Of a stretch of DNA of 64,000 nucleotides, positions 1-64,000 are shown piece by piece. Positions within the stretch are counted from its first letter, which is position 1, and every line of letters begins with the position of its first letter. The stretch covers positions 18,149,217 to 18,213,216 of the forward strand of contig OZ020246.1 of NCBI GenBank assembly GCA_963971285.1, in the 5' to 3' direction. The position numbers were made by a program, and so were the translations under genes. Origin of the DNA: Astropecten irregularis. Lineage: Eukaryota > Echinodermata > Asteroidea > Paxillosida > Astropectinidae. The notes beneath the pieces are model-generated. The model ran no database searches and had not been told where the DNA came from. It was given only the letters and a program-made list of their open reading frames with translations.

Positions 1-1252
1 TAATACACATACAGTGTAGCACGTCATAACGTGATTTATAAATCATTGCAGATTTCGCTAAGCAGGGCGCCTTAAGGTTCAAAAATTCAGATTGATGATC
101 TACACTGAAAATAAAAAGACACGTGTAATTTTGTTTTTCCTGAGTTTGACCCAGAAATGAGCAGGCAGATTTCAAAGATCGTGTTCAAAATATAGGATTG
201 GACAGCGCGCTGTCATATATAATACACATACAGTGTAGCACGTCATAACGTGATTTATAAATCATTGCAGATTTCGCTAAGCAGGGCGACTTCAGGTTCA
301 AAAATTCAGATATATGATCTACACTGAAAATAAAAAGACACGTGTAATTTTGTTTTCCCTGAATTTTCCCCAGAAGTGAGCAGGCAGTTTTCAAAGATCG
401 TGTTCAAAATATAGGATTAGACTGCGTGCTGCCATATATAATACACATACAGTGTAGCACGTCATAACGTGATTTATAAATCATTGCAGATTTCGCTAAG
501 CAGGGCGACTTCAGGTTCAAAGATTCAGATCTATGATGTAATTTTTTTTTCCTGAGTTTGCCCCCAAAAAATCAGCCAGATTTCAAAGATCGTGTTCAAA
601 ATATAGGATTGGACAGCGCGCTGTCATATATAATACACATACAGTGTAGCACGTCATAACGTGATTTATAAATCATTGCAGATTTCGCTAAGCAGGGCGA
701 CTTCAGGTTCAAAAATTCAGATATATGATCTACACTGAAAATAAAAAGACACGTGTAATTTTGTTTTTCCTGAATTTTCCCCAGAAATGAGCAGGCAGTT
801 TTCAAAGATCGTGTTCAAAATATAGGATTAGACTGCGTGCTGCCATATATAATACACATACAGTGTAGCACGTCATAACGTGATTTATAAATCATTGCAG
901 ATTTCGCTAAGCAGGGCGCCTTCAGGTTCAAAAATTCAGATTGATGATCTACACTGAAAATAAAAAGACACGTGTAATTTTGTTTTTCCTGAGTTTGACC
1001 CAGAAATGAGCAGGCAGTTTTCAAAGATCGTGTTCAAAATATAGGATGAGACTGCGTGCTGCCATATATAATACACATACAGTGTAGCACGTTATAACGT
1101 GATTTATAAATCATTGCAGATTTCGCTAAGCAGGGCGACTTCAGGTTCAAAAATTCAGATATATGATCTACACTGAAAATAAAAAGACACGTGTAATTTT
1201 GTTTTTTCTGAGTTTGCCCAAGAAATGAGCAGCCAGATGTCAAAGATCGTGT

Positions 1253-1653
1253 TCAAAATATAGGATTTGAAAAATCCTCATGCGCTTTAACAATGGTCCC
1301 ATGCACAAACCTATGCACGAAGGTGGGAACTAGGCCGAATCTTACTGACTATGACAAACATAGTCCATGACCATTTCATGTCACAACTCATTTTTGTCCA
1401 CGCAGGCTCTACGGGCTTGCCTATAAGCCTGGCATGCGCCAGTCGTCTGGCATAGTCAGTGACATATGGTCAAGTTCCCAGCCTTCGTAATATGGTTTGT
1501 ACATGGGCTCATTGCTAAAGCGCGTTAGGATTTTTTTTAGGGGGAGGATTTCGCTACGCAGGGCGACTTCAGTTTCAAAGATTCAGATCTATGATGTAAT
1601 TTTTTTTTCCTGAGTTTGCCCCCAAAAAAGCAGCCAGATTTCAAAGATCGTGT
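1253..1653. repeat. Foldback-bearing satellite unit, copy 1 (reference description)
   Basis: This 401-bp unit starts like a monomer (TCAAAATATAGGATT), then carries a foldback element at about 1271-1534, then resumes monomer sequence at GGATTTCGCTACGCAGGGCG. About 90 bp of the ordinary monomer, including both palindromes, are missing. The foldback arms match over roughly 90 bp with small gaps: the left arm begins AAATCCTCATGCGCTTTA and continues through CCCATGCACAAACC, ACGAAGG, GGGAACT and ACTGACTATG. The reverse complement of the right arm reads AAATCCTAACGCGCTTTA, CCCATGTACAAACC, ACGAAGG, GGGAACT and ACTGACTATG. The centre, about 80 bp, has further small hairpins. It looks like a non-autonomous inverted-repeat DNA transposon captured by the satellite. 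It is preceded by a c monomer and followed by d. Confidence 0.9.
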
Positions 1654-2965
1654 TCAAAATATAGGATTGGACAGCGCGCTGTCATATATAATACACATAC
1701 AGTGTAGCACGTCATTACGTGATTTATAAATCATTGCAGATTTCGCTAAGCAGGGCGACTTCAGGTTCAAAAATTCAGATATATGATCTACACTGAAAAT
1801 AAAAAGACACGTGTAATTTTGTTTTTCCTGAATTTTCCCCAGAAATGAGCAGGCAGTTTTCAAAGATCGTGTTCAAAATATAGGATTCGACTGCGTGCTG
1901 CCATATATAATACACATACAGTGTAGCACGTCAAAACGTGATTTATAAATCATTGCAGATTTCGCTAAGCAGGGCGAATTCAGGTTCAAAAATTCAGATA
2001 TATGATCTACACTGAAATTAAAACACACGTGTAATTTTGTTTTTCCTGAGTTTGCCCAAGAAATGAGCAGGCAGTTTTCAAAGATCGTGTTCAAAATATA
2101 GGATTAGACTGTGTGCTGCCATATATAATACACAAACAGTGTAGCACGTCATAACGTGATTTATAAATCATTGCAGATTTCGCTAAGCAGGGGCCTTCAG
2201 GTTGAAAAATTCAGATTGATGATCTACACTGAAAATAAAAAGACAGGTGTAATTTTGTTTTTCCTGAGTTTGACCCAGAAATGAGCAGGCAGATTTCAAA
2301 GATCGTGTTCAAAATATAGGATTGGACAGCGCGCTGTCATATATAATACACATACAGTGTAGCACGTCATAACGTGATTTATAAATCATTGCAGATTTCG
2401 CTAAGCAGGGCGACTTCAGGTTCAAAAATTCAGATATATGATCTACACTGAAAATAAAAAGACACGTGTAATTTTGTTTTCCCTGAATTTTCCCCAGAAG
2501 TGAGCAGGCAGTTTTCAAAGATCGTGTTCAAAATATAGGAATAGACTGCGTGCTGCCATATATAATACACATACAGTGTAGCACGTCATAACGTGATTTA
2601 TAAATCATTGCAGATTTCGCTAAGCAGGGCGCCTTAAGGTTCAAAAATTCAGATTGATGATCTACACTGAAAATAAAAAGACACGTGTAATTTTGTTTTT
2701 CCTGAGTTTGACCCAGAAATGAGCAGGCAGATTTCAAAGATCGTGTTCAAAATATAGGATTGGACAGCGCGCTGTCATATATAATACACATACAGTGTAG
2801 CACGTTATAACGTGATTTATAAATCATTGCAGATTTCGCTAAGCAGGGCGACTTCAGGTTCAAAAATTCAGATATATGATCTACACTGAAAATAAAAAGA
2901 CACGTGTAATTTTGTTTTTCCTGAGTTTGCCCAAGAAATGAGCAGCCAGATGTCAAAGATCGTGT

Positions 2966-3367
2966 TTAAAATATAGGATTTGAAACATCCTCATGCGCTT
3001 TAACAATGGTCCCATGCACAAACCTATGCACGAAGGTGGGAACTAGGCCGAATCTTACTGACTATGACAAACATAGTCCATGACCATTTCATGTCACAAC
3101 TCATTTTTGTCCACGCAGGCTCTAAGGGCTTGCCTATAAGCCTGGCATGCGCCAGTCGTCTGGCATAGTCAGTGACATATGGTCAAGTTCCAAGCCTTCG
3201 TAATATGGTTTGTACATGGGCTCATTGCTAAAGCGCGTTAGGATTTTTTTTAGGGGGAGGATTTCGCTACGCAGGGCGACTTCAGTTTCAAAGATTCAGA
3301 TCTATGATGTAATTTTTTTTTTCCTGAGTTTGCCCCCAAAAAAGCAGCCAGATTTCAAAGATCGTGT
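2966..3367. repeat. Foldback-bearing satellite unit, copy 2
   Basis: This 402-bp unit belongs to the variant group reading TTTGAAACATCC at the left arm and AAGTTCCAAGCC near the right arm. It carries a private CTCTAAGGG. Confidence 0.88.
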
Positions 3368-5118
3368 TCAAAATATAGGATTGGACAGCGCGCTGTCATA
3401 TATAATACACATACAGTGTAGCACGTCATTACGTGATTTATAAATCATTGCAGATTTCGCTAAGCAGGGCGACTTCAGGTTCAAAAATTCAGATATATGA
3501 TCTACACTGAAAATAAAAAGACACGTGTAATTTTGTTTTTCCTGAATTTTCCCCAGAAATGAGCAGGCAGTTTTCAAACATCGTGTTCAAAATATAGGAT
3601 TAGACTGCGTGCTGCCATATATAATACACATACAGTGTAGCACGTCATAACGTGATTTATAAATCATTGCAGATTTCGCTAAGCAGGGCGCCTTAAGGTT
3701 CAAAAATTCAGATTGATGATCTACACTGAAAATAAAAAGACACGTGTAATTTTGTTTTTCCTGAATTTTCCCCAGAAATGAGCAGGCAGTTTTCAAAGAT
3801 CGTGTTCAAAATATAGGATTAGACTGCGTGCTGCCATATATAATACACATACAGTGTAGCACGTCATAACGTGATTTATAAATCATTGCAGATTTCGCTA
3901 AGCAGGGCGCCTTCAGGTTCAAAAATTCAGATTGATGATCTACACTGAAAATAAAAAGACACGTGTAATTTTGTTTTTCCTGAGTTTGACCCAGAAATGA
4001 GCAGGCAGATTTCAAAGATCGTGTTCATAATATAGGATTGGACAGCACGCTGTCTTATATATTACACATACAGTGTAGCACGTCATAACGTGATTTATAA
4101 ATCATTGCAGATTTTGCTAAGCAGGGCGACTTCAGGTTCAAAAATTTAGATATATGATCTACACTGAAAATAAAAAGACCCGTGTAATTTTATTTTCCCT
4201 GAATTTTCCCCAGAAATGAGCAGGCAGTTTTCAAAGATCGTGTTCAAAATATAGGATTCGACTGCGTGCTGCCATATATAATACACATACAGTGTAGCAC
4301 GTCAAAACGTGATTTATAAATCATTGCAGATTTCGCTAAGCAGGGCGAATTCAGGTTCAAAAATTCAGATATATGATCTACACTGAAATTAAAACACACG
4401 TGTAATTTTGTTTTTCCTGAGTTTGCCAAAGAAATGAGCAGGCAGTTTTCAAAGATCGTGTTCAAAATATAGGATTAGACTGTGTGCTGCCATATATAAT
4501 ACACAAACAGTGTAGCACGTCATAACGTGATTTATAAATCATTGCAGATTTCGCTAAGCAGGGCGCCTTCAGGTTGAAAAATTCAGATTGATGATCTACA
4601 CTGAAAATAAAAAGACAGGTGTAATTTTGTTTTTCCTGAGTTTGACCCAGAAATGAGCAGGCAGATTTCAAAGATCGTGTTCAAAATATAGGATTGGACA
4701 GCGCGCTGTCATATATAATACACATACAGTGTAGCACGTCATAACGTGATTTATAAATCATTGCAGATTTCGCTAAGCAGGGCGACTTCAGGTTCAAAAA
4801 TTCAGATATATGATCTACACTGAAAATAAAAAGACACGTGTAATTTTGTTTTTCCTGAGTTTGACCCAGAAATGAGCAGGCAGATTTCAAAGATCGTGTT
4901 CAAAATATAGGATTGGACAGCGCGCTGTCATATATAATACACATACAGTGTAGCACGTTATAACGTGATTTATAAATCATTGCAGATTTCGCTAAGCAGG
5001 GCGACTTCAGGTTCAAAAATTCAGATATATGATCTACACTGAAAATAAAAAGACACGTGTAATTTTGTTTTTCCTGAGTTTGCCCAAGAAATGAGCAGCC
5101 AGATGTCAAAGATCGTGT

Positions 5119-5520
5119 TCAAAATATAGGATTTGAAAAATCCTCATGCGCTTTAACAATGGTCCCATGCACAAACCTATGCACGAAGGTGGGAACTAGG
5201 CCGAATCTTACTGACTATGACAAACATAGTCCATGACCATTTCATGTCACAACTCATTTTTGTCCACGCAGGCTCTACGGGCTTGCCTATAAGCCTGGCA
5301 TGCGCCAGTCGTCTGGCATAGTCAGTGACATATGGTCAAGTTCCCAGCCTTCGTAATATGGTTTGTACATGGGCTCATTGCTAAAGCGCGTTAGGATTTT
5401 TTTTAGGGGGAGGATTTCGCTACGCAGGGCGACTTCAGTTTCAAAGATTCAGATCTATGATGTAATTTTTTTTTTCCTGAGTTTGCCCCCCAAAAAGCAG
5501 CCAGATTTCAAAGATCGTGT
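5119..5520. repeat. Foldback-bearing satellite unit, copy 3
   Basis: This 402-bp unit has the common TTTGAAAAATCC arm and is followed by a d monomer. Confidence 0.88.
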
Positions 5521-7051
5521 TCAAAATATAGGATTGGACAGCGCGCTGTCATATATAATACACATACAGTGTAGCACGTCATTACGTGATTTATAAATCA
5601 TTGCAGATTTCGCTAAGCAGGGCGACTTCAGGTTCAAAAATTCAGATATATGATCTACACTGAAAATAAAAAGACACGTGTAATTTTGTTTTTCCTGAAT
5701 TTTCCCCAGAAATGAGCAGGCAGTTTTCAAAGATCGTGTTCAAAATATAGGATTAGACTCCGTGCTGCCATATATTATACACATACAGTGTAGCACGTCA
5801 TAACGTGATTTATAAATCATTGCAGATTTCGCTAAGCAGGGCGCCTTAAGGTTCAAAAATTCAGATTGATGATCTACACTGAAAATAAAAAGACACGTGT
5901 AATTTAGTTTTTCCTGAATTTTCCCCAGAAATGAGCAGGCAGTTTTCAAAGATCGTGTTCAAAATATAGGATTCGACTGCGTGCTGCCATATATAATACA
6001 CATACAGTGTAGCACGTCAAAACGTGATTTATAAATCATTGCAGATTTCGCTAAGCAGGGCGAATTCAGGTTCAAAAATTCAGATATATGATCTACACTG
6101 AAATTAAAACACACGTGTAATTTTGTTTTTCCTGAGTTTGCCCAAGAAATGAGCAGGCAGTTTTCAAAGATCGTGTTCAAAATATAGGATTAGACTGTGT
6201 GCTGCCATATATAATACACAAACAGTGTAGCACGTCATAACGTGATTTATAAATCATTGCAGATTTCGCTAAGCAGGGGCCTTCAGGTTGAAAAATTCAG
6301 ATTGATGATCTACACTGAAAATAAAAAGACAGGTGTAATTTTGTTTTTCCTGAGTTTGACCCAGAAATGAGCAGGCAGATTTCAAAGATCGTGTTCAAAA
6401 TATAGGATTGGACAGCGCGCTGTCATATATAATACACATACAGTGTAGCACGTCATAACGTGATTTATAAATCATTGCAGATTTCGCTAAGCAGGGCGAC
6501 TTCAGGTTCAAAAATTCAGATATATGATCTACACTGAAAATAAAAAGACACGTGTAATTTTGTTTTCCCTGAATTTTCCCCAGAAGTGAGCAGGCAGTTT
6601 TCAAAGATCGTGTTCAAAATATAGGAATAGACTGCGTGCTGCCATATATAATACACATACAGTGTAGCACGTCATAACGTGATTTATAAATCATTGCAGA
6701 TTTCGCTAAGCAGGGCGCCTTAAGGTTCAAAAATTCAGATTGATGATCTACACTGAAAATAAAAAGACACGTGTAATTTTGTTTTTCCTGAGTTTGACCC
6801 AGAAATGAGCAGGCAGATTTCAAAGATCGTGTTCAAAATATAGGATTGGACAGCGCGCTGTCATATATAATACACATACAGTGTAGCACGTTATAACGTG
6901 ATTTATAAATCATTGCAGATTTCGCTAAGCAGGGCGACTTCAGGTTCAAAAATTCAGATATATGATCTACACTGAAAATAAAAAGACACGTGTAATTTTG
7001 TTTTTCCTGAGTTTGCCCAAGAAATGAGCAGCCAGATGTCAAAGATCGTGT

Positions 7052-7453
7052 TTAAAATATAGGATTTGAAACATCCTCATGCGCTTTAACAATGGTCCCA
7101 TGCACAAACCTATGCACGAAGGTGGGAACTAGGCCGAATCTTACTGACTATGACAAACATAGTCCATGACCATTTCATGTCACAACTCATTTTTGTCCAC
7201 GCAGGCTCTACGGGCTTGCCTATAAGCCTGGCATGCGCCAGTCGTCTGGCATAGTCAGTGACATATGGTCAAGTTCCAAGCCTTCGTAATATGGTTTGTA
7301 CATGGGCTCATTGCTAAAGCGCGTTAGGATTTTTTTTAGGGGGAGGATTTCGCTACGCAGGGCGACTTCAGTTTCAAAGATTCAGATCTATGATGTAATT
7401 TTTTTTTTCCTGAGTTTGCCCCCAAAAAAGCAGCCAGATTTCAAAGATCGTGT
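7052..7453. repeat. Foldback-bearing satellite unit, copy 4
   Basis: This is of the AACATCC variant group. It is unusual in being followed directly by an e monomer, the d monomer having been lost. Confidence 0.88.
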
Positions 7454-9642
7454 TCAAAATATAGGATTAGACTGCGTGCTGCCATATATAATACACATAC
7501 AGTGTAGCACGTCATAACGTGATTTATAAATCATTGCAGATTTCGCTAAGCAGGGCGCCTTAAGGTTCAAAAATTCAGATTGATGATCTACACTGAAAAT
7601 AAAAAGACACGTGTAATTTTGTTTTTCCTGAATTTTCCCCAGAAATGAGCAGGCAGTTTTCAAAGATCGTGTTCAAAATATAGGATTAGACTGCGTGCTG
7701 CCATATATAATACACATACAGTGTAGCACGTCATAACGTGATTTATAAATCATTGCAGATTTCGCTAAGCAGGGCGCCTTCAGGTTCAAAAATTCAGATT
7801 GATGATCTACACTGAAAATAAAAAGACACGTGTAATTTTGTTTTTCCTGAGTTTGACCCAGAAATGAGCAGGCAGATTTCAAAGATCGTGTTCATAATAT
7901 AGGATTGGACAGCACGCTGTCTTATATATTACACATACAGTGTAGCACGTCATAACGTGATTTATAAATCATTGCAGATTTTGCTAAGCAGGGCGACTTC
8001 AGGTTCAAAAATTTAGATATATGATCTACACTGAAAATAAAAAGACCCGTGTAATTTTATTTTCCCTGAATTTTCCCCAGAAATGAGCAGGCAGTTTTCA
8101 AAGATCGTGTTCAAAATATAGGATTCGACTGCGTGCTGCCATATATAATACACATACAGTGTAGCACGTCAAAACGTGATTTATAAATCATTGCAGATTT
8201 CGCTAAGCAGGGCGAATTCAGGTTCAAAAATTCAGATATATGATCTACACTGAAATTAAAACACACGTGTAATTTTGTTTTTCCTGAGTTTGCCAAAGAA
8301 ATGAGCAGGCAGTTTTCAAAGATCGTGTTCAAAATATAGGATTAGACTGTGTGCTGCCATATATAATACACAAACAGTGTAGCACGTCATAACGTGATTT
8401 ATAAATCATTGCAGATTTCGCTAAGCAGGGCGCCTTCAGGTTGAAAAATTCAGATTGATGATCTACACTGAAAATAAAAAGACAGGTGTAATTTTGTTTT
8501 TCCTGAGTTTGACCCAGAAATGAGCAGGCAGATTTCAAAGATCGTGTTCAAAATATAGGATTGGACAGCGCGCTGTCATATATAATACACATACAGTGTA
8601 GCACGTCATAACGTGATTTATAAATCATTGCAGATTTCGCTAAGCAGGGCGCCTTCAGGTTGAAAAATTCAGATTGATGATCTACACTGAAAATAAAAAG
8701 ACAGGTGTAATTTTGTTTTTCCTGAGTTTGACCCAGAAATGAGCAGGCAGATTTCAAAGATCGTGTTCATAATATAGGATTGGACAGCGCGCTGTCTTAT
8801 ATATTACACATACAGTGTAGCACGTCATAACGTGATTTATAAATCATTGCAGATTTTGCTAAGCAGGGCGACTTCAGGTTCAAAAATTCAGATATATGAT
8901 CTACACTGAAAATAAAAAGACCCGTGTAATTTTGTTTTCCCTGAATTTTCCCCAGAAATGAGCAGGCAGTTTTCAAAGATCGTGTTCAAAATATAGGATT
9001 CGACTGCGTGCTGCCATATATAATACACATACAGTGTAGCACGTCAAAACGTGATTTATAAATCATTGCAGATTTCGCTAAGCAGGGCGAATTCAGGTTC
9101 AAAAATTCAGATATATGATCTACACTGAAAATAAAAAGACACGTGTAATTTTGTTTTCCCTGAATTTTCCCCAGAAGTGAGCAGGCAGTTTTCAAAGATC
9201 GTGTTCAAAATATAGGAATAGACTGCGTGCTGCCATATATAATACACATACAGTGTAGCACGTCATAACGTGATTTATAAATCATTGCAGATTTCGCTAA
9301 GCAGGGCGCCTTAAGGTTCAAAAATTCAGATTGATGATCTACACTGAAAATAAAAAGACACGTGTAATTTTGTTTTTCCTGAGTTTGACCCAGAAATGAG
9401 CAGGCAGATTTCAAAGATCGTGTTCAAAATATAGGATTGGACAGCGCGCTGTCATATATAATACACATACAGTGTAGCACGTTATAACGTGATTTATAAA
9501 TCATTGCAGATTTCGCTAAGCAGGGCGACTTCAGGTTCAAAAATTCAGATATATGATCTACACTGAAAATAAAAAGACACGTGTAATTTTGTTTTTCCTG
9601 AGTTTGCCCAAGAAATGAGCAGCCAGATGTCAAAGATCGTGT

Positions 9643-10044
9643 TCAAAATATAGGATTTGAAAAATCCTCATGCGCTTTAACAATGGTCCCATGCACAAAC
9701 CTATGCACGAAGGTGGGAACTAGGCCGAATCTTACTGACTATGACAAACATAGTCCATGACCATTTCATGTCACAACTCATTTTTGTCCACGCAGGCTCT
9801 ACGGGCTTGCCTATAAGCCTGGCATGCGCCAGTCGTCTGGCATAGTCAGTGACATATGGTCAAGTTCCCAGCCTTCGTAATATGGTTTGTACATGGGCTC
9901 ATTGCTAAAGCGCGTTAGAATTTTTTTTAGGGGGAGGATTTCGCTACGCAGGGCGACTTCAGTTTCAAAGATTCAGATCTATGATGTAATTTTTTTTTTC
10001 CTGAGTTTGCCCCCAAAAAAGCAGCCAGATTTCAAAGATCGTGT
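9643..10044. repeat. Foldback-bearing satellite unit, copy 5
   Basis: It carries the rare GCGTTAGAATTTT in the right arm, shared only with the unit at 13,510. Confidence 0.88.
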
Positions 10045-11795
10045 TCAAAATATAGGATTGGACAGCGCGCTGTCATATATAATAAACATACAGTGTAGCA
10101 CGTCATTACGTGATTTATAAATCATTGCAGATTTCGCTAAGCAGGGCGACTTCAGGTTCAAAAATTCAGATATATGATCTACACTGAAAATAAAAAGACA
10201 CGTGTAATTTTGTTTTTCCTGAATTTTCCCCAGAAATGAGCAGGCAGTTTTCAAAGATCGTGTTCAAAATATAGGATTAGACTGCGTGCTGCCATATATA
10301 ATACACATACAGTGTAGCACGTCATAACGTGATTTATAAATCATTGCAGATTTCGCTAAGCAGGGCGCCTTAAGGTTCAAAAATTCAGATTGATGATCTA
10401 CACTGAAAATAAAAAGACACGTGTAATTTTGTTTTTCCTGAATTTTCCCCAGAAATGAGCAGGCAGTTTTCAAAGATCGTGTTCAAAATATAGGATTCGA
10501 CTGCGTGCTGCCATATATAATACACATACAGTGTAGCACGTCAAAACGTGATTTATAAATCATTGCAGATTTTGCTAAGCAGGGCGACTTCAGGTTCAAA
10601 AATTTAGATATATGATCTACACTGAAAATAAAAAGACCCGTGTAATTTTGTTTTCCCTGAATTTTCCCCAGAAATGAGCAGGCAGTTTTCAAAGATCGTG
10701 TTCAAAATATAGGATTCGACTGCGTGCTGCCATATATAATACACATACAGTGTAGCACGTCAAAACGTGATTTATAAATCATTGCAGATTTCGCTAAGCA
10801 GGGCGAATTCAGGTTCAAAAATTCAGATATATGATCTACACTGAAATTAAAACACACGTGTAATTTTGTTTTTCCTGAGTTTGCCCAAGAAATGAGCAGG
10901 CAGTTTTCAAAGATCGTGTTCAAAATATAGGATTAGACTGTGTGCTGCCATATATAATACACAAACAGTGTAGCACGTCATAACGTGATTTATAAATCAT
11001 TGCAGATTTCGCTAAGCAGGGCGCCTTCAGGTTGAAAAATTCAGATTGATGATCTACACTGAAAATAAAAAGACAGGTGTAATTTTGTTTTTCCTGAGTT
11101 TGACCCAGAAATGAGCAGGCAGATTTCAAAGATCGTGTTCAAAATATAGGATTGGACAGCGCGCTGTCATATATAATACACATACAGTGTAGCACGTCAT
11201 AACGTGATTTATAAATCATTGCAGATTTCGCTAAGCAGGGCGACTTCAGGTTCAAAAATTCAGATATATGATCTACACTGAAAATAAAAAGACACGTGTA
11301 ATTTTGTTTTCCCTGAATTTTCCCCAGAAGTGAGCAGGCAGTTTTCAAAGATCGTGTTCAAAATATAGGAATAGACTGCGTGCTGCCATATATAATACAC
11401 ATACAGTGTAGCACGTCATAACGTGATTTATAAATCATTGCAGATTTCGCTAAGCAGGGCGCCTTAAGGTTCAAAAATTCAGATTGATGATCTACACTGA
11501 AAATAAAAAGACACGTGTAATTTTGTTTTTCCTGAGTTTGACCCAGAAATGAGCAGGCAGATTTCAAAGATCGTGTTCAAAATATAGGATTGGACAGCGC
11601 GCTGTCATATATAATACACATACAGTGTAGCACGTTATAACGTGATTTATAAATCATTGCAGATTTCGCTAAGCAGGGCGACTTCAGGTTCAAAAATTCA
11701 GATATATGATCTACACTGAAAATAAAAAGACACGTGTAATTTTGTTTTTCCTGAGTTTGCCCAAGAAATGAGCAGCCAGATGTCAAAGATCGTGT

Positions 11796-12197
11796 TCAAA
11801 ATATAGGATTTGAAAAATCCTCATGCGCTTTAACAATGGTCCCATGCACAAACCTATGCACGAAGGTGGGAACTAGGCCGAATCTTACTGACTATGACAA
11901 ACATAGTCCATGACCATTTCATGTCACAACTCATTTTTGTCCACGCAGGCTCTACGGGCTTGCCTATAAGCCTGGCATGCGCCAGTCGTCTGGCATAGTC
12001 AGTGACATATGGTCAAGTTCCCAGCCTTCGTAATATGGTTTGTACATGGGCTCATTGCTAAAGCGCGTTAGGATTTTTTTTAGGGGGAGGATTTCGCTAC
12101 GCAGGGCGACTTCAGTTTCAAAGATTCAGATCTATGATGTAATTTTTTTTTTCCTGAGTTTGCCCCCCAAAAAGCAGCCAGATTTCAAAGATCGTGT
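11796..12197. repeat. Foldback-bearing satellite unit, copy 6
   Basis: It has the common arm sequence and reads GCCCCCCAAAAAGCAG near its right end, like the units at 5119, 15,663 and 17,377. Confidence 0.88.
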
Positions 12198-13509
12198 TCA
12201 AAATATAGGATTGGACAGCGCGCTGTCATATATAATACACATACAGTGTAGCACGTCATTACGTGATTTATAAATCATTGCAGATTTCGCTAAGCAGGGC
12301 GACTTCAGGTTCAAAAATTCAGATATATGATCTACCCTGAAAATAAAAAGACACGTGTAATTTTGTTTTTCCTGAATTTTCCCCAGAAATGAGCAGGCAG
12401 TTTTCAAAGATCGTGTTCAAAATATAGGATTAGACTGCGTGCTGCCATATATAATACACATACAGTGTAGCACGTCATAACGTGATTTATAAATCATTGC
12501 AGATTTCGCTAAGCAGGGCGCCTTAAGGTTCAAAAATTCAGATTGATGATCTACACTGAAAATAAAAAGACACGTGTAATTTTGTTTTTCCTGAATTTTC
12601 CCCAGAAATGAGCAGGCAGTTTTCAAAGATCGTGTTCAAAATATAGGATTCGACTGCGTGCTGCCATATATAATACACATACAGTGTAGCACGTCAAAAC
12701 GTGATTTATAAATCATTGCAGATTTCGCTAAGCAGGGCGAATTCAGGTTCAAAAATTCAGATATATGATCTACACTGAAATTAAAACACACGTGTAATTT
12801 TGTTTTTCCTGAGTTTGCCCAAGAAATGAGCAGGCAGTTTTCAAAGATCGTGTTCAAAATATAGGATTAGACTGTGTGCTGCCATATATAATACACAAAC
12901 AGTGTAGCACGTCATAACGTGATTTATAAATCATTGCAGATTTCGCTAAGCAGGGGCCTTCAGGTTGAAAAATTCAGATTGATGATCTACACTGAAAATA
13001 AAAAGACAGGTGTAATTTTGTTTTTCCTGAGTTTGACCCAGAAATGAGCAGGCAGATTTCAAAGATCGTGTTCAAAATATAGGATTGGACAGCGCGCTGT
13101 CATATATAATACACATACAGTGTAGCACGTCATAACGTGATTTATAAATCATTGCAGATTTCGCTAAGCAGGGCGACTTCAGGTTCAAAAATTCAGATAT
13201 ATGATCTACACTGAAAATAAAAAGACACGTGTAATTTTGTTTTTCCTGAGTTTGACCCAGAAATGAGCAGGCAGATTTCAAAGATCGTGTTCAAAATATA
13301 GGATTGGACAGCGCGCTGTCATATATAATACACATACAGTGTAGCACGTTATAACGTGATTTATAAATCATTGCAGATTTCGCTAAGCAGGGCGACTTCA
13401 GGTTCAAAAATTCAGATATATGATCTACACTGAAAATAAAAAGACACGTGTAATTTTGTTTTTCCTGAGTTTGCCCAAGAAATGAGCAGCCAGATGTCAA
13501 AGATCGTGT

Positions 13510-13911
13510 TCAAAATATAGGATTTGAAAAATCCTCATGCGCTTTAACAATGGTCCCATGCACAAACCTATGCACGAAGGTGGGAACTAGGCCGAATCTT
13601 ACTGACTATGACAAACATAGTCCATGACCATTTCATGTCACAACTCATTTTTGTCCACGCAGGCTCTACGGGCTTGCCTATAAGCCTGGCATGCGCCAGT
13701 TGTCTGGCATAGTCAGTGACATATGGTCAAGTTCCCAGCCTTCGTAATATGGTTTGTACATGGGCTCATTGCTAAAGCGCGTTAGAATTTTTTTTAGGGG
13801 GAGGATTTCGCTACGCAGGGCGACTTCAGTTTCAAAGATTCAGATCTATGATGTAATTTTTTTTTTCCTGAGTTTGCCCCCAAAAAAGCAGCCAGATTTC
13901 AAAGATCGTGT
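13510..13911. repeat. Foldback-bearing satellite unit, copy 7
   Basis: It shares GCGTTAGAATTTT with the unit at 9,643 and has a private CCAGTTGTCTGG. Confidence 0.88.
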
Positions 13912-15662
13912 TCAAAATATAGGATTGGACAGCGCGCTGTCATATATAATACACATACAGTGTAGCACGTCATTACGTGATTTATAAATCATTGCAGATT
14001 TCGCTAAGCAGGGCGACTTCAGGTTCAAAAATTCAGATATATGATCTACACTGAAAATAAAAAGACACGTGTAATTTTGTTTTTCCTGAATTTTCCCCAG
14101 AAATGAGCAGGCAGTTTTCAAAGATCGTGTTCAAAATATAGGATTAGACTGCGTGCTGCCATATATAATACACATACAGTGTAGCACGTCATAACGTGAT
14201 TTATAAATCATTGCAGATTTCGCTAAGCAGGGCGCCTTAAGGTTCAAAAATTCAGATTGATGATCTACACTGAAAATAAAAAGACACGTGTAATTTTGTT
14301 TTTCCTGAATTTTCCCCAGAAATGAGCAGGCAGTTTTCAAAGATCGTGTTCAAAATATAGGATTCGACTGCGTGCTGCCATATATAATACACATACAGTG
14401 TAGCACGTCAAAACGTGATTTATAAATCATTGCAGATTTTGCTAAGCAGGGCGACTTCAGGTTCAAAAATTTAGATATATGATCTACACTGAAAATAAAA
14501 AGACCCGTGTAATTTTGTTTTCCCTGAATTTTCCCCAGAAATGAGCAGGCAGTTTTCAAAGATCGTGTTCAAAATATAGGATTCGACTGCGTGCTGCCAT
14601 ATATAATACACATACAGTGTAGCACGTCAAAACGTGATTTATAAATCATTGCAGATTTCGCTAAGCAGGGCGAATTCAGGTTCAAAAATTCAGATATATG
14701 ATCTACACTGAAATTAAAACACACGTGTAATTTTGTTTTTCCTGAGTTTGCCCAAGAAATGAGCAGGCAGTTTTCAAAGATCGTGTTCAAAATATAGGAT
14801 TAGACTGTGTGCTGCCATATATAATACACAAACAGTGTAGCACGTCATAACGTGATTTATAAATCATTGCAGATTTCGCTAAGCAGGGCGCCTTCAGGTT
14901 GAAAAATTCAGATTGATGATCTACACTGAAAATAAAAAGACAGGTGTAATTTTGTTTTTCCTGAGTTTGACCCAGAAATGAGCAGGCAGATTTCAAAGAT
15001 CGTGTTCAAAATATAGGATTGGACAGCGCGCTGTCATATATAATACACATACAGTGTAGCACGTCATAACGTGATTTATAAATCATTGCAGATTTCGCTA
15101 AGCAGGGCGACTTCAGGTTCAAAAATTCAGATATATGATCTACACTGAAAATAAAAAGACACGTGTAATTTTGTTTTCCCTGAATTTTCCCCAGAAGTGA
15201 GCAGGCAGTTTTCAAAGATCGTGTTCAAAATATAGGAATAGACTGCGTGCTGCCATATATAATACACATACAGTGTAGCACGTCATAACGTGATTTATAA
15301 ATCATTGCAGATTTCGCTAAGCAGGGCGCCTTAAGGTTCAAAAATTCAGATTGATGATCTACACTGAAAATAAAAAGACACGTGTAATTTTGTTTTTCCT
15401 GAGTTTGACCCAGAAATGAGCAGGCAGATTTCAAAGATCGTGTTCAAAATATAGGATTGGACAGCGCGCTGTCATATATAATACACATACAGTGTAGCAC
15501 GTTATAACGTGATTTATAAATCATTGCAGATTTCGCTAAGCAGGGCGACTTCAGGTTCAAAAATTCAGATATATGATCTACACTGAAAATAAAAAGACAC
15601 GTGTAATTTTGTTTTTCCTGAGTTTGCCCAAGAAATGAGCAGCCAGATGTCAAAGATCGTGT

Positions 15663-16064
15663 TCAAAATATAGGATTTGAAAAATCCTCATGCGCTTTAA
15701 CAATGGTCCCATGCACAAACCTATGCACGAAGGTGGGAACTAGGCCGAATCTTACTGACTATGACAAACATAGTCCATGACCATTTCATGTCACAACTCA
15801 TTTTTGTCCACGCAGGCTCTACGGGCTTGCCTATAAGCCTGGCATGCGCCAGTCGTCTGGCATAGTCAGTGACATATGGTCAAGTTCCCAGCCTTCGTAA
15901 TATGGTTTGTACATGGGCTCATTGCTAAAGCGCGTTAGGATTTTTTTTAGGGGGAGGATTTCGCTACGCAGGGCGACTTCAGTTTCAAAGATTCAGATCT
16001 ATGATGTAATTTTTTTTTTCCTGAGTTTGCCCCCCAAAAAGCAGCCAGATTTCAAAGATCGTGT
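15663..16064. repeat. Foldback-bearing satellite unit, copy 8
   Basis: It is the partner of the unit at 11,796 in the 3,867-bp duplication, with no private change seen by eye. Confidence 0.88.
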
Positions 16065-17376
16065 TCAAAATATAGGATTGGACAGCGCGCTGTCATATAT
16101 AATACACATACAGTGTAGCACGTCATTACGTGATTTATAAATCATTGCAGATTTCGCTAAGCAGGGCGACTTCAGGTTCAAAAATTCAGATATATGATCT
16201 ACACTGAAAATAAAAAGACACGTGTAATTTTGTTTTTCCTGAATTTTCCCCAGAAATGAGCAGGTAGTTTTCAAAGATCGTGTTCAAAATATAGGATTAG
16301 ACTGCGTGCTGCCATATATAATACACATACAGTGTAGCACGTCATAACGTGATTTATAAATCATTGCAGATTTCGCTAAGCAGGGCGCCTTAAGGTTCAA
16401 AAATTCAGATTGATGATCTACACTGAAAATAAAAAGACACTTGTAATTTTGTTTTTCCTGAATTTTCCCCAGAAATGAGCAGGCAGTTTTCAAAGATCGT
16501 GTTCAAAATATAGGATTCGACTGCGTGCTGCCATATATAATACACATACAGTGTAGCACGTCAAAACGTGATTTATAAATCATTGCAGATTTCGCTAAGC
16601 AGGGCGAATTCAGGTTCAAAAATTCAGATATATGATCTACACTGAAATTAAAACACACGTGTAATTTTGTTTTTCCTGAGTTTGCCCAAGAAATGAGCAG
16701 GCAGTTTTCAAAGATCGTGTTCAAAATATAGGATTAGACTGTGTGCTGCCATATATAATACACAAACAGTGTAGCACGTCATAACGTGATTTATAAATCA
16801 TTGCAGATTTCGCTAAGCAGGGGCCTTCAGGTTGAAAAATTCAGATTGATGATCTACACTGAAAATAAAAAGACAGGTGTAATTTTGTTTTTCCTGAGTT
16901 TGACCCAGAAATGAGCAGGCAGATTTCAAAGATCGTGTTCAAAATATAGGATTGGACAGCGCGCTGTCATATATAATACACATACAGTGTAGCACGTCAT
17001 AACGTGATTTATAAATCATTGCAGATTTCGCTAAGCAGGGCGACTTCAGGTTCAAAAATTCAGATATATGATCTACACTGAAAATAAAAAGACACGTGTA
17101 ATTTTGTTTTTCCTGAGTTTGACCCAGAAATGAGCAGGCAGATTTCAAAGATCGTGTTCAAAATATAGGATTGGACAGCGCGCTGTCATATATAATACAC
17201 ATACAGTGTAGCACGTTATAACGTGATTTATAAATCATTGCAGATTTCGCTAAGCAGGGCGACTTCAGGTTCAAAAATTCAGATATATGATCTACACTGA
17301 AAATAAAAAGACACGTGTAATTTTGTTTTTCCTGAGTTTGCCCAAGAAATGAGCAGCCAGATGTCAAAGATCGTGT

Positions 17377-17778
17377 TCAAAATATAGGATTTGAAAAATC
17401 CTCATGCGCTTTAACAATGGTCCCATGCACAAACCTATGCACGAAGGTGGGAACTAGGCCGAATCTTACTGACTATGACAAACATAGTCCATGACCATTT
17501 CATGTCACAACTCATTTTTGTCCACGCAGGCTCTACGGGCTTGCCTATAAGCCTGGCATGCGCCAGTCGTCTGGCATAGTCAGTGACATATGGTCAAGTT
17601 CCCAGCCTTCGTAATATGGTTTGTACATGGGCTCATTGCTAAAGCGCGTTAGGATTTTTTTTAGGGGGAGGATTTCGCTACGCAGGGCGACTTCAGTTTC
17701 AAAGATTCAGATCTATGATGTAATTTTTTTTTTCCTGAGTTTGCCCCCCAAAAAGCAGCCAGATTTCAAAGATCGTGT
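17377..17778. repeat. Foldback-bearing satellite unit, copy 9
   Basis: It is followed by d and by an e monomer with the rare TTTAGTTTTTCC, as is the unit at 5,119. Confidence 0.88.
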
Positions 17779-19092
17779 TCAAAATATAGGATTGGACAGC
17801 GCGCTGTCATATATAATACACATACAGTGTAGCACGTCATTACGTGATTTATAAATCATTGCAGATTTCGCTAAGCAGGGCGACTTCAGGTTCAAAAATT
17901 CAGATATATGATCTACACTGAAAATAAAAAGACACGTGTAATTTTGTTTTTCCTGAATTTTCCCCAGAAATGAGCAGGCAGTTTTCAAAGATCGTGTTCA
18001 AAATATAGGATTAGACTGCGTGCTGCCATATATAATACACATACAGTGTAGCACGTCATAACGTGATTTATAAATCATTGCAGATTTCGCTAAGCAGGGC
18101 GCCTTAAGGTTCAAAAATTCAGATTGATGATCTACACTGAAAATAAAAAGACACGTGTAATTTAGTTTTTCCTGAATTTTCCCCAGAAATGAGCAGGCAG
18201 TTTTCAAAGATCGTGTTCAAAATATAGGATTCGACTGCGTGCTGCCATATATAATACACATACAGTGTAGCACGTCAAAACGTGATTTATAAATCATTGC
18301 AGATTTCGCTAAGCAGGGCGAATTCAGGTTCAAAAATTCAGATTGATGATCTACACTGAAAATAAAAAGACAGGTGTAATTTTGTTTTTCCTGAGTTTGA
18401 CCCAGAAATGAGCAGGCAGATTTCAAAGATCGTGTTCAAAATATAGGATTGGACAGCGCGCTGTCATATATAATACACATACAGTGTAGCACGTCATAAC
18501 GTGATTTATAAATCATTGCAGATTTCGCTAAGCAGGGCGACTTCAGGTTCAAAAATTCAGATATATGATCTACACTGAAAATAAAAAGACACGTGTAATT
18601 TTGTTTTCCCTGAATTTTCCCCAGAAGTGAGCAGGCAGTTTTCAAAGATCGTGTTCAAAATATAGGAATAGACTGCGTGCTGCCATATATAATACACATA
18701 CAGTGTAGCACGTCATAACGTGATTTATAAATCATTGCAGATTTCGCTAAGCAGGGCGCCTTAAGGTTCAAAAATTCAGATTGATGATCTACACTGAAAA
18801 TAAAAAGACACGTGTAATTTTGTTTTTCCTGAGTTTGACCCAGAAATGAGCAGGCAGATTTCAAAGATCGTGTTCAAAATATAGGATTGGACAGCGCGCT
18901 GTCATATATAATACACATACAGTGTAGCACGTTATAACGTGATTTATAAATCATTGCAGATTTCGCTAAGCAGGGCGACTTCAGGTTCAAAAATTCAGAT
19001 ATATGATCTACACTGAAAATAAAAAGACACGTGTAATTTTGTTTTTCCTGAGTTTGCCCAAGAAATGAGCAGCCAGATGTCAAAGATCGTGT

Positions 19093-19494
19093 TTAAAATA
19101 TAGGATTTGAAACATCCTCATGCGCTTTAACAATGGTCCCATGCACAAACCTATGCACGAAGGTGGGAACTAGGCCGAATCTTACTGACTATGACAAACA
19201 TAGTCCATGACCATTTCATGTCACAACTCATTTTTGTCCACGCAGGCTCTACGGGCTTGCCTATAAGCCTGGCATGCGCCAGTCGTCTGGCATAGTCAGT
19301 GACATATGGTCAAGTTCCAAGCCTTCGTAATATGGTTTGTACATGGGCTCATTGCTAAAGCGCGTTAGGATTTTTTTTAGGGGGAGGATTTCGCTACGCA
19401 GGGCGACTTCAGTTTCAAAGATTCAGATCTATGATGTAATTTTTTTTTTCCTGAGTTTGCCCCCAAAAAAGCAGCCAGATTTCAAAGATCGTGT
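19093..19494. repeat. Foldback-bearing satellite unit, copy 10
   Basis: This is of the AACATCC variant group and is followed by the order d, e, f, g, h, i as after 2,966. Confidence 0.88.
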
Positions 19495-22400
19495 TCAAAA
19501 TATAGGATTGGACAGCGCGCTGTCATATATAATACACATACAGTGTAGCACGTCATTACGTGATTTATAAATCATTGCAGATTTCGCTAAGCAGGGCGAC
19601 TTCAGGTTCAAAAATTCAGATATATGATCTACACTGAAAATAAAAAGACACGTGTAATTTTGTTTTTCCTGAATTTTCCCCAGAAATGAGCAGGCAGTTT
19701 TCAAAGATCGTGTTCAAAATATAGGATTAGACTGCGTGCTGCCATATATAATACACATACAGTGTAGCACGTCATAACGTGATTTATAAATCATTGCAGA
19801 TTTCGCTAAGCAGGGCGCCTTAAGGTTCAAAAATTCAGATTGATGATCTACACTGAAAATAAAAAGACACGTGTAATTTTGTTTTTCCTGAATTTTCCCC
19901 AGAAATGAGCAGGCAGTTTTCAAAGATCGTGTTCAAAATATAGGATTAGACTGCGTGCTGCCATATATAATACACATACAGTGTAGCACGTCATAACGTG
20001 ATTTATAAATCATTGCAGATTTCGCTAAGCAGGGCGCCTTCAGGTTCAAAAATTCAGATTGATGATCTACACTGAAAATAAAAAGACACGTGTAATTTTG
20101 TTTTTCCTGAGTTTGACCCAGAAATGAGCAGGCAGATTTCAAAGATCGTGTTCATAATATAGGATTGGACAGCGCGCTGTCTTATATATTACACATACAG
20201 TGTAGCACGTCATAACGTGATTTATAAATCATTGCAGATTTTGCTAAGCAGGGCGACTTCAGGTTCAAAAATTTAGATATATGATCTACACTGAAAATAA
20301 AAAGACCCGTGTAATTTTGTTTTCCCTGAATTTTCCCCAGAAATGAGCAGGCAGTTTTCAAAGATCGTGTTCAAAATATAGGATTCGACTGCGTGCTGCC
20401 ATATATAATACACATACAGTGTAGCACGTCAAAACGTGATTTATAAATCATTGCAGATTTCGCTAAGCAGGGCGAATTCAGGTTCAAAAATTCAGATATA
20501 TGATCTACACTGAAATTAAAACACACGTGTAATTTTGTTTTTCCTGAGTTTGCCCAAGAAATGAGCAGGCAGTTTTCAAAGATCGTGTTCAAAATATAGG
20601 ATTAGACTGTGTGCTGCCATATATAATACACAAACAGTGTAGCACGTCATAACGTGATTTATAAATCATTGCAGATTTCGCTAAGCAGGGCGCCTTCAGG
20701 TTGAAAAATTCAGATTGATGATCTACACTGAAAATAAAAAGACAGGTGTAATTTTGTTTTTCCTGAGTTTGACCCAGAAATGAGCAGGCAGATTTCAAAG
20801 ATCGTGTTCATAATATAGGATTGGACAGCGCGCTGTCTTATATATTACACATACAGTGTAGCACGTCATAACGTGATTTATAAATCATTGCAGATTTTGC
20901 TAAGCAGGGCGACTTCAGGTTCAAAAATTTAGATATATGATCTACACTGAAAATAAAAAGACCCGTGTAATTTTGTTTTCCCTGAATTTTCCCCAGAAAT
21001 GAGCAGGCAGTTTTCAAAGATCGTGTTCAAAATATAGGATTCGACTGCGTGCTGCCATATATAATACACATACAGTGTAGCACGTCAAAACGTGATTTAT
21101 AAATCATTGCAGATTTCGCTAAGCAGGGCGAATTCAGGTTCAAAAATTCAGATATATGATCTACACTGAAATTAAAACACACGTGTAATTTTGTTTTTCC
21201 TGAGTTTGCCCAAGAAATGAGCAGGCAGTTTTCAAAGATCGTGTTCAAAATATAGGATTAGACTGTGTGCTGCCATATATAATACACAAACAGTGTAGCA
21301 CGTCATAACGTGATTTATAAATCATTGCAGATTTCGCTAAGCAGGGCGCCTTCAGGTTGAAAAATTCAGATTGATGATCTACACTGAAAATAAAAAGACA
21401 GGTGTAATTTTGTTTTTCCTGAGTTTGACCCAGAAATGAGCAGGCAGATTTCAAAGATCGTGTTCAAAATATAGGATTGGACAGCGCGCTGTCATATATA
21501 ATACACATACAGTGTAGCACGTCATAACGTGATTTATAAATCATTGCAGATTTCGCTAAGCAGGGCGACTTCAGGTTCAAAAATTCAGATATATGATCTA
21601 CACTGAAAATAAAAAGACACGTGTAATTTTGTTTTCCCTGAATTTTCCCCAGAAGTGAGCAGGCAGTTTTCAAAGATCGTGTTCAAAATATAGGAATAGA
21701 CTGCGTGCTGCCATATATAATACACATACAGTGTAGCACGTCATAACGTGATTTATAAATCATTGCAGATTTCGCTAAGCAGGGCGCCTTCAGGTTGAAA
21801 AATTCAGATTGATGATCTACACTGAAAACAAAAAGACAGGTGTAATTTTGTTTTTCCTGAGTTTGACCCAGAAATGAGCAGGCAGATTTCAAAGATCGTG
21901 TTCAAAATATAGGATTGGACAGCGCGCTGTCATATATAATACACATACAGTGTAGCACGTCATAACGTGATTTATAAATCATTGCAGATTTCGCTAAGCA
22001 GGGCGACTTCAGGTTCAAAAATTCAGATATATGATCTACACTGAAAATAAAAAGACACGTGTAATTTTGTTTTCCCTGAATTTTCCCCAGAAGTGAGCAG
22101 GCAGTTTTCAAAGATCGTGTTCAAAATATAGGAATAGACTGCGTGCTGCCATATATAATACACATACAGTGTAGCACGTCATAACGTGATTCATAAATCA
22201 TTGCAGATTTCGCTAAGCAGGGCGCCTTAAGGTTCAAAAATTCAGATTGATGATCTACACTGAAAATAAAAAGACACGTGTAATTTTGTTTTTCCTGAGT
22301 TTGACCCAGAAATGAGCAGGCAGATTTCAAAGATCGTGTTCAAAATATAGGATTGGACAGCGCGCTGTCATATATAATACACATACAGTGTAGCACGTTA

Positions 22401-22558
22401 TAACGTGATTTATAAATCATTGCAGATTTCGCTAAGCAGGGCGACTTCAGGTTCAAAAATTTAGATATATGATCTACACTGAAAATAAAAAGACACGTGT
22501 AATTTTGTTTTTCCTGAGTTTGCCCAAGAAATGAGCAGCCAGATGTCAAAGATCGTGT

Positions 22559-22961
22559 TTAAAATATAGGATTTGAAACATCCTCATGCGCTTTAACAAT
22601 GGTCCCATGCACAAACCTATGCACGAAGGTGGGAACTAGGCCGAATCTTACTGACTATGACAAACATAGTCCATGACCATTTCATGTCACAACTCATTTT
22701 TGTCCACGCAGGCTCTACGGGCTTGCCTATAAGCCTGGCATGCGCCAGTCGTCTGGCATAGTCAGTGACATATGGCCCAAGTTCCCAGCCTTCGTAATAT
22801 GGTTTGTACATGGGCTCATTGCTAAAGCGCGTTAGGATTTTTTTTAGGGGGAGGATTTCGCTACGCAGGGCGACTTCAGTTTCAAAGATTCAGATCTATG
22901 ATGTAATTTTTTTTTTCCTGAGTTTGCCCCCAAAAAAGCAGCCAGATTTCAAAGATCGTGT
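22559..22961. repeat. Foldback-bearing satellite unit, copy 11
   Basis: This 403-bp unit is of the AACATCC group and has a private ATGGCCCAAGTTCCCAG. The change also removes a stop in the minus-strand frame, giving a chance 64-codon frame at 22,617-22,811. Confidence 0.88.
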
Positions 22962-25900
22962 TCAAAATATAGGATTGGACAGCGCGCTGTCATATATAAT
23001 ACACATACAGTGTAGCACGTCATTACGTGATTTATAAATCATTGCAGATTTCGCTAAGCAGGGCGACTTCAGGTTCAAAAATTCAGATATATGATCTACA
23101 CTGAAAATAAAAAGACACGTGTAATTTTGTTTTTCCTGAATTTTCCCCAGAAATGAGCAGGCAGTTTTCAAAGATCGTGTTCAAAATATAGGATTAGACT
23201 GCGTGCTGCCATATATAATACACATACAGTGTAGCACGTCATAACGTGATTTATAAATCATTGCAGATTTCGCTAAGCAGGGCGCCTTAAGGTTCAAAAA
23301 TTCAGATTGATGATCTACACTGAAAATAAAAAGACACGTGTAATTTTGTTTTTCCTGAGTTTGACCCAGAAATGAGCAGGCAGATTTCAAAGATCGTGTT
23401 CATAATATAGGATTGGACAGCGCGCTGTCTTATATATTACACATACAGTGTAGCACGTCATAACGTGATTTATAAATCATTGCAGATTTTGCTAAGCAGG
23501 GCGACTTCAGGTTCAAAAATTTAGATATATGATCTACACTGAAAATAAAAAGACCCGTGTAATTTTGTTTTCCCTGAATTTTCCCCAGAAATGAGCAGGC
23601 AGTTTTCAAAGATCGTGTTCAAAATATAGGATTCGACTGCGTGCTGCCATATATAATACACATACAGTGTAGCACGTCAAAACGTGATTTATAAATCATT
23701 GCAGATTTCGCTAAGCAGGGCGAATTCAGGTTCAAAAATTCAGATATATGATCTACACTGAAATTAAAACACACGTGTAATTTTGTTTTTCCTGAGTTTG
23801 CCCAAGAAATGAGCAGGCAGTTTTCAAAGATCGTGTTCAAAATATAGGATTAGACTGTGTGCTGCCATATATAATACACAAACAGTGTAGCACGTCATAA
23901 CGTGATTTATAAATCATTGCAGATTTCGCTAAGCAGGGCGCCTTCAGGTTGAAAAATTCAGATTGATGATCTACACTGAAAATAAAAAGACAGGTGTAAT
24001 TTTGTTTTTCCTGAGTTTGACCCAGAAATGAGCAGGCAGATTTCAAAGATCGTGTTCAAAATATAGGATTGGACAGCGCGCTGTCATATATAATACACAT
24101 ACAGTGTAGCACGTCATAACGTGATTTATAAATCATTGCAGATTTCGCTAAGCAGGGCGCCTTCAGGTTGAAAAATTCAGATTGATGATCTACACTGAAA
24201 ATAAAAAGACAGGTGTAATTTTGTTTTTCCTGAGTTTGACCCAGAAATGAGCAGGCAGATTTCAAAGATCGTGTTCATAATATAGGATTGGACAGCGCGC
24301 TGTCTTATATATTACACATACAGTGTAGCACGTCATAACGTGATTTATAAATCATTGCAGATTTTGCTAAGCAGGGCGACTTCAGGTTCAAAAATTTAGA
24401 TATATGATCTACACTGAAAATAAAAAGACCCGTGTAATTTTGTTTTCCCTGAATTTTCCCCAGAAATGAGCAGGCAGTTTTCAAAGATCGTGTTCAAAAT
24501 ATAGGATTCGACTGCGTGCTGCCATATATAATACACATACAGTGTAGCACGTCAAAACGTGATTTATAAATCATTGCAGATTTCGCTAAGCAGGGCGAAT
24601 TCAGGTTCAAAAATTCAGATATATGATCTACACTGAAATTAAAACACACGTGTAATTTTGTTTTTCCTGAGTTTGCCCAAGAAATGAGCAGGCAGTTTTC
24701 AAAGATCGTGTTCAAAATATAGGATTAGACTGTGTGCTGCCATATATAATACACAAACAGTGTAGCACGTCATAACGTGATTTATAAATCATTGCAGATT
24801 TCGCTAAGCAGGGCGCCTTCAGGTTGAAAAATTCAGATTGATGATCTACACTGAAAATAAAAAGACAGGTGTAATTTTGTTTTTCCTGAGTTTGACCCAG
24901 AAATGAGCAGGCAGATTTCAAAGATCGTGTTCAAAATATAGGATTGGACAGCGCGCTGTCATATATAATACACATACAGTGTAGCACGTCATAACGTGAT
25001 TTATAAATCATTGCAGATTTCGCTAAGCAGGGCGACTTCAGGTTCAAAAATTCAGATATATGATCTACACTGAAAATAAAAAGACACGTGTAATTTTGTT
25101 TTCCCTGAATTTTCCCCAGAAGTGAGCAGGCAGTTTTCAAAGATCGTGTTCAAAATATAGGAATAGACTGCGTGCTGCCATATATAATACACATACAGTG
25201 TAGCACGTCATAACGTGATTTATAAATCATTGCAGATTTCGCTAAGCAGGGCGCCTTCAGGTTGAAAAATTCAGATTGATGATCTACACTGAAAACAAAA
25301 AGACAGGTGTAATTTTGTTTTTCCTGAGTTTGACCCAGAAATGAGCAGGCAGATTTCAAAGATCGTGTTCAAAATATAGGATTGGACAGCGCGCTGTCAT
25401 ATATAATACACATACAGTGTAGCACGTCATAACGTGATTTATAAATCATTGCAGATTTCGCTAAGCAGGGCGACTTCAGGTTCAAAAATTCAGATATATG
25501 ATCTACACTGAAAATAAAAAGACACGTGTAATTTTGTTTTCCCTGAATTTTCCCCAGAAGTGAGCAGGCAGTTTTCAAAGATCGTGTTCAAAATATAGGA
25601 ATAGACTGCGTGCTGCCATATATAATACACATACAGTGTAGCACGTCATAACGTGATTCATAAATCATTGCAGATTTCGCTAAGCAGGGCGCCTTAAGGT
25701 TCAAAAATTCAGATTGATGATCTACACTGAAAATAAAAAGACACGTGTAATTTTGTTTTTCCTGAGTTTGACCCAGAAATGAGCAGGCAGATTTCAAAGA
25801 TCGTGTTCAAAATATAGGATTGGACAGCGCGCTGTCATATATAATACACATACAGTGTAGCACGTTATAACGTGATTTATAAATCATTGCAGATTTCGCT

Positions 25901-26025
25901 AAGCAGGGCGACTTCAGGTTCAAAAATTCAGATATATGATCTACACTGAAAATAAAAAGACACGTGTAATTTTGTTTTTCCTGAGTTTGCCCAAGAAATG
26001 AGCAGCCAGATGTCAAAGATCGTGT

Positions 26026-26427
26026 TCAAAATATAGGATTTGAAAAATCCTCATGCGCTTTAACAATGGTCCCATGCACAAACCTATGCACGAAGGTGGG
26101 AACTAGGCCGAATCTTACTGACTATGACAAACATAGTCCATGACCATTTCATGTCACAACTCATTTTTGTCCACGCAGGCTCTACGGGCTTGCCTATAAG
26201 CCTGGCATGCGCCAGTCGTCTGGCATAGTCAGTGACATATGGTCAAGTTCCCAGCCTTCGTAATATGGTTTGTACATGGGCTCATTGCTAAAGCGCGTTA
26301 GGATTTTTTTTAGGGGGAGGATTTCGCTACGCAGGGCGACTTCAGTTTCAAAGATTCAGATCTATGATGTAATTTTTTTTTTCCTGAGTTTGCCCCCAAA
26401 AAAGCAGCCAGATTTCAAAGATCGTGT
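26026..26427. repeat. Foldback-bearing satellite unit, copy 12
   Basis: This is the last foldback unit before the long stretch of about 6.6 kb without one. Confidence 0.88.
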
Positions 26428-29400
26428 TCAAAATATAGGATTGGACAGCGCGCTGTCATATATAATACACATACAGTGTAGCACGTCATTACGTGATTTA
26501 TAAATCATTGCAGATTTCGCTAAGCAGGGCGACTTCAGGTTCAAAAATTCAGATTTATGATCTACACTGAAAATAAAAAGACACGTGTAATTTTGTTTTT
26601 CCTGAATTTTCCCCAGAAATGAGCAGGCAGTTTTCAAAGATCGTGTTCAAAATATAGGATTAGACTGCGTGCTGCCATATATAATACACATACAGTGTAG
26701 CACGTCATAACGTGATTTATAAATCATTGCAGATTTCGCTAAGCAGGGCGCCTTAAGGTTCAAAAATTCAGATTGATGATCTACACTGAAAATAAAAAGA
26801 CACGTGTAATTTTGTTTTTCCTGAATTTTCCCCAGAAATGAGCAGGCAGTTTTCAAAGATCGTGTTCAAAATATAGGATTAGACTGCGTGCTGCCATATA
26901 TAATACACATACAGTGTAGCACGTCATAACGTGATTTATAAATCATTGCAGATTTCGCTAAGCAGGGCGCCTTCAGGTTGAAAAATTCAGATTGATGATC
27001 TACACTGAAAATAAAAAGACACGTGTAATTTTGTTTTTCCTGAGTTTGACCCAGAAATGAGCAGGCAGTTTTCAAAGATCGTGTTCAAAATATAGGATTA
27101 GACTGTGTGCTGCCATATATAATACACATACAGTGTAGCACGTCATAACGTGATTTATAAATCATTGCAGATTTCGCTAAGCAGGGCGCCTTAAGGTTCA
27201 AAAATTCAGATTGATGATCTACACTGAAAATAAAAAGACAGGTGTAATTTTGTTTTTCCTGAGTTTGACCCAGAAATGAGCAGGCAGATTTCAAAGATCG
27301 TGTTCAAAATATAGGATTGGACAGCGCGCTGTCATATATAATACACATACAGTGTAGCACGTCATAACGTGATTTATAAATCATTGCAGATTTCGCTAAG
27401 CAGGGCGACTTCAGGTTCAAAAATTCAGATATATGATCTACACTGAAAATAAAAAGACACGTGTAATTTTGTTTTCCCTGAATTTTCCCCAGAAGTGAGC
27501 AGGCAGTTTTCAAAGATCGTGTTCAAAATATAGGATTAGACTGCGTGCTGCCATATATAATACACATACAGTGTAGCACGTCAAAACGTGATTTATAAAT
27601 CATTGCAGATTTCGCTAAGCAGGGCGACTTCAGGTTCAAAAATTCAGATATATGATCTACACTGAAAATAAAAAGACACGTGTAATTTTGTTTTCCCTGA
27701 ATTTTCCCCAGAAGTGAGCAGGCAGTTTTCAAAGATCGTGTTCAAAATATAGGATTAGACTGCGTGCTGCCATATATAATACACATACAGTGTAGCACGT
27801 CATAACGTGATTTATAAATCATTGCAGATTTCGCTAAGCAGGGCGCCTTAAGGTTCAAAAATTCAGATTGATGATCTACACTGAAAATAAAAAGACACGT
27901 GTAATTTTGTTTTTCCTGAGTTTGACCCAGAAATGATCAGGCAGATTTCAAAGATCGTGTTCAAAATATAGGATTGGACAGCGCGCTGTCATATATAATA
28001 CACATACAGTGTAGCACGTCATAACGTGATTTATAAATCATTGCAGATTTTGCTAAGCAGGGCGAGTTCAGGTTCAAAAATTTAGATATATGATCTACAC
28101 TGAAAATAAAAAGACCCGTGTAATTTTGTTTTCCCTGAATTTTCCCCAGAAATGAGCAGGCAGTTTTCAAAGATCGTGTTCAAAATATAGGATTAGACTG
28201 TGTGCTGCCATATATAATACACATACAGTGTAGCACGTCATAACGTGATTTATAAATCATTGCAGATTTCGCTAAGCAGGGCGCCTTAAGGTTCAAAAAT
28301 TCAGATTGATGATCTACACTGAAAATAAAAAGACACGTGTAATTTTGTTTTTCCTGAGTTTGACCCAGAAATGAGCAGGCAGATTTCAAAGATCGTGTTC
28401 AAAATATAGGATTGGACAGTGCGCTGTCATATATAATACACATACAGTGTAGCACGTCATAACGTGATTTATAAATCATTCCAGATTTTGCTAAGCAGGG
28501 CGAGTTCAGGTTCAAAAATTTAGATATATGATCTACACATAAAATAAAAAGACCCGTGTAATTTTGTTTTCCCTGAATTTTCCCCAGAAATGAGCAGGCA
28601 GTTTTCAAAGATCGTGTTCAAAATATAGGATTCGACTGCGTGCTGCCATATATAATACACATACAGTGTAGCACGTCATAACGTGATTTATAAATCATTG
28701 CAGATTTCGCTAAGCAGGGCGACTTCAGGTTCAAAAATTCAGATATATGATCTACACTGAAAATAAAAAGACACGTGTAATTTTGTTTTTCCTGAGTTTG
28801 CCCAAGAAATGAGCAGGCAGTTTTCAAAGATCGTGTTCAAAATATAGGATTAGACTGCGTGCTGCCATATATAATACACATACAGTGTAGCACGTCATAA
28901 CGTGATTTATAAATCATTGCAGATTTCGCTAAGCAGGGCGCCTTAAGGTTCAAAAATTCAGATTGATGATCTACACTGAAAATAAAAAGACACGTGTAAT
29001 TTTGTTTTTCCTGAGTTTGACCCAGAAATGAGCAGGCAGATTTCAAAGATCGTGTTCAAAATATAGGATTGGACAGCGCGCTGTCATATATAATACACAT
29101 ACAGTGTAGCACGTCATAACGTGATTTATAAATCATTGCAGATTTTGCTAAGCAGGGCGAGTTCAGGTTCAAAAATTTAGATATATGATCTACACTGAAA
29201 ATAAAAAGACCCGTGTAATTTTGTTTTCCCTGAATTTTCCCCAGAAATGAGCAGGCAGTTTTCAAAGATCGTGTTCAAAATATAGGATTCGACTGCGTGC
29301 TGCCATATATAATACACATACAGTGTAGCACGTCAAAACGTGATTTATAAATCATTGCAGATTTCGCTAAGCAGGGCGACTTCAGGTTCAAAAATTCAGA

Positions 29401-32400
29401 TATATGATCTACACTGAAAATAAAAAGACACGTGTAATTTTGTTTTTCCTGAGTTTGCCCAAGAAATGAGCAGGCAGTTTTCAAAGATCGTGTTCAAAAT
29501 ATAGGATTAGACTGTGTGCTGCCATATATAATACACATACAGTGTAGCACGTCATAACGTGATTTATAAATCATTGCAGATTTCGCTAAGCAGGGCGCCT
29601 TAAGGTTCAAAAATTCAGATTGATGATCTACACTGAAAATAAAAAGACACGTGTAATTTTGTTTTTCCTGAGTTTGACCCAGAAATGAGCAGGCAGATTT
29701 CAAAGATCGTGTTCAAAATATAGGATTGGACAGCGCGCTGTCATATATAATACACATACAGTGTAGCACGTCATAACGTGATTTATAAATCATTGCAGAT
29801 TTTGCTAAGCAGGGCGAGTTCAGGTTCAAAAATTTAGATATATGATCTACACTTAAAATAAAAAGACCCGTGTAATTTTGTTTTCCCTGAATTTTCCCCA
29901 GAAATGAGCAGGCAGTTTTCAAAGATCGTGTTCAAAATATAGGATTCGACTGCGTGCTGCCATATATAATACACATACAGTGTAGCACGTCAAAACGTGA
30001 TTTATAAATCATTGCAGATTTCGCTAAGCAGGGCGACTTCAGGTTCAAAAATTCAGATATATGATCTACACTGAAAATAAAAAGACACGTGTAATTTTGT
30101 TTTTCCTGAGTTTGCCCAAGAAATGAGCAGGCAGTTTACAAAGATCGTGTTCAAAATATAGGATTAGACTGTGTGCTGCCATATATAATACACATACAGT
30201 GTAGCACGTCATAACGTGATTTATAAATCATTGCAGATTTCGCTAAGCAGGGCGCCTTCAGGTTGAAAAATTCAGATTGATGATCTACACTGAAAATAAA
30301 AAGACACGTGTAATTTTGTTTTTCCTGAGTTTGACCCAGAAATGAGCAGGCAGATTTCAAAGATCGTGTTCAAAATATAGGATTGGACAGCGCGCTGTCA
30401 TATATAATACACATACAGTGTAGCACGTCATAACGTGATTTATAAATCATTGCAGATTTCGCTAAGCAGGGCGACTTCAGGTTCAAAAATTCAGATATAT
30501 GATCTACACTGAAAATAAAAAGACACGTGTAATTTTGTTTTCCCTGAATTTTCCCCAGAAGTGAGCAGGCAGTTTTCAAAGATCGTGTTCAAAATATAGG
30601 ATTAGACTGCGTGCTGCCATATATAATACACATACAGTGTAGCACGTCAAAACGTAATTTATAAATCATTGCAGATTTCGCTAAGCAGGGCGACTTCAGG
30701 TTCAAAAATTCAGATATATGATCTACACTGAAAATAAAAAGACACGTGTAATTTTGTTTTCCCTGAATTTTCCCCAGAAGTGAGCAGGCAGTTTTCAAAG
30801 ATCGTGTTCAAAATATAGGATTAGACTGCGTGCTGCCATATATAATACACATACAGTGTAGCACGTCATAACGTGATTTATAAATCATTGCAGATTTCGC
30901 TAAGCAGGGCGCCTTCAGGTTCAAAAATTCAGATTGATGATCTACACTGAAAATAAAAAGACACGTGTAATTTTGTTTTTCCTGAGTTTGACCCAGAAAT
31001 GAGCAGGCAGTTTTCAAAGATCGTGTTCAAAATATAGGATTCGACTGCGTGCTGCCATATATAATACACATACAGTGTAGCACGTCAAAACGTGATTTAT
31101 AAATCATTGCAGATTTCGCTAAGCAGGGCGACTTCAGGTTCAAAAATTCAGATATATGATCTACACTGAAAATAAAAAGACCCGTGTAATTTTGTTTTCC
31201 CTGAATTTTCCCCAGAAATGAGCAGGCAGTTTTCAAAGATCGTGTTCAAAATATAGGATTCGACTGCGTGCTGCCATATATAATACACATACAGTGTAGC
31301 ACGTCAAAACGTGATTTATAAATCATTGCAGATTTCGCTAAGCAGGGCGACTTCAGGTTCAAAAATTCAGATATATGATCTACACTGAAAATAAAAAGAC
31401 ACGTGTAATTTTGTTTTTCCTGAGTTTGCCCAAGAAATGAGCAGGCAGTTTTCAAAGATCGTGTTCAAAATATAGGATTAGACTGTGTGCTGCCATATAT
31501 AATACACATACAGTGTAGCACGTCATAACGTGATTTATAAATCATTGCAGATTTCGCTAAGCAGGGCGCCTTAAGGTTCAAAAATTCAGATTGATAATCT
31601 ACACTGAAAATAAAAAGACACGTGTAATTTTGTTTTTCCTGAGTTTGACCCAGAAATGAGCAGGCAGATTTCAAAGATCGTGTTCAAAATATAGGATTGG
31701 ACAGCGCGCTGTCATATATAATACACATACAGTGTAGCACGTCATAACGTGATTTATAAATCATTGCAGATTTTGCTAAGCAGGGCGAGTTCAGGTTCAA
31801 AAATTTAGATATATGATCTACACTGAAAATAAAAAGACCCGTGTAATTTTGTTTTCCCTGAATTTTCCCCAGAAATGAGCAGGCAGTTTTCATAGATCGT
31901 GTTCAAAATATAGGATTCGACTGCGTGCTGCCATATATAATACACATACAGTGTAGCACGTCAAAACGTGATTTATAAATCATTGCAGATTTCGCTAAGC
32001 AGGGCGACTTCAGGTTCAAAAATTCAGATATATGATCTACACTGAAAATAAAAAGACACGTGTAATTTTGTTTTTCCTGAGTTTGCCCAAGAAATGAGCA
32101 GGCAGTTTTCAAAGATCGTGTTCAAAATATAGGATTAGACTGTGTGCTGCCATATATAATACACATACAGTGTAGCACGTCATAACGTGATTTATAAATC
32201 ATTGCAGATTTCGCTAAGCAGGGCGCCTTCAGGTTGAAAAATTCAGATTGATGATCTACACTGAAAATAAAAAGACACGTGTAATTTTGTTTTTCCTGAG
32301 TTTGACCCAGAAATGAGCAGGCAGATTTCAAAGATCGTGTTCAAAATATAGGATTGGACAGCGCGCTGTCATATATAATACACATACAGTGTAGCACGTC

Positions 32401-32999
32401 ATAACGTGATTTATAAATCATTGCAGATTTCGCTAAGCAGGGCGACTTCAGGTTCAAAAATTCAGATACATGATCTACACTGAAAATAAAAAGACACGTG
32501 TAATTTTGTTTTCCCTGAATTTTCCCCAGAAGTGAGCAGGCAGTTTTCAAAGATCGTGTTCAAAATATAGGATTAGACTGCGTGCTGCCATATATAATAC
32601 ACATACAGTGTAGCACGTCAAAACGTAATTTATAAATCATTGCAGATTTCGCTAAGCAGGGCGACTTCAGGTTCAAAAATTCAGATATATGATCTACACT
32701 GAAAATAAAAAGACACGTGTAATTTTGTTTTCCCTGAATTTTCCCCAGAAGTGAGCAGGCAGTTTTCAAAGATCGTGTTCAAAATATAGGATTAAACTGC
32801 GTGCTGCTATATATAATACACATACAGTGTAGCACGTCAAAACGTGATTTATAAATCATTGCACTAATTTCGCTAAGCATGGCGACTTCAGGTTCAAAAA
32901 TTCAGATATATGATCTACACTGAAAATAAAAAGACACGTGTAATTTTGTTTTTCCTGAGTTTGCCCAAGAAATGAGCAGCCAGATGTCAAAGATCGTGT
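26428..32999. repeat. Satellite block 4: long run without foldback units, 1,971-bp nonamer and 657-bp trimer periods
   Basis: About 30 consecutive monomers lack the foldback unit, whereas elsewhere one occurs every 1 to 3.5 kb. A three-monomer pattern with a 657-bp period is visible from the units starting at 28,399, 29,056 and 29,713. A nine-monomer pattern (1,971 bp) pairs units starting at 29,275, 29,494, 29,713, 29,932, 30,151, 30,370 and 30,589 with units starting at 31,246, 31,465, 31,684, 31,903, 32,122, 32,341 and 32,560. The rare AAACGTAATTTATAA is shared by the last of these pairs. The final monomer (32,779-32,999) is 221 bp and reads GCACTAATTTCGCTAAGCAT. Confidence 0.85.
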
Positions 33000-33401
33000 T
33001 CAAAATATAGGATTTGAAAAATCCTCATGCGCTTTAACAATGGTCCCATGCACAAACCTATGCACGAAGGTGGGAACTAGGCCGAATCTTACTGACTATG
33101 ACAAACATAGTCCATGACCATTTCATGTCACAACTCATTTTTGTCCACGCAGGCTCTACGGGCTTGCCTATGAGCCTGGCATGCGCCAGTCGTCTGGCAT
33201 AGTCAGTGACATATGGTCAAGTTCCCAGCCTTCGTAATATGGTTTGTACATGGGCTCATTACTAAAGCGCGTTAGGATTTTTTTTTAGGGGGAGGATTTC
33301 GCTACGCAGGGCGACTTCAGTTTCAAAGACTCAGATCTATGATGTAATTTTTTTTTTCTGAGTTTGCCCCCAAAAAAGCAGCCAGATTTCAAAGATCGTG
33401 T
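33000..33401. repeat. Foldback-bearing satellite unit, copy 13
   Basis: It carries TATGAGCCTGG, ATTACTAAAGCG and AAAGACTCAG, shared with the unit at 36,872. It is the first copy followed by a k monomer. Confidence 0.88.
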
Positions 33402-34060
33402 TCAAAATATAGGATATGACCGCGCGCTGCCATATATAATACACATACAGTGCAGAACGTCATAATATGATTTATAAATCATTATAGATTTCGCTACGCA
33501 GGGCAACTTCAGGTTCAAATATTCAGATATATGATCTAGACTGAAAATAAAAAGACACGTGTAATTTTCTTTTTCCTGAGTTTGCCCCAGAAACGAGCAG
33601 GCAGATTTCAAAGATCGTGTTCAAAATATAGGATTGGACAGCGCGCTGTCATATATGATAAAAGTACAGTGTAGAACGTCATAACATGATTTATAAATCA
33701 TCAAAGAATTCGCTAAGCAGGGCGACTTCAGGTTCAAAAATTCAGATATATGATCTACATTGAAAATTAAAAGACACGTGAAATTTTGTTTTCCCTGAAT
33801 TTTCCCCAGAAATGAGCAGGCAGTTTTCAAAGATCGTGTTCAAAATATAGGATTCGACTGCGTGCTGCCATATATAATACACATACAGTGTAGCACGTCA
33901 AAACGTGATTTATAAATCATTGCAGATTTCGCTAAGCAGGGCGACTTCAGGTTCAAAAATTCAGATATATGATCTACACTGAAAATAAAAAGACACACGT
34001 GTAATTTAGTTTTTCCTGAGTTTGACCCAGAAATGAGCAGCCAGATGTCAAAGATCGTGT

Positions 34061-34460
34061 TCAAAATATAGGATTTGAAAAATCCTCATGCGCTTTAACA
34101 ATGGTCCCATGCACAAACCTATGCACGAAGGTGGGAACTAGGCCGAATCTTACTGACTATGACAAACATAGTCCATGACCATTTCATGTCACAACTCATT
34201 TTTGTCCACGCAGGCTCTACGGGCTTGCCTATAAGCCTGGCATGCGCCAGTCGTCTGGCATAGTCAGTGACATATGGTCAAGTTCCCAGCCTTCGTAATA
34301 TGGTTTGTACATGGGCTCATTGCTAAAGCGCGTTAGGATTTTTTTTAGGGGGAGGATTTCGCTACGCAGAGCGACTTCAGTTTCAAAGATTCAGATCTAT
34401 GATGTAATTTTTTTTCCTGAGTTTGCCCCCCAAAAAGCAGCCAGATTTCAAAGATCGTGT
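34061..34460. repeat. Foldback-bearing satellite unit, copy 14
   Basis: It carries CGCAGAGCGAC, shared with the unit at 37,933. Confidence 0.88.
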
Positions 34461-34679
34461 TCAAAATATAGGATATGACCGCGCGCTGCCATATATAATA
34501 CACATACAGTGCAGAACGTCATAATATGATTTATAAATCATTATAGATTTCGCTACGCAGGGCAACTTCAGGTTCAAATATTCAGATATATGATCTAGAC
34601 TGAAAATAAAAAGACACGTGTAATTTTCTTTGTCCTGAGTTTGCCCCAGAAACGAGCAGGCAGATTTCAAAGATCGTGT

Positions 34680-34898
34680 TCAAAATATAGGATTGGACAG
34701 CGCGCTGTCATATATGATAAAAGTACAGTGTAGAACGTCATAACATGATTTATAAATCATTGCAGATTTCGCTAAGCAGGGCGCCTTCAGGTTCAAAAAT
34801 TCAGATTGATGATCTACACTGAAAATAAAAAGACACGTGTAATTTTGTTTTTCCTGAGTTTGACCCAGAAATGAGCAGGCAGTTTTCAAAGATCGTGT
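34680..34898. repeat. Hybrid satellite monomer at a duplication junction
   Basis: The left part matches the l subtype (ATATGATAAAAGTACAG, AACGTCATAACATG) as at 38,552. From the palindrome onward it matches the unit at 30,808 (GCGCCTTCAGG, GATTGATGATC). The switch falls within or next to TGATTTATAAATCAT at about 34,746-34,760, and 34,680 is exactly 3,872 bp right of 30,808. This is what an unequal exchange between an l monomer and a 30,808-type monomer would leave. Confidence 0.85.
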
Positions 34899-36871
34899 TC
34901 AAAATATAGGATTCGACTGCGTGCTGCCATATATAATACACATACAGTGTAGCACGTCAAAACGTGATTTATAAATCATTGCAGATTTCGCTAAGCAGGG
35001 CGACTTCAGGTTCAAAAATTCAGATATATGATCTACACTGAAAATAAAAAGACCCGTGTAATTTTGTTTTCCCTGAATTTTCCCCAGAAATGAGCAGGCA
35101 GTTTTCAAAGATCGTGTTCAAAATATAGGATTCGACTGCGTGCTGCCATATATAATACACATACAGTGTAGCACGTCAAAACGTGATTTATAAATCATTG
35201 CAGATTTCGCTAAGCAGGGCGACTTCAGGTTCAAAAATTCAGATATATGATCTACACTGAAAATAAAAAGACACGTGTAATTTTGTTTTTCCTGAGTTTG
35301 CCCAAGAAATGAGCAGGCAGTTTTCAAAGATCGTGTTCAAAATATAGGATTAGACTGTGTGCTGCCATATATAATACACATACAGTGTAGCACGTCATAA
35401 CGTGATTTATAAATCATTGCAGATTTCGCTAAGCAGGGCGCCTTAAGGTTCAAAAATTCAGATTGATAATCTACACTGAAAATAAAAAGACACGTGTAAT
35501 TTTGTTTTTCCTGAGTTTGACCCAGAAATGAGCAGGCAGATTTCAAAGATCGTGTTCAAAATATAGGATTGGACAGCGCGCTGTCATATATAATACACAT
35601 ACAGTGTAGCACGTCATAACGTGATTTATAAATCATTGCAGATTTTGCTAAGCAGGGCGAGTTCAGGTTCAAAAATTTAGATATATGATCTACACTGAAA
35701 ATAAAAAGACCCGTGTAATTTTGTTTTCCCTGAATTTTCCCCAGAAATGAGCAGGCAGTTTTCATAGATCGTGTTCAAAATATAGGATTCGACTGCGTGC
35801 TGCCATATATAATACACATACAGTGTAGCACGTCAAAACGTGATTTATAAATCATTGCAGATTTCGCTAAGCAGGGCGACTTCAGGTTCAAAAATTCAGA
35901 TATATGATCTACACTGAAAATAAAAAGACACGTGTAATTTTGTTTTTCCTGAGTTTGCCCAAGAAATGAGCAGGCAGTTTTCAAAGATCGTGTTCAAAAT
36001 ATAGGATTAGACTGTGTGCTGCCATATATAATACACATACAGTGTAGCACGTCATAACGTGATTTATAAATCATTGCAGATTTCGCTAAGCAGGGCGCCT
36101 TCAGGTTGAAAAATTCAGATTGATGATCTACACTGAAAATAAAAAGACACGTGTAATTTTGTTTTTCCTGAGTTTGACCCAGAAATGAGCAGGCAGATTT
36201 CAAAGATCGTGTTCAAAATATAGGATTGGACAGCGCGCTGTCATATATAATACACATACAGTGTAGCACGTCATAACGTGATTTATAAATCATTGCAGAT
36301 TTCGCTAAGCAGGGCGACTTCAGGTTCAAAAATTCAGATACATGATCTACACTGAAAATAAAAAGACACGTGTAATTTTGTTTTCCCTGAATTTTCCCCA
36401 GAAGTGAGCAGGCAGTTTTCAAAGATCGTGTTCAAAATATAGGATTAGACTGCGTGCTGCCATATATAATACACATACAGTGTAGCACGTCAAAACGTAA
36501 TTTATAAATCATTGCAGATTTCGCTAAGCAGGGCGACTTCAGGTTCAAAAATTCAGATATATGATCTACACTGAAAATAAAAAGACACGTGTAATTTTGT
36601 TTTCCCTGAATTTTCCCCAGAAGTGAGCAGGCAGTTTTCAAAGATCGTGTTCAAAATATAGGATTAAACTGCGTGCTGCTATATATAATACACATACAGT
36701 GTAGCACGTCAAAACGTGATTTATAAATCATTGCACTAATTTCGCTAAGCATGGCGACTTCAGGTTCAAAAATTCAGATATATGATCTACACTGAAAATA
36801 AAAAGACACGTGTAATTTTGTTTTTCCTGAGTTTGCCCAAGAAATGAGCAGCCAGATGTCAAAGATCGTGT

Positions 36872-37273
36872 TCAAAATATAGGATTTGAAAAATCCTCAT
36901 GCGCTTTAACAATGGTCCCATGCACAAACCTATGCACGAAGGTGGGAACTAGGCCGAATCTTACTGACTATGACAAACATAGTCCATGACCATTTCATGT
37001 CACAACTCATTTTTGTCCACGCAGGCTCTACGGGCTTGCCTATGAGCCTGGCATGCGCCAGTCGTCTGGCATAGTCAGTGACATATGGTCAAGTTCCCAG
37101 CCTTCGTAATATGGTTTGTACATGGGCTCATTACTAAAGCGCGTTAGGATTTTTTTTTAGGGGGAGGATTTCGCTACGCAGGGCGACTTCAGTTTCAAAG
37201 ACTCAGATCTATGATGTAATTTTTTTTTTCTGAGTTTGCCCCCAAAAAAGCAGCCAGATTTCAAAGATCGTGT
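36872..37273. repeat. Foldback-bearing satellite unit, copy 15
   Basis: It is the duplicate of the unit at 33,000 in the 3,872-bp repeat. Confidence 0.88.
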
Positions 37274-37932
37274 TCAAAATATAGGATATGACCGCGCGCT
37301 GCCATATATAATACACATACAGTGCAGAACGTCATAATATGATTTATAAATCATTATAGATTTCGCTACGCAGGGCAACTTCAGGTTCAAATATTCAGAT
37401 ATATGATCTAGACTGAAAATAAAAAGACACGTGTAATTTTCTTTTTCCTGAGTTTGCCCCAGAAACGAGCAGGCAGATTTCAAAGATCGTGTTCAAAATA
37501 TAGGATTGGACAGCGCGCTGTCATATATGATAAAAGTACAGTGTAGAACGTCATAACATGATTTATAAATCATCAAAGAATTCGCTAAGCAGGGCGACTT
37601 CAGGTTCAAAAATTCAGATATATGATCTACATTGAAAATTAAAAGACACGTGAAATTTTGTTTTCCCTGAATTTTCCCCAGAAATGAGCAGGCAGTTTTC
37701 AAAGATCGTGTTCAAAATATAGGATTCGACTGCGTGCTGCCATATATAATACACATACAGTGTAGCACGTCAAAACGTGATTTATAAATCATTGCAGATT
37801 TCGCTAAGCAGGGCGACTTCAGGTTCAAAAATTCAGATATATGATCTACACTGAAAATAAAAAGACACACGTGTAATTTAGTTTTTCCTGAGTTTGACCC
37901 AGAAATGAGCAGCCAGATGTCAAAGATCGTGT

Positions 37933-38332
37933 TCAAAATATAGGATTTGAAAAATCCTCATGCGCTTTAACAATGGTCCCATGCACAAACCTATGCACGA
38001 AGGTGGGAACTAGGCCGAATCTTACTGACTATGACAAACATAGTCCATGACCATTTCATGTCACAACTCATTTTTGTCCACGCAGGCTCTACGGGCTTGC
38101 CTATAAGCCTGGCATGCGCCAGTCGTCTGGCATAGTCAGTGACATATGGTCAAGTTCCCAGCCTTCGTAATATGGTTTGTACATGGGCTCATTGCTAAAG
38201 CGCGTTAGGATTTTTTTTAGGGGGAGGATTTCGCTACGCAGAGCGACTTCAGTTTCAAAGATTCAGATCTATGATGTAATTTTTTTTCCTGAGTTTGCCC
38301 CCCAAAAAGCAGCCAGATTTCAAAGATCGTGT
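37933..38332. repeat. Foldback-bearing satellite unit, copy 16
   Basis: It is the duplicate of the unit at 34,061 in the 3,872-bp repeat. Confidence 0.88.
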
Positions 38333-40084
38333 TCAAAATATAGGATATGACCGCGCGCTGCCATATATAATACACATACAGTGCAGAACGTCATAATATG
38401 ATTTATAAATCATTATAGATTTCGCTACGCAGGGCAACTTCAGGTTCAAATATTCAGATATATGATCTAGACTGAAAATAAAAAGACACGTGTAATTTTC
38501 TTTGTCCTGAGTTTGCCCCAGAAACGAGCAGGCAGATTTCAAAGATCGTGTTCAAAATATAGGATTGGACAGCGCGCTGTCATATATGATAAAAGTACAG
38601 TGTAGAACGTCATAACATGATTTATAAATCATCACAGAATTCGCTAAGCAGGGCGACTTCAGGTTCAAAAATTCAGATCTATGATCTAGACTGAAAATAA
38701 AAAGATACGTGTAATTTTGTTTTCCCTGAATTTTCCACAGAAATGAGCAGGCAGATTTCAAAGATCGTGTTCAAAATATAGGATTGGACAGCGCGCTGTC
38801 ATATATAATACACATACAGTGTAGCACGTCATAACGTGATTTATAAATCATTGCAGATTTCGCTAAGCAGGGTGACTTCAGGTTCAAAAATTCAGATATA
38901 TGATCTACACTGAAAATAAAAAGACACGTGTAATTTTGTTTTTCCTGAATTTTCCCCAGAAATGAGCAGGAAGTTTTCAAAGATCGTGTTCAAAATATAG
39001 GATTAGACTGCGTGCTGCCATATATAATACACATACAGTGTAGCACGTCATAACGTGATTTATAAATCATTGCAGATTTCGCTAAGCAGGGCGCCTTCAG
39101 GTTCAAAAATTCAGATTGATGATCTACACTGAAAATAAAAAGACACGTGTAATTTCGTTTTTCCTGAGTTTGACCCAGAAATGATTAGGCAGATTTCAAA
39201 AAAGGTGTTCATAATATAGGATTGGACAGCGCGCTGTCTTATATATTACACATACAGTGTAGCACGTCATAACGTGATTTATAAATCATTGCAGATTTTG
39301 CTAAGCAGGGCGACTTCAGGTTCAAAAATTTAGATATATGATCTACACTGAAAATAAAAAGACCCGTGTAATTTTGTTTTCCCTGAATTTTCCCCAGAAA
39401 TGAGCAGGCAGTTTTCAAAGATCGTGTTCAAAATACAGGATTCGACTGCGTGCTGCCATATATAATACACATACAGTGTAGCACGTCAAAACGTGATTTA
39501 TAAATCATTGCAGATTTCGCTAAGCAGGGCGACTTCAGGTTCAAAAATTCAGATATATGATCTACACTGAAAATAAAAAGACACGTGTAATTTTGTTTTT
39601 CCTGAGTTTGCCCAAGAAATGAGCAGGCAGTTTTCAAAGATCGTGTTCAAAATATAGGATTAGACTGCGTGCTGCCATATATAATACACATACAGTGTAG
39701 CACGTCATAACGTGATTTATAAATCATTGCAGATTTCGCTAAGCAGGGCGACTTCAGGTTCAAAAATTCAGATATATGATCTACACTGAAAATAAAAAGA
39801 CACGTGTAATTTTGTTTTCCCTGAATTTTCCCCAGAAGTGAGCAGGCAGTTTTCAAAGATCGTGTTCAAAATATAGGATTAGACTGCGTGCTGCCATATA
39901 TAATACACATACAGTGTAGCACGTCAAAACGTGATTTATAAATCATTGCAGATTTCGCTAAGCAGGGCGACTTCAGGTTCAAAAATTCAGATATATGATC
40001 TACAGTGAAAATAAAAAGACACGTGTAATTTTGTTTTTCCTGAGTTTGCCCAAGAAATGAGCAGCCAGATGTCAAAGATCGTGT

Positions 40085-40477
40085 TCAAAATATAGGATTT
40101 GAAAAATCCTCATGCGCTTTAACAATGGTGCCATGCACAAACCTATGCACAAAGGTGGGAACTAGGCCGAATCTTACTGACTATGACAAACATAGTCCAT
40201 GACCATTTCATGTCACAACTCATTTTTGTCCACGCAGGCTCTACGGGCTTGCCTATAAGCCTGGCATGCGCCAGTCGTCTGGCATAGTCAGTGACATATG
40301 GTCAAGTTCCCAGCCTTCGTAATATGGTTTGTAGATGGGCTCATTGCTAAAGCGCGTTAGGATTTTTTTTTAGGGGGAGGATTTCGCTACGCAGGGCGAC
40401 TTCAGTTTCAAAGATTCAGATCTATGATGTAATTTTTTTTTTTCTGAGTTTGCCCCCCAAAAAGCAGCCAGTCGTGT
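40085..40477. repeat. Foldback-bearing satellite unit, copy 17
   Basis: This 393-bp unit has private changes AATGGTGCCATG and GTAGATGGG. The usual ATTTCAAAGA is missing at its right end, where CAGCCA is joined straight to GTCGTGTTC. Confidence 0.87.
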
Positions 40478-41353
40478 TCAAAATATAGGATATGACCGCG
40501 CGCTGCCATATATAATACACATACAGTGCAGAACGTCATAATATGATATATAAATCATTATAGATTTCGCTAAGCAAGGCAACTTCAGGTTCAAATATTC
40601 AGATATATGATCTAGACTGAAAATAAAAAGACACGTGTAATTTTCTTTTTCCTGAGTTTGCCCCAGAAACGAGCAGGCAGATTTCAAAGATCGTGTTCAA
40701 AATATAGGATTGGACAGCGCGCTGTCATATATGATAAAAGTACAGTGTAGAACGTCATAACATGATTTATAAATCATCACAGAATTCGCTAAGCAGGGCG
40801 ACTTCAGGTTCAAAAATTCAGATCTATGATCTAGACTGAAAATAAAAAGACACGTGTAATTTTGTTTTCCCTGAATTTTCCCCAGAAATGAGCAGGCAGA
40901 TTTCAAAGATCGTGTTCAAAATATAGGATTGGACAGCGCGCTGTCATATATAATACACATACAGTGTAGCACGTCATAACGTGATTTATAAATCATTGCA
41001 GATTTCGCTAAGCAGGGCGACTTCAGGTTCAAAAATTCAGATATATGATCTACATTGAAAATAAAAAGACACGTGTAATTTTGTTTTTCCTGAATTTTCC
41101 CCAGAAATGAGCAGGCAGTTTTCAAAGATCGTGTTCAAAATATAGGATTCGACTGCGTGCTGCCATATATAATACACATACAGTGTAGCACGTCAAAACG
41201 TGATTTATAAATCATTGCAGATTTCGCTAAGCAGGGCGACTTCAGGTTCAAAAATTCAGATATATGATCTACACTGAAAATAAAAAGACACGTGTCATTT
41301 TGTTTTTCCTGAGTTTGTCCCAGAAATGAGCAGCCAGATGTCAAAGATCGTGT

Positions 41354-41754
41354 TCAAAATATAGGATTTGAAAAATCCTCATGCGCTTTAACAATGGTCC
41401 CATGCACAAACCTATGCACGAAGGTGGGAACTAGGCCGAATCTTACTGACTATGACAAACATAGTCCAGGACCATTTCATGTCACAACTCATTTTTGTCC
41501 ACGCAGGCTCTACGGGCTTGCCTATAAGCCTGGCATGCGCCAGTCGTCTGGCATAGTCAGTGACATATGGTCAAGTTCCCAGCCTTCGTAATATGGTTTG
41601 TACATGGGCTCATTGCTAAAGCGCGTTAGGATTCTTTTTAGGGGGAGAATTTTGCTACGCAGGGCGACTTCAGTTTCAAAGATTCAGATCTATGATGTAA
41701 TTTTTTTTTCATGAGTTTGCCCCCCAAAAAGCAGCCAGATTTCAAAGATCGTGT
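41354..41754. repeat. Foldback-bearing satellite unit, copy 18
   Basis: This 401-bp unit has the private changes GGATTCTTTTTAGG and GAGAATTTTGC and is followed by the shortened k monomer. Confidence 0.87.
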
Positions 41755-42815
41755 TCAAAATATAGGATATGCAGAACGTCATAATATGATATATAAATGG
41801 TTATAGATTTCGCTACGCAGGGCAACTTCAGGCTCAAATATTCAGATATATGATCTAGACTGAAAATAAAAAGACACGTGTAATTTTCTTTTTCCTGAGT
41901 TTGCCCCAGAAACGAGCAGGCAGATTTCAAAGATCGTGTTCAAAATATAAGATTGGACAGCGCGCTGTCATATATGATAAAAGTACAGTGTAGAACGTCA
42001 TAACATGATTTATAAATCATCACAGAATTCGCTAAGCAGGGCGACTTCAGGTTCAAAAATTCAGATCTATGATCTAGACTGAAAATAAAAAGACACGTGT
42101 AATTTTGTTTTTCCTGAGTTTGCCCAAGAAATGAGCAGGCAGTTTTCAAAGATCGTGTTCAAAATATAGGATTAGACTGCGTGCTGCCATATATAATACA
42201 CATACAGTGTAGCACGTCATAACGTTATTTATAAATCATTGCAGATTTCGCTAAGCAGGGCGCCTTCAGGTTGAAAAATTCAGATTGATGATCTACACTG
42301 AAAATAAAAAGACACGTGTAATTTTGTTTTTCCTGAGTTTGACCCATAAATGAGCAGGCAGATTTCAAAGATCGTGTTCAAAATATAGGATTGGACAGCG
42401 CGCTGTCATATATAATACACATACAGTGTAGCACGTCATAACGTGATTTATAAATCATTGCAGATTTCGCTAAGCAGGGCGACTTCAGGTTCAAAAATTC
42501 AGATATATGATCTACACTGAAAATAAAAAGACACGTGTAATTTTGTTTTCCCTGAATTTTCCCCAGAAGTGAGCAGGCAGTTTTCAAAGATCGTGTTCAA
42601 AATATAGGATTAGACTGCGTGCTGCCATATATAATACACATACAGTGTAGCACGTCAAAACGTGATTTATAAATCATTGCAGATTTCGCTAAGCAGGGCG
42701 ACTTCAGGTTCAAAAATTCAGATATATGATCTACAGTGAAAATAAAAAGACACGTGTAATTTTGTTTTTCCTGAGTTTGCCCAAGAAATGAGCAGCCAGA
42801 TGTCAAAGATCGTGT

Positions 42816-43217
42816 TCAAAATATAGGATTTGAAAAATCCTCATGCGCTTTAACAATGGTCCCATGCACAAACCTATGCACGAAGGTGGGAACTAGGCCG
42901 AATCTTACTGACTATGACAAACATAGTCCATGACCATTTCATGGCACAACTCATTTTTGTCCACGCAGGCTCTACGGGCTTGCCTATAAGCCTGGCATGC
43001 GCCAGTCGTCTGGCATAGTCAGTGACATATGGTCAAGTTCCCAGCCTTCGTAATATGGTTTGTACATGGGCTCATTGCTAAAGCGCGTTAGGATTTTTTT
43101 TTAGGGGGAGGATTTCGCTACGCAGGGCGACTTCAGTTTCAAAGATTCAGATCTATGATGTAATTTTTTTTTCCTGAGTTTGCCCCCAAAAAAGCAGCCA
43201 GATTTCAAAGATCGTGT
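42816..43217. repeat. Foldback-bearing satellite unit, copy 19
   Basis: It carries a private ATGGCACAACTC in the centre and is followed by k and l. Confidence 0.87.
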
Positions 43218-43874
43218 TCAAAATATAGGATATGACCGCGCGCTGCCATATATAATACACATACAGTGCAGAACGTCATAATATGATATATAAATCATTA
43301 TAGATTTCGCTACGCAGGGCAACTTCAGGTTCAAATATTCAGATATATGATCTAGACTGAAAATAAAAAGACACGTGTAATTTTCTTTTTCCTGAGTTTG
43401 CCTCAGAAACGAGCAGGCAGATTTCAAAGATCGTGTTCAAAATATAGGATTGGACAGCGCGCTGTCATATATGATAAAAGTACAGTGTAGAACGTCATAA
43501 CATGATTTATAAATCATCACAGAATTCGGTAAGCAGGGCGACTTCAGGTTCAAAAATTCATATATATGATCTAGACTGAAAATAAAAAGACACGTGTAAT
43601 TTTGTTTTCCCTGAATTATCCCCAGAAATAAGCAGGCAGATTTCAAAGATCGTGTTCAAAATATAGGATTGGACAGCGCGCTGTCATATATAATACACAT
43701 ACAGTGTAGCACGTCATAACGTGATTTATAAATCATTGCAGATTTCGCTAAGCAGGGCGACTTCAGGTTCAAAAATTCAGATATATGATCTACACTGAAA
43801 ATAAAAAGACGCGTGTAATTTTGTTTTTCCTGAGTTTGACCCAGAAATGAGCAGCCAGATGTCAAAGATCGTGT

Positions 43875-44274
43875 TCAAAATATAGGATTTGAAAAATCCT
43901 CATGCGCTTTAACAATGGTCCCATGCACAAACCTATGCACGAAGGTGGGAACTAGGCCGAATGTTACTGACTATGACAAACATAGTCCATGACCATTTCA
44001 TGTCACAACTCATTTTTGTCCTCGCAGGCTCTACGGGCTTGCCTATAAGCCTGGCATGCGCCAGTCGTCTGGCATAGTCAGTGACGTATGGTCAAGTTCC
44101 CAGCCTTCGTAATATGGTTTGTACATGGGCTCATCGCTAAAGCGCGTTAGGATTTTTTTTTAGGGGGAGGATTTCGCTACGCAGGGCGACTTCAGTTTCA
44201 AAGATTCAGATCTATGATGTAATTTTTTTCCTGAGTTTGCCCCCCAAAAAGCAGCCAGATTTCAAAGATCGTGT
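43875..44274. repeat. Foldback-bearing satellite unit, copy 20
   Basis: It carries private GTCCTCGCAGG, GACGTATGG and CTCATCGCTAAAG and is followed by k and a hybrid l monomer. Confidence 0.87.
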
Positions 44275-45150
44275 TCAAAATATAGGATATGACCGCGCGC
44301 TGCCATATATAATACACATACAGTGCAGAACGTCATAATATGATATATAAATCATTATAGATTTCGCTACGCAGGGCAACTTCAGGTTCAAATATTCAGA
44401 TATATGATCTAGACTGAAAATAAAAAGACACGTGTAATTTTCTTTTTCCTGAGTTTGCCCCAGAAACGAGCAGGCAGATTTCAAAGATCGTGTTCAAAAT
44501 ATAGGATTGGACAGCGCGCTGTCATATATGATAAAAGTACAGTGTAGAACGTCATAACATGATTTATAAATCATCACAGCATTCGCTGAGCAGGGCGCCT
44601 TCAGGTTGAAAAATTCAGATTGATGATCTACACTGAAAATAAAAAGACACGTGTAATTTTGTTTTTCCTGAGTTTGACCCAGAAATGAGCAGGCAGATTT
44701 CAAAGATCGTGTTCAAAATATAGGATTGGACAGCGCGCTGTCATATATAATACACATACAGTGTAGCACGTCATAACGTGATTTATAAATCATTGCAGAT
44801 TTCGCTAAGCAGGGCGACTTCAGGTTCAAAAATTCAGATATATGATCTACACTGAAAATAAAAAGACACGTGTAATTTTGTTTTCCCTGAATTTTCCCCA
44901 GAAGTGAGCAGGCAGTTTTCAAAGATCGTGTTCAAAATATAGGATTAGACTGCGTGCTGCCATATATAATACACATACAGTGTAGCACGTCAAAACGTGA
45001 TTTATAAATCATTGCAGATTTCGCTAAGCAGGGCGACTTCAGGTTCAAAAATTCAGATATATGATCTACAGTGAAAATAAAAAGACACGTGTAATTTTGT
45101 TTTTCCTGAGTTTGCCCAAGAAATGAGCAGCCAGATGTCAAAGATCGTGT

Positions 45151-45546
45151 TCAAAATATAGGATTTGAAAAATCCTCATGCGCTTTAACAATGGTCCCAT
45201 GCACAAACCTATGCACGAAGGTGGGAACTAGGCCGAATCTTACTGACTATGACAAACATAGTCCAGGACCATTTCATGTCACAACTCATTTTTGTCCACG
45301 CAGGCTCTACGGGCTTGCCTATAAGCCTGGCATGCGCCAGTCGTCTGGCATAGTCAGTGACATAATTTTTTTATGGTCAAGTTCCCCAATATACATGGGC
45401 TCATTGCTAAAGCGCGTTAGGATTTTTTTTAGGGGGAGGATTTCGCTACGCAGGGCGACTTCAGTTTCAAAGATTCAGATCTATGATGTAATTTTTTTTT
45501 CCTGAGTTTGCCCCAAAAAAGAGCAGCCTGATTTCAAAGATCGTGT
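45151..45546. repeat. Foldback-bearing satellite unit, copy 21 (rearranged right arm)
   Basis: The right arm is altered: GACATAATTTTTTTATGG replaces the usual GACATATGG, and the segment between AGTTCCC and ACATGGGCTC is shortened. It is the copy nearest the array edge and the most changed. Confidence 0.87.
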
Positions 45547-47250
45547 TCAAAATATAGGATATGACCGCGCGCTGCCATAATACACATACAGTGTAGAACG
45601 TCATAATATGATATATAAATCATTATAGATTTCGCTACGCAGGGCGACTTCAGGCTCAAATATTCAGATCTATGATCTAGACTGAAAATAAAAAGACACG
45701 TGTAATTTTCGTTTTCCTGAGTTTACCCCAGAAACGAGCAGGCAGATTTCAAAGATCGTGTTCAAAATATAGGATTGGACAGCGCGCTGTCATGATAAAC
45801 GTACAGTGTAGAACGTCATAACATTATATATAAATCATTACATAATTCGCTAAGCAGGGCGACTTCAGGTTCAAAAATTCAGATCTATGATCTAGACTGA
45901 AAATAAAAAGACACGTGTAATTTTGTTTTTCCTGAGTTTGCTCCAGAAATGAGCAGCCAGATTTCAAAGATCGTGGTCAAAATATAGGACTTGGCCGCGC
46001 GCTGCCAAATATGATACACATTATAGTGTAGAGCGTATTAACACGATATATAAATCATTAACGATTTCGCTACGCAGGGCGACTTCAGGTTGAAAAATTC
46101 AGATCTCCGATCTAGACTGAAAATAAAAAGACTCGTGTAATTGGAATTTTCCTCAGGTTGCCCCCCTAGAAACTAGCAGGCAGATTGCAAAGATTGTGTT
46201 CAAAATATAGGATTTTACAGCGCGTGTAAGAGAACGATGCAGCGTGATATATAAATTATCTCATATTTCACTTCAGTTTCAAAGATTCAGATCTATGATG
46301 TAATTTTTTTTCCTGAGTTTGCCCCGAAAAAGAGCAGCCAGATTTCAAAGATCGTGTTCAAAATATAGGATATGACCGCGCGCTGCCATATATAATACAC
46401 ATACAGTGCAGAACGTCATAATATGATATATAAATCATTATAGATTTCGCTACGCAGGGCAACTTCAGGCTCAAATATTCAGATATATGATCTAGACTGA
46501 AAATAAAAAGACACGTGTAATTTTCTTTTTCCTGAGTTTGCCCCAGAAACGAGCAGGCAGATTTCAAAGATCGTGTTCAAAATATAAGATTGGACAGCGC
46601 GCTGTCATATATGATAAAAGTACAGTGTAGAACGTCATAACATGATTTATAAATCATCACAGAATTCGCTAAGCAGGGCGACTTCAGGTTCAAAAATTCA
46701 GATCTATGATCTAGACTGAAAATAAAAAGACACGTGTAATTTTGTTTTTCCTGAGTTTGCTCCAGAAATGAGCAGCCGGATTTCAAAGATCGTGGTCAAA
46801 ATATAGGACTTGGCCGCGCGCTGCCAAATATGATACACATTATAGTGTAGAGCGTATTAACACGATATATAAATCATTAACGATTTCGCTACGCAGGGCG
46901 ACTTCAGGTTGAAAAATTCAGATCTCCGATCTAGACTGAAAATAAAAAGACTCGTGTAATTGGAATTTTCCTCAGGTTGCCCCCCTAGAAACTAGCAGGC
47001 AGATTGCAAAGATTGTGTTTAAAATATAGGATTTTACAGCGCGTGTAAGAGAACGATGCAGCAAAAATAAAAAGACTCGTGTATTTGGAATTTTGCTCAT
47101 TTTGCCCTAGAATTCTGAAGGTAGAATGAAAAGATTGTGATGAGATTGTACGACTTGACAGCGCGCTGCCATATTCATAATACACAGGGAACGACGCACC
47201 ATGATCTATAAATCATCACATACTACACTAAGTGGGCCCATTTCAAGTTT
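45547..47250. repeat. Decayed edge of the satellite array
   Basis: Monomers here are clearly more diverged (AGGACTTGGCCGCGCG, GATCTCCGATCTAGAC, ACTCGTGTAATTGGAA) and some are truncated. A fragment about 0.29 kb long (45,961-46,243) recurs at 46,780-47,062, an offset of 819 bp. Its right end falls in GAACGATGCAGC, where the first copy continues GTGATAT and the second jumps to AAAATAAAAAGAC. The last recognisable satellite motifs (GACAGCGCGCTGCCATAT and ATCTATAAATCATCACAT) lie at about 47,158-47,222. Beyond about 47,250 the monomer can no longer be followed. Confidence 0.85.
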
Positions 47251-48530
47251 ACAAACACATGTCAACGTAACATTTTGAGCAGAAACAAGGCTATTAGTAG
47301 GCTGTTATTCTCGTCTTCGGCCATCTATCCGTGCATCCGAAAAAATGGCATCTTCGTTACCGTATTTATTCCATAATTTCCCTCAAAAATCAAAGCCCTG
47401 CCCTCTTTCCACAAATTTAACCTTACTCATAATGTAGGTGACACCATGTAAACGTATGTTTAGGAAGGCCCACGTCTCTTTACAAAAAGTTGTTTTTATT
47501 GTCTTTATCCTTTAAAGTAACCCTTACCTTAATGGGGGAATACCGCCGCTCGATTGGACTCGGGTCTCGACAGTGGGGAGTCCAATGTCACCACCTCAAC
47601 CAAGATTCATCGCTGCCCGGGACTCGCTGATGTATCCAGTTGCCGTATAGTTACTCCCCCTACACGCAGCCAACCAGACATTGCAGTTATTTCAATTCAG
47701 AGCGGTTCGCCATCCGGTACGATACCGGGCGGCCACAGCCAAAGTAGTCAAATGCAACGAAGGTGAGTAGGTGTGTTCTAAGCCTGCGGTGGAGGTAGGA
47801 CCTATTGCCGGTCAGCATCCCATATCAAGTCAGAAAAAAGGGCGAGACCTATACACCATTAACCTACAACTCTGCAACCTTATACTACATGACTGTATAC
47901 TACTTACCGCATATCGAGTTAGTCAATTGCAACCATTTTAAGCACGTCGTGAATTTCCACCCGACTGACCACCGTGAATAGCGCATATACGACCAAGGGA
48001 ATGCGCCTCTCTCGGCAGTGCTTGCAGAAGGAATTGTAAATTAGCAAATTTATACAAACAGTGACTATAATAATGCTCATTGTTATAACAGGTATATCCT
48101 AATGTTTTCAACAATGCAAATTCCTTTTATTGTACGTGCCGCAAATCGTCCCCGCAACGGATAATAGCGCTCCGCACTAACGACGTCACAAAATCCCCGG
48201 ATGTCAGACAAACATTGTCTCACACACGTAGTGTACATGCACGTGCACACACACACGTTTGCATGGTTGCAATGTTCGGCTGAGATCCGGTGCTATTTTT
48301 AGCGCAAGTGCGGAGCGCTATAAGGGGGTTATCCCACTGTAAAGAAATAAGTTCATGTGTGATTCTTTCGAGATTGTCCTCCAGACGGATATGCGCTATG
48401 TAGACAATTACTGTTGAAAGGACCACAACGTCACCAGACTAAACATAATTATCGATATCTCCAAAATGCAACGACAGATCGGCGTTTCTGCAAAGCGGAG
48501 TTTGAAAGTTTAATTTATTTCATCAGGCTT
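47250..48530. other. Single-copy flank next to the satellite
   Basis: No supported gene lies here. The stretch has higher GC from about 47,530 to 48,420, including a possible exon described separately, and a small CA/TG-rich patch at 48,217-48,260. Neither satellite monomers nor clear transposon ends are visible. Confidence 0.6.
47533..47762 (+). other. Possible exon of an unknown plus-strand gene (weak)
   Basis: A frame without stops runs for about 77 codons and ends at AACGAAG followed by GTGAGTAGG, a good match to the splice donor consensus. The translation is rich in serine, threonine and proline (for example QPDIAVISIQSGSPSGTIPG) and has no recognised domain. No convincing acceptor or neighbouring exon was found, and the first in-frame candidate start is not ATG. 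It may be chance in a GC-richer patch. Confidence 0.15.
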
Positions 48531-48652
48531 GAACTAGTCTTGGTCCAAGATAACGTAATGCGAGCAGCTGGGTCAAATGAAGTCACGAGAGGGCGCAATG
48601 GCACGATAGGGTCCGTTATCGAGCTTTACAGTCTTGGACCAAGACTAAGTTT
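48531..48652. repeat. Short inverted-repeat element with palindromic ends
   Basis: GAACTAGTCTTGGTCCAAGA at 48,531-48,550 is matched in reverse complement by TCTTGGACCAAGACTAAGTT at 48,632-48,651. Each arm is itself almost palindromic (AGTCTTGGACCAAGACT at 48,630-48,646). About 120 bp in all, it is too short to carry a gene and may be a very small MITE. A related CTTGGTCCAAG occurs near 56,824. Confidence 0.45.
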
Positions 48653-48879
48653 TAAGTAGATGGATATTGACGCATTCAAACCAACGAGTGCATAAAGAAC
48701 GCCAATTTCCCTTCACGGAAAGACGTGTTTCCGAGGTGCGATATCTCAGACAGACGTCTTTTCGAGATAATTATCTCGGAGTCTCAGAAACTTGGATGGT
48801 CACTTTGAGCTTTCTCCCCCTTTTTTGTTACATACATATCTGATTTTTAAACATGATACAAAGGCAACGACAAAAACGT

Positions 48880-48955
48880 TTAAAGGTAATAATTATCACA
48901 CTTTGGTTTTGTCAAAGAAATAGAAATAAATTCATAGGCATTTTAAAAAATATAT
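48880..48955 (+). mobile_element. Fragment of a TTAAAGGT-ended dispersed repeat
   Basis: The run TTAAAGGTAATAATTATCAC and the following CTTTGGTTTTGTCAAAGAAAT resemble the left end of the element at 52,490. Only about 75 bp can be matched. Confidence 0.45.
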
Positions 48956-49602
48956 CTCGAAAACTCACATTTTAAATAAAAGAATACTTCTACTTTTTGT
49001 ATTACTAGGCCGGTGTCACCTGAGCTCGTGACACGGGTGTCCCACAGGCCACCGTCCTGGCCCCATAATTACTGTTCATACTTGATATAAGTGATCTCCC
49101 TCAGGGAATTGAATCCCGTGAAGTACGTCTTTTCGCTGACGACTGCTTAGAAACCTGTACAGCTGTCGCCAAAATTGCTCAAGGCAACTACATACAAAGC
49201 CCAGATAGGAATACTGCGCCTTCGTGTGGGACACCGAAAAAAAAAACTGCGTAAAACGATTACATGAATTTAAATAATGCCGGAGCACGCGGAACCTAAG
49301 AAATAAAAAATGAGTCAGATATCAGACTGAGCAGCTGGTTTTACCTTTAATCATTCCGTATCATCCCTTGACACATACAATAAAAGGTATTCAACAATTA
49401 ATCGATATATATTAAGTATATCGTGACTATCCATGTGGTGATCACCTCAATCTTAATTAAATTGACCAGAATGCAAATCAGAGCGGCCTTACCAGTAGCA
49501 AGTGTTGTCTCTGCAGTTTGTATATTACTTTTTTTTTATTAATTTAACTTTTATAACCAAAATCTTTAGAGAGATAATTTTAGGCTATAAGGCTATTAAT
49601 TA
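48956..49602. other. AT-rich intergenic stretch
   Basis: I see no supported gene or clear repeat. A minus-strand frame at 49,076-49,288 has no recognised domain or splice context. Confidence 0.5.
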
Positions 49603-50716
49603 TATACTATAGGTTTTCCCGGTTATTTTCGGCAAATGAGCGGACAATTTAAACGCTGCGTCATTCCATTTCGCGTGAAACTGCAAGGCACCTCAAAATA
49701 GTCATTCGATTTCATTTTATGTGCAAGCAAATGTTCACAAGGGTCAGGCGATTAAATAGAATCGCCTTTCAATAAAAAATTCCATTCAAACAGCATTCAA
49801 ATTCGCAACGGCTTTTGGCAGCGTGCGCTTAGTCATTCGAATTCGTTTTGGGGCAGGCATTTCTGTGAATTGTTCAGCAAAGTTAGCGTTCTGTCTGAAA
49901 TTATGAATGTACCGCAAGAATAAAAAGGGTATAGAATGGTTCACTTCTTGTATGGAAACCACTTATGTGATGTCCCCTGACGACAATTGTTTGTAATTGA
50001 AAAATCCTCGAAAATAATGGCAGCTTTCGGTCGCTGTACGAGAGAATATCTAATCCTCGAAAATAATGGCAGCTTTCGGTCGCTGTACGAGAGAATATCT
50101 AATGTTGACGGTTGATTGATGCATTCGAATGATTTAGATTACATTGAGCTTGCAGTCAATTTGAACATCAACACCATGATTTTCAATACACATCCATGGC
50201 ACCAATCCTCTCTTGAGAATAAACAAATAACAAATCTAAGAAATATAGAAATTCATGGAAAGGGAAAATGACACAAGATACAAAGAAATAAACAGGTGTA
50301 AAAGGGTTTGCATGTGTTTGCAACGTATTTGAGATCCGGACGAAGAGCGAGGTTGGTCGGAGGAGGGGCTATTCATTTCAAAATGGATGATGAGATGCGA
50401 CACCATTGCAATACACTGCAATAAAGGGGTTTGCATTTGTTTGCTCATTTTGCGAAATTGGTTGTCTCAAAACGAAAACGTAAGTAACGATCTGTATAAA
50501 TCGTTGTTTGCGGTTACTCTGCTAAATTGAATGCCGATTTTGCATGGCTAAACTGAACGACAGTTGAATTTAATTGAATGCAATGCTATATAAATACGGA
50601 TGCATCAAAGTGAAATCGAGTGACGGTTTCAACCGAGGAGGCAAAATCACGTCAACACGAATGCGTGAAAATGAAATTGGCCGCTCATTTGCCGAAAATG
50701 ACCGGGAAAACCTATA
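49603..50716. mobile_element. Non-autonomous DNA transposon, 1.1 kb, 43-bp terminal inverted repeats
   Basis: The left end at 49,608-49,650 begins TATAGGTTTTCCCGGTTATT and is matched in reverse complement by 50,674-50,716 at 41 of 43 positions. TTAATTA occurs just outside both ends (49,596-49,602 and 50,717-50,723), a possible 7 to 8-bp target duplication if five bases of the left end (49,603-49,607) belong to the element. No transposase frame is present, so it would have depended on a related autonomous element. The superfamily cannot be named from these ends. It contains the 49-bp tandem duplication described next. Confidence 0.8.
50003..50103. repeat. 49-bp perfect tandem duplication
   Basis: The segment beginning AATCCTCGAAAATAATGGCA at 50,003 is repeated without change from 50,052. 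It lies inside the 1.1-kb transposon. The lack of differences suggests a recent slippage event, or an assembly artefact. Confidence 0.85.
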
Positions 50717-51470
50717 TTAATTAATTTCATTGTTCGCATTATTTATTTCCTGAAAATTGTCAATTGTGAAATTTGTATAATACACAGAGTGACCGACTAA
50801 CCCAAATGACCCATCCACAGACATGGAGCCCGAAGCACCTGCCGGCTGACCATTTTGACCCATCTAATGACAGACCAACCGAATGACTAACTCATTGACC
50901 AACCAACACATAAACCAAAAGCCCAACCACCTAAAAGTATTTTCTGTATTACCTAAGCACATAAAACTGATAGTGAATCAAGGTTCTATAGCTCTGCCAT
51001 TAATATCTAAGTGCACATTATAGACTCGTTTCGTTCACGTTTCAAGCGTAATGACTAATAATGATCATAGTATTAATTATTCCTTTAGATTCCACAAGAG
51101 GACGACAATCCTATAGATTTGTTTACAAAGACAGAATACAAAGAAGCTACAAAACATCATCGTATTTGCACACAGTATACAATCAATATCTTAAATTTAA
51201 GTGAAAGATTTTATGATTTTATTTTTAAGGTAGATAGGCCATTGTATGTTTTTCCTCCTCCCGCTTACGGTTAAAATTTTTCTGTTCTGTTTTTATCCCT
51301 CTCAGGTTAATTTGTTTACCCCTGGTATATCCCACTCCTCTACTGATAAATATGCCAGCACTTTGGCCTAGTTCATTCAAGTCCCAAAAATTACAATAAA
51401 CAACACTGACGCATCAGCTGAATGCATAGGGCCATGATTCTATTGAGATTGCGTGTTTGGCAATGTGTTT
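50717..51470. other. Intergenic stretch with a degenerate GACCAACC-type repeat
   Basis: From about 50,789 to 50,935 there are imperfect repeats built on GACCNACC and GACTAACC (for example TGACCAACCAACAC). The rest is AT-rich without a supported gene. A similar CCAACC-rich patch occurs at 58,133-58,186. Confidence 0.45.
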
Positions 51471-51528
51471 TACTGTAGTTTTCCTGTAGTTTTCCGGTGT
51501 TTTCCAGTGTTTTCCAGTGTTTTCCGGT
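51471..51528. repeat. Short tandem repeat, unit about 10 bp
   Basis: Five to six imperfect copies of TGTTTTCCAG or TGTAGTTTTCC lie head to tail. Confidence 0.65.
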
Positions 51529-51549
51529 AATTAGTATGACCGGCGTAGA

Positions 51550-51801
51550 CTGAGTCACGAGAAAATAGTAAAAACCAGACTCAATTTTTCTTGTAAAACA
51601 TAAGGAATGGTTTTGATCTTACCCTGAGATCAAAATTGTTTTTGGTCTTTGTTTGACTATAATTTCTGGATAAATACACCATTTCAGGCAAAAAACATTT
51701 TAACCATGTTTTTTCATACCCTGAAAGTTATAAAATTAAGACATAAATCTGTAAAACAAACATTTTGTTCGGGTATGTTATCAATCCTGTACTGTATTTT
51801 T
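51550..51801 (+). mobile_element. Dispersed repeat, plus orientation copy
   Basis: This segment matches the reverse complement of 60,543-60,792 over its whole length. Shared blocks include CTGAGTCACG, AATGGTTTTGATCTTACC, GAGATCAAAA, ACCATTTCAG, CTGAAAGTTATA and TACAGTA near the end. No open frame is conserved between the copies. It is probably a MITE of the TTAAAGGT-ended group. Confidence 0.65.
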
Positions 51802-52489
51802 AAACTTGCATGCTATATACTATAATTGAGAACGCTAAATTGATATACTGTTGGAAATATATTCGTTGATGTTTATTAGGAAGGTTGAAATAACATCAGA
51901 AGAATTTAAGTTTTCCCGATTTCATTGATATGACATATATTTTGATGTCTAACAGGCAATTGACCATTTTCAAACATCAAACTCAACATCGTCTTGGTTT
52001 AGGAAAAAAAATCACTGTTGTCTTTTGACTTTTTTACCGAAAAAAAAAATGATGTATTTATTAATTTACTGGTTCTTTGTTTCACACATGAATGAATAAC
52101 AATATATAATTCTTTTTCCATTATTGCTCACCTTCTGTTTATTAGAATAAAGTCACAAGAAATGGATTGAGCCATTGCAATCTCTTGCAAAAAAAGTTAA
52201 TAGCACAAAAGTATTAATTAATCAACACACAACTTTATATTTTAGGTCAAGTTACTAAATAGATTTTAATGTTAAATATGAAATTAGACAGTTTTAAAAT
52301 TAAGTCGACTTTAAATATTGTTACTAAAGTCATAATTTAAGGCTGTGTTAAAATTTTTTAGTCCACTCAAAGTTAAATGGAAGGCTTATCTTACTATCTC
52401 TCATCTTGAATTGTACATCCACCATCCAGTAATGATAACATGATTTGAGAGATATTACAAGAGATATTTGGCTATTCTTGCCACTAGTA
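51802..52489. other. AT-rich intergenic stretch
   Basis: I see no gene, promoter or clear repeat in this stretch. Confidence 0.5.
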
Positions 52490-52849
52490 TTAAAGGTAAT
52501 ATCATACTTTGGTATTTGTCAAAGAAATTTAGATTCATGGGCAAAAATATTAAGAAAGATACACCAAAAGTCATCTGTGAAATTCCCAGTCCCATACGGT
52601 GCCGACTTTTTGAGAAAACAGTGAAAAACGTTCACGGAATTTTTTTAATCTTTTCACCGTTATTTTTTATCTTTTAAAGATAAATATTTTTGGTCGTTGC
52701 TTTTACTAATTTCTAAATAAATACAGCATTTCAGGCGGATACATTTTAACGGTATGTTTCTATCAGCCTCATCTTAATGCCCTGTAAGTTATAGCTAAAT
52801 CTGTGAACATTTCTGTTTTGGTTTCCTACCAAAGTATGACACTACCTTC
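52490..52849 (+). mobile_element. MITE-like element with 25-bp terminal inverted repeats
   Basis: The left end TTAAAGGTAATATCATACTT is mirrored by a right end whose reverse complement begins CTGAAGGTAGTGTCATACTT. The right half (CAGCATTTCAGGCGGA, TTTTAACGGTATGTTTCTA, CTGTGAACATTT) resembles the repeats at 51,550 and 60,543. It is about 360 bp with no gene. TTAA at the left end would fit a TTAA-target family such as piggyBac, but this is an inference from four bases. Confidence 0.6.
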
Positions 52850-53787
52850 AGTTTGTTTGTGTTTTAAAAGCTGGATAGAACACAAGCTGATTACAATACT
52901 CATGAATAATGCATTGCATGTTCAGATTAATGCCTTATTTCACTATTCAAATGAACATTATGTAGACTTTGCCCAAGAATCATGCAAGTTTCATTGGCAT
53001 AGCCACACTTTGCTTACGTGTGGGCTTTCCAGTGGTGATCAGTGGACGTTGGTTTCCCAATGGCTCCATAAAAAGTGATTTTGCATAATGTAAACAAAAG
53101 TGTGATTCATCAGCTATTCATGTAATTATAAAATTAGAACCAGTCCATAGAATGATGCTTTTTGAAAACGGTGACAAATCAACTCAATTGGTACACTTCT
53201 CATTTCGGTTGCCACGGCAACACATAATTGAGCTTACAAAATAGGTCAAGGGTTCAACTGTTTGCAAATTATGAAACCGCTTGCGCTTTCCGAGTGTGAT
53301 GACTGATATACTGTACAAGGATGTCACATTATCGTTTCCGTCTGCATCTGCTTTGCAAGGCATCTTTTGAAACTTTGCTGGAAAACATGCAGCCCTGCCA
53401 GCCAGCTAAATGCCTACATAACTATTACACAATATAGATTAGAGGATTGGGGCAAAATGAGGGATGTAGGGAGAATGGGAGTGGGTGAGATCAAAGGTGA
53501 ACATCAAGAAAGAGGTGGAGAAGAATGGGGCTGGGGTAGTTGGGATTAACAATTAAGGTAACTAGAGAATTAGGGAAGATGGAGAAGGAGGTGATGTACA
53601 AAAAAACAGGGGGTTGAGGGTACATGTACCTGTACTAGGAGACAATAAAACAATTATATTAGTCATTTGCTTCCTGGATGTTAAGGCCATGTGGTTGAAT
53701 GGTCCGCAGAATTGTCATCCATATTTTCTCCCTGCTGAGCAGTTGTCTTGTTGCATTGACACGGAATGACACTAAATGAGAAAGTAT
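52850..53787. other. Downstream flank of GGCT, with a purine-rich tract
   Basis: This lies 3' of the GGCT stop codon and probably includes its 3' untranslated region. No close AATAAA on the minus strand was found. From about 53,440 to 53,640 the plus strand is strongly purine-rich (for example GGGAGAATGGGAGTGGGTGA), which would be pyrimidine-rich in the transcript. Confidence 0.5.
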
Positions 53788-54064
53788 TCACAACTTGACA
53801 TTCTTCATGACTTCATCAAATAATGGCAGTGGGCCTTCATATCCATTATGCTGGATAGAGTCCAGTAATTGACGGTATTCCACTGGGAGGTTGTGCTGTA
53901 AAGCACCTGTTTGTATCTCCTTGAGATAGTGAGGTGATGGTGGAGTGAATACTGGATCCAGTAACTGGTATGTGATGCAGTCTATGCTTCTTGATGCATC
54001 CTCTGCAGTAGTGACAGTCATGGAATCTAGACGCCGGTATAGACCAGTGTGCAAGCACTCCTGC
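53788..54064 (-). CDS. GGCT: GGCT coding exon 3 and stop codon
   Basis: 277 bp, opening after the acceptor TGTTCACAATTCAG. Its first base completes an AGG codon, giving DRQECLHTGLY, equivalent to human DEQEGVKSGMY. It ends PLFDEVMKNVKL and TGA. The minisatellite begins only about 38 bp upstream of this acceptor. Confidence 0.94.
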
Positions 54065-57000
54065 CTGAATTGTGAACAAATCAAACAAAGTGAAACTGTC
54101 AGAATGATCCACAGTACTATGTAACTGAGGTCTAAGGTCCTGATCAACAATACTACACTGAGGTCTAAGACCCAGATCCACAATACTACACTGAGGCCCA
54201 AGACCCTGATACAATATACTACACTGAGGTCAGACCCTGATCCACAATACTACACTCAGGTCAGACCCTGATCAACAATACTACACTGAGGTCTAAGACC
54301 CAGATCCACAATACTACACTGAGGCCCAAGACCCTGATACAATATACTACACTGAGGTCAGACCCTGATCCACAATACTACACTCAGGTCAGACCCTGAT
54401 CCACAATTCTACACTGAAGTCAGACCCTGATCCACAATACTACACTGAAGTCAGACCCTGATCCACAATACTACACTGAAGTCAGACCCTGATCCACAAT
54501 ACTACGCTGAGGTCAGACCCTCATCCACAATACTACACTGAGGTCAGACCCTGATCCACAATACTACACTGAGGTCAGACCCTGATCCCCAATACTACAC
54601 TGAAGTCAGGCCCTGATCCACAATACCACACTGAGGTCAGACCCTGATCCACAATACTACACTGAGGTCAAAGGCCCTGATCAACAACACTACACTGAAG
54701 TCAGACCCTGATCCACAATACTACACTGAGGTCTAAGACCCTGATCCACAATACTACACTGAGGTCAGACCCTGATCCACAATACTACACTGAGGTCAGA
54801 CCCTGATCCAAAATACCACACTGAGGTCAGACCCTGATCCACAATACTACACTGAGGTCTAAGGCCCTGATCAACAACACTACACTGAAGTCAGACCCTG
54901 ATCCACAATACTGCACTGAGGTCTAAGGCCCTGATCCACAATACTACACTGAAGTCAGACCCTGATCCACAATAGTACACTGAGGTAAGGCCATATGATC
55001 CACAATACTACACTGAGGTCTAAGACCCTGATCCACAATACTACACTGAGGTCAGACCCTGATCCACAATACTACACTGAGGTCAGACCCTGATCCACAA
55101 TACTACACTGAGGTCTAGGACCCTGATCCACAATACTACACTGAAGTCTAAGGCCCTGATCCACAATACTACACTGAGGTCTAGGACCCTGATCCACAAT
55201 ACTACACTGAGGTCTAAGGCCCTGATCCACAATACTACACTGAAGTCAGACCCTGATCCACAATACTATACTGAAGTCAGACCCTGATTCACATATACTA
55301 CACTGAAGTCAGACCCTGATCCACAATACTACACTGAAGTCAGACCCTGATCCACAATACTACGCTGAGGTCAGACCCTGATCCACAATACTACGCTGAG
55401 GTCTAAGGCCCTGATCCACAATACAACACTGAGGTCAGACCCTGATCCACAATACTACACTGAGGTCTAAGAACCAGGTCTAAGAGTCATTGTCAGGAGA
55501 TAGGAGAGACTGCAGACTGCTACTTATGAAAGGCCTTGGTTAGACGGATCCTCCTATGCATACAAGAGTTTTGATTGATGCAGAGTCACTGCAGGCCTGT
55601 AACATCCTCTCCTCAGACCCATCTGAGTGTGTACAAACCAGAGCCAATCACAGCTACGCATTTAACAGTAACCACTCCAACTTGCTCTACTGCTCACCTA
55701 TCAAGATTGGCTTGGTCAGATTCCTTAAGTTTCCAGACCACGCCCCACACCTCATCCCCTTCAGATTGTACAATGGTAGCCACTCCGCCCCTGCACCTCC
55801 AGTCATTTATATCAGCACTCCAGTTTGACTGGATACTGAATTGCAACTTGTAGTTCTTTCAGCAAAGAAAACAACAAACAAATAAACAAATTATTTAAAA
55901 ATACTTTTTTGAAAATTGCTGGAAATTAAAGAAAATGATATCAAGCTAAAACATGACTAAGAACTTTACAGGTGTAGAGATTTTTTATTATTATTCCATA
56001 ATTTGTGATGCTTTTCGAGACTATTAAATTCAATTGGCTTCCATTAGGGAAGTTAATCGGCAAATTAACAATTCATTCAGCAACTTCTTGGGTGCCAGGT
56101 GACAATTTATGATTCAATGACAATAGGCCCTAGGCTATAAAGCACTTAATGCTGATTTGGGTTCTGTTTAATTGCTGGAAGACTAAAGGCCGATTCATAC
56201 TCGCTGCGTATCCACTGTGTACGTAGCGCGTTGTTCCATTTCGAAGTGTCTGCTCTGCGTGTAAGAACACGCACTGCGTACTAAAAGTGCGCGTCTTTGT
56301 GCGACAAGTTGAAATATTTCAACATTCGCCGGATGCGTACACTCAGTAGAATTTTTAAAGATGGGGCAAAATCGGCAAGCAATTTCTTTCAGATCTAGCA
56401 TAATTTAGACGGTGTGCGTTCCACAATAATGACAAAAGAATATTCCCGTCTACTCTCTCCATTTATCAATGAATTCACGGAATCGGAGTATAGTACTAGT
56501 AGGACTGCACTTCGGCGCATCACACATTTTTGAAAGTATGAACTGTACCGTTTGCGCTTTTCCGCATTCAAATGCAGACTATTGCTGCGTTTCGAATTTC
56601 ATACCTTGAAAGAGTATAATGTGCGTTAAGTGCGTTAACGGAGCAAGTATAAACCAGCCTTAAGTCAGTAAGTGTTTTCTCCATGCATGCTTAATTCCCA
56701 GTTTCACAGGTTAAACTTAAACTGTCAACTCAAAGTGTACATTGGAAGGTTGAAAAATATGGTTTATTGTCCGTGTATGGAAATCTTCCCGAAGGTATAA
56801 TCATGGAGGTATACCTCCATGGTCTTGGTCCAAGTCCCATTACTACATAATTTATACCACTGTGCAGGGGGTGTGTCACCATGAATGATGGTCACTATCT
56901 CCATCATGTCCATGGTCACTCATTCAAGTGTTGTCCACATATTTATGAATGAAACTCGAATCTTTTCTAATCCTAATTTAACTCATAATTTTTAATTAAT

Positions 57001-57117
57001 CTAAGTTATAGTACTCACGGGTAATTTAGCAACAGCAGCAAAGACAGCTGAAGGATTGTTGACGAGAATTCTTTCTCTGAGGAGATTACTTCCGTATGCA
57101 AAATACAAGAAGGGCAT
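53788..57117 (-). CDS. GGCT: Gamma-glutamylcyclotransferase, complete three-exon gene
   Basis: The coding exons are 57,019-57,117, 55,698-55,855 and 53,788-54,064, joined on the minus strand into 177 residues (human GGCT has 188). The family releases 5-oxoproline from gamma-glutamyl amino acids in the cytosol, as part of glutathione breakdown. Residues 3-12 read FLYFAYGSNL, containing the YGSNL substrate-binding loop near the N-terminus. Residues 53-75 include RCRGGVATIVQSEGDEVWGVVW (spanning the GG-ATI and VWGVVW blocks). LDRQE at 84-88 corresponds to human LDEQE, whose second glutamate (Glu98) is catalytic, here Glu88. TPPSPHYLKEI and GLPLEY-like NLPVEYRQLL match the human C-terminal half. 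The start is supported by an in-frame stop two codons upstream. There is no signal peptide. Arg86 replaces a human glutamate. Both introns are GT-AG with consistent phases (0 and 2). Confidence 0.95.
54103..55480. repeat. 31 to 33-bp minisatellite in GGCT intron 2
   Basis: About 40 to 45 head-to-tail copies of a unit containing ACCCTGATCCACAATACTAC followed by ACTGAGGTCAG. A longer form has ACTGAGGTCTAAG, adding two bases. Variants include GATCAACAA, GAAGTC and CTACGCTGAGG, so copies are not identical. The array makes up about 84 per cent of intron 2 (54,065-55,697). In the transcript sense each unit reads CTGACCTCAGTGTAGTATTG, so it includes a branch-point-like CTGAC and CAG and TAG trinucleotides. 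Confidence 0.95.
55698..55855 (-). CDS. GGCT: GGCT coding exon 2
   Basis: 158 bp, opening with NYKLQF after the acceptor TTTCTTTGCTGAAAG and ending at GATAG before the donor GTGAGC (phase 2). It carries GGVATIVQSEGDEVWGVVWK, which lines up with human GGIATIFQSPGDEVWGVVWK without gaps. Confidence 0.94.
56181..56665. mobile_element. MITE-like element in GGCT intron 1
   Basis: The left end GACTAAAGGCCGATTCATAC (continuing TCGCTGCGT) pairs with a right end whose reverse complement reads GACTTAAGGCTGGTTTATAC (continuing TTGCTCCGT). The arms are about 29 bp with several mismatches. The interior is rich in GCGT and ACGC. There is no transposase. It is probably an old non-autonomous DNA transposon; the superfamily is unclear. 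Confidence 0.65.
56802..56821. repeat. 20-bp perfect palindrome in GGCT intron 1
   Basis: CATGGAGGTATACCTCCATG reads the same on both strands. It is followed at once by GTCTTGGTCCAAG, another near-palindrome. No function is known to me. Confidence 0.8.
57019..57117 (-). CDS. GGCT: GGCT coding exon 1
   Basis: 33 codons, from MPFLYFAYGSNLLRERI to VAKLP, followed by the donor GTGAGT at 57,018 downward. The exon ends in phase 0. The ATG has A at -3 and C at +4, and is preceded by ATGTAA, a start codon followed at once by a stop. Confidence 0.93.
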
Positions 57118-57453
57118 TGTTTACATTTTTACATCCTACAAAATACCTTGAATTGTGCAGTTACTGATGCGCAACATCAACAAGAAGTAGCCTGGTACCT
57201 GAGTACTGTAGCCTTTTTACTTGCTGGAAGAGATAATATGCATATTTGGTAAAAGAACAGTGCTAACTGTGAGTGTCCATTTCAATTCCAATAAATAAGG
57301 GAAACCCAGTTATCTCATGTGTGACTGCTCGAACAGCTGTGTACGGACTAGACTTGTACCAAGTCGGGTTTCATATCAACGCTAGCGAGTTGCTAGTACA
57401 AGCGCGCCCTCTGTTGTTCGCAGCTGCTCCATGTCTATTTAGCTTTCAAAACT
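57118..57453 (-). promoter_or_regulatory. Likely 5' leader and promoter region of GGCT
   Basis: This lies directly upstream of the GGCT start codon. ATGTAA at 57,121-57,126 (minus sense) is a start-stop upstream frame three bases before the main ATG. No strong TATA box or transcription start can be set. A 60-codon plus-strand frame at 57,273-57,455 has no support. Confidence 0.4.
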
Positions 57454-57577
57454 AAGGCTGCATCCGAATCTGTTGTCTAGAGCTAGATCTAGGTCTTCGC
57501 TCCATTGGAAATACGTGGAAACACCAAGACAATAGACCTAGCCGTAGCTCTGGAAGCCCGTTTCGGACACGGCCTGA
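57454..57577. mobile_element. Small inverted-repeat element upstream of GGCT
   Basis: AAGGCTGCATCCGAATC at the left pairs with a right end whose reverse complement begins CAGGCCGTGTCCGAAACG. Further inside, GAGCTAGATCTAGGTCT pairs with the reverse complement of AGACCTAGCCGTAGCTC. At about 124 bp it would form a near-complete hairpin, typical of a MITE. Confidence 0.6.
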
Positions 57578-59879
57578 GCTATCCAGCCCTATGGTGGTGG
57601 TGTCCCTAATGATAGTCAATTATCTTTAAAAAAAATAAATAAAAAATAAATAAAACGAATTCACTTTAAATATTGTAATTCAATTTAAGTTTGGTATTAT
57701 TATACAATGGAGAACGGTTGACTGGAGAACTGTAATAATGGGCATTATTTTAATGGTAAGATTTAAACAATTAAGATTTAAACAATTATCTGTTACCTGG
57801 AAGAGATAAACGTTAGGAAAAATGTATTTATCCTTGGCAATAAAATAGTAAGCCCCCTATGTGATCAGAAAGTTAATCAAAAATACATATTCTGTGACGT
57901 CAATGATTTTGCTCACTTCCACTGTTGTTTCGGAGTTAAGTATTTTCACCTCATGCATGTGGCCAATTTCTTACAAAGTGCAGCTTAATGATACCCAAAT
58001 TTTTGTGCTAACTATAGCGGGGAGATTTGCTTAGAAAATAGCATATTAAAAAAAATAAAGAAGCAAAAATATCACGATACGAAGTTGAATCAAGTCTGCG
58101 TTGAGCTAGAGCCGAGTCAAGTCCAGGCAAGTCCAACCAGCCAACCGGCTATCCAGCCAACTGACCAACCAACTGACCAACTGGGATGGTTATTGAATGA
58201 TAATTAAATATTTTCATTTTTGTAAGATATAAAAAATTATGTATCATGAATTCAACCAACATTCCAAATAATGTTTACTCTGTACACAAAAAAATTAAAT
58301 TGCGTTAATTACTTTAATGATTCTACACAGCATGAGTTAAATTGATACAAAAAAGTTATGTATTGTATACATTCAAATTACTATGTGATTCCAATTTATC
58401 CAAATTAAATTTCCAACACAAAGTGAAATTTCCTGAATTATTTTACATAAAAAATAAGCAACAAACAGAAACAAGAACAATTTATTCTCAACACAAACCT
58501 AGTGAACAGTAACATTCCTTGAAGAAAATTACACACACAAATTGTATTCACTCAAAAGCAGTTGGCTACATGTATGAACTTAGATGTGTTAAATGGTATG
58601 ACTTCAATATTGAATACATATATATATCAACAAATTAAATTTAGTTCTTTTACAAAAAGCAAATTAATTTTACATAACCTGAAATCAATTCTCAAATTGG
58701 ACTAAAACAAAAGAAAGGTGAAATAATCAAATAAGTGAAATAAGAATTAAAAGCTGTAACAAAAAGTATACATTCCAAAATATACATTTTCTGATTTCAA
58801 TGGAAAGATTATGAGAAAGCATAGTATAGTGTTTGAGCTATAGGCCTACTAGTCTAAAAGTTATCATATAGGTTTTCCCAACAGCAGGCTCTCAGTCGAG
58901 TATTGAACATTTTGCCATGATTTTTCTGTACTTGTTTTTTTTTTACTAAGCACCATTTATAACAGCCTTCGAACCCAAGACCTAAGTTAGTCTCACTATC
59001 ATAACTCTTCTACTGGTTATTTGTTAATTAGATTCAAGAGAATATCCATTCTTGTTAACCAATTTCTACATCATTTACTAAAATAATGAGTATTTAGTCA
59101 TTGATTGAACCTACAGGTTTTCTGTTTCCAAATCTACATTCCTTTAAGTGAAACAATTTATAGAGATGAATATACTGAAGATGTGTTGGGTTGCACAGGC
59201 AGGATATGCTGATGAGTTCAACCTGTGAATAGTTAGAGTACATGTATAAGTTTCACAATACAGAAGTTGCACTGTGCAGTGCAAACCAATTTGCTACGTG
59301 CAGGAGAATAGGCCTACCAGATAAAAATGTCATACTGCACTAGATAGCACTACACATAGTGTGCATAAAACCATGGATTTCACTTCTCGATAGCATCTCC
59401 AAGTAAAGCCAAATATTCCAATTGTATTTTAAAAGCCTCAAAAGAAAATTACAAAACCCACTGAGTTCCTTTCCCTTTTTCTGTGTGGATGGGAGCGTGT
59501 TAAGGGAGATGCACATTATAGAGTTGGGTGCTGTATATAGGTTTTTTCTTAGTGCTAGTGGAAATAAAATAATTTCAATATACATGTACTGCTATGAAAC
59601 CATAACACAAGTTTAGCAATGCTTCCAAATTGTGTTCATAAATTATGATATACATGTAGTAATTTAGCTCATTAGCAACCCTAATAATAATGTATAGAGA
59701 TAGCTACATCTTGAATGTACATGTAAATCTGGATCATCCAAGTACATCTTTGTTTCATCTTTGTACATATATGGGTTAACATTATAATTTACAGGCAGCG
59801 CAGTTCCAGTACAAGAATGGTCACATAAAGGCAGGTACTATACCACAAAGCATTGTTCAAACACCATGCAAATGATATA
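57578..59879. other. AT-rich intergenic stretch
   Basis: No supported gene. Notable items are a CCAACC-type degenerate patch at 58,133-58,186 and long A/T-rich runs. Frames at 59,340-59,616 overlap on opposite strands and show no family resemblance. Confidence 0.5.
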
Positions 59880-60052
59880 CAGTGGAATGCTGCTATAAGG
59901 AACATGGCGGGATGCACAGATATTGTCCGTTATACTGGTCGTTCGTTGAAGTGATTTAAAGAACCATATCAAGTATGTATTGTACAACAAAAACTGGGAG
60001 CCAAGGATGATGTTCGGTATAGCCAAATGTTCGTTATAGTGGCTTTCCACTG
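59880..60052. mobile_element. Pogo/Tigger-like MITE with TA target duplication
   Basis: The 173-bp element begins CAGTGGAATGCTGCTATAAG and ends GTTCGTTATAGTGGCTTTCCACTG. It is flanked by TA on both sides (59,878-59,879 and 60,053-60,054). CAGTGG ends followed by GCTATAA-GAAC, with a TA target, are typical of pogo/Tigger members of the Tc1/mariner group. No transposase is present. An older relative lies at 63,593. Confidence 0.75.
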
Positions 60053-60542
60053 TACATGTACATATTGATTCATCACAAAACGCGAGAGGGAATATATTCA
60101 CAGAGAATCAAAACTGACATTTGTGGATCAATTTCTCTGTTTTGAAACGAAACTTTGAAGAAGGAAGAGGGGGAGTATTCCACAGAGTCTGAAAGCTTCC
60201 AAATTTAAAAAATAAGAACCCAACCTTCTTTCCCAGCCACCTCTATTGCCAATCTACTATACACAACCCTATATCCTAAACAAGGTGAATCGTGCACATT
60301 AGGTCATAGAATACCAGACTGAAACCTGTACACTTACTTATGTATACAATGTAATACCCATAATTAAAAAAAAAAAATGAAAAGAAATTATTTGTTTTCA
60401 GCTATTTGATTTTTAGTCTATTGCATTCGGTATCTGATCATGTTCTTACCCAACTTCAATGCGATTCAATCAGGCATCACTCAGCAATTACTGATTGTCT
60501 GGATGGGTCTTGCATTTTGAGGGGGGATTTGAAGATCACAAC
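60053..60542. other. Intergenic stretch
   Basis: I see no supported gene, clear repeat or RNA gene here. Confidence 0.5.
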
Positions 60543-60792
60543 TTAAAGGTACAGTATGGGATTGGTAACATACCCAAACAAATGTTCACAGATTTCCCTA
60601 TAACTTTCAGTGTATGAAGATGGTGCTGGTAGAAACACACCGTTAAAATACTTCCGCTGAAATGGTATATTTATCAAACAAGTTGTAAAACAAAGCCTGA
60701 AAACAGTTTTGATCTCGGGGTAAGATCAAAACCATTCTTTGTGTTTTATAAGAAGAATTGAGTAAGTTTTTTGCAATTTGCCCGTGACTCAG
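60543..60792 (-). mobile_element. Dispersed repeat, minus orientation copy
   Basis: It begins TTAAAGGTACAGTATGGGAT and matches the reverse complement of 51,550-51,801 along its length. A possible far end, CTGTGACCTTTAC near 60,880-60,892, would mirror TTAAAGGTACAG, so the full element may extend that far. Confidence 0.65.
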
Positions 60793-61506
60793 ATGTCCAA
60801 TTTCAGAGCTCAAATTTTCACAGGCTCATTACATATATTTCATCCACATGTTTGATCAGACAAAGTGTGAGTGCTGTTCTGTGACCTTTACCGATCATGT
60901 TTTATGCCTTTAAATATTGAATGCAACAGACTAAGTAAAAATCAAATACCGGTAGCTTAAAACATACAATTAACAATTCCCTTCCATACATGCCATAATG
61001 TTGGGGGACACACTGTATAACAATCTTCATACTCAAAGATATCCACACTTTTGCTGTTTACATTGTCTTGTGATTAATTATGGTCCTTTTTCGAACTAAA
61101 CACAGACAAAGCATTGATCATTCAAGTCACCTTAAACACCAAAGCATAACAGGACTCCGCAATGTAATCTGTGTCCATAAAAAAGCAATACAAAAATCAA
61201 ATATTATGCAGGCCCCTGAAAAACAAGTGCAGCACTGCATAACATGTACCGGTAAATATCTTTCAGGACTACAAAAATCTTGGACTTGACCGGGAACTGG
61301 AGCCCTATCCAGGAAATACACTGCCTTAATTCTTAATGACAATATGGAAAAAAACTACTACTACGTACATATGTTAAAATCGGTAGTCGCTGATTCACAA
61401 TCCAATACGTTATGTGCGGTTCTGAAAAAGCAGTCCACTCTCAATTTAAACATGCTGTTTTTGTTCTGTTTTTAAATTGTTTTCAAGCTAAATCCAGGTT
61501 ACATAA
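60793..61506. other. Intergenic stretch
   Basis: No supported gene. Overlapping short frames on both strands at 61,080-61,342 lack any recognisable domain or splice context. Confidence 0.5.
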
Positions 61507-61755
61507 GGGAAATTCCAGCGTAACGGACATGACAATCACACACTTTTTGCCTTATTCAGAGGATCACAAAGTAGGATTGGCAGTTTGCAAACAATTTTAA
61601 TTAGGCTTATCAGACACATTTGACTATCAGTGACATATGTAGTAAATTTTATGTAATTTCATTGAACGGTTGAAGAGAAAATGCACTTCTTGTGACCGTA
61701 ACGGACATGACATCAAATGCCACTTAGTGTCATGTCTGTTACGCTGGAATTGCCC
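61507..61755. mobile_element. MITE-like element with 28-bp terminal inverted repeats
   Basis: The left end (61,507-61,534) begins GGGAAATTCCAGCGTAACGG and pairs with 61,728-61,755 at 26 of 28 positions. An extra copy of the subterminal GTAACGGACATGACA lies inside, near 61,697. The element is 249 bp without coding capacity. No clear target duplication was seen. Confidence 0.75.
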
Positions 61756-62470
61756 ATTACGGATGTTGATATTTCTCTTGCAGAAGCCAAAATGAGAAAA
61801 TTTTGAATTGACAAATTGATATGATAACAGCAGGAATTCTCTTTTGTTTGTCAGAAACTGTTCTATGTACAATGATATACAGACTGCATTAATACATTAA
61901 TATATTAATTGTTTGATCATCAATACATATTACATGATTGAAGTGTCCTTCCAACCTCCCAAAAAATAATCAATGATAATAATCATATTATAATATTATT
62001 ACAGTTATAATTTCCAGTGAAATTCGCAGTTGTTCAATACCACTGGGTCACAAAGAGTCAACAAATTATAAAAAAACAAAATCTAAATTTCTCTGACTAA
62101 ATGCTCCGTTATTACGCCCGAGCAGCATTCTCAAACAGAATCGGTACAAAATTTAATAACAAAATAAAACTCTGTGATTTATTTCACGTCTGAAAGGAAA
62201 AACAAAACGGATTCTCCATTTTGTTAATGATCCTCGTATCATTTGGCTGTGAACCTTTCCGAACCCACACAAACTAAATACAAAGTTATGATGACTGGGC
62301 CCTTCACAGTAATTTGAGCAACTCCAAGTCCCTATGATACTGCAGATAATCTATGGCTGATGCAGATTTTGACGGTTCGAGTTGGTAATAACTGCTTGTT
62401 TCCTTGTTCCCCCGGCATGGTCATTCGGTTGGTTTAGTCAGTTTCATTTCCGGTATGATCTCCAGATTCC
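61756..62470. other. 3' flank of the 62.5-kb gene
   Basis: This lies downstream of the TAA at 62,471 on the minus strand. AATAAA in that sense at 62,178-62,183 is a possible polyadenylation signal, which would give a 3' untranslated region of about 300 bases. Confidence 0.45.
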
Positions 62471-63538
62471 TTAATCCGTCTCCAGGTTACTGACTTTCAT
62501 GACCCCATAATACACAGCTCTCATCAGATTCAAGATCCCCACCACAAAGGCACCTGGAAATATCACACAGCACAATGAGTGTCAAAGGTTACATTATGTC
62601 TAATGCATTGACATAAAAAAACTAGATGACCCACCCGTGTATTAACGAATGGGGGTTACATGAGTCAGCCATGTTATACCGCACCTCTACGTTCAGGTGC
62701 TTATAACGATCACGCAAGCCGCGCCATTACGCGTTACGCAATGCATCAGAAACGTGATGGAACGCCATAGCTATAACCAGTGGCTTAAATTGTTTGCTTC
62801 GGTAATTCCATCATTTAATTTGCTAATTTCATCATTTTATTTGACGTTTTGTCATTCTGTAATTCCATCATTCAGTTTGTCATTCTGTTCGCAAATTTCA
62901 TCATTCAATTTGGCAAATTGAATGATGGAATTACCGAAGCAAACAATCTAAAGAAGATAGCTACGCCGTTCCATAAAAACGGATTTGTGAGGAGTTAAAA
63001 AATGGCGCCGTGAATGACGCATACACAAACAGCCAATGCCTCATCTAGTTTTCTTATATACCAGTATCTATGTATACGTGTAGGGTGATCTGGGTTCAAA
63101 GGTCAAAGATTGCTAGTGCACTATATTTCCTATCATCAGGAAAGTACAAGCAGATCTCCAATACTTAATCTCCTATAATACTGCAATATTCATTGTTATC
63201 TGTTCTTGTGATAAGAACCAAAATATTTCAAAAAATGTGCATTCTTTGCGCACATTTCCTTTCCCCATTCCGTACACACATACTAGCTAGACAACCAAAT
63301 TTAACCAGTAAAAGGGTGTCAGTGTCTGTGATTTATAAGTAGATGGTTATTGTATATCATCAAATAACCACAAGGGAAACTGACTGAAATTTAAATCATT
63401 GAAAAGTGAACAAAGAAAAATTGACTGAATAAAATTACCGAAGCCCTATCAGAATAAAACTTGATTTAGAATTTTTGACTTACCGATCCATACAAAGTAG
63501 ATACCTCCTTGATCGTTTGCAATGGAATAGGTTCCAAT
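62471..63538 (-). CDS. 3' end of an unrecognised small membrane-protein gene (partial)
   Basis: Two exons are supported: 63,484-63,538, opening after the acceptor TTGGGCCAACACAG-like sequence, and 62,471-62,553 with the stop codon. The donor is GTAAGT and the second acceptor is ATTTCCAG. The junction is phase 1 and restores a glycine codon. The joined C-terminus reads IGTYSIANDQGGIYFVWIGA followed by FVVGILNLMRAVYYGVMKVS and NLETD. A hydrophobic stretch runs from GGIYFVW to about LNLM, probably one membrane span with the tail after it. Upstream exons lie beyond 63,752 or outside the window. I do not recognise the family. Two exons with matched phase and consensus splice sites make it a real gene with good probability. 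Confidence 0.75.
62613..63057. mobile_element. Hairpin-rich MITE inside the last intron of the 62.5-kb gene
   Basis: The ends ATAAAAAAACTAGATGA (62,613-62,629) and its reverse complement with one change (63,041-63,057) are 17-bp inverted repeats. Inside, a much longer pair of arms meets near 62,860: ATTGTTTGCTTCGGTAATTC continuing CATCATTTAATTTGC on the left is matched by 62,914-62,949 on the right, and GGAACGCCATAGCTAT pairs more loosely further out. The 445-bp element would fold into one large hairpin. It lies in the intron 62,554-63,483. Confidence 0.75.
63058..63483. other. Remainder of the last intron of the 62.5-kb gene
   Basis: I see no further feature except the donor site GTAAGT (minus sense) at 63,478-63,483. 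Confidence 0.5.
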
Positions 63539-63592
63539 CTGTGTTGGGCCAAGGGGAAAATCAAGGGAAATTATTTTAAAAATTAATCAATA

Positions 63593-63751
63593 CAGCGGAA
63601 TGCTGCTAGTCTTAGATGACACACACCACTATAACAAACATTTAGATATAAATATATTGAATATTGTTGTTCAGAATCATCATAATGAACTACAGCTGTA
63701 CCAGACAATTTCTGTGGATCCTGCAATGTTCGTTACAACAGCATTACACTG
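63593..63751. mobile_element. Older pogo/Tigger-like MITE
   Basis: It begins CAGCGGAATGCTGCTAGTC after TA and ends GTTCGTTACAACAGCATTACACTG. Both ends resemble those of the element at 59,880, but the right flank reads CA instead of TA and the ends have more mismatches. About 159 bp with no transposase. It lies in the intron or flank upstream of the exon at 63,484. Confidence 0.6.
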
Positions 63752-64000
63752 CACAATTAATAAACTGCTGCAAACTGCCCATCAACCAAAAAAATTACCT
63801 GAAATATATATAAATGCTTGGAGTTAGGTGCACCTGAGGTTTCAATTTTAGCAGGATTTTATTATTATTTTTTTTTTTAAATAAAATTAAAACAACCTGG
63901 CATTAACATGTGTTTAACAAGTGCTTATAAATGAAATAAAGACCTAGGCCTATAGATGCAAGGCATGCAAGGCCAATCTCCATGCCTTATCCAAGGATCG
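63752..64000. other. AT-rich end of the window
   Basis: It contains a T-rich run near 63,860-63,880. No exon or clear repeat was found. Confidence 0.5.

Follow-up and report, generated by a model that had tools for sequence, protein, structure and literature searches.

How does a mobile element become a repeated member of a satellite array? This question is raised by a locus on chromosome 3 of the starfish Astropecten irregularis, where units of some 400 bp, each bearing a foldback element, are interspersed in a 219-bp satellite. The mitochondrial gene order and genetic code, with genes recognized by eye, indicate a starfish and not an amphioxus as the source. We analyzed a window of 64,000 nucleotides (OZ020246.1, positions 18,149,217 to 18,213,216, forward strand) together with other loci of the same genome. 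Apparently, the element was captured once and was then multiplied along with the 219-base repeat. Repeats are known to evolve in this way, but the present case is an unusual one.

Results

The right part of the array occupies positions 1 to 47,250 of the window on the plus strand, as seen with TRF and an anchor scan, and the array extends leftward beyond the window to an edge at about C9:18,121,714 (chromosome 3). TRF gave a tandem period of 219 (plus its multiple 438) covering 1 to 47,033, and 197 monomer-phase anchors span 173 to 47,007, all on the plus strand and none on the minus strand. The 197 anchor-to-anchor segments comprise 97 distinct sequences. Average-linkage clustering, cut at about 4 edits, placed them in 44 clusters, 15 of which have at least four members; two of these 15 are element units, and therefore there are 13 monomer subtypes. 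An earlier sequence-only reading had proposed at least eleven subtypes and a foldback-carrying unit of about 400 bp within the 219-bp array, and both claims were borne out, with 21 such units present in positions 1 to 47,250. The repeat forms long head-to-tail arrays at high copy number, as expected of a satellite, and it shows the block structure of a higher-order repeat (HOR): block orders recur, and blocks are more alike than neighboring monomers. In bins under 40 kb, the distance to the nearest copy averages 0.3 to 1.3 edits, versus a median distance to all copies of 12.6 to 14.8 edits. Monomer divergence is higher toward the right edge of the array.

The 21 element units measure 402 bp (13 units), 400 bp (three), 401 bp (two), and 403, 396, and 612 bp (one each); the 612-bp segment is probably an element unit with a missed anchor. 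The captured copies, identified by the anchor scan and the tree and approximate at their ends, all lie on the plus strand. Copies 1 to 12 are at 1271 to 1535 (unit 1241 to 1641, also examined by folding), 2984 to 3248, 5137 to 5401, 7070 to 7334, 9661 to 9925, 11814 to 12078, 13528 to 13792, 15681 to 15945, 17395 to 17659, 19111 to 19375, 22577 to 22842, and 26044 to 26308, the last of these preceding an element-free stretch of 30 monomers. Copies 13 to 21 follow at 33018 to 33282, 34079 to 34343, 36890 to 37154, 37951 to 38215, 40103 to 40367, 41372 to 41636, 42834 to 43098, 43893 to 44157, and 45169 to 45427, and the right arm of copy 21 is slightly rearranged. With DNA folding, the element is predicted to form a hairpin (-72.7 kcal/mol, z -12.3). 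In the left blocks (below position 30,000), where every unit that could be judged had been said to come directly after one subtype (c), a single subtype indeed precedes 11 of the 12 units, the exception being the first (1241), and all 11 copies of that subtype have a unit next. None of 10,000 random placements matched this arrangement. Because this control ignores the common descent of HOR copies, it demonstrates order and not independent insertions. Over the whole window the figure is 11 of 21. A regular n-mer of constant size was not found in the window, as 3 to 30 monomers separate the units, and four satellite stretches from chromosome 6 (10.5 kb) contained no element junction. The description of the element as a fixed member was thus too strong. 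Of the proposed invertebrate HOR with a captured inverted-repeat element, the HOR-like blocks, the dispersed relatives, and the single tree group of captured copies described below stand, while constant spacing in this array and presence in every sampled array do not.

The element itself is about 265 bp long and has dispersed relatives on many chromosomes, 85 to 90% identical to the query copy (L029). It is short, has long inverted ends, and occurs in many dispersed copies, as do MITEs and foldback elements. The element may end near TACACTG, and no consistent target-site duplication was seen by eye. Since about 12 of the 23 copies read outside the captured set have outer flanks in common, as judged by eye, the foldback may belong to a longer dispersed repeat. 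The tree included the 21 window copies and 6 from chromosome 4; of the 35 loci on chromosome 3 at 14.4 to 14.85 Mb, which overlap, 11 contributed copies. All 49 satellite-borne copies (48 labeled as captured, and L118, which is located in the satellite) form one group with support of 100/99 and a long shared branch. As they also sit at one insertion point, a single capture is the simplest reading. Gene conversion could also give copies the appearance of one group.

The element occurs in two forms: either it is full and some 70 bp of monomer are missing, or it is truncated and the monomer is complete. All 21 junctions in the window and all 6 on chromosome 4 have TTTGAA on the left and, on the right, the arm in full. 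Among the 35 chromosome 3 loci, the 56 left junctions read TTAAAA (53), TAAAAA (2), or TTTGAA (1); of the right ends, 12 match the truncated pattern, 2 are full, and the remainder are neither. At these loci the second form occurs in units of 450 to 456 bp (one of 320), and the roughly 70 bp of monomer missing from the full form is retained in the 451/452-bp form. At the switch point, the similarity between element and monomer was equaled by 8 of 2,000 shuffles of stretches chosen by eye.

Downstream of the array, on the plus strand, lies a flank module (47251 to 51210) that is common to many arrays of this satellite and carries two insertions here. The first, about 120 bp long with short inverted ends (48527 to 48650, boundaries approximate, from the alignment of flanks), is missing from all nine of the other flanks in the comparison, and two of these differ in sequence there. 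We had taken position 48,526, where homology stops in many copies, for a transposon terminus; the alignment of nine copies showed that this stop is the window's own insertion. At this point seven copies continue uninterrupted and L093 and L094 carry other sequence; past that sequence, the one copy that was followed (L101) picks up again. The second insertion, at 49598 to 50726, is a dispersed element of about 1.1 kb with 53-bp inverted ends. A common transposon end near 51,210 was likewise ruled out, as copies diverge at differing points past it. One of the six open reading frames in the flank has a Pfam match, and Rfam gave no match in the window. The flank pattern has 30 matches in the genome (control, 0), found only on C9, C10, C12, C15, C19, and C22; among them are matches at 7.8 to 21.5 Mb on chromosome 4, 10.1 to 17.5 Mb on chromosome 6, and 5.0 to 17.1 Mb on chromosome 8.

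Discussion

For this chromosome 3 array of Astropecten irregularis, we consider a passenger-element history probable, in which one capture was followed by multiplication with the satellite and by the spread of arrays together with their flank. One copy of a dispersed, MITE-like foldback of about 265 bp would have inserted into a single monomer, immediately after its GGATT and next to a 14-bp palindrome present in some of the monomers. The junctions and the single tree group are the observations behind this step, and the element would have replaced about 70 bp upon entry. The hybrid monomer would then have multiplied as a passenger through unequal exchange and block duplication, which would also generate the HOR-like order; shared neighbors and identical blocks point to this. 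The truncated form probably arose from a switch at the short similarity between the right arm of the element and the monomer. Finally, ectopic or segmental duplication would have carried array-plus-flank modules to numerous places on a small set of chromosomes, a route suggested by the flank that the arrays have in common. We propose no host function for the element; heterochromatic DNA, either neutral or selfish, is the most likely nature of the array.

The shared flank also bears on another explanation, that the array and its downstream flank together form a discrete unit that is mobile or reintegrates, perhaps by way of satellite circles, going in as one piece and leaving long direct repeats behind. 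A direct repeat of about 0.33 kb abuts both the left satellite edge and the right end of the flank. Its right copy is at 51218 to 51540 (plus strand), and its left copy (L123:952-1312) stops where the satellite starts; the two are 93% identical over 310 bp and enclose the array plus flank (about 79 kb). Taking the monomer strand as the reference, the flank lies on one and the same side in all chromosome 3 cases that could be judged (6 of 6), and a second array is bounded by a weaker, 80% repeat about 300 bp beyond its flank. However, the ends of the flank vary by copy and do not define a single terminus, and at the array at 17.198 to 17.295 Mb the one match is inverted and 82 bp long, with no direct repeat. 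Moreover, the 0.33-kb sequence may be a dispersed repeat, because a sequence akin to it adjoins another array (L056). We therefore regard such a mobile unit as doubtful, and still more doubtful the specific version in which a module of about 79 kb inserts on a subset of chromosomes, leaves direct repeats, and is helped in amplification or excision by the hairpin. If true, a satellite-based selfish unit of this size would, to our knowledge, be larger than any satellite-bearing transposon. Other chromosome 3 arrays measure about 86 to 145 kb, if continuous between their edges.

Several independent insertions of one element family at a palindrome hotspot, homogenized later, might also account for the captured copies. 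The existence of two junction types fits such a history, as does L113 on chromosome 18, an element outside the captured group that adjoins a degenerate, diverged monomer near the same insertion point. For repeated insertions to end as one group of 49 copies on a long shared branch, though, gene conversion would have to be strong across chromosomes, and we judge this explanation unlikely. On its own, L113 could mean that the hotspot is a recurrent one.

The satellite is abundant. Anchor matches with at most 2 mismatches number 35,644 genome-wide (12,454 + 23,190; control, 0), which at 219 bp each is an estimated 7.8 Mb, roughly, or about 1.6% of the genome with all monomers counted. This abundance is one argument for regarding the array as the centromere or inner pericentromere of chromosome 3, with a functional hairpin unit that serves, for instance, as a dyad-rich site aiding CENP-A loading; the strong hairpin counts in the same direction. 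Some arrays are also located in the middle of chromosomes, at 14.4 to 18.2 of 28.8 Mb on chromosome 3, 13.7 of 28.1 Mb on chromosome 4, and 11.8 to 12.3 of 22.7 Mb on chromosome 6. The blocks on chromosome 3 are oriented minus at 14.4 to 14.86 Mb and, among those listed at 17.2 to 18.2 Mb, plus, except for one minus edge at 17.447 Mb. Against a centromeric role, among the chromosomes listed there are several separate arrays each and not one dominant site. Those of chromosome 3 are found at 14.41 to 18.20 Mb with non-satellite sequence between them: the satellite was absent from 14 chromosome 3 samples of 1.5 kb (13 between blocks and one to the left) and from one of 4 kb. On chromosomes 4, 6, and 8 the flank matches range over many megabases. 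Arrays of one chromosome being separated by megabases, the data do not support a single centromere, and we rejected one centromere per chromosome on this spread. Exact anchor matches number two on C1 and none on C2 to C8 (C8 is probably chromosome 2). The CENP-B box core was absent, exactly or with 1 mismatch, from all 592 monomers, 355 of which come from overlapping loci. The centromeric or pericentromeric role that had been inferred from the sequence is thus not supported by these results, and we give it, like independent insertion, little credence. The 16.60-Mb sample on chromosome 3 (C9) is filled by a different tandem repeat, of 54 bp.

An assembly artifact is very improbable: long tandem arrays are hard to assemble and the published assembly has a contig N50 of 0.9 Mb and 786 gaps, but it was built from PacBio Sequel IIe data at QV 56.8, the window is without any N, and the recurrence of the same junction kinds in both orientations, in distinct arrays of chromosomes 3 and 4, argues against the chimera that the sequence-only reading had named as a possible refutation.

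The replacement of a monomer stretch by an unrelated repeat inside a HOR has an invertebrate precedent in nematodes. According to the portion of PMC3694981 considered here, the HOR satellites of Meloidogyne chitwoodi and M. fallax contain an unrelated satellite inserted by cut-and-paste replacement, so that in these invertebrate arrays, too, a monomer loses a segment to a foreign repeat, which joins the HOR. What invades in the nematodes is a second kind of satellite monomer, which takes over an equivalent length at a CENP-B-box-like motif. In the starfish, a dispersed foldback element invades that exceeds the roughly 70 bp lost, and the monomers searched contained no CENP-B core. In bivalves, satellites such as Cg170 belong to satellite-transposon networks with cut-and-replace events (PMC5139131, in part); satellites are joined to transposons, monomer segments are replaced, and the junctions of one satellite are tied to a palindrome. 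The bivalve cases in the sections considered are mostly short arrays or parts of Helitrons, and no large HOR array with a multiplied captured element was seen among them. The same sections mention a MITE integrated in ant satellite DNA, a further likeness, although amplification as a HOR member does not appear there. Human alpha satellite (see also PMC10153287) has similar-sized diverged monomers in multi-monomer blocks; the starfish block lengths are widely variable in comparison, its arrays are dispersed and of smaller size, and a transposon-derived unit is among its members. According to a passage of the survey PMC10153287, whose table includes the starfish Marthasterias, most species are without rich HORs, and because of this an echinoderm satellite with HOR-like blocks may be a useful comparison for primates.

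No earlier report of this 219-bp satellite was found among the titles and abstract openings of the open-access papers searched, and the words "centromer" and "satellite" do not occur in the published A. irregularis genome note. If the passenger-element history is correct, the capture of an element can be traced through a HOR-like satellite, from a single entry to two structural descendants on at least two chromosomes and in flank-sharing arrays. With the shared flank, the movement of whole arrays becomes testable as well. Counting against the proposed route of spread is that few edges bear on it: of the left edges compared, L086, L122, and L123 have unrelated flanks, and a fourth (L056) has short pieces in common with L123.

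Organization of the satellite array

The window occupies C9:18,149,217-18,213,216. Its 219-bp satellite is a real array lying on one strand: a scan with the 29-base anchor, a pattern that marks the monomer phase, found 197 anchors on the plus strand between 173 and 47,007 and none on the minus strand. The 197 anchor-to-anchor segments include 97 distinct sequences, and clustering at about 4 edits gave 44 clusters, 15 of them with at least four members. These larger clusters comprise 13 of monomers and 2 of element units, the ~400-bp segments that carry a captured foldback element, so the earlier count of at least eleven monomer subtypes was borne out. The array holds 21 element units. Left of position 30,000, 11 of the 12 units come directly after one subtype, which has 11 copies, none without a unit behind it; the sequence-only reading had placed every assignable unit of these left blocks after one subtype. 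That reading also took the unit to be a fixed member of a higher-order repeat (HOR). Since neighboring units are 3 to 30 monomers apart, the order is HOR-like and not a strict n-mer. Block repeats are present in places, with the strongest self-match past 1.1 kb at 3,867 bp. Monomers are more diverged toward the right edge, as expected for an array border: the distance to the nearest copy is 0.3-1.3 edits in the more leftward part and rises to 4.6 at 40-45 kb and to 21.9 at 45-48 kb. The best-conserved monomer stretch in the sampled arrays, ACTGAAAATAAAAAGACACGTG (consensus positions ~150-187), resembles the foldback element's own TACACTGAAAA ends; the monomer itself may contain transposon-derived sequence.

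Origin and forms of the captured element

The captured elements form one group with a common insertion point and two structural forms. The ~265-bp element forms a long hairpin when folded (z of -12.3, versus -1.1 for an ordinary monomer). Its terminal pattern occurs at 3,257 places in the genome with up to three mismatches, satellite copies counted in. The 40 candidates scored against the sampled copy L029, which are not a full count, comprised L029 itself, two copies from the region of the chromosome 4 array and 37 others, 85-90% identical, on many contigs. By eye, outer flanks are common to about 12 of 23 copies outside the captured set, and the foldback may therefore belong to a dispersed repeat of greater length. 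An unrooted tree was built from 71 copies, 48 of them captured and 23 not, among which 54 are different; it places the captured copies and L118 in one group with support of 100/99; L118 had been labeled dispersed and in fact sits within the chromosome 4 satellite. The nearest copies outside the group are L114 (C15, chromosome 8) and L116 (C20, chromosome 13). Another outside copy, L113 (C25:12,160,650-12,161,060, on the 14.44-Mb chromosome 18), adjoins a degenerate monomer that resembles the 219-bp one (78% over 65 bp), and its place relative to that monomer is close to that of the captured copies.

In the full form, the whole element replaces ~70 bp of monomer; such units measure 402 bp in the window and 428 bp on chromosome 4, the window form lacking a further ~26 bp. 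In the chromosome 3 units at 14.4-14.85 Mb, most of which measure 451/452 bp, the right arm is truncated and a complete monomer comes after it; a full-form unit is also present in L122, where the array at 14.858 Mb on the same chromosome has its left edge. The left junctions of the two forms differ by two bases. Across 35 overlapping chromosome 3 loci, strict patterns found 56 left junctions and, as right ends, 12 truncated and 2 full; the pairing of left and right forms there is based on unit lengths and these pattern-matched ends. The full form probably came first, because a truncated right arm could not give rise to a full one again. At the switch point, the similarity between element and monomer (stretches chosen by eye) was equaled in 8 of 2,000 shuffles.

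Genome distribution and shared flank

In the searched genome (475.7 Mb, 168 sequences), the anchor has 35,644 matches with up to two mismatches and the captured unit's left junction has 827, with none for either control. This is about one junction per 43 anchors, versus 21 units per 197 anchors in the window. Among the exact anchor matches listed, two lie on the 39.04-Mb contig C1 and the next on C9; this contig-ordered search gave none on C2 to C8. Four stretches sampled on chromosome 6 (10.5 kb) consist of 220/195-bp monomers and do not contain the foldback element.

Element units were amplified together with the same neighbors, and many arrays share a flank. The window's copy, from 47,064 to ~51,210, recurs beside other arrays: of the 40 candidates scored, 14 at other places have alignments of 1,427-1,463 bases (87-91% identity), three have shorter ones of 1.1-1.2 kb (92-93%), and additional places align partially or at 78-83%. 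A 29-base flank pattern (up to three mismatches), whose control had no match, has 16 forward and 14 reverse occurrences; all 30 are on chromosomes 3 (C9, 28.81 Mb long), 4 (C10, 28.06 Mb long), 6 (C12, 22.69 Mb long), 8 (C15, 21.66 Mb long), 12 (C19, 20.07 Mb long) and 15 (C22, 16.46 Mb long). Compared with the window, four of six other right flanks extend to ~51,210, beyond which their points of divergence differ; the matches of L097 and L099 end after ~136 and ~910 bases. The flanks at C10:21.50 Mb (L101) and C12:12.48 Mb (L100) are 98.6-99.2% identical in three aligned pieces, which points to recent exchange or duplication between two chromosomes. The window copy holds two later insertions. 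The flank contains, at 49,598-50,726, a dispersed element of 1.1 kb whose inverted ends are 53 bp long; it has at least 38 near-full-length copies (88-94% identity) across the genome among the matches listed. Further right, a 31-bp minisatellite of ~42 copies (54,139-55,467) adjoins a minus-strand stretch (~53,866-54,066) matching the AIG2-like family PF13772 (E 1.4e-8), probably a host gene exon.

The left satellite edge of the window array lies at ~C9:18,121,714. The ~360 bp directly before it match window 51,218-51,540 (93% over 310 bp, and a 24-bp piece at the end); array and flank, together ~79 kb, are thus bracketed by direct repeats. A second array (14.722-14.858 Mb) has a weaker repeat, 80% over 222 bp, ~300 bp past its flank, and a third (17.198-17.295 Mb) has none at its edges. 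It is possible that the window's direct repeat is a dispersed repeat, because akin sequence adjoins a fourth array (L056). By eye, L086 (C9:17,194,600-17,198,300) shows what appears to be a ~3.2-kb element, its two inverted ends matching, that abuts another array's left edge; the end of this element recurs elsewhere.

Mechanism and the centromere question

The element most likely entered by cut-and-replace; unequal exchange would then have amplified the units, and ectopic duplication would have spread array and flank. The closest precedent in the literature surveyed is that of nematode HORs in which a foreign repeat was inserted by replacement (PMC3694981). A study of bivalve satellites describes transposon links and cut-and-replace and mentions an ant satellite with a MITE (PMC5139131); a review notes MITE-satellite links (PMC5615363), and in a scallop study a MITE-like element is described whose core is tandem (PMC5874043). 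According to a survey whose table includes the spiny starfish, most of the species it covers lack rich HORs (PMC10153287).

The centromeric role earlier suggested for the 219-bp satellite was not borne out and, as a general rule, appears unlikely, because the arrays occupy many sites on few chromosomes and a CENP-B core was found in 0 of 592 sampled monomers. Chromosome 3 arrays would each span ~75 to 145 kb, if continuous between edges placed by flank and anchor. Between the satellite blocks at 14.86 and 17.2 Mb, L074 (C9:16,600,000-16,601,500) consists of another tandem repeat, with a 54-bp unit in 27.6 copies, which is a rival centromere candidate. The Astropecten irregularis genome note gives 475.80 Mb, 186 scaffolds and 22 chromosomes, and 'centromer-' and 'satellite' do not occur in it.

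The gene order COX1-ND4L-COX2 with ND1 on the opposite strand is typical of starfish mitochondria. The mitochondrial contig has COX1, ND4L and COX2 on the same strand and ND1 upstream on the opposite one (ND4L, COX2 and ND1 recognized by eye). A COX1-like frame without TGA codons at C131:32,162-33,484 may be a bacterial contaminant; the COX1 stretch at C25:9,951,047-9,952,018, which has seven TGA, may be a nuclear mitochondrial insertion.
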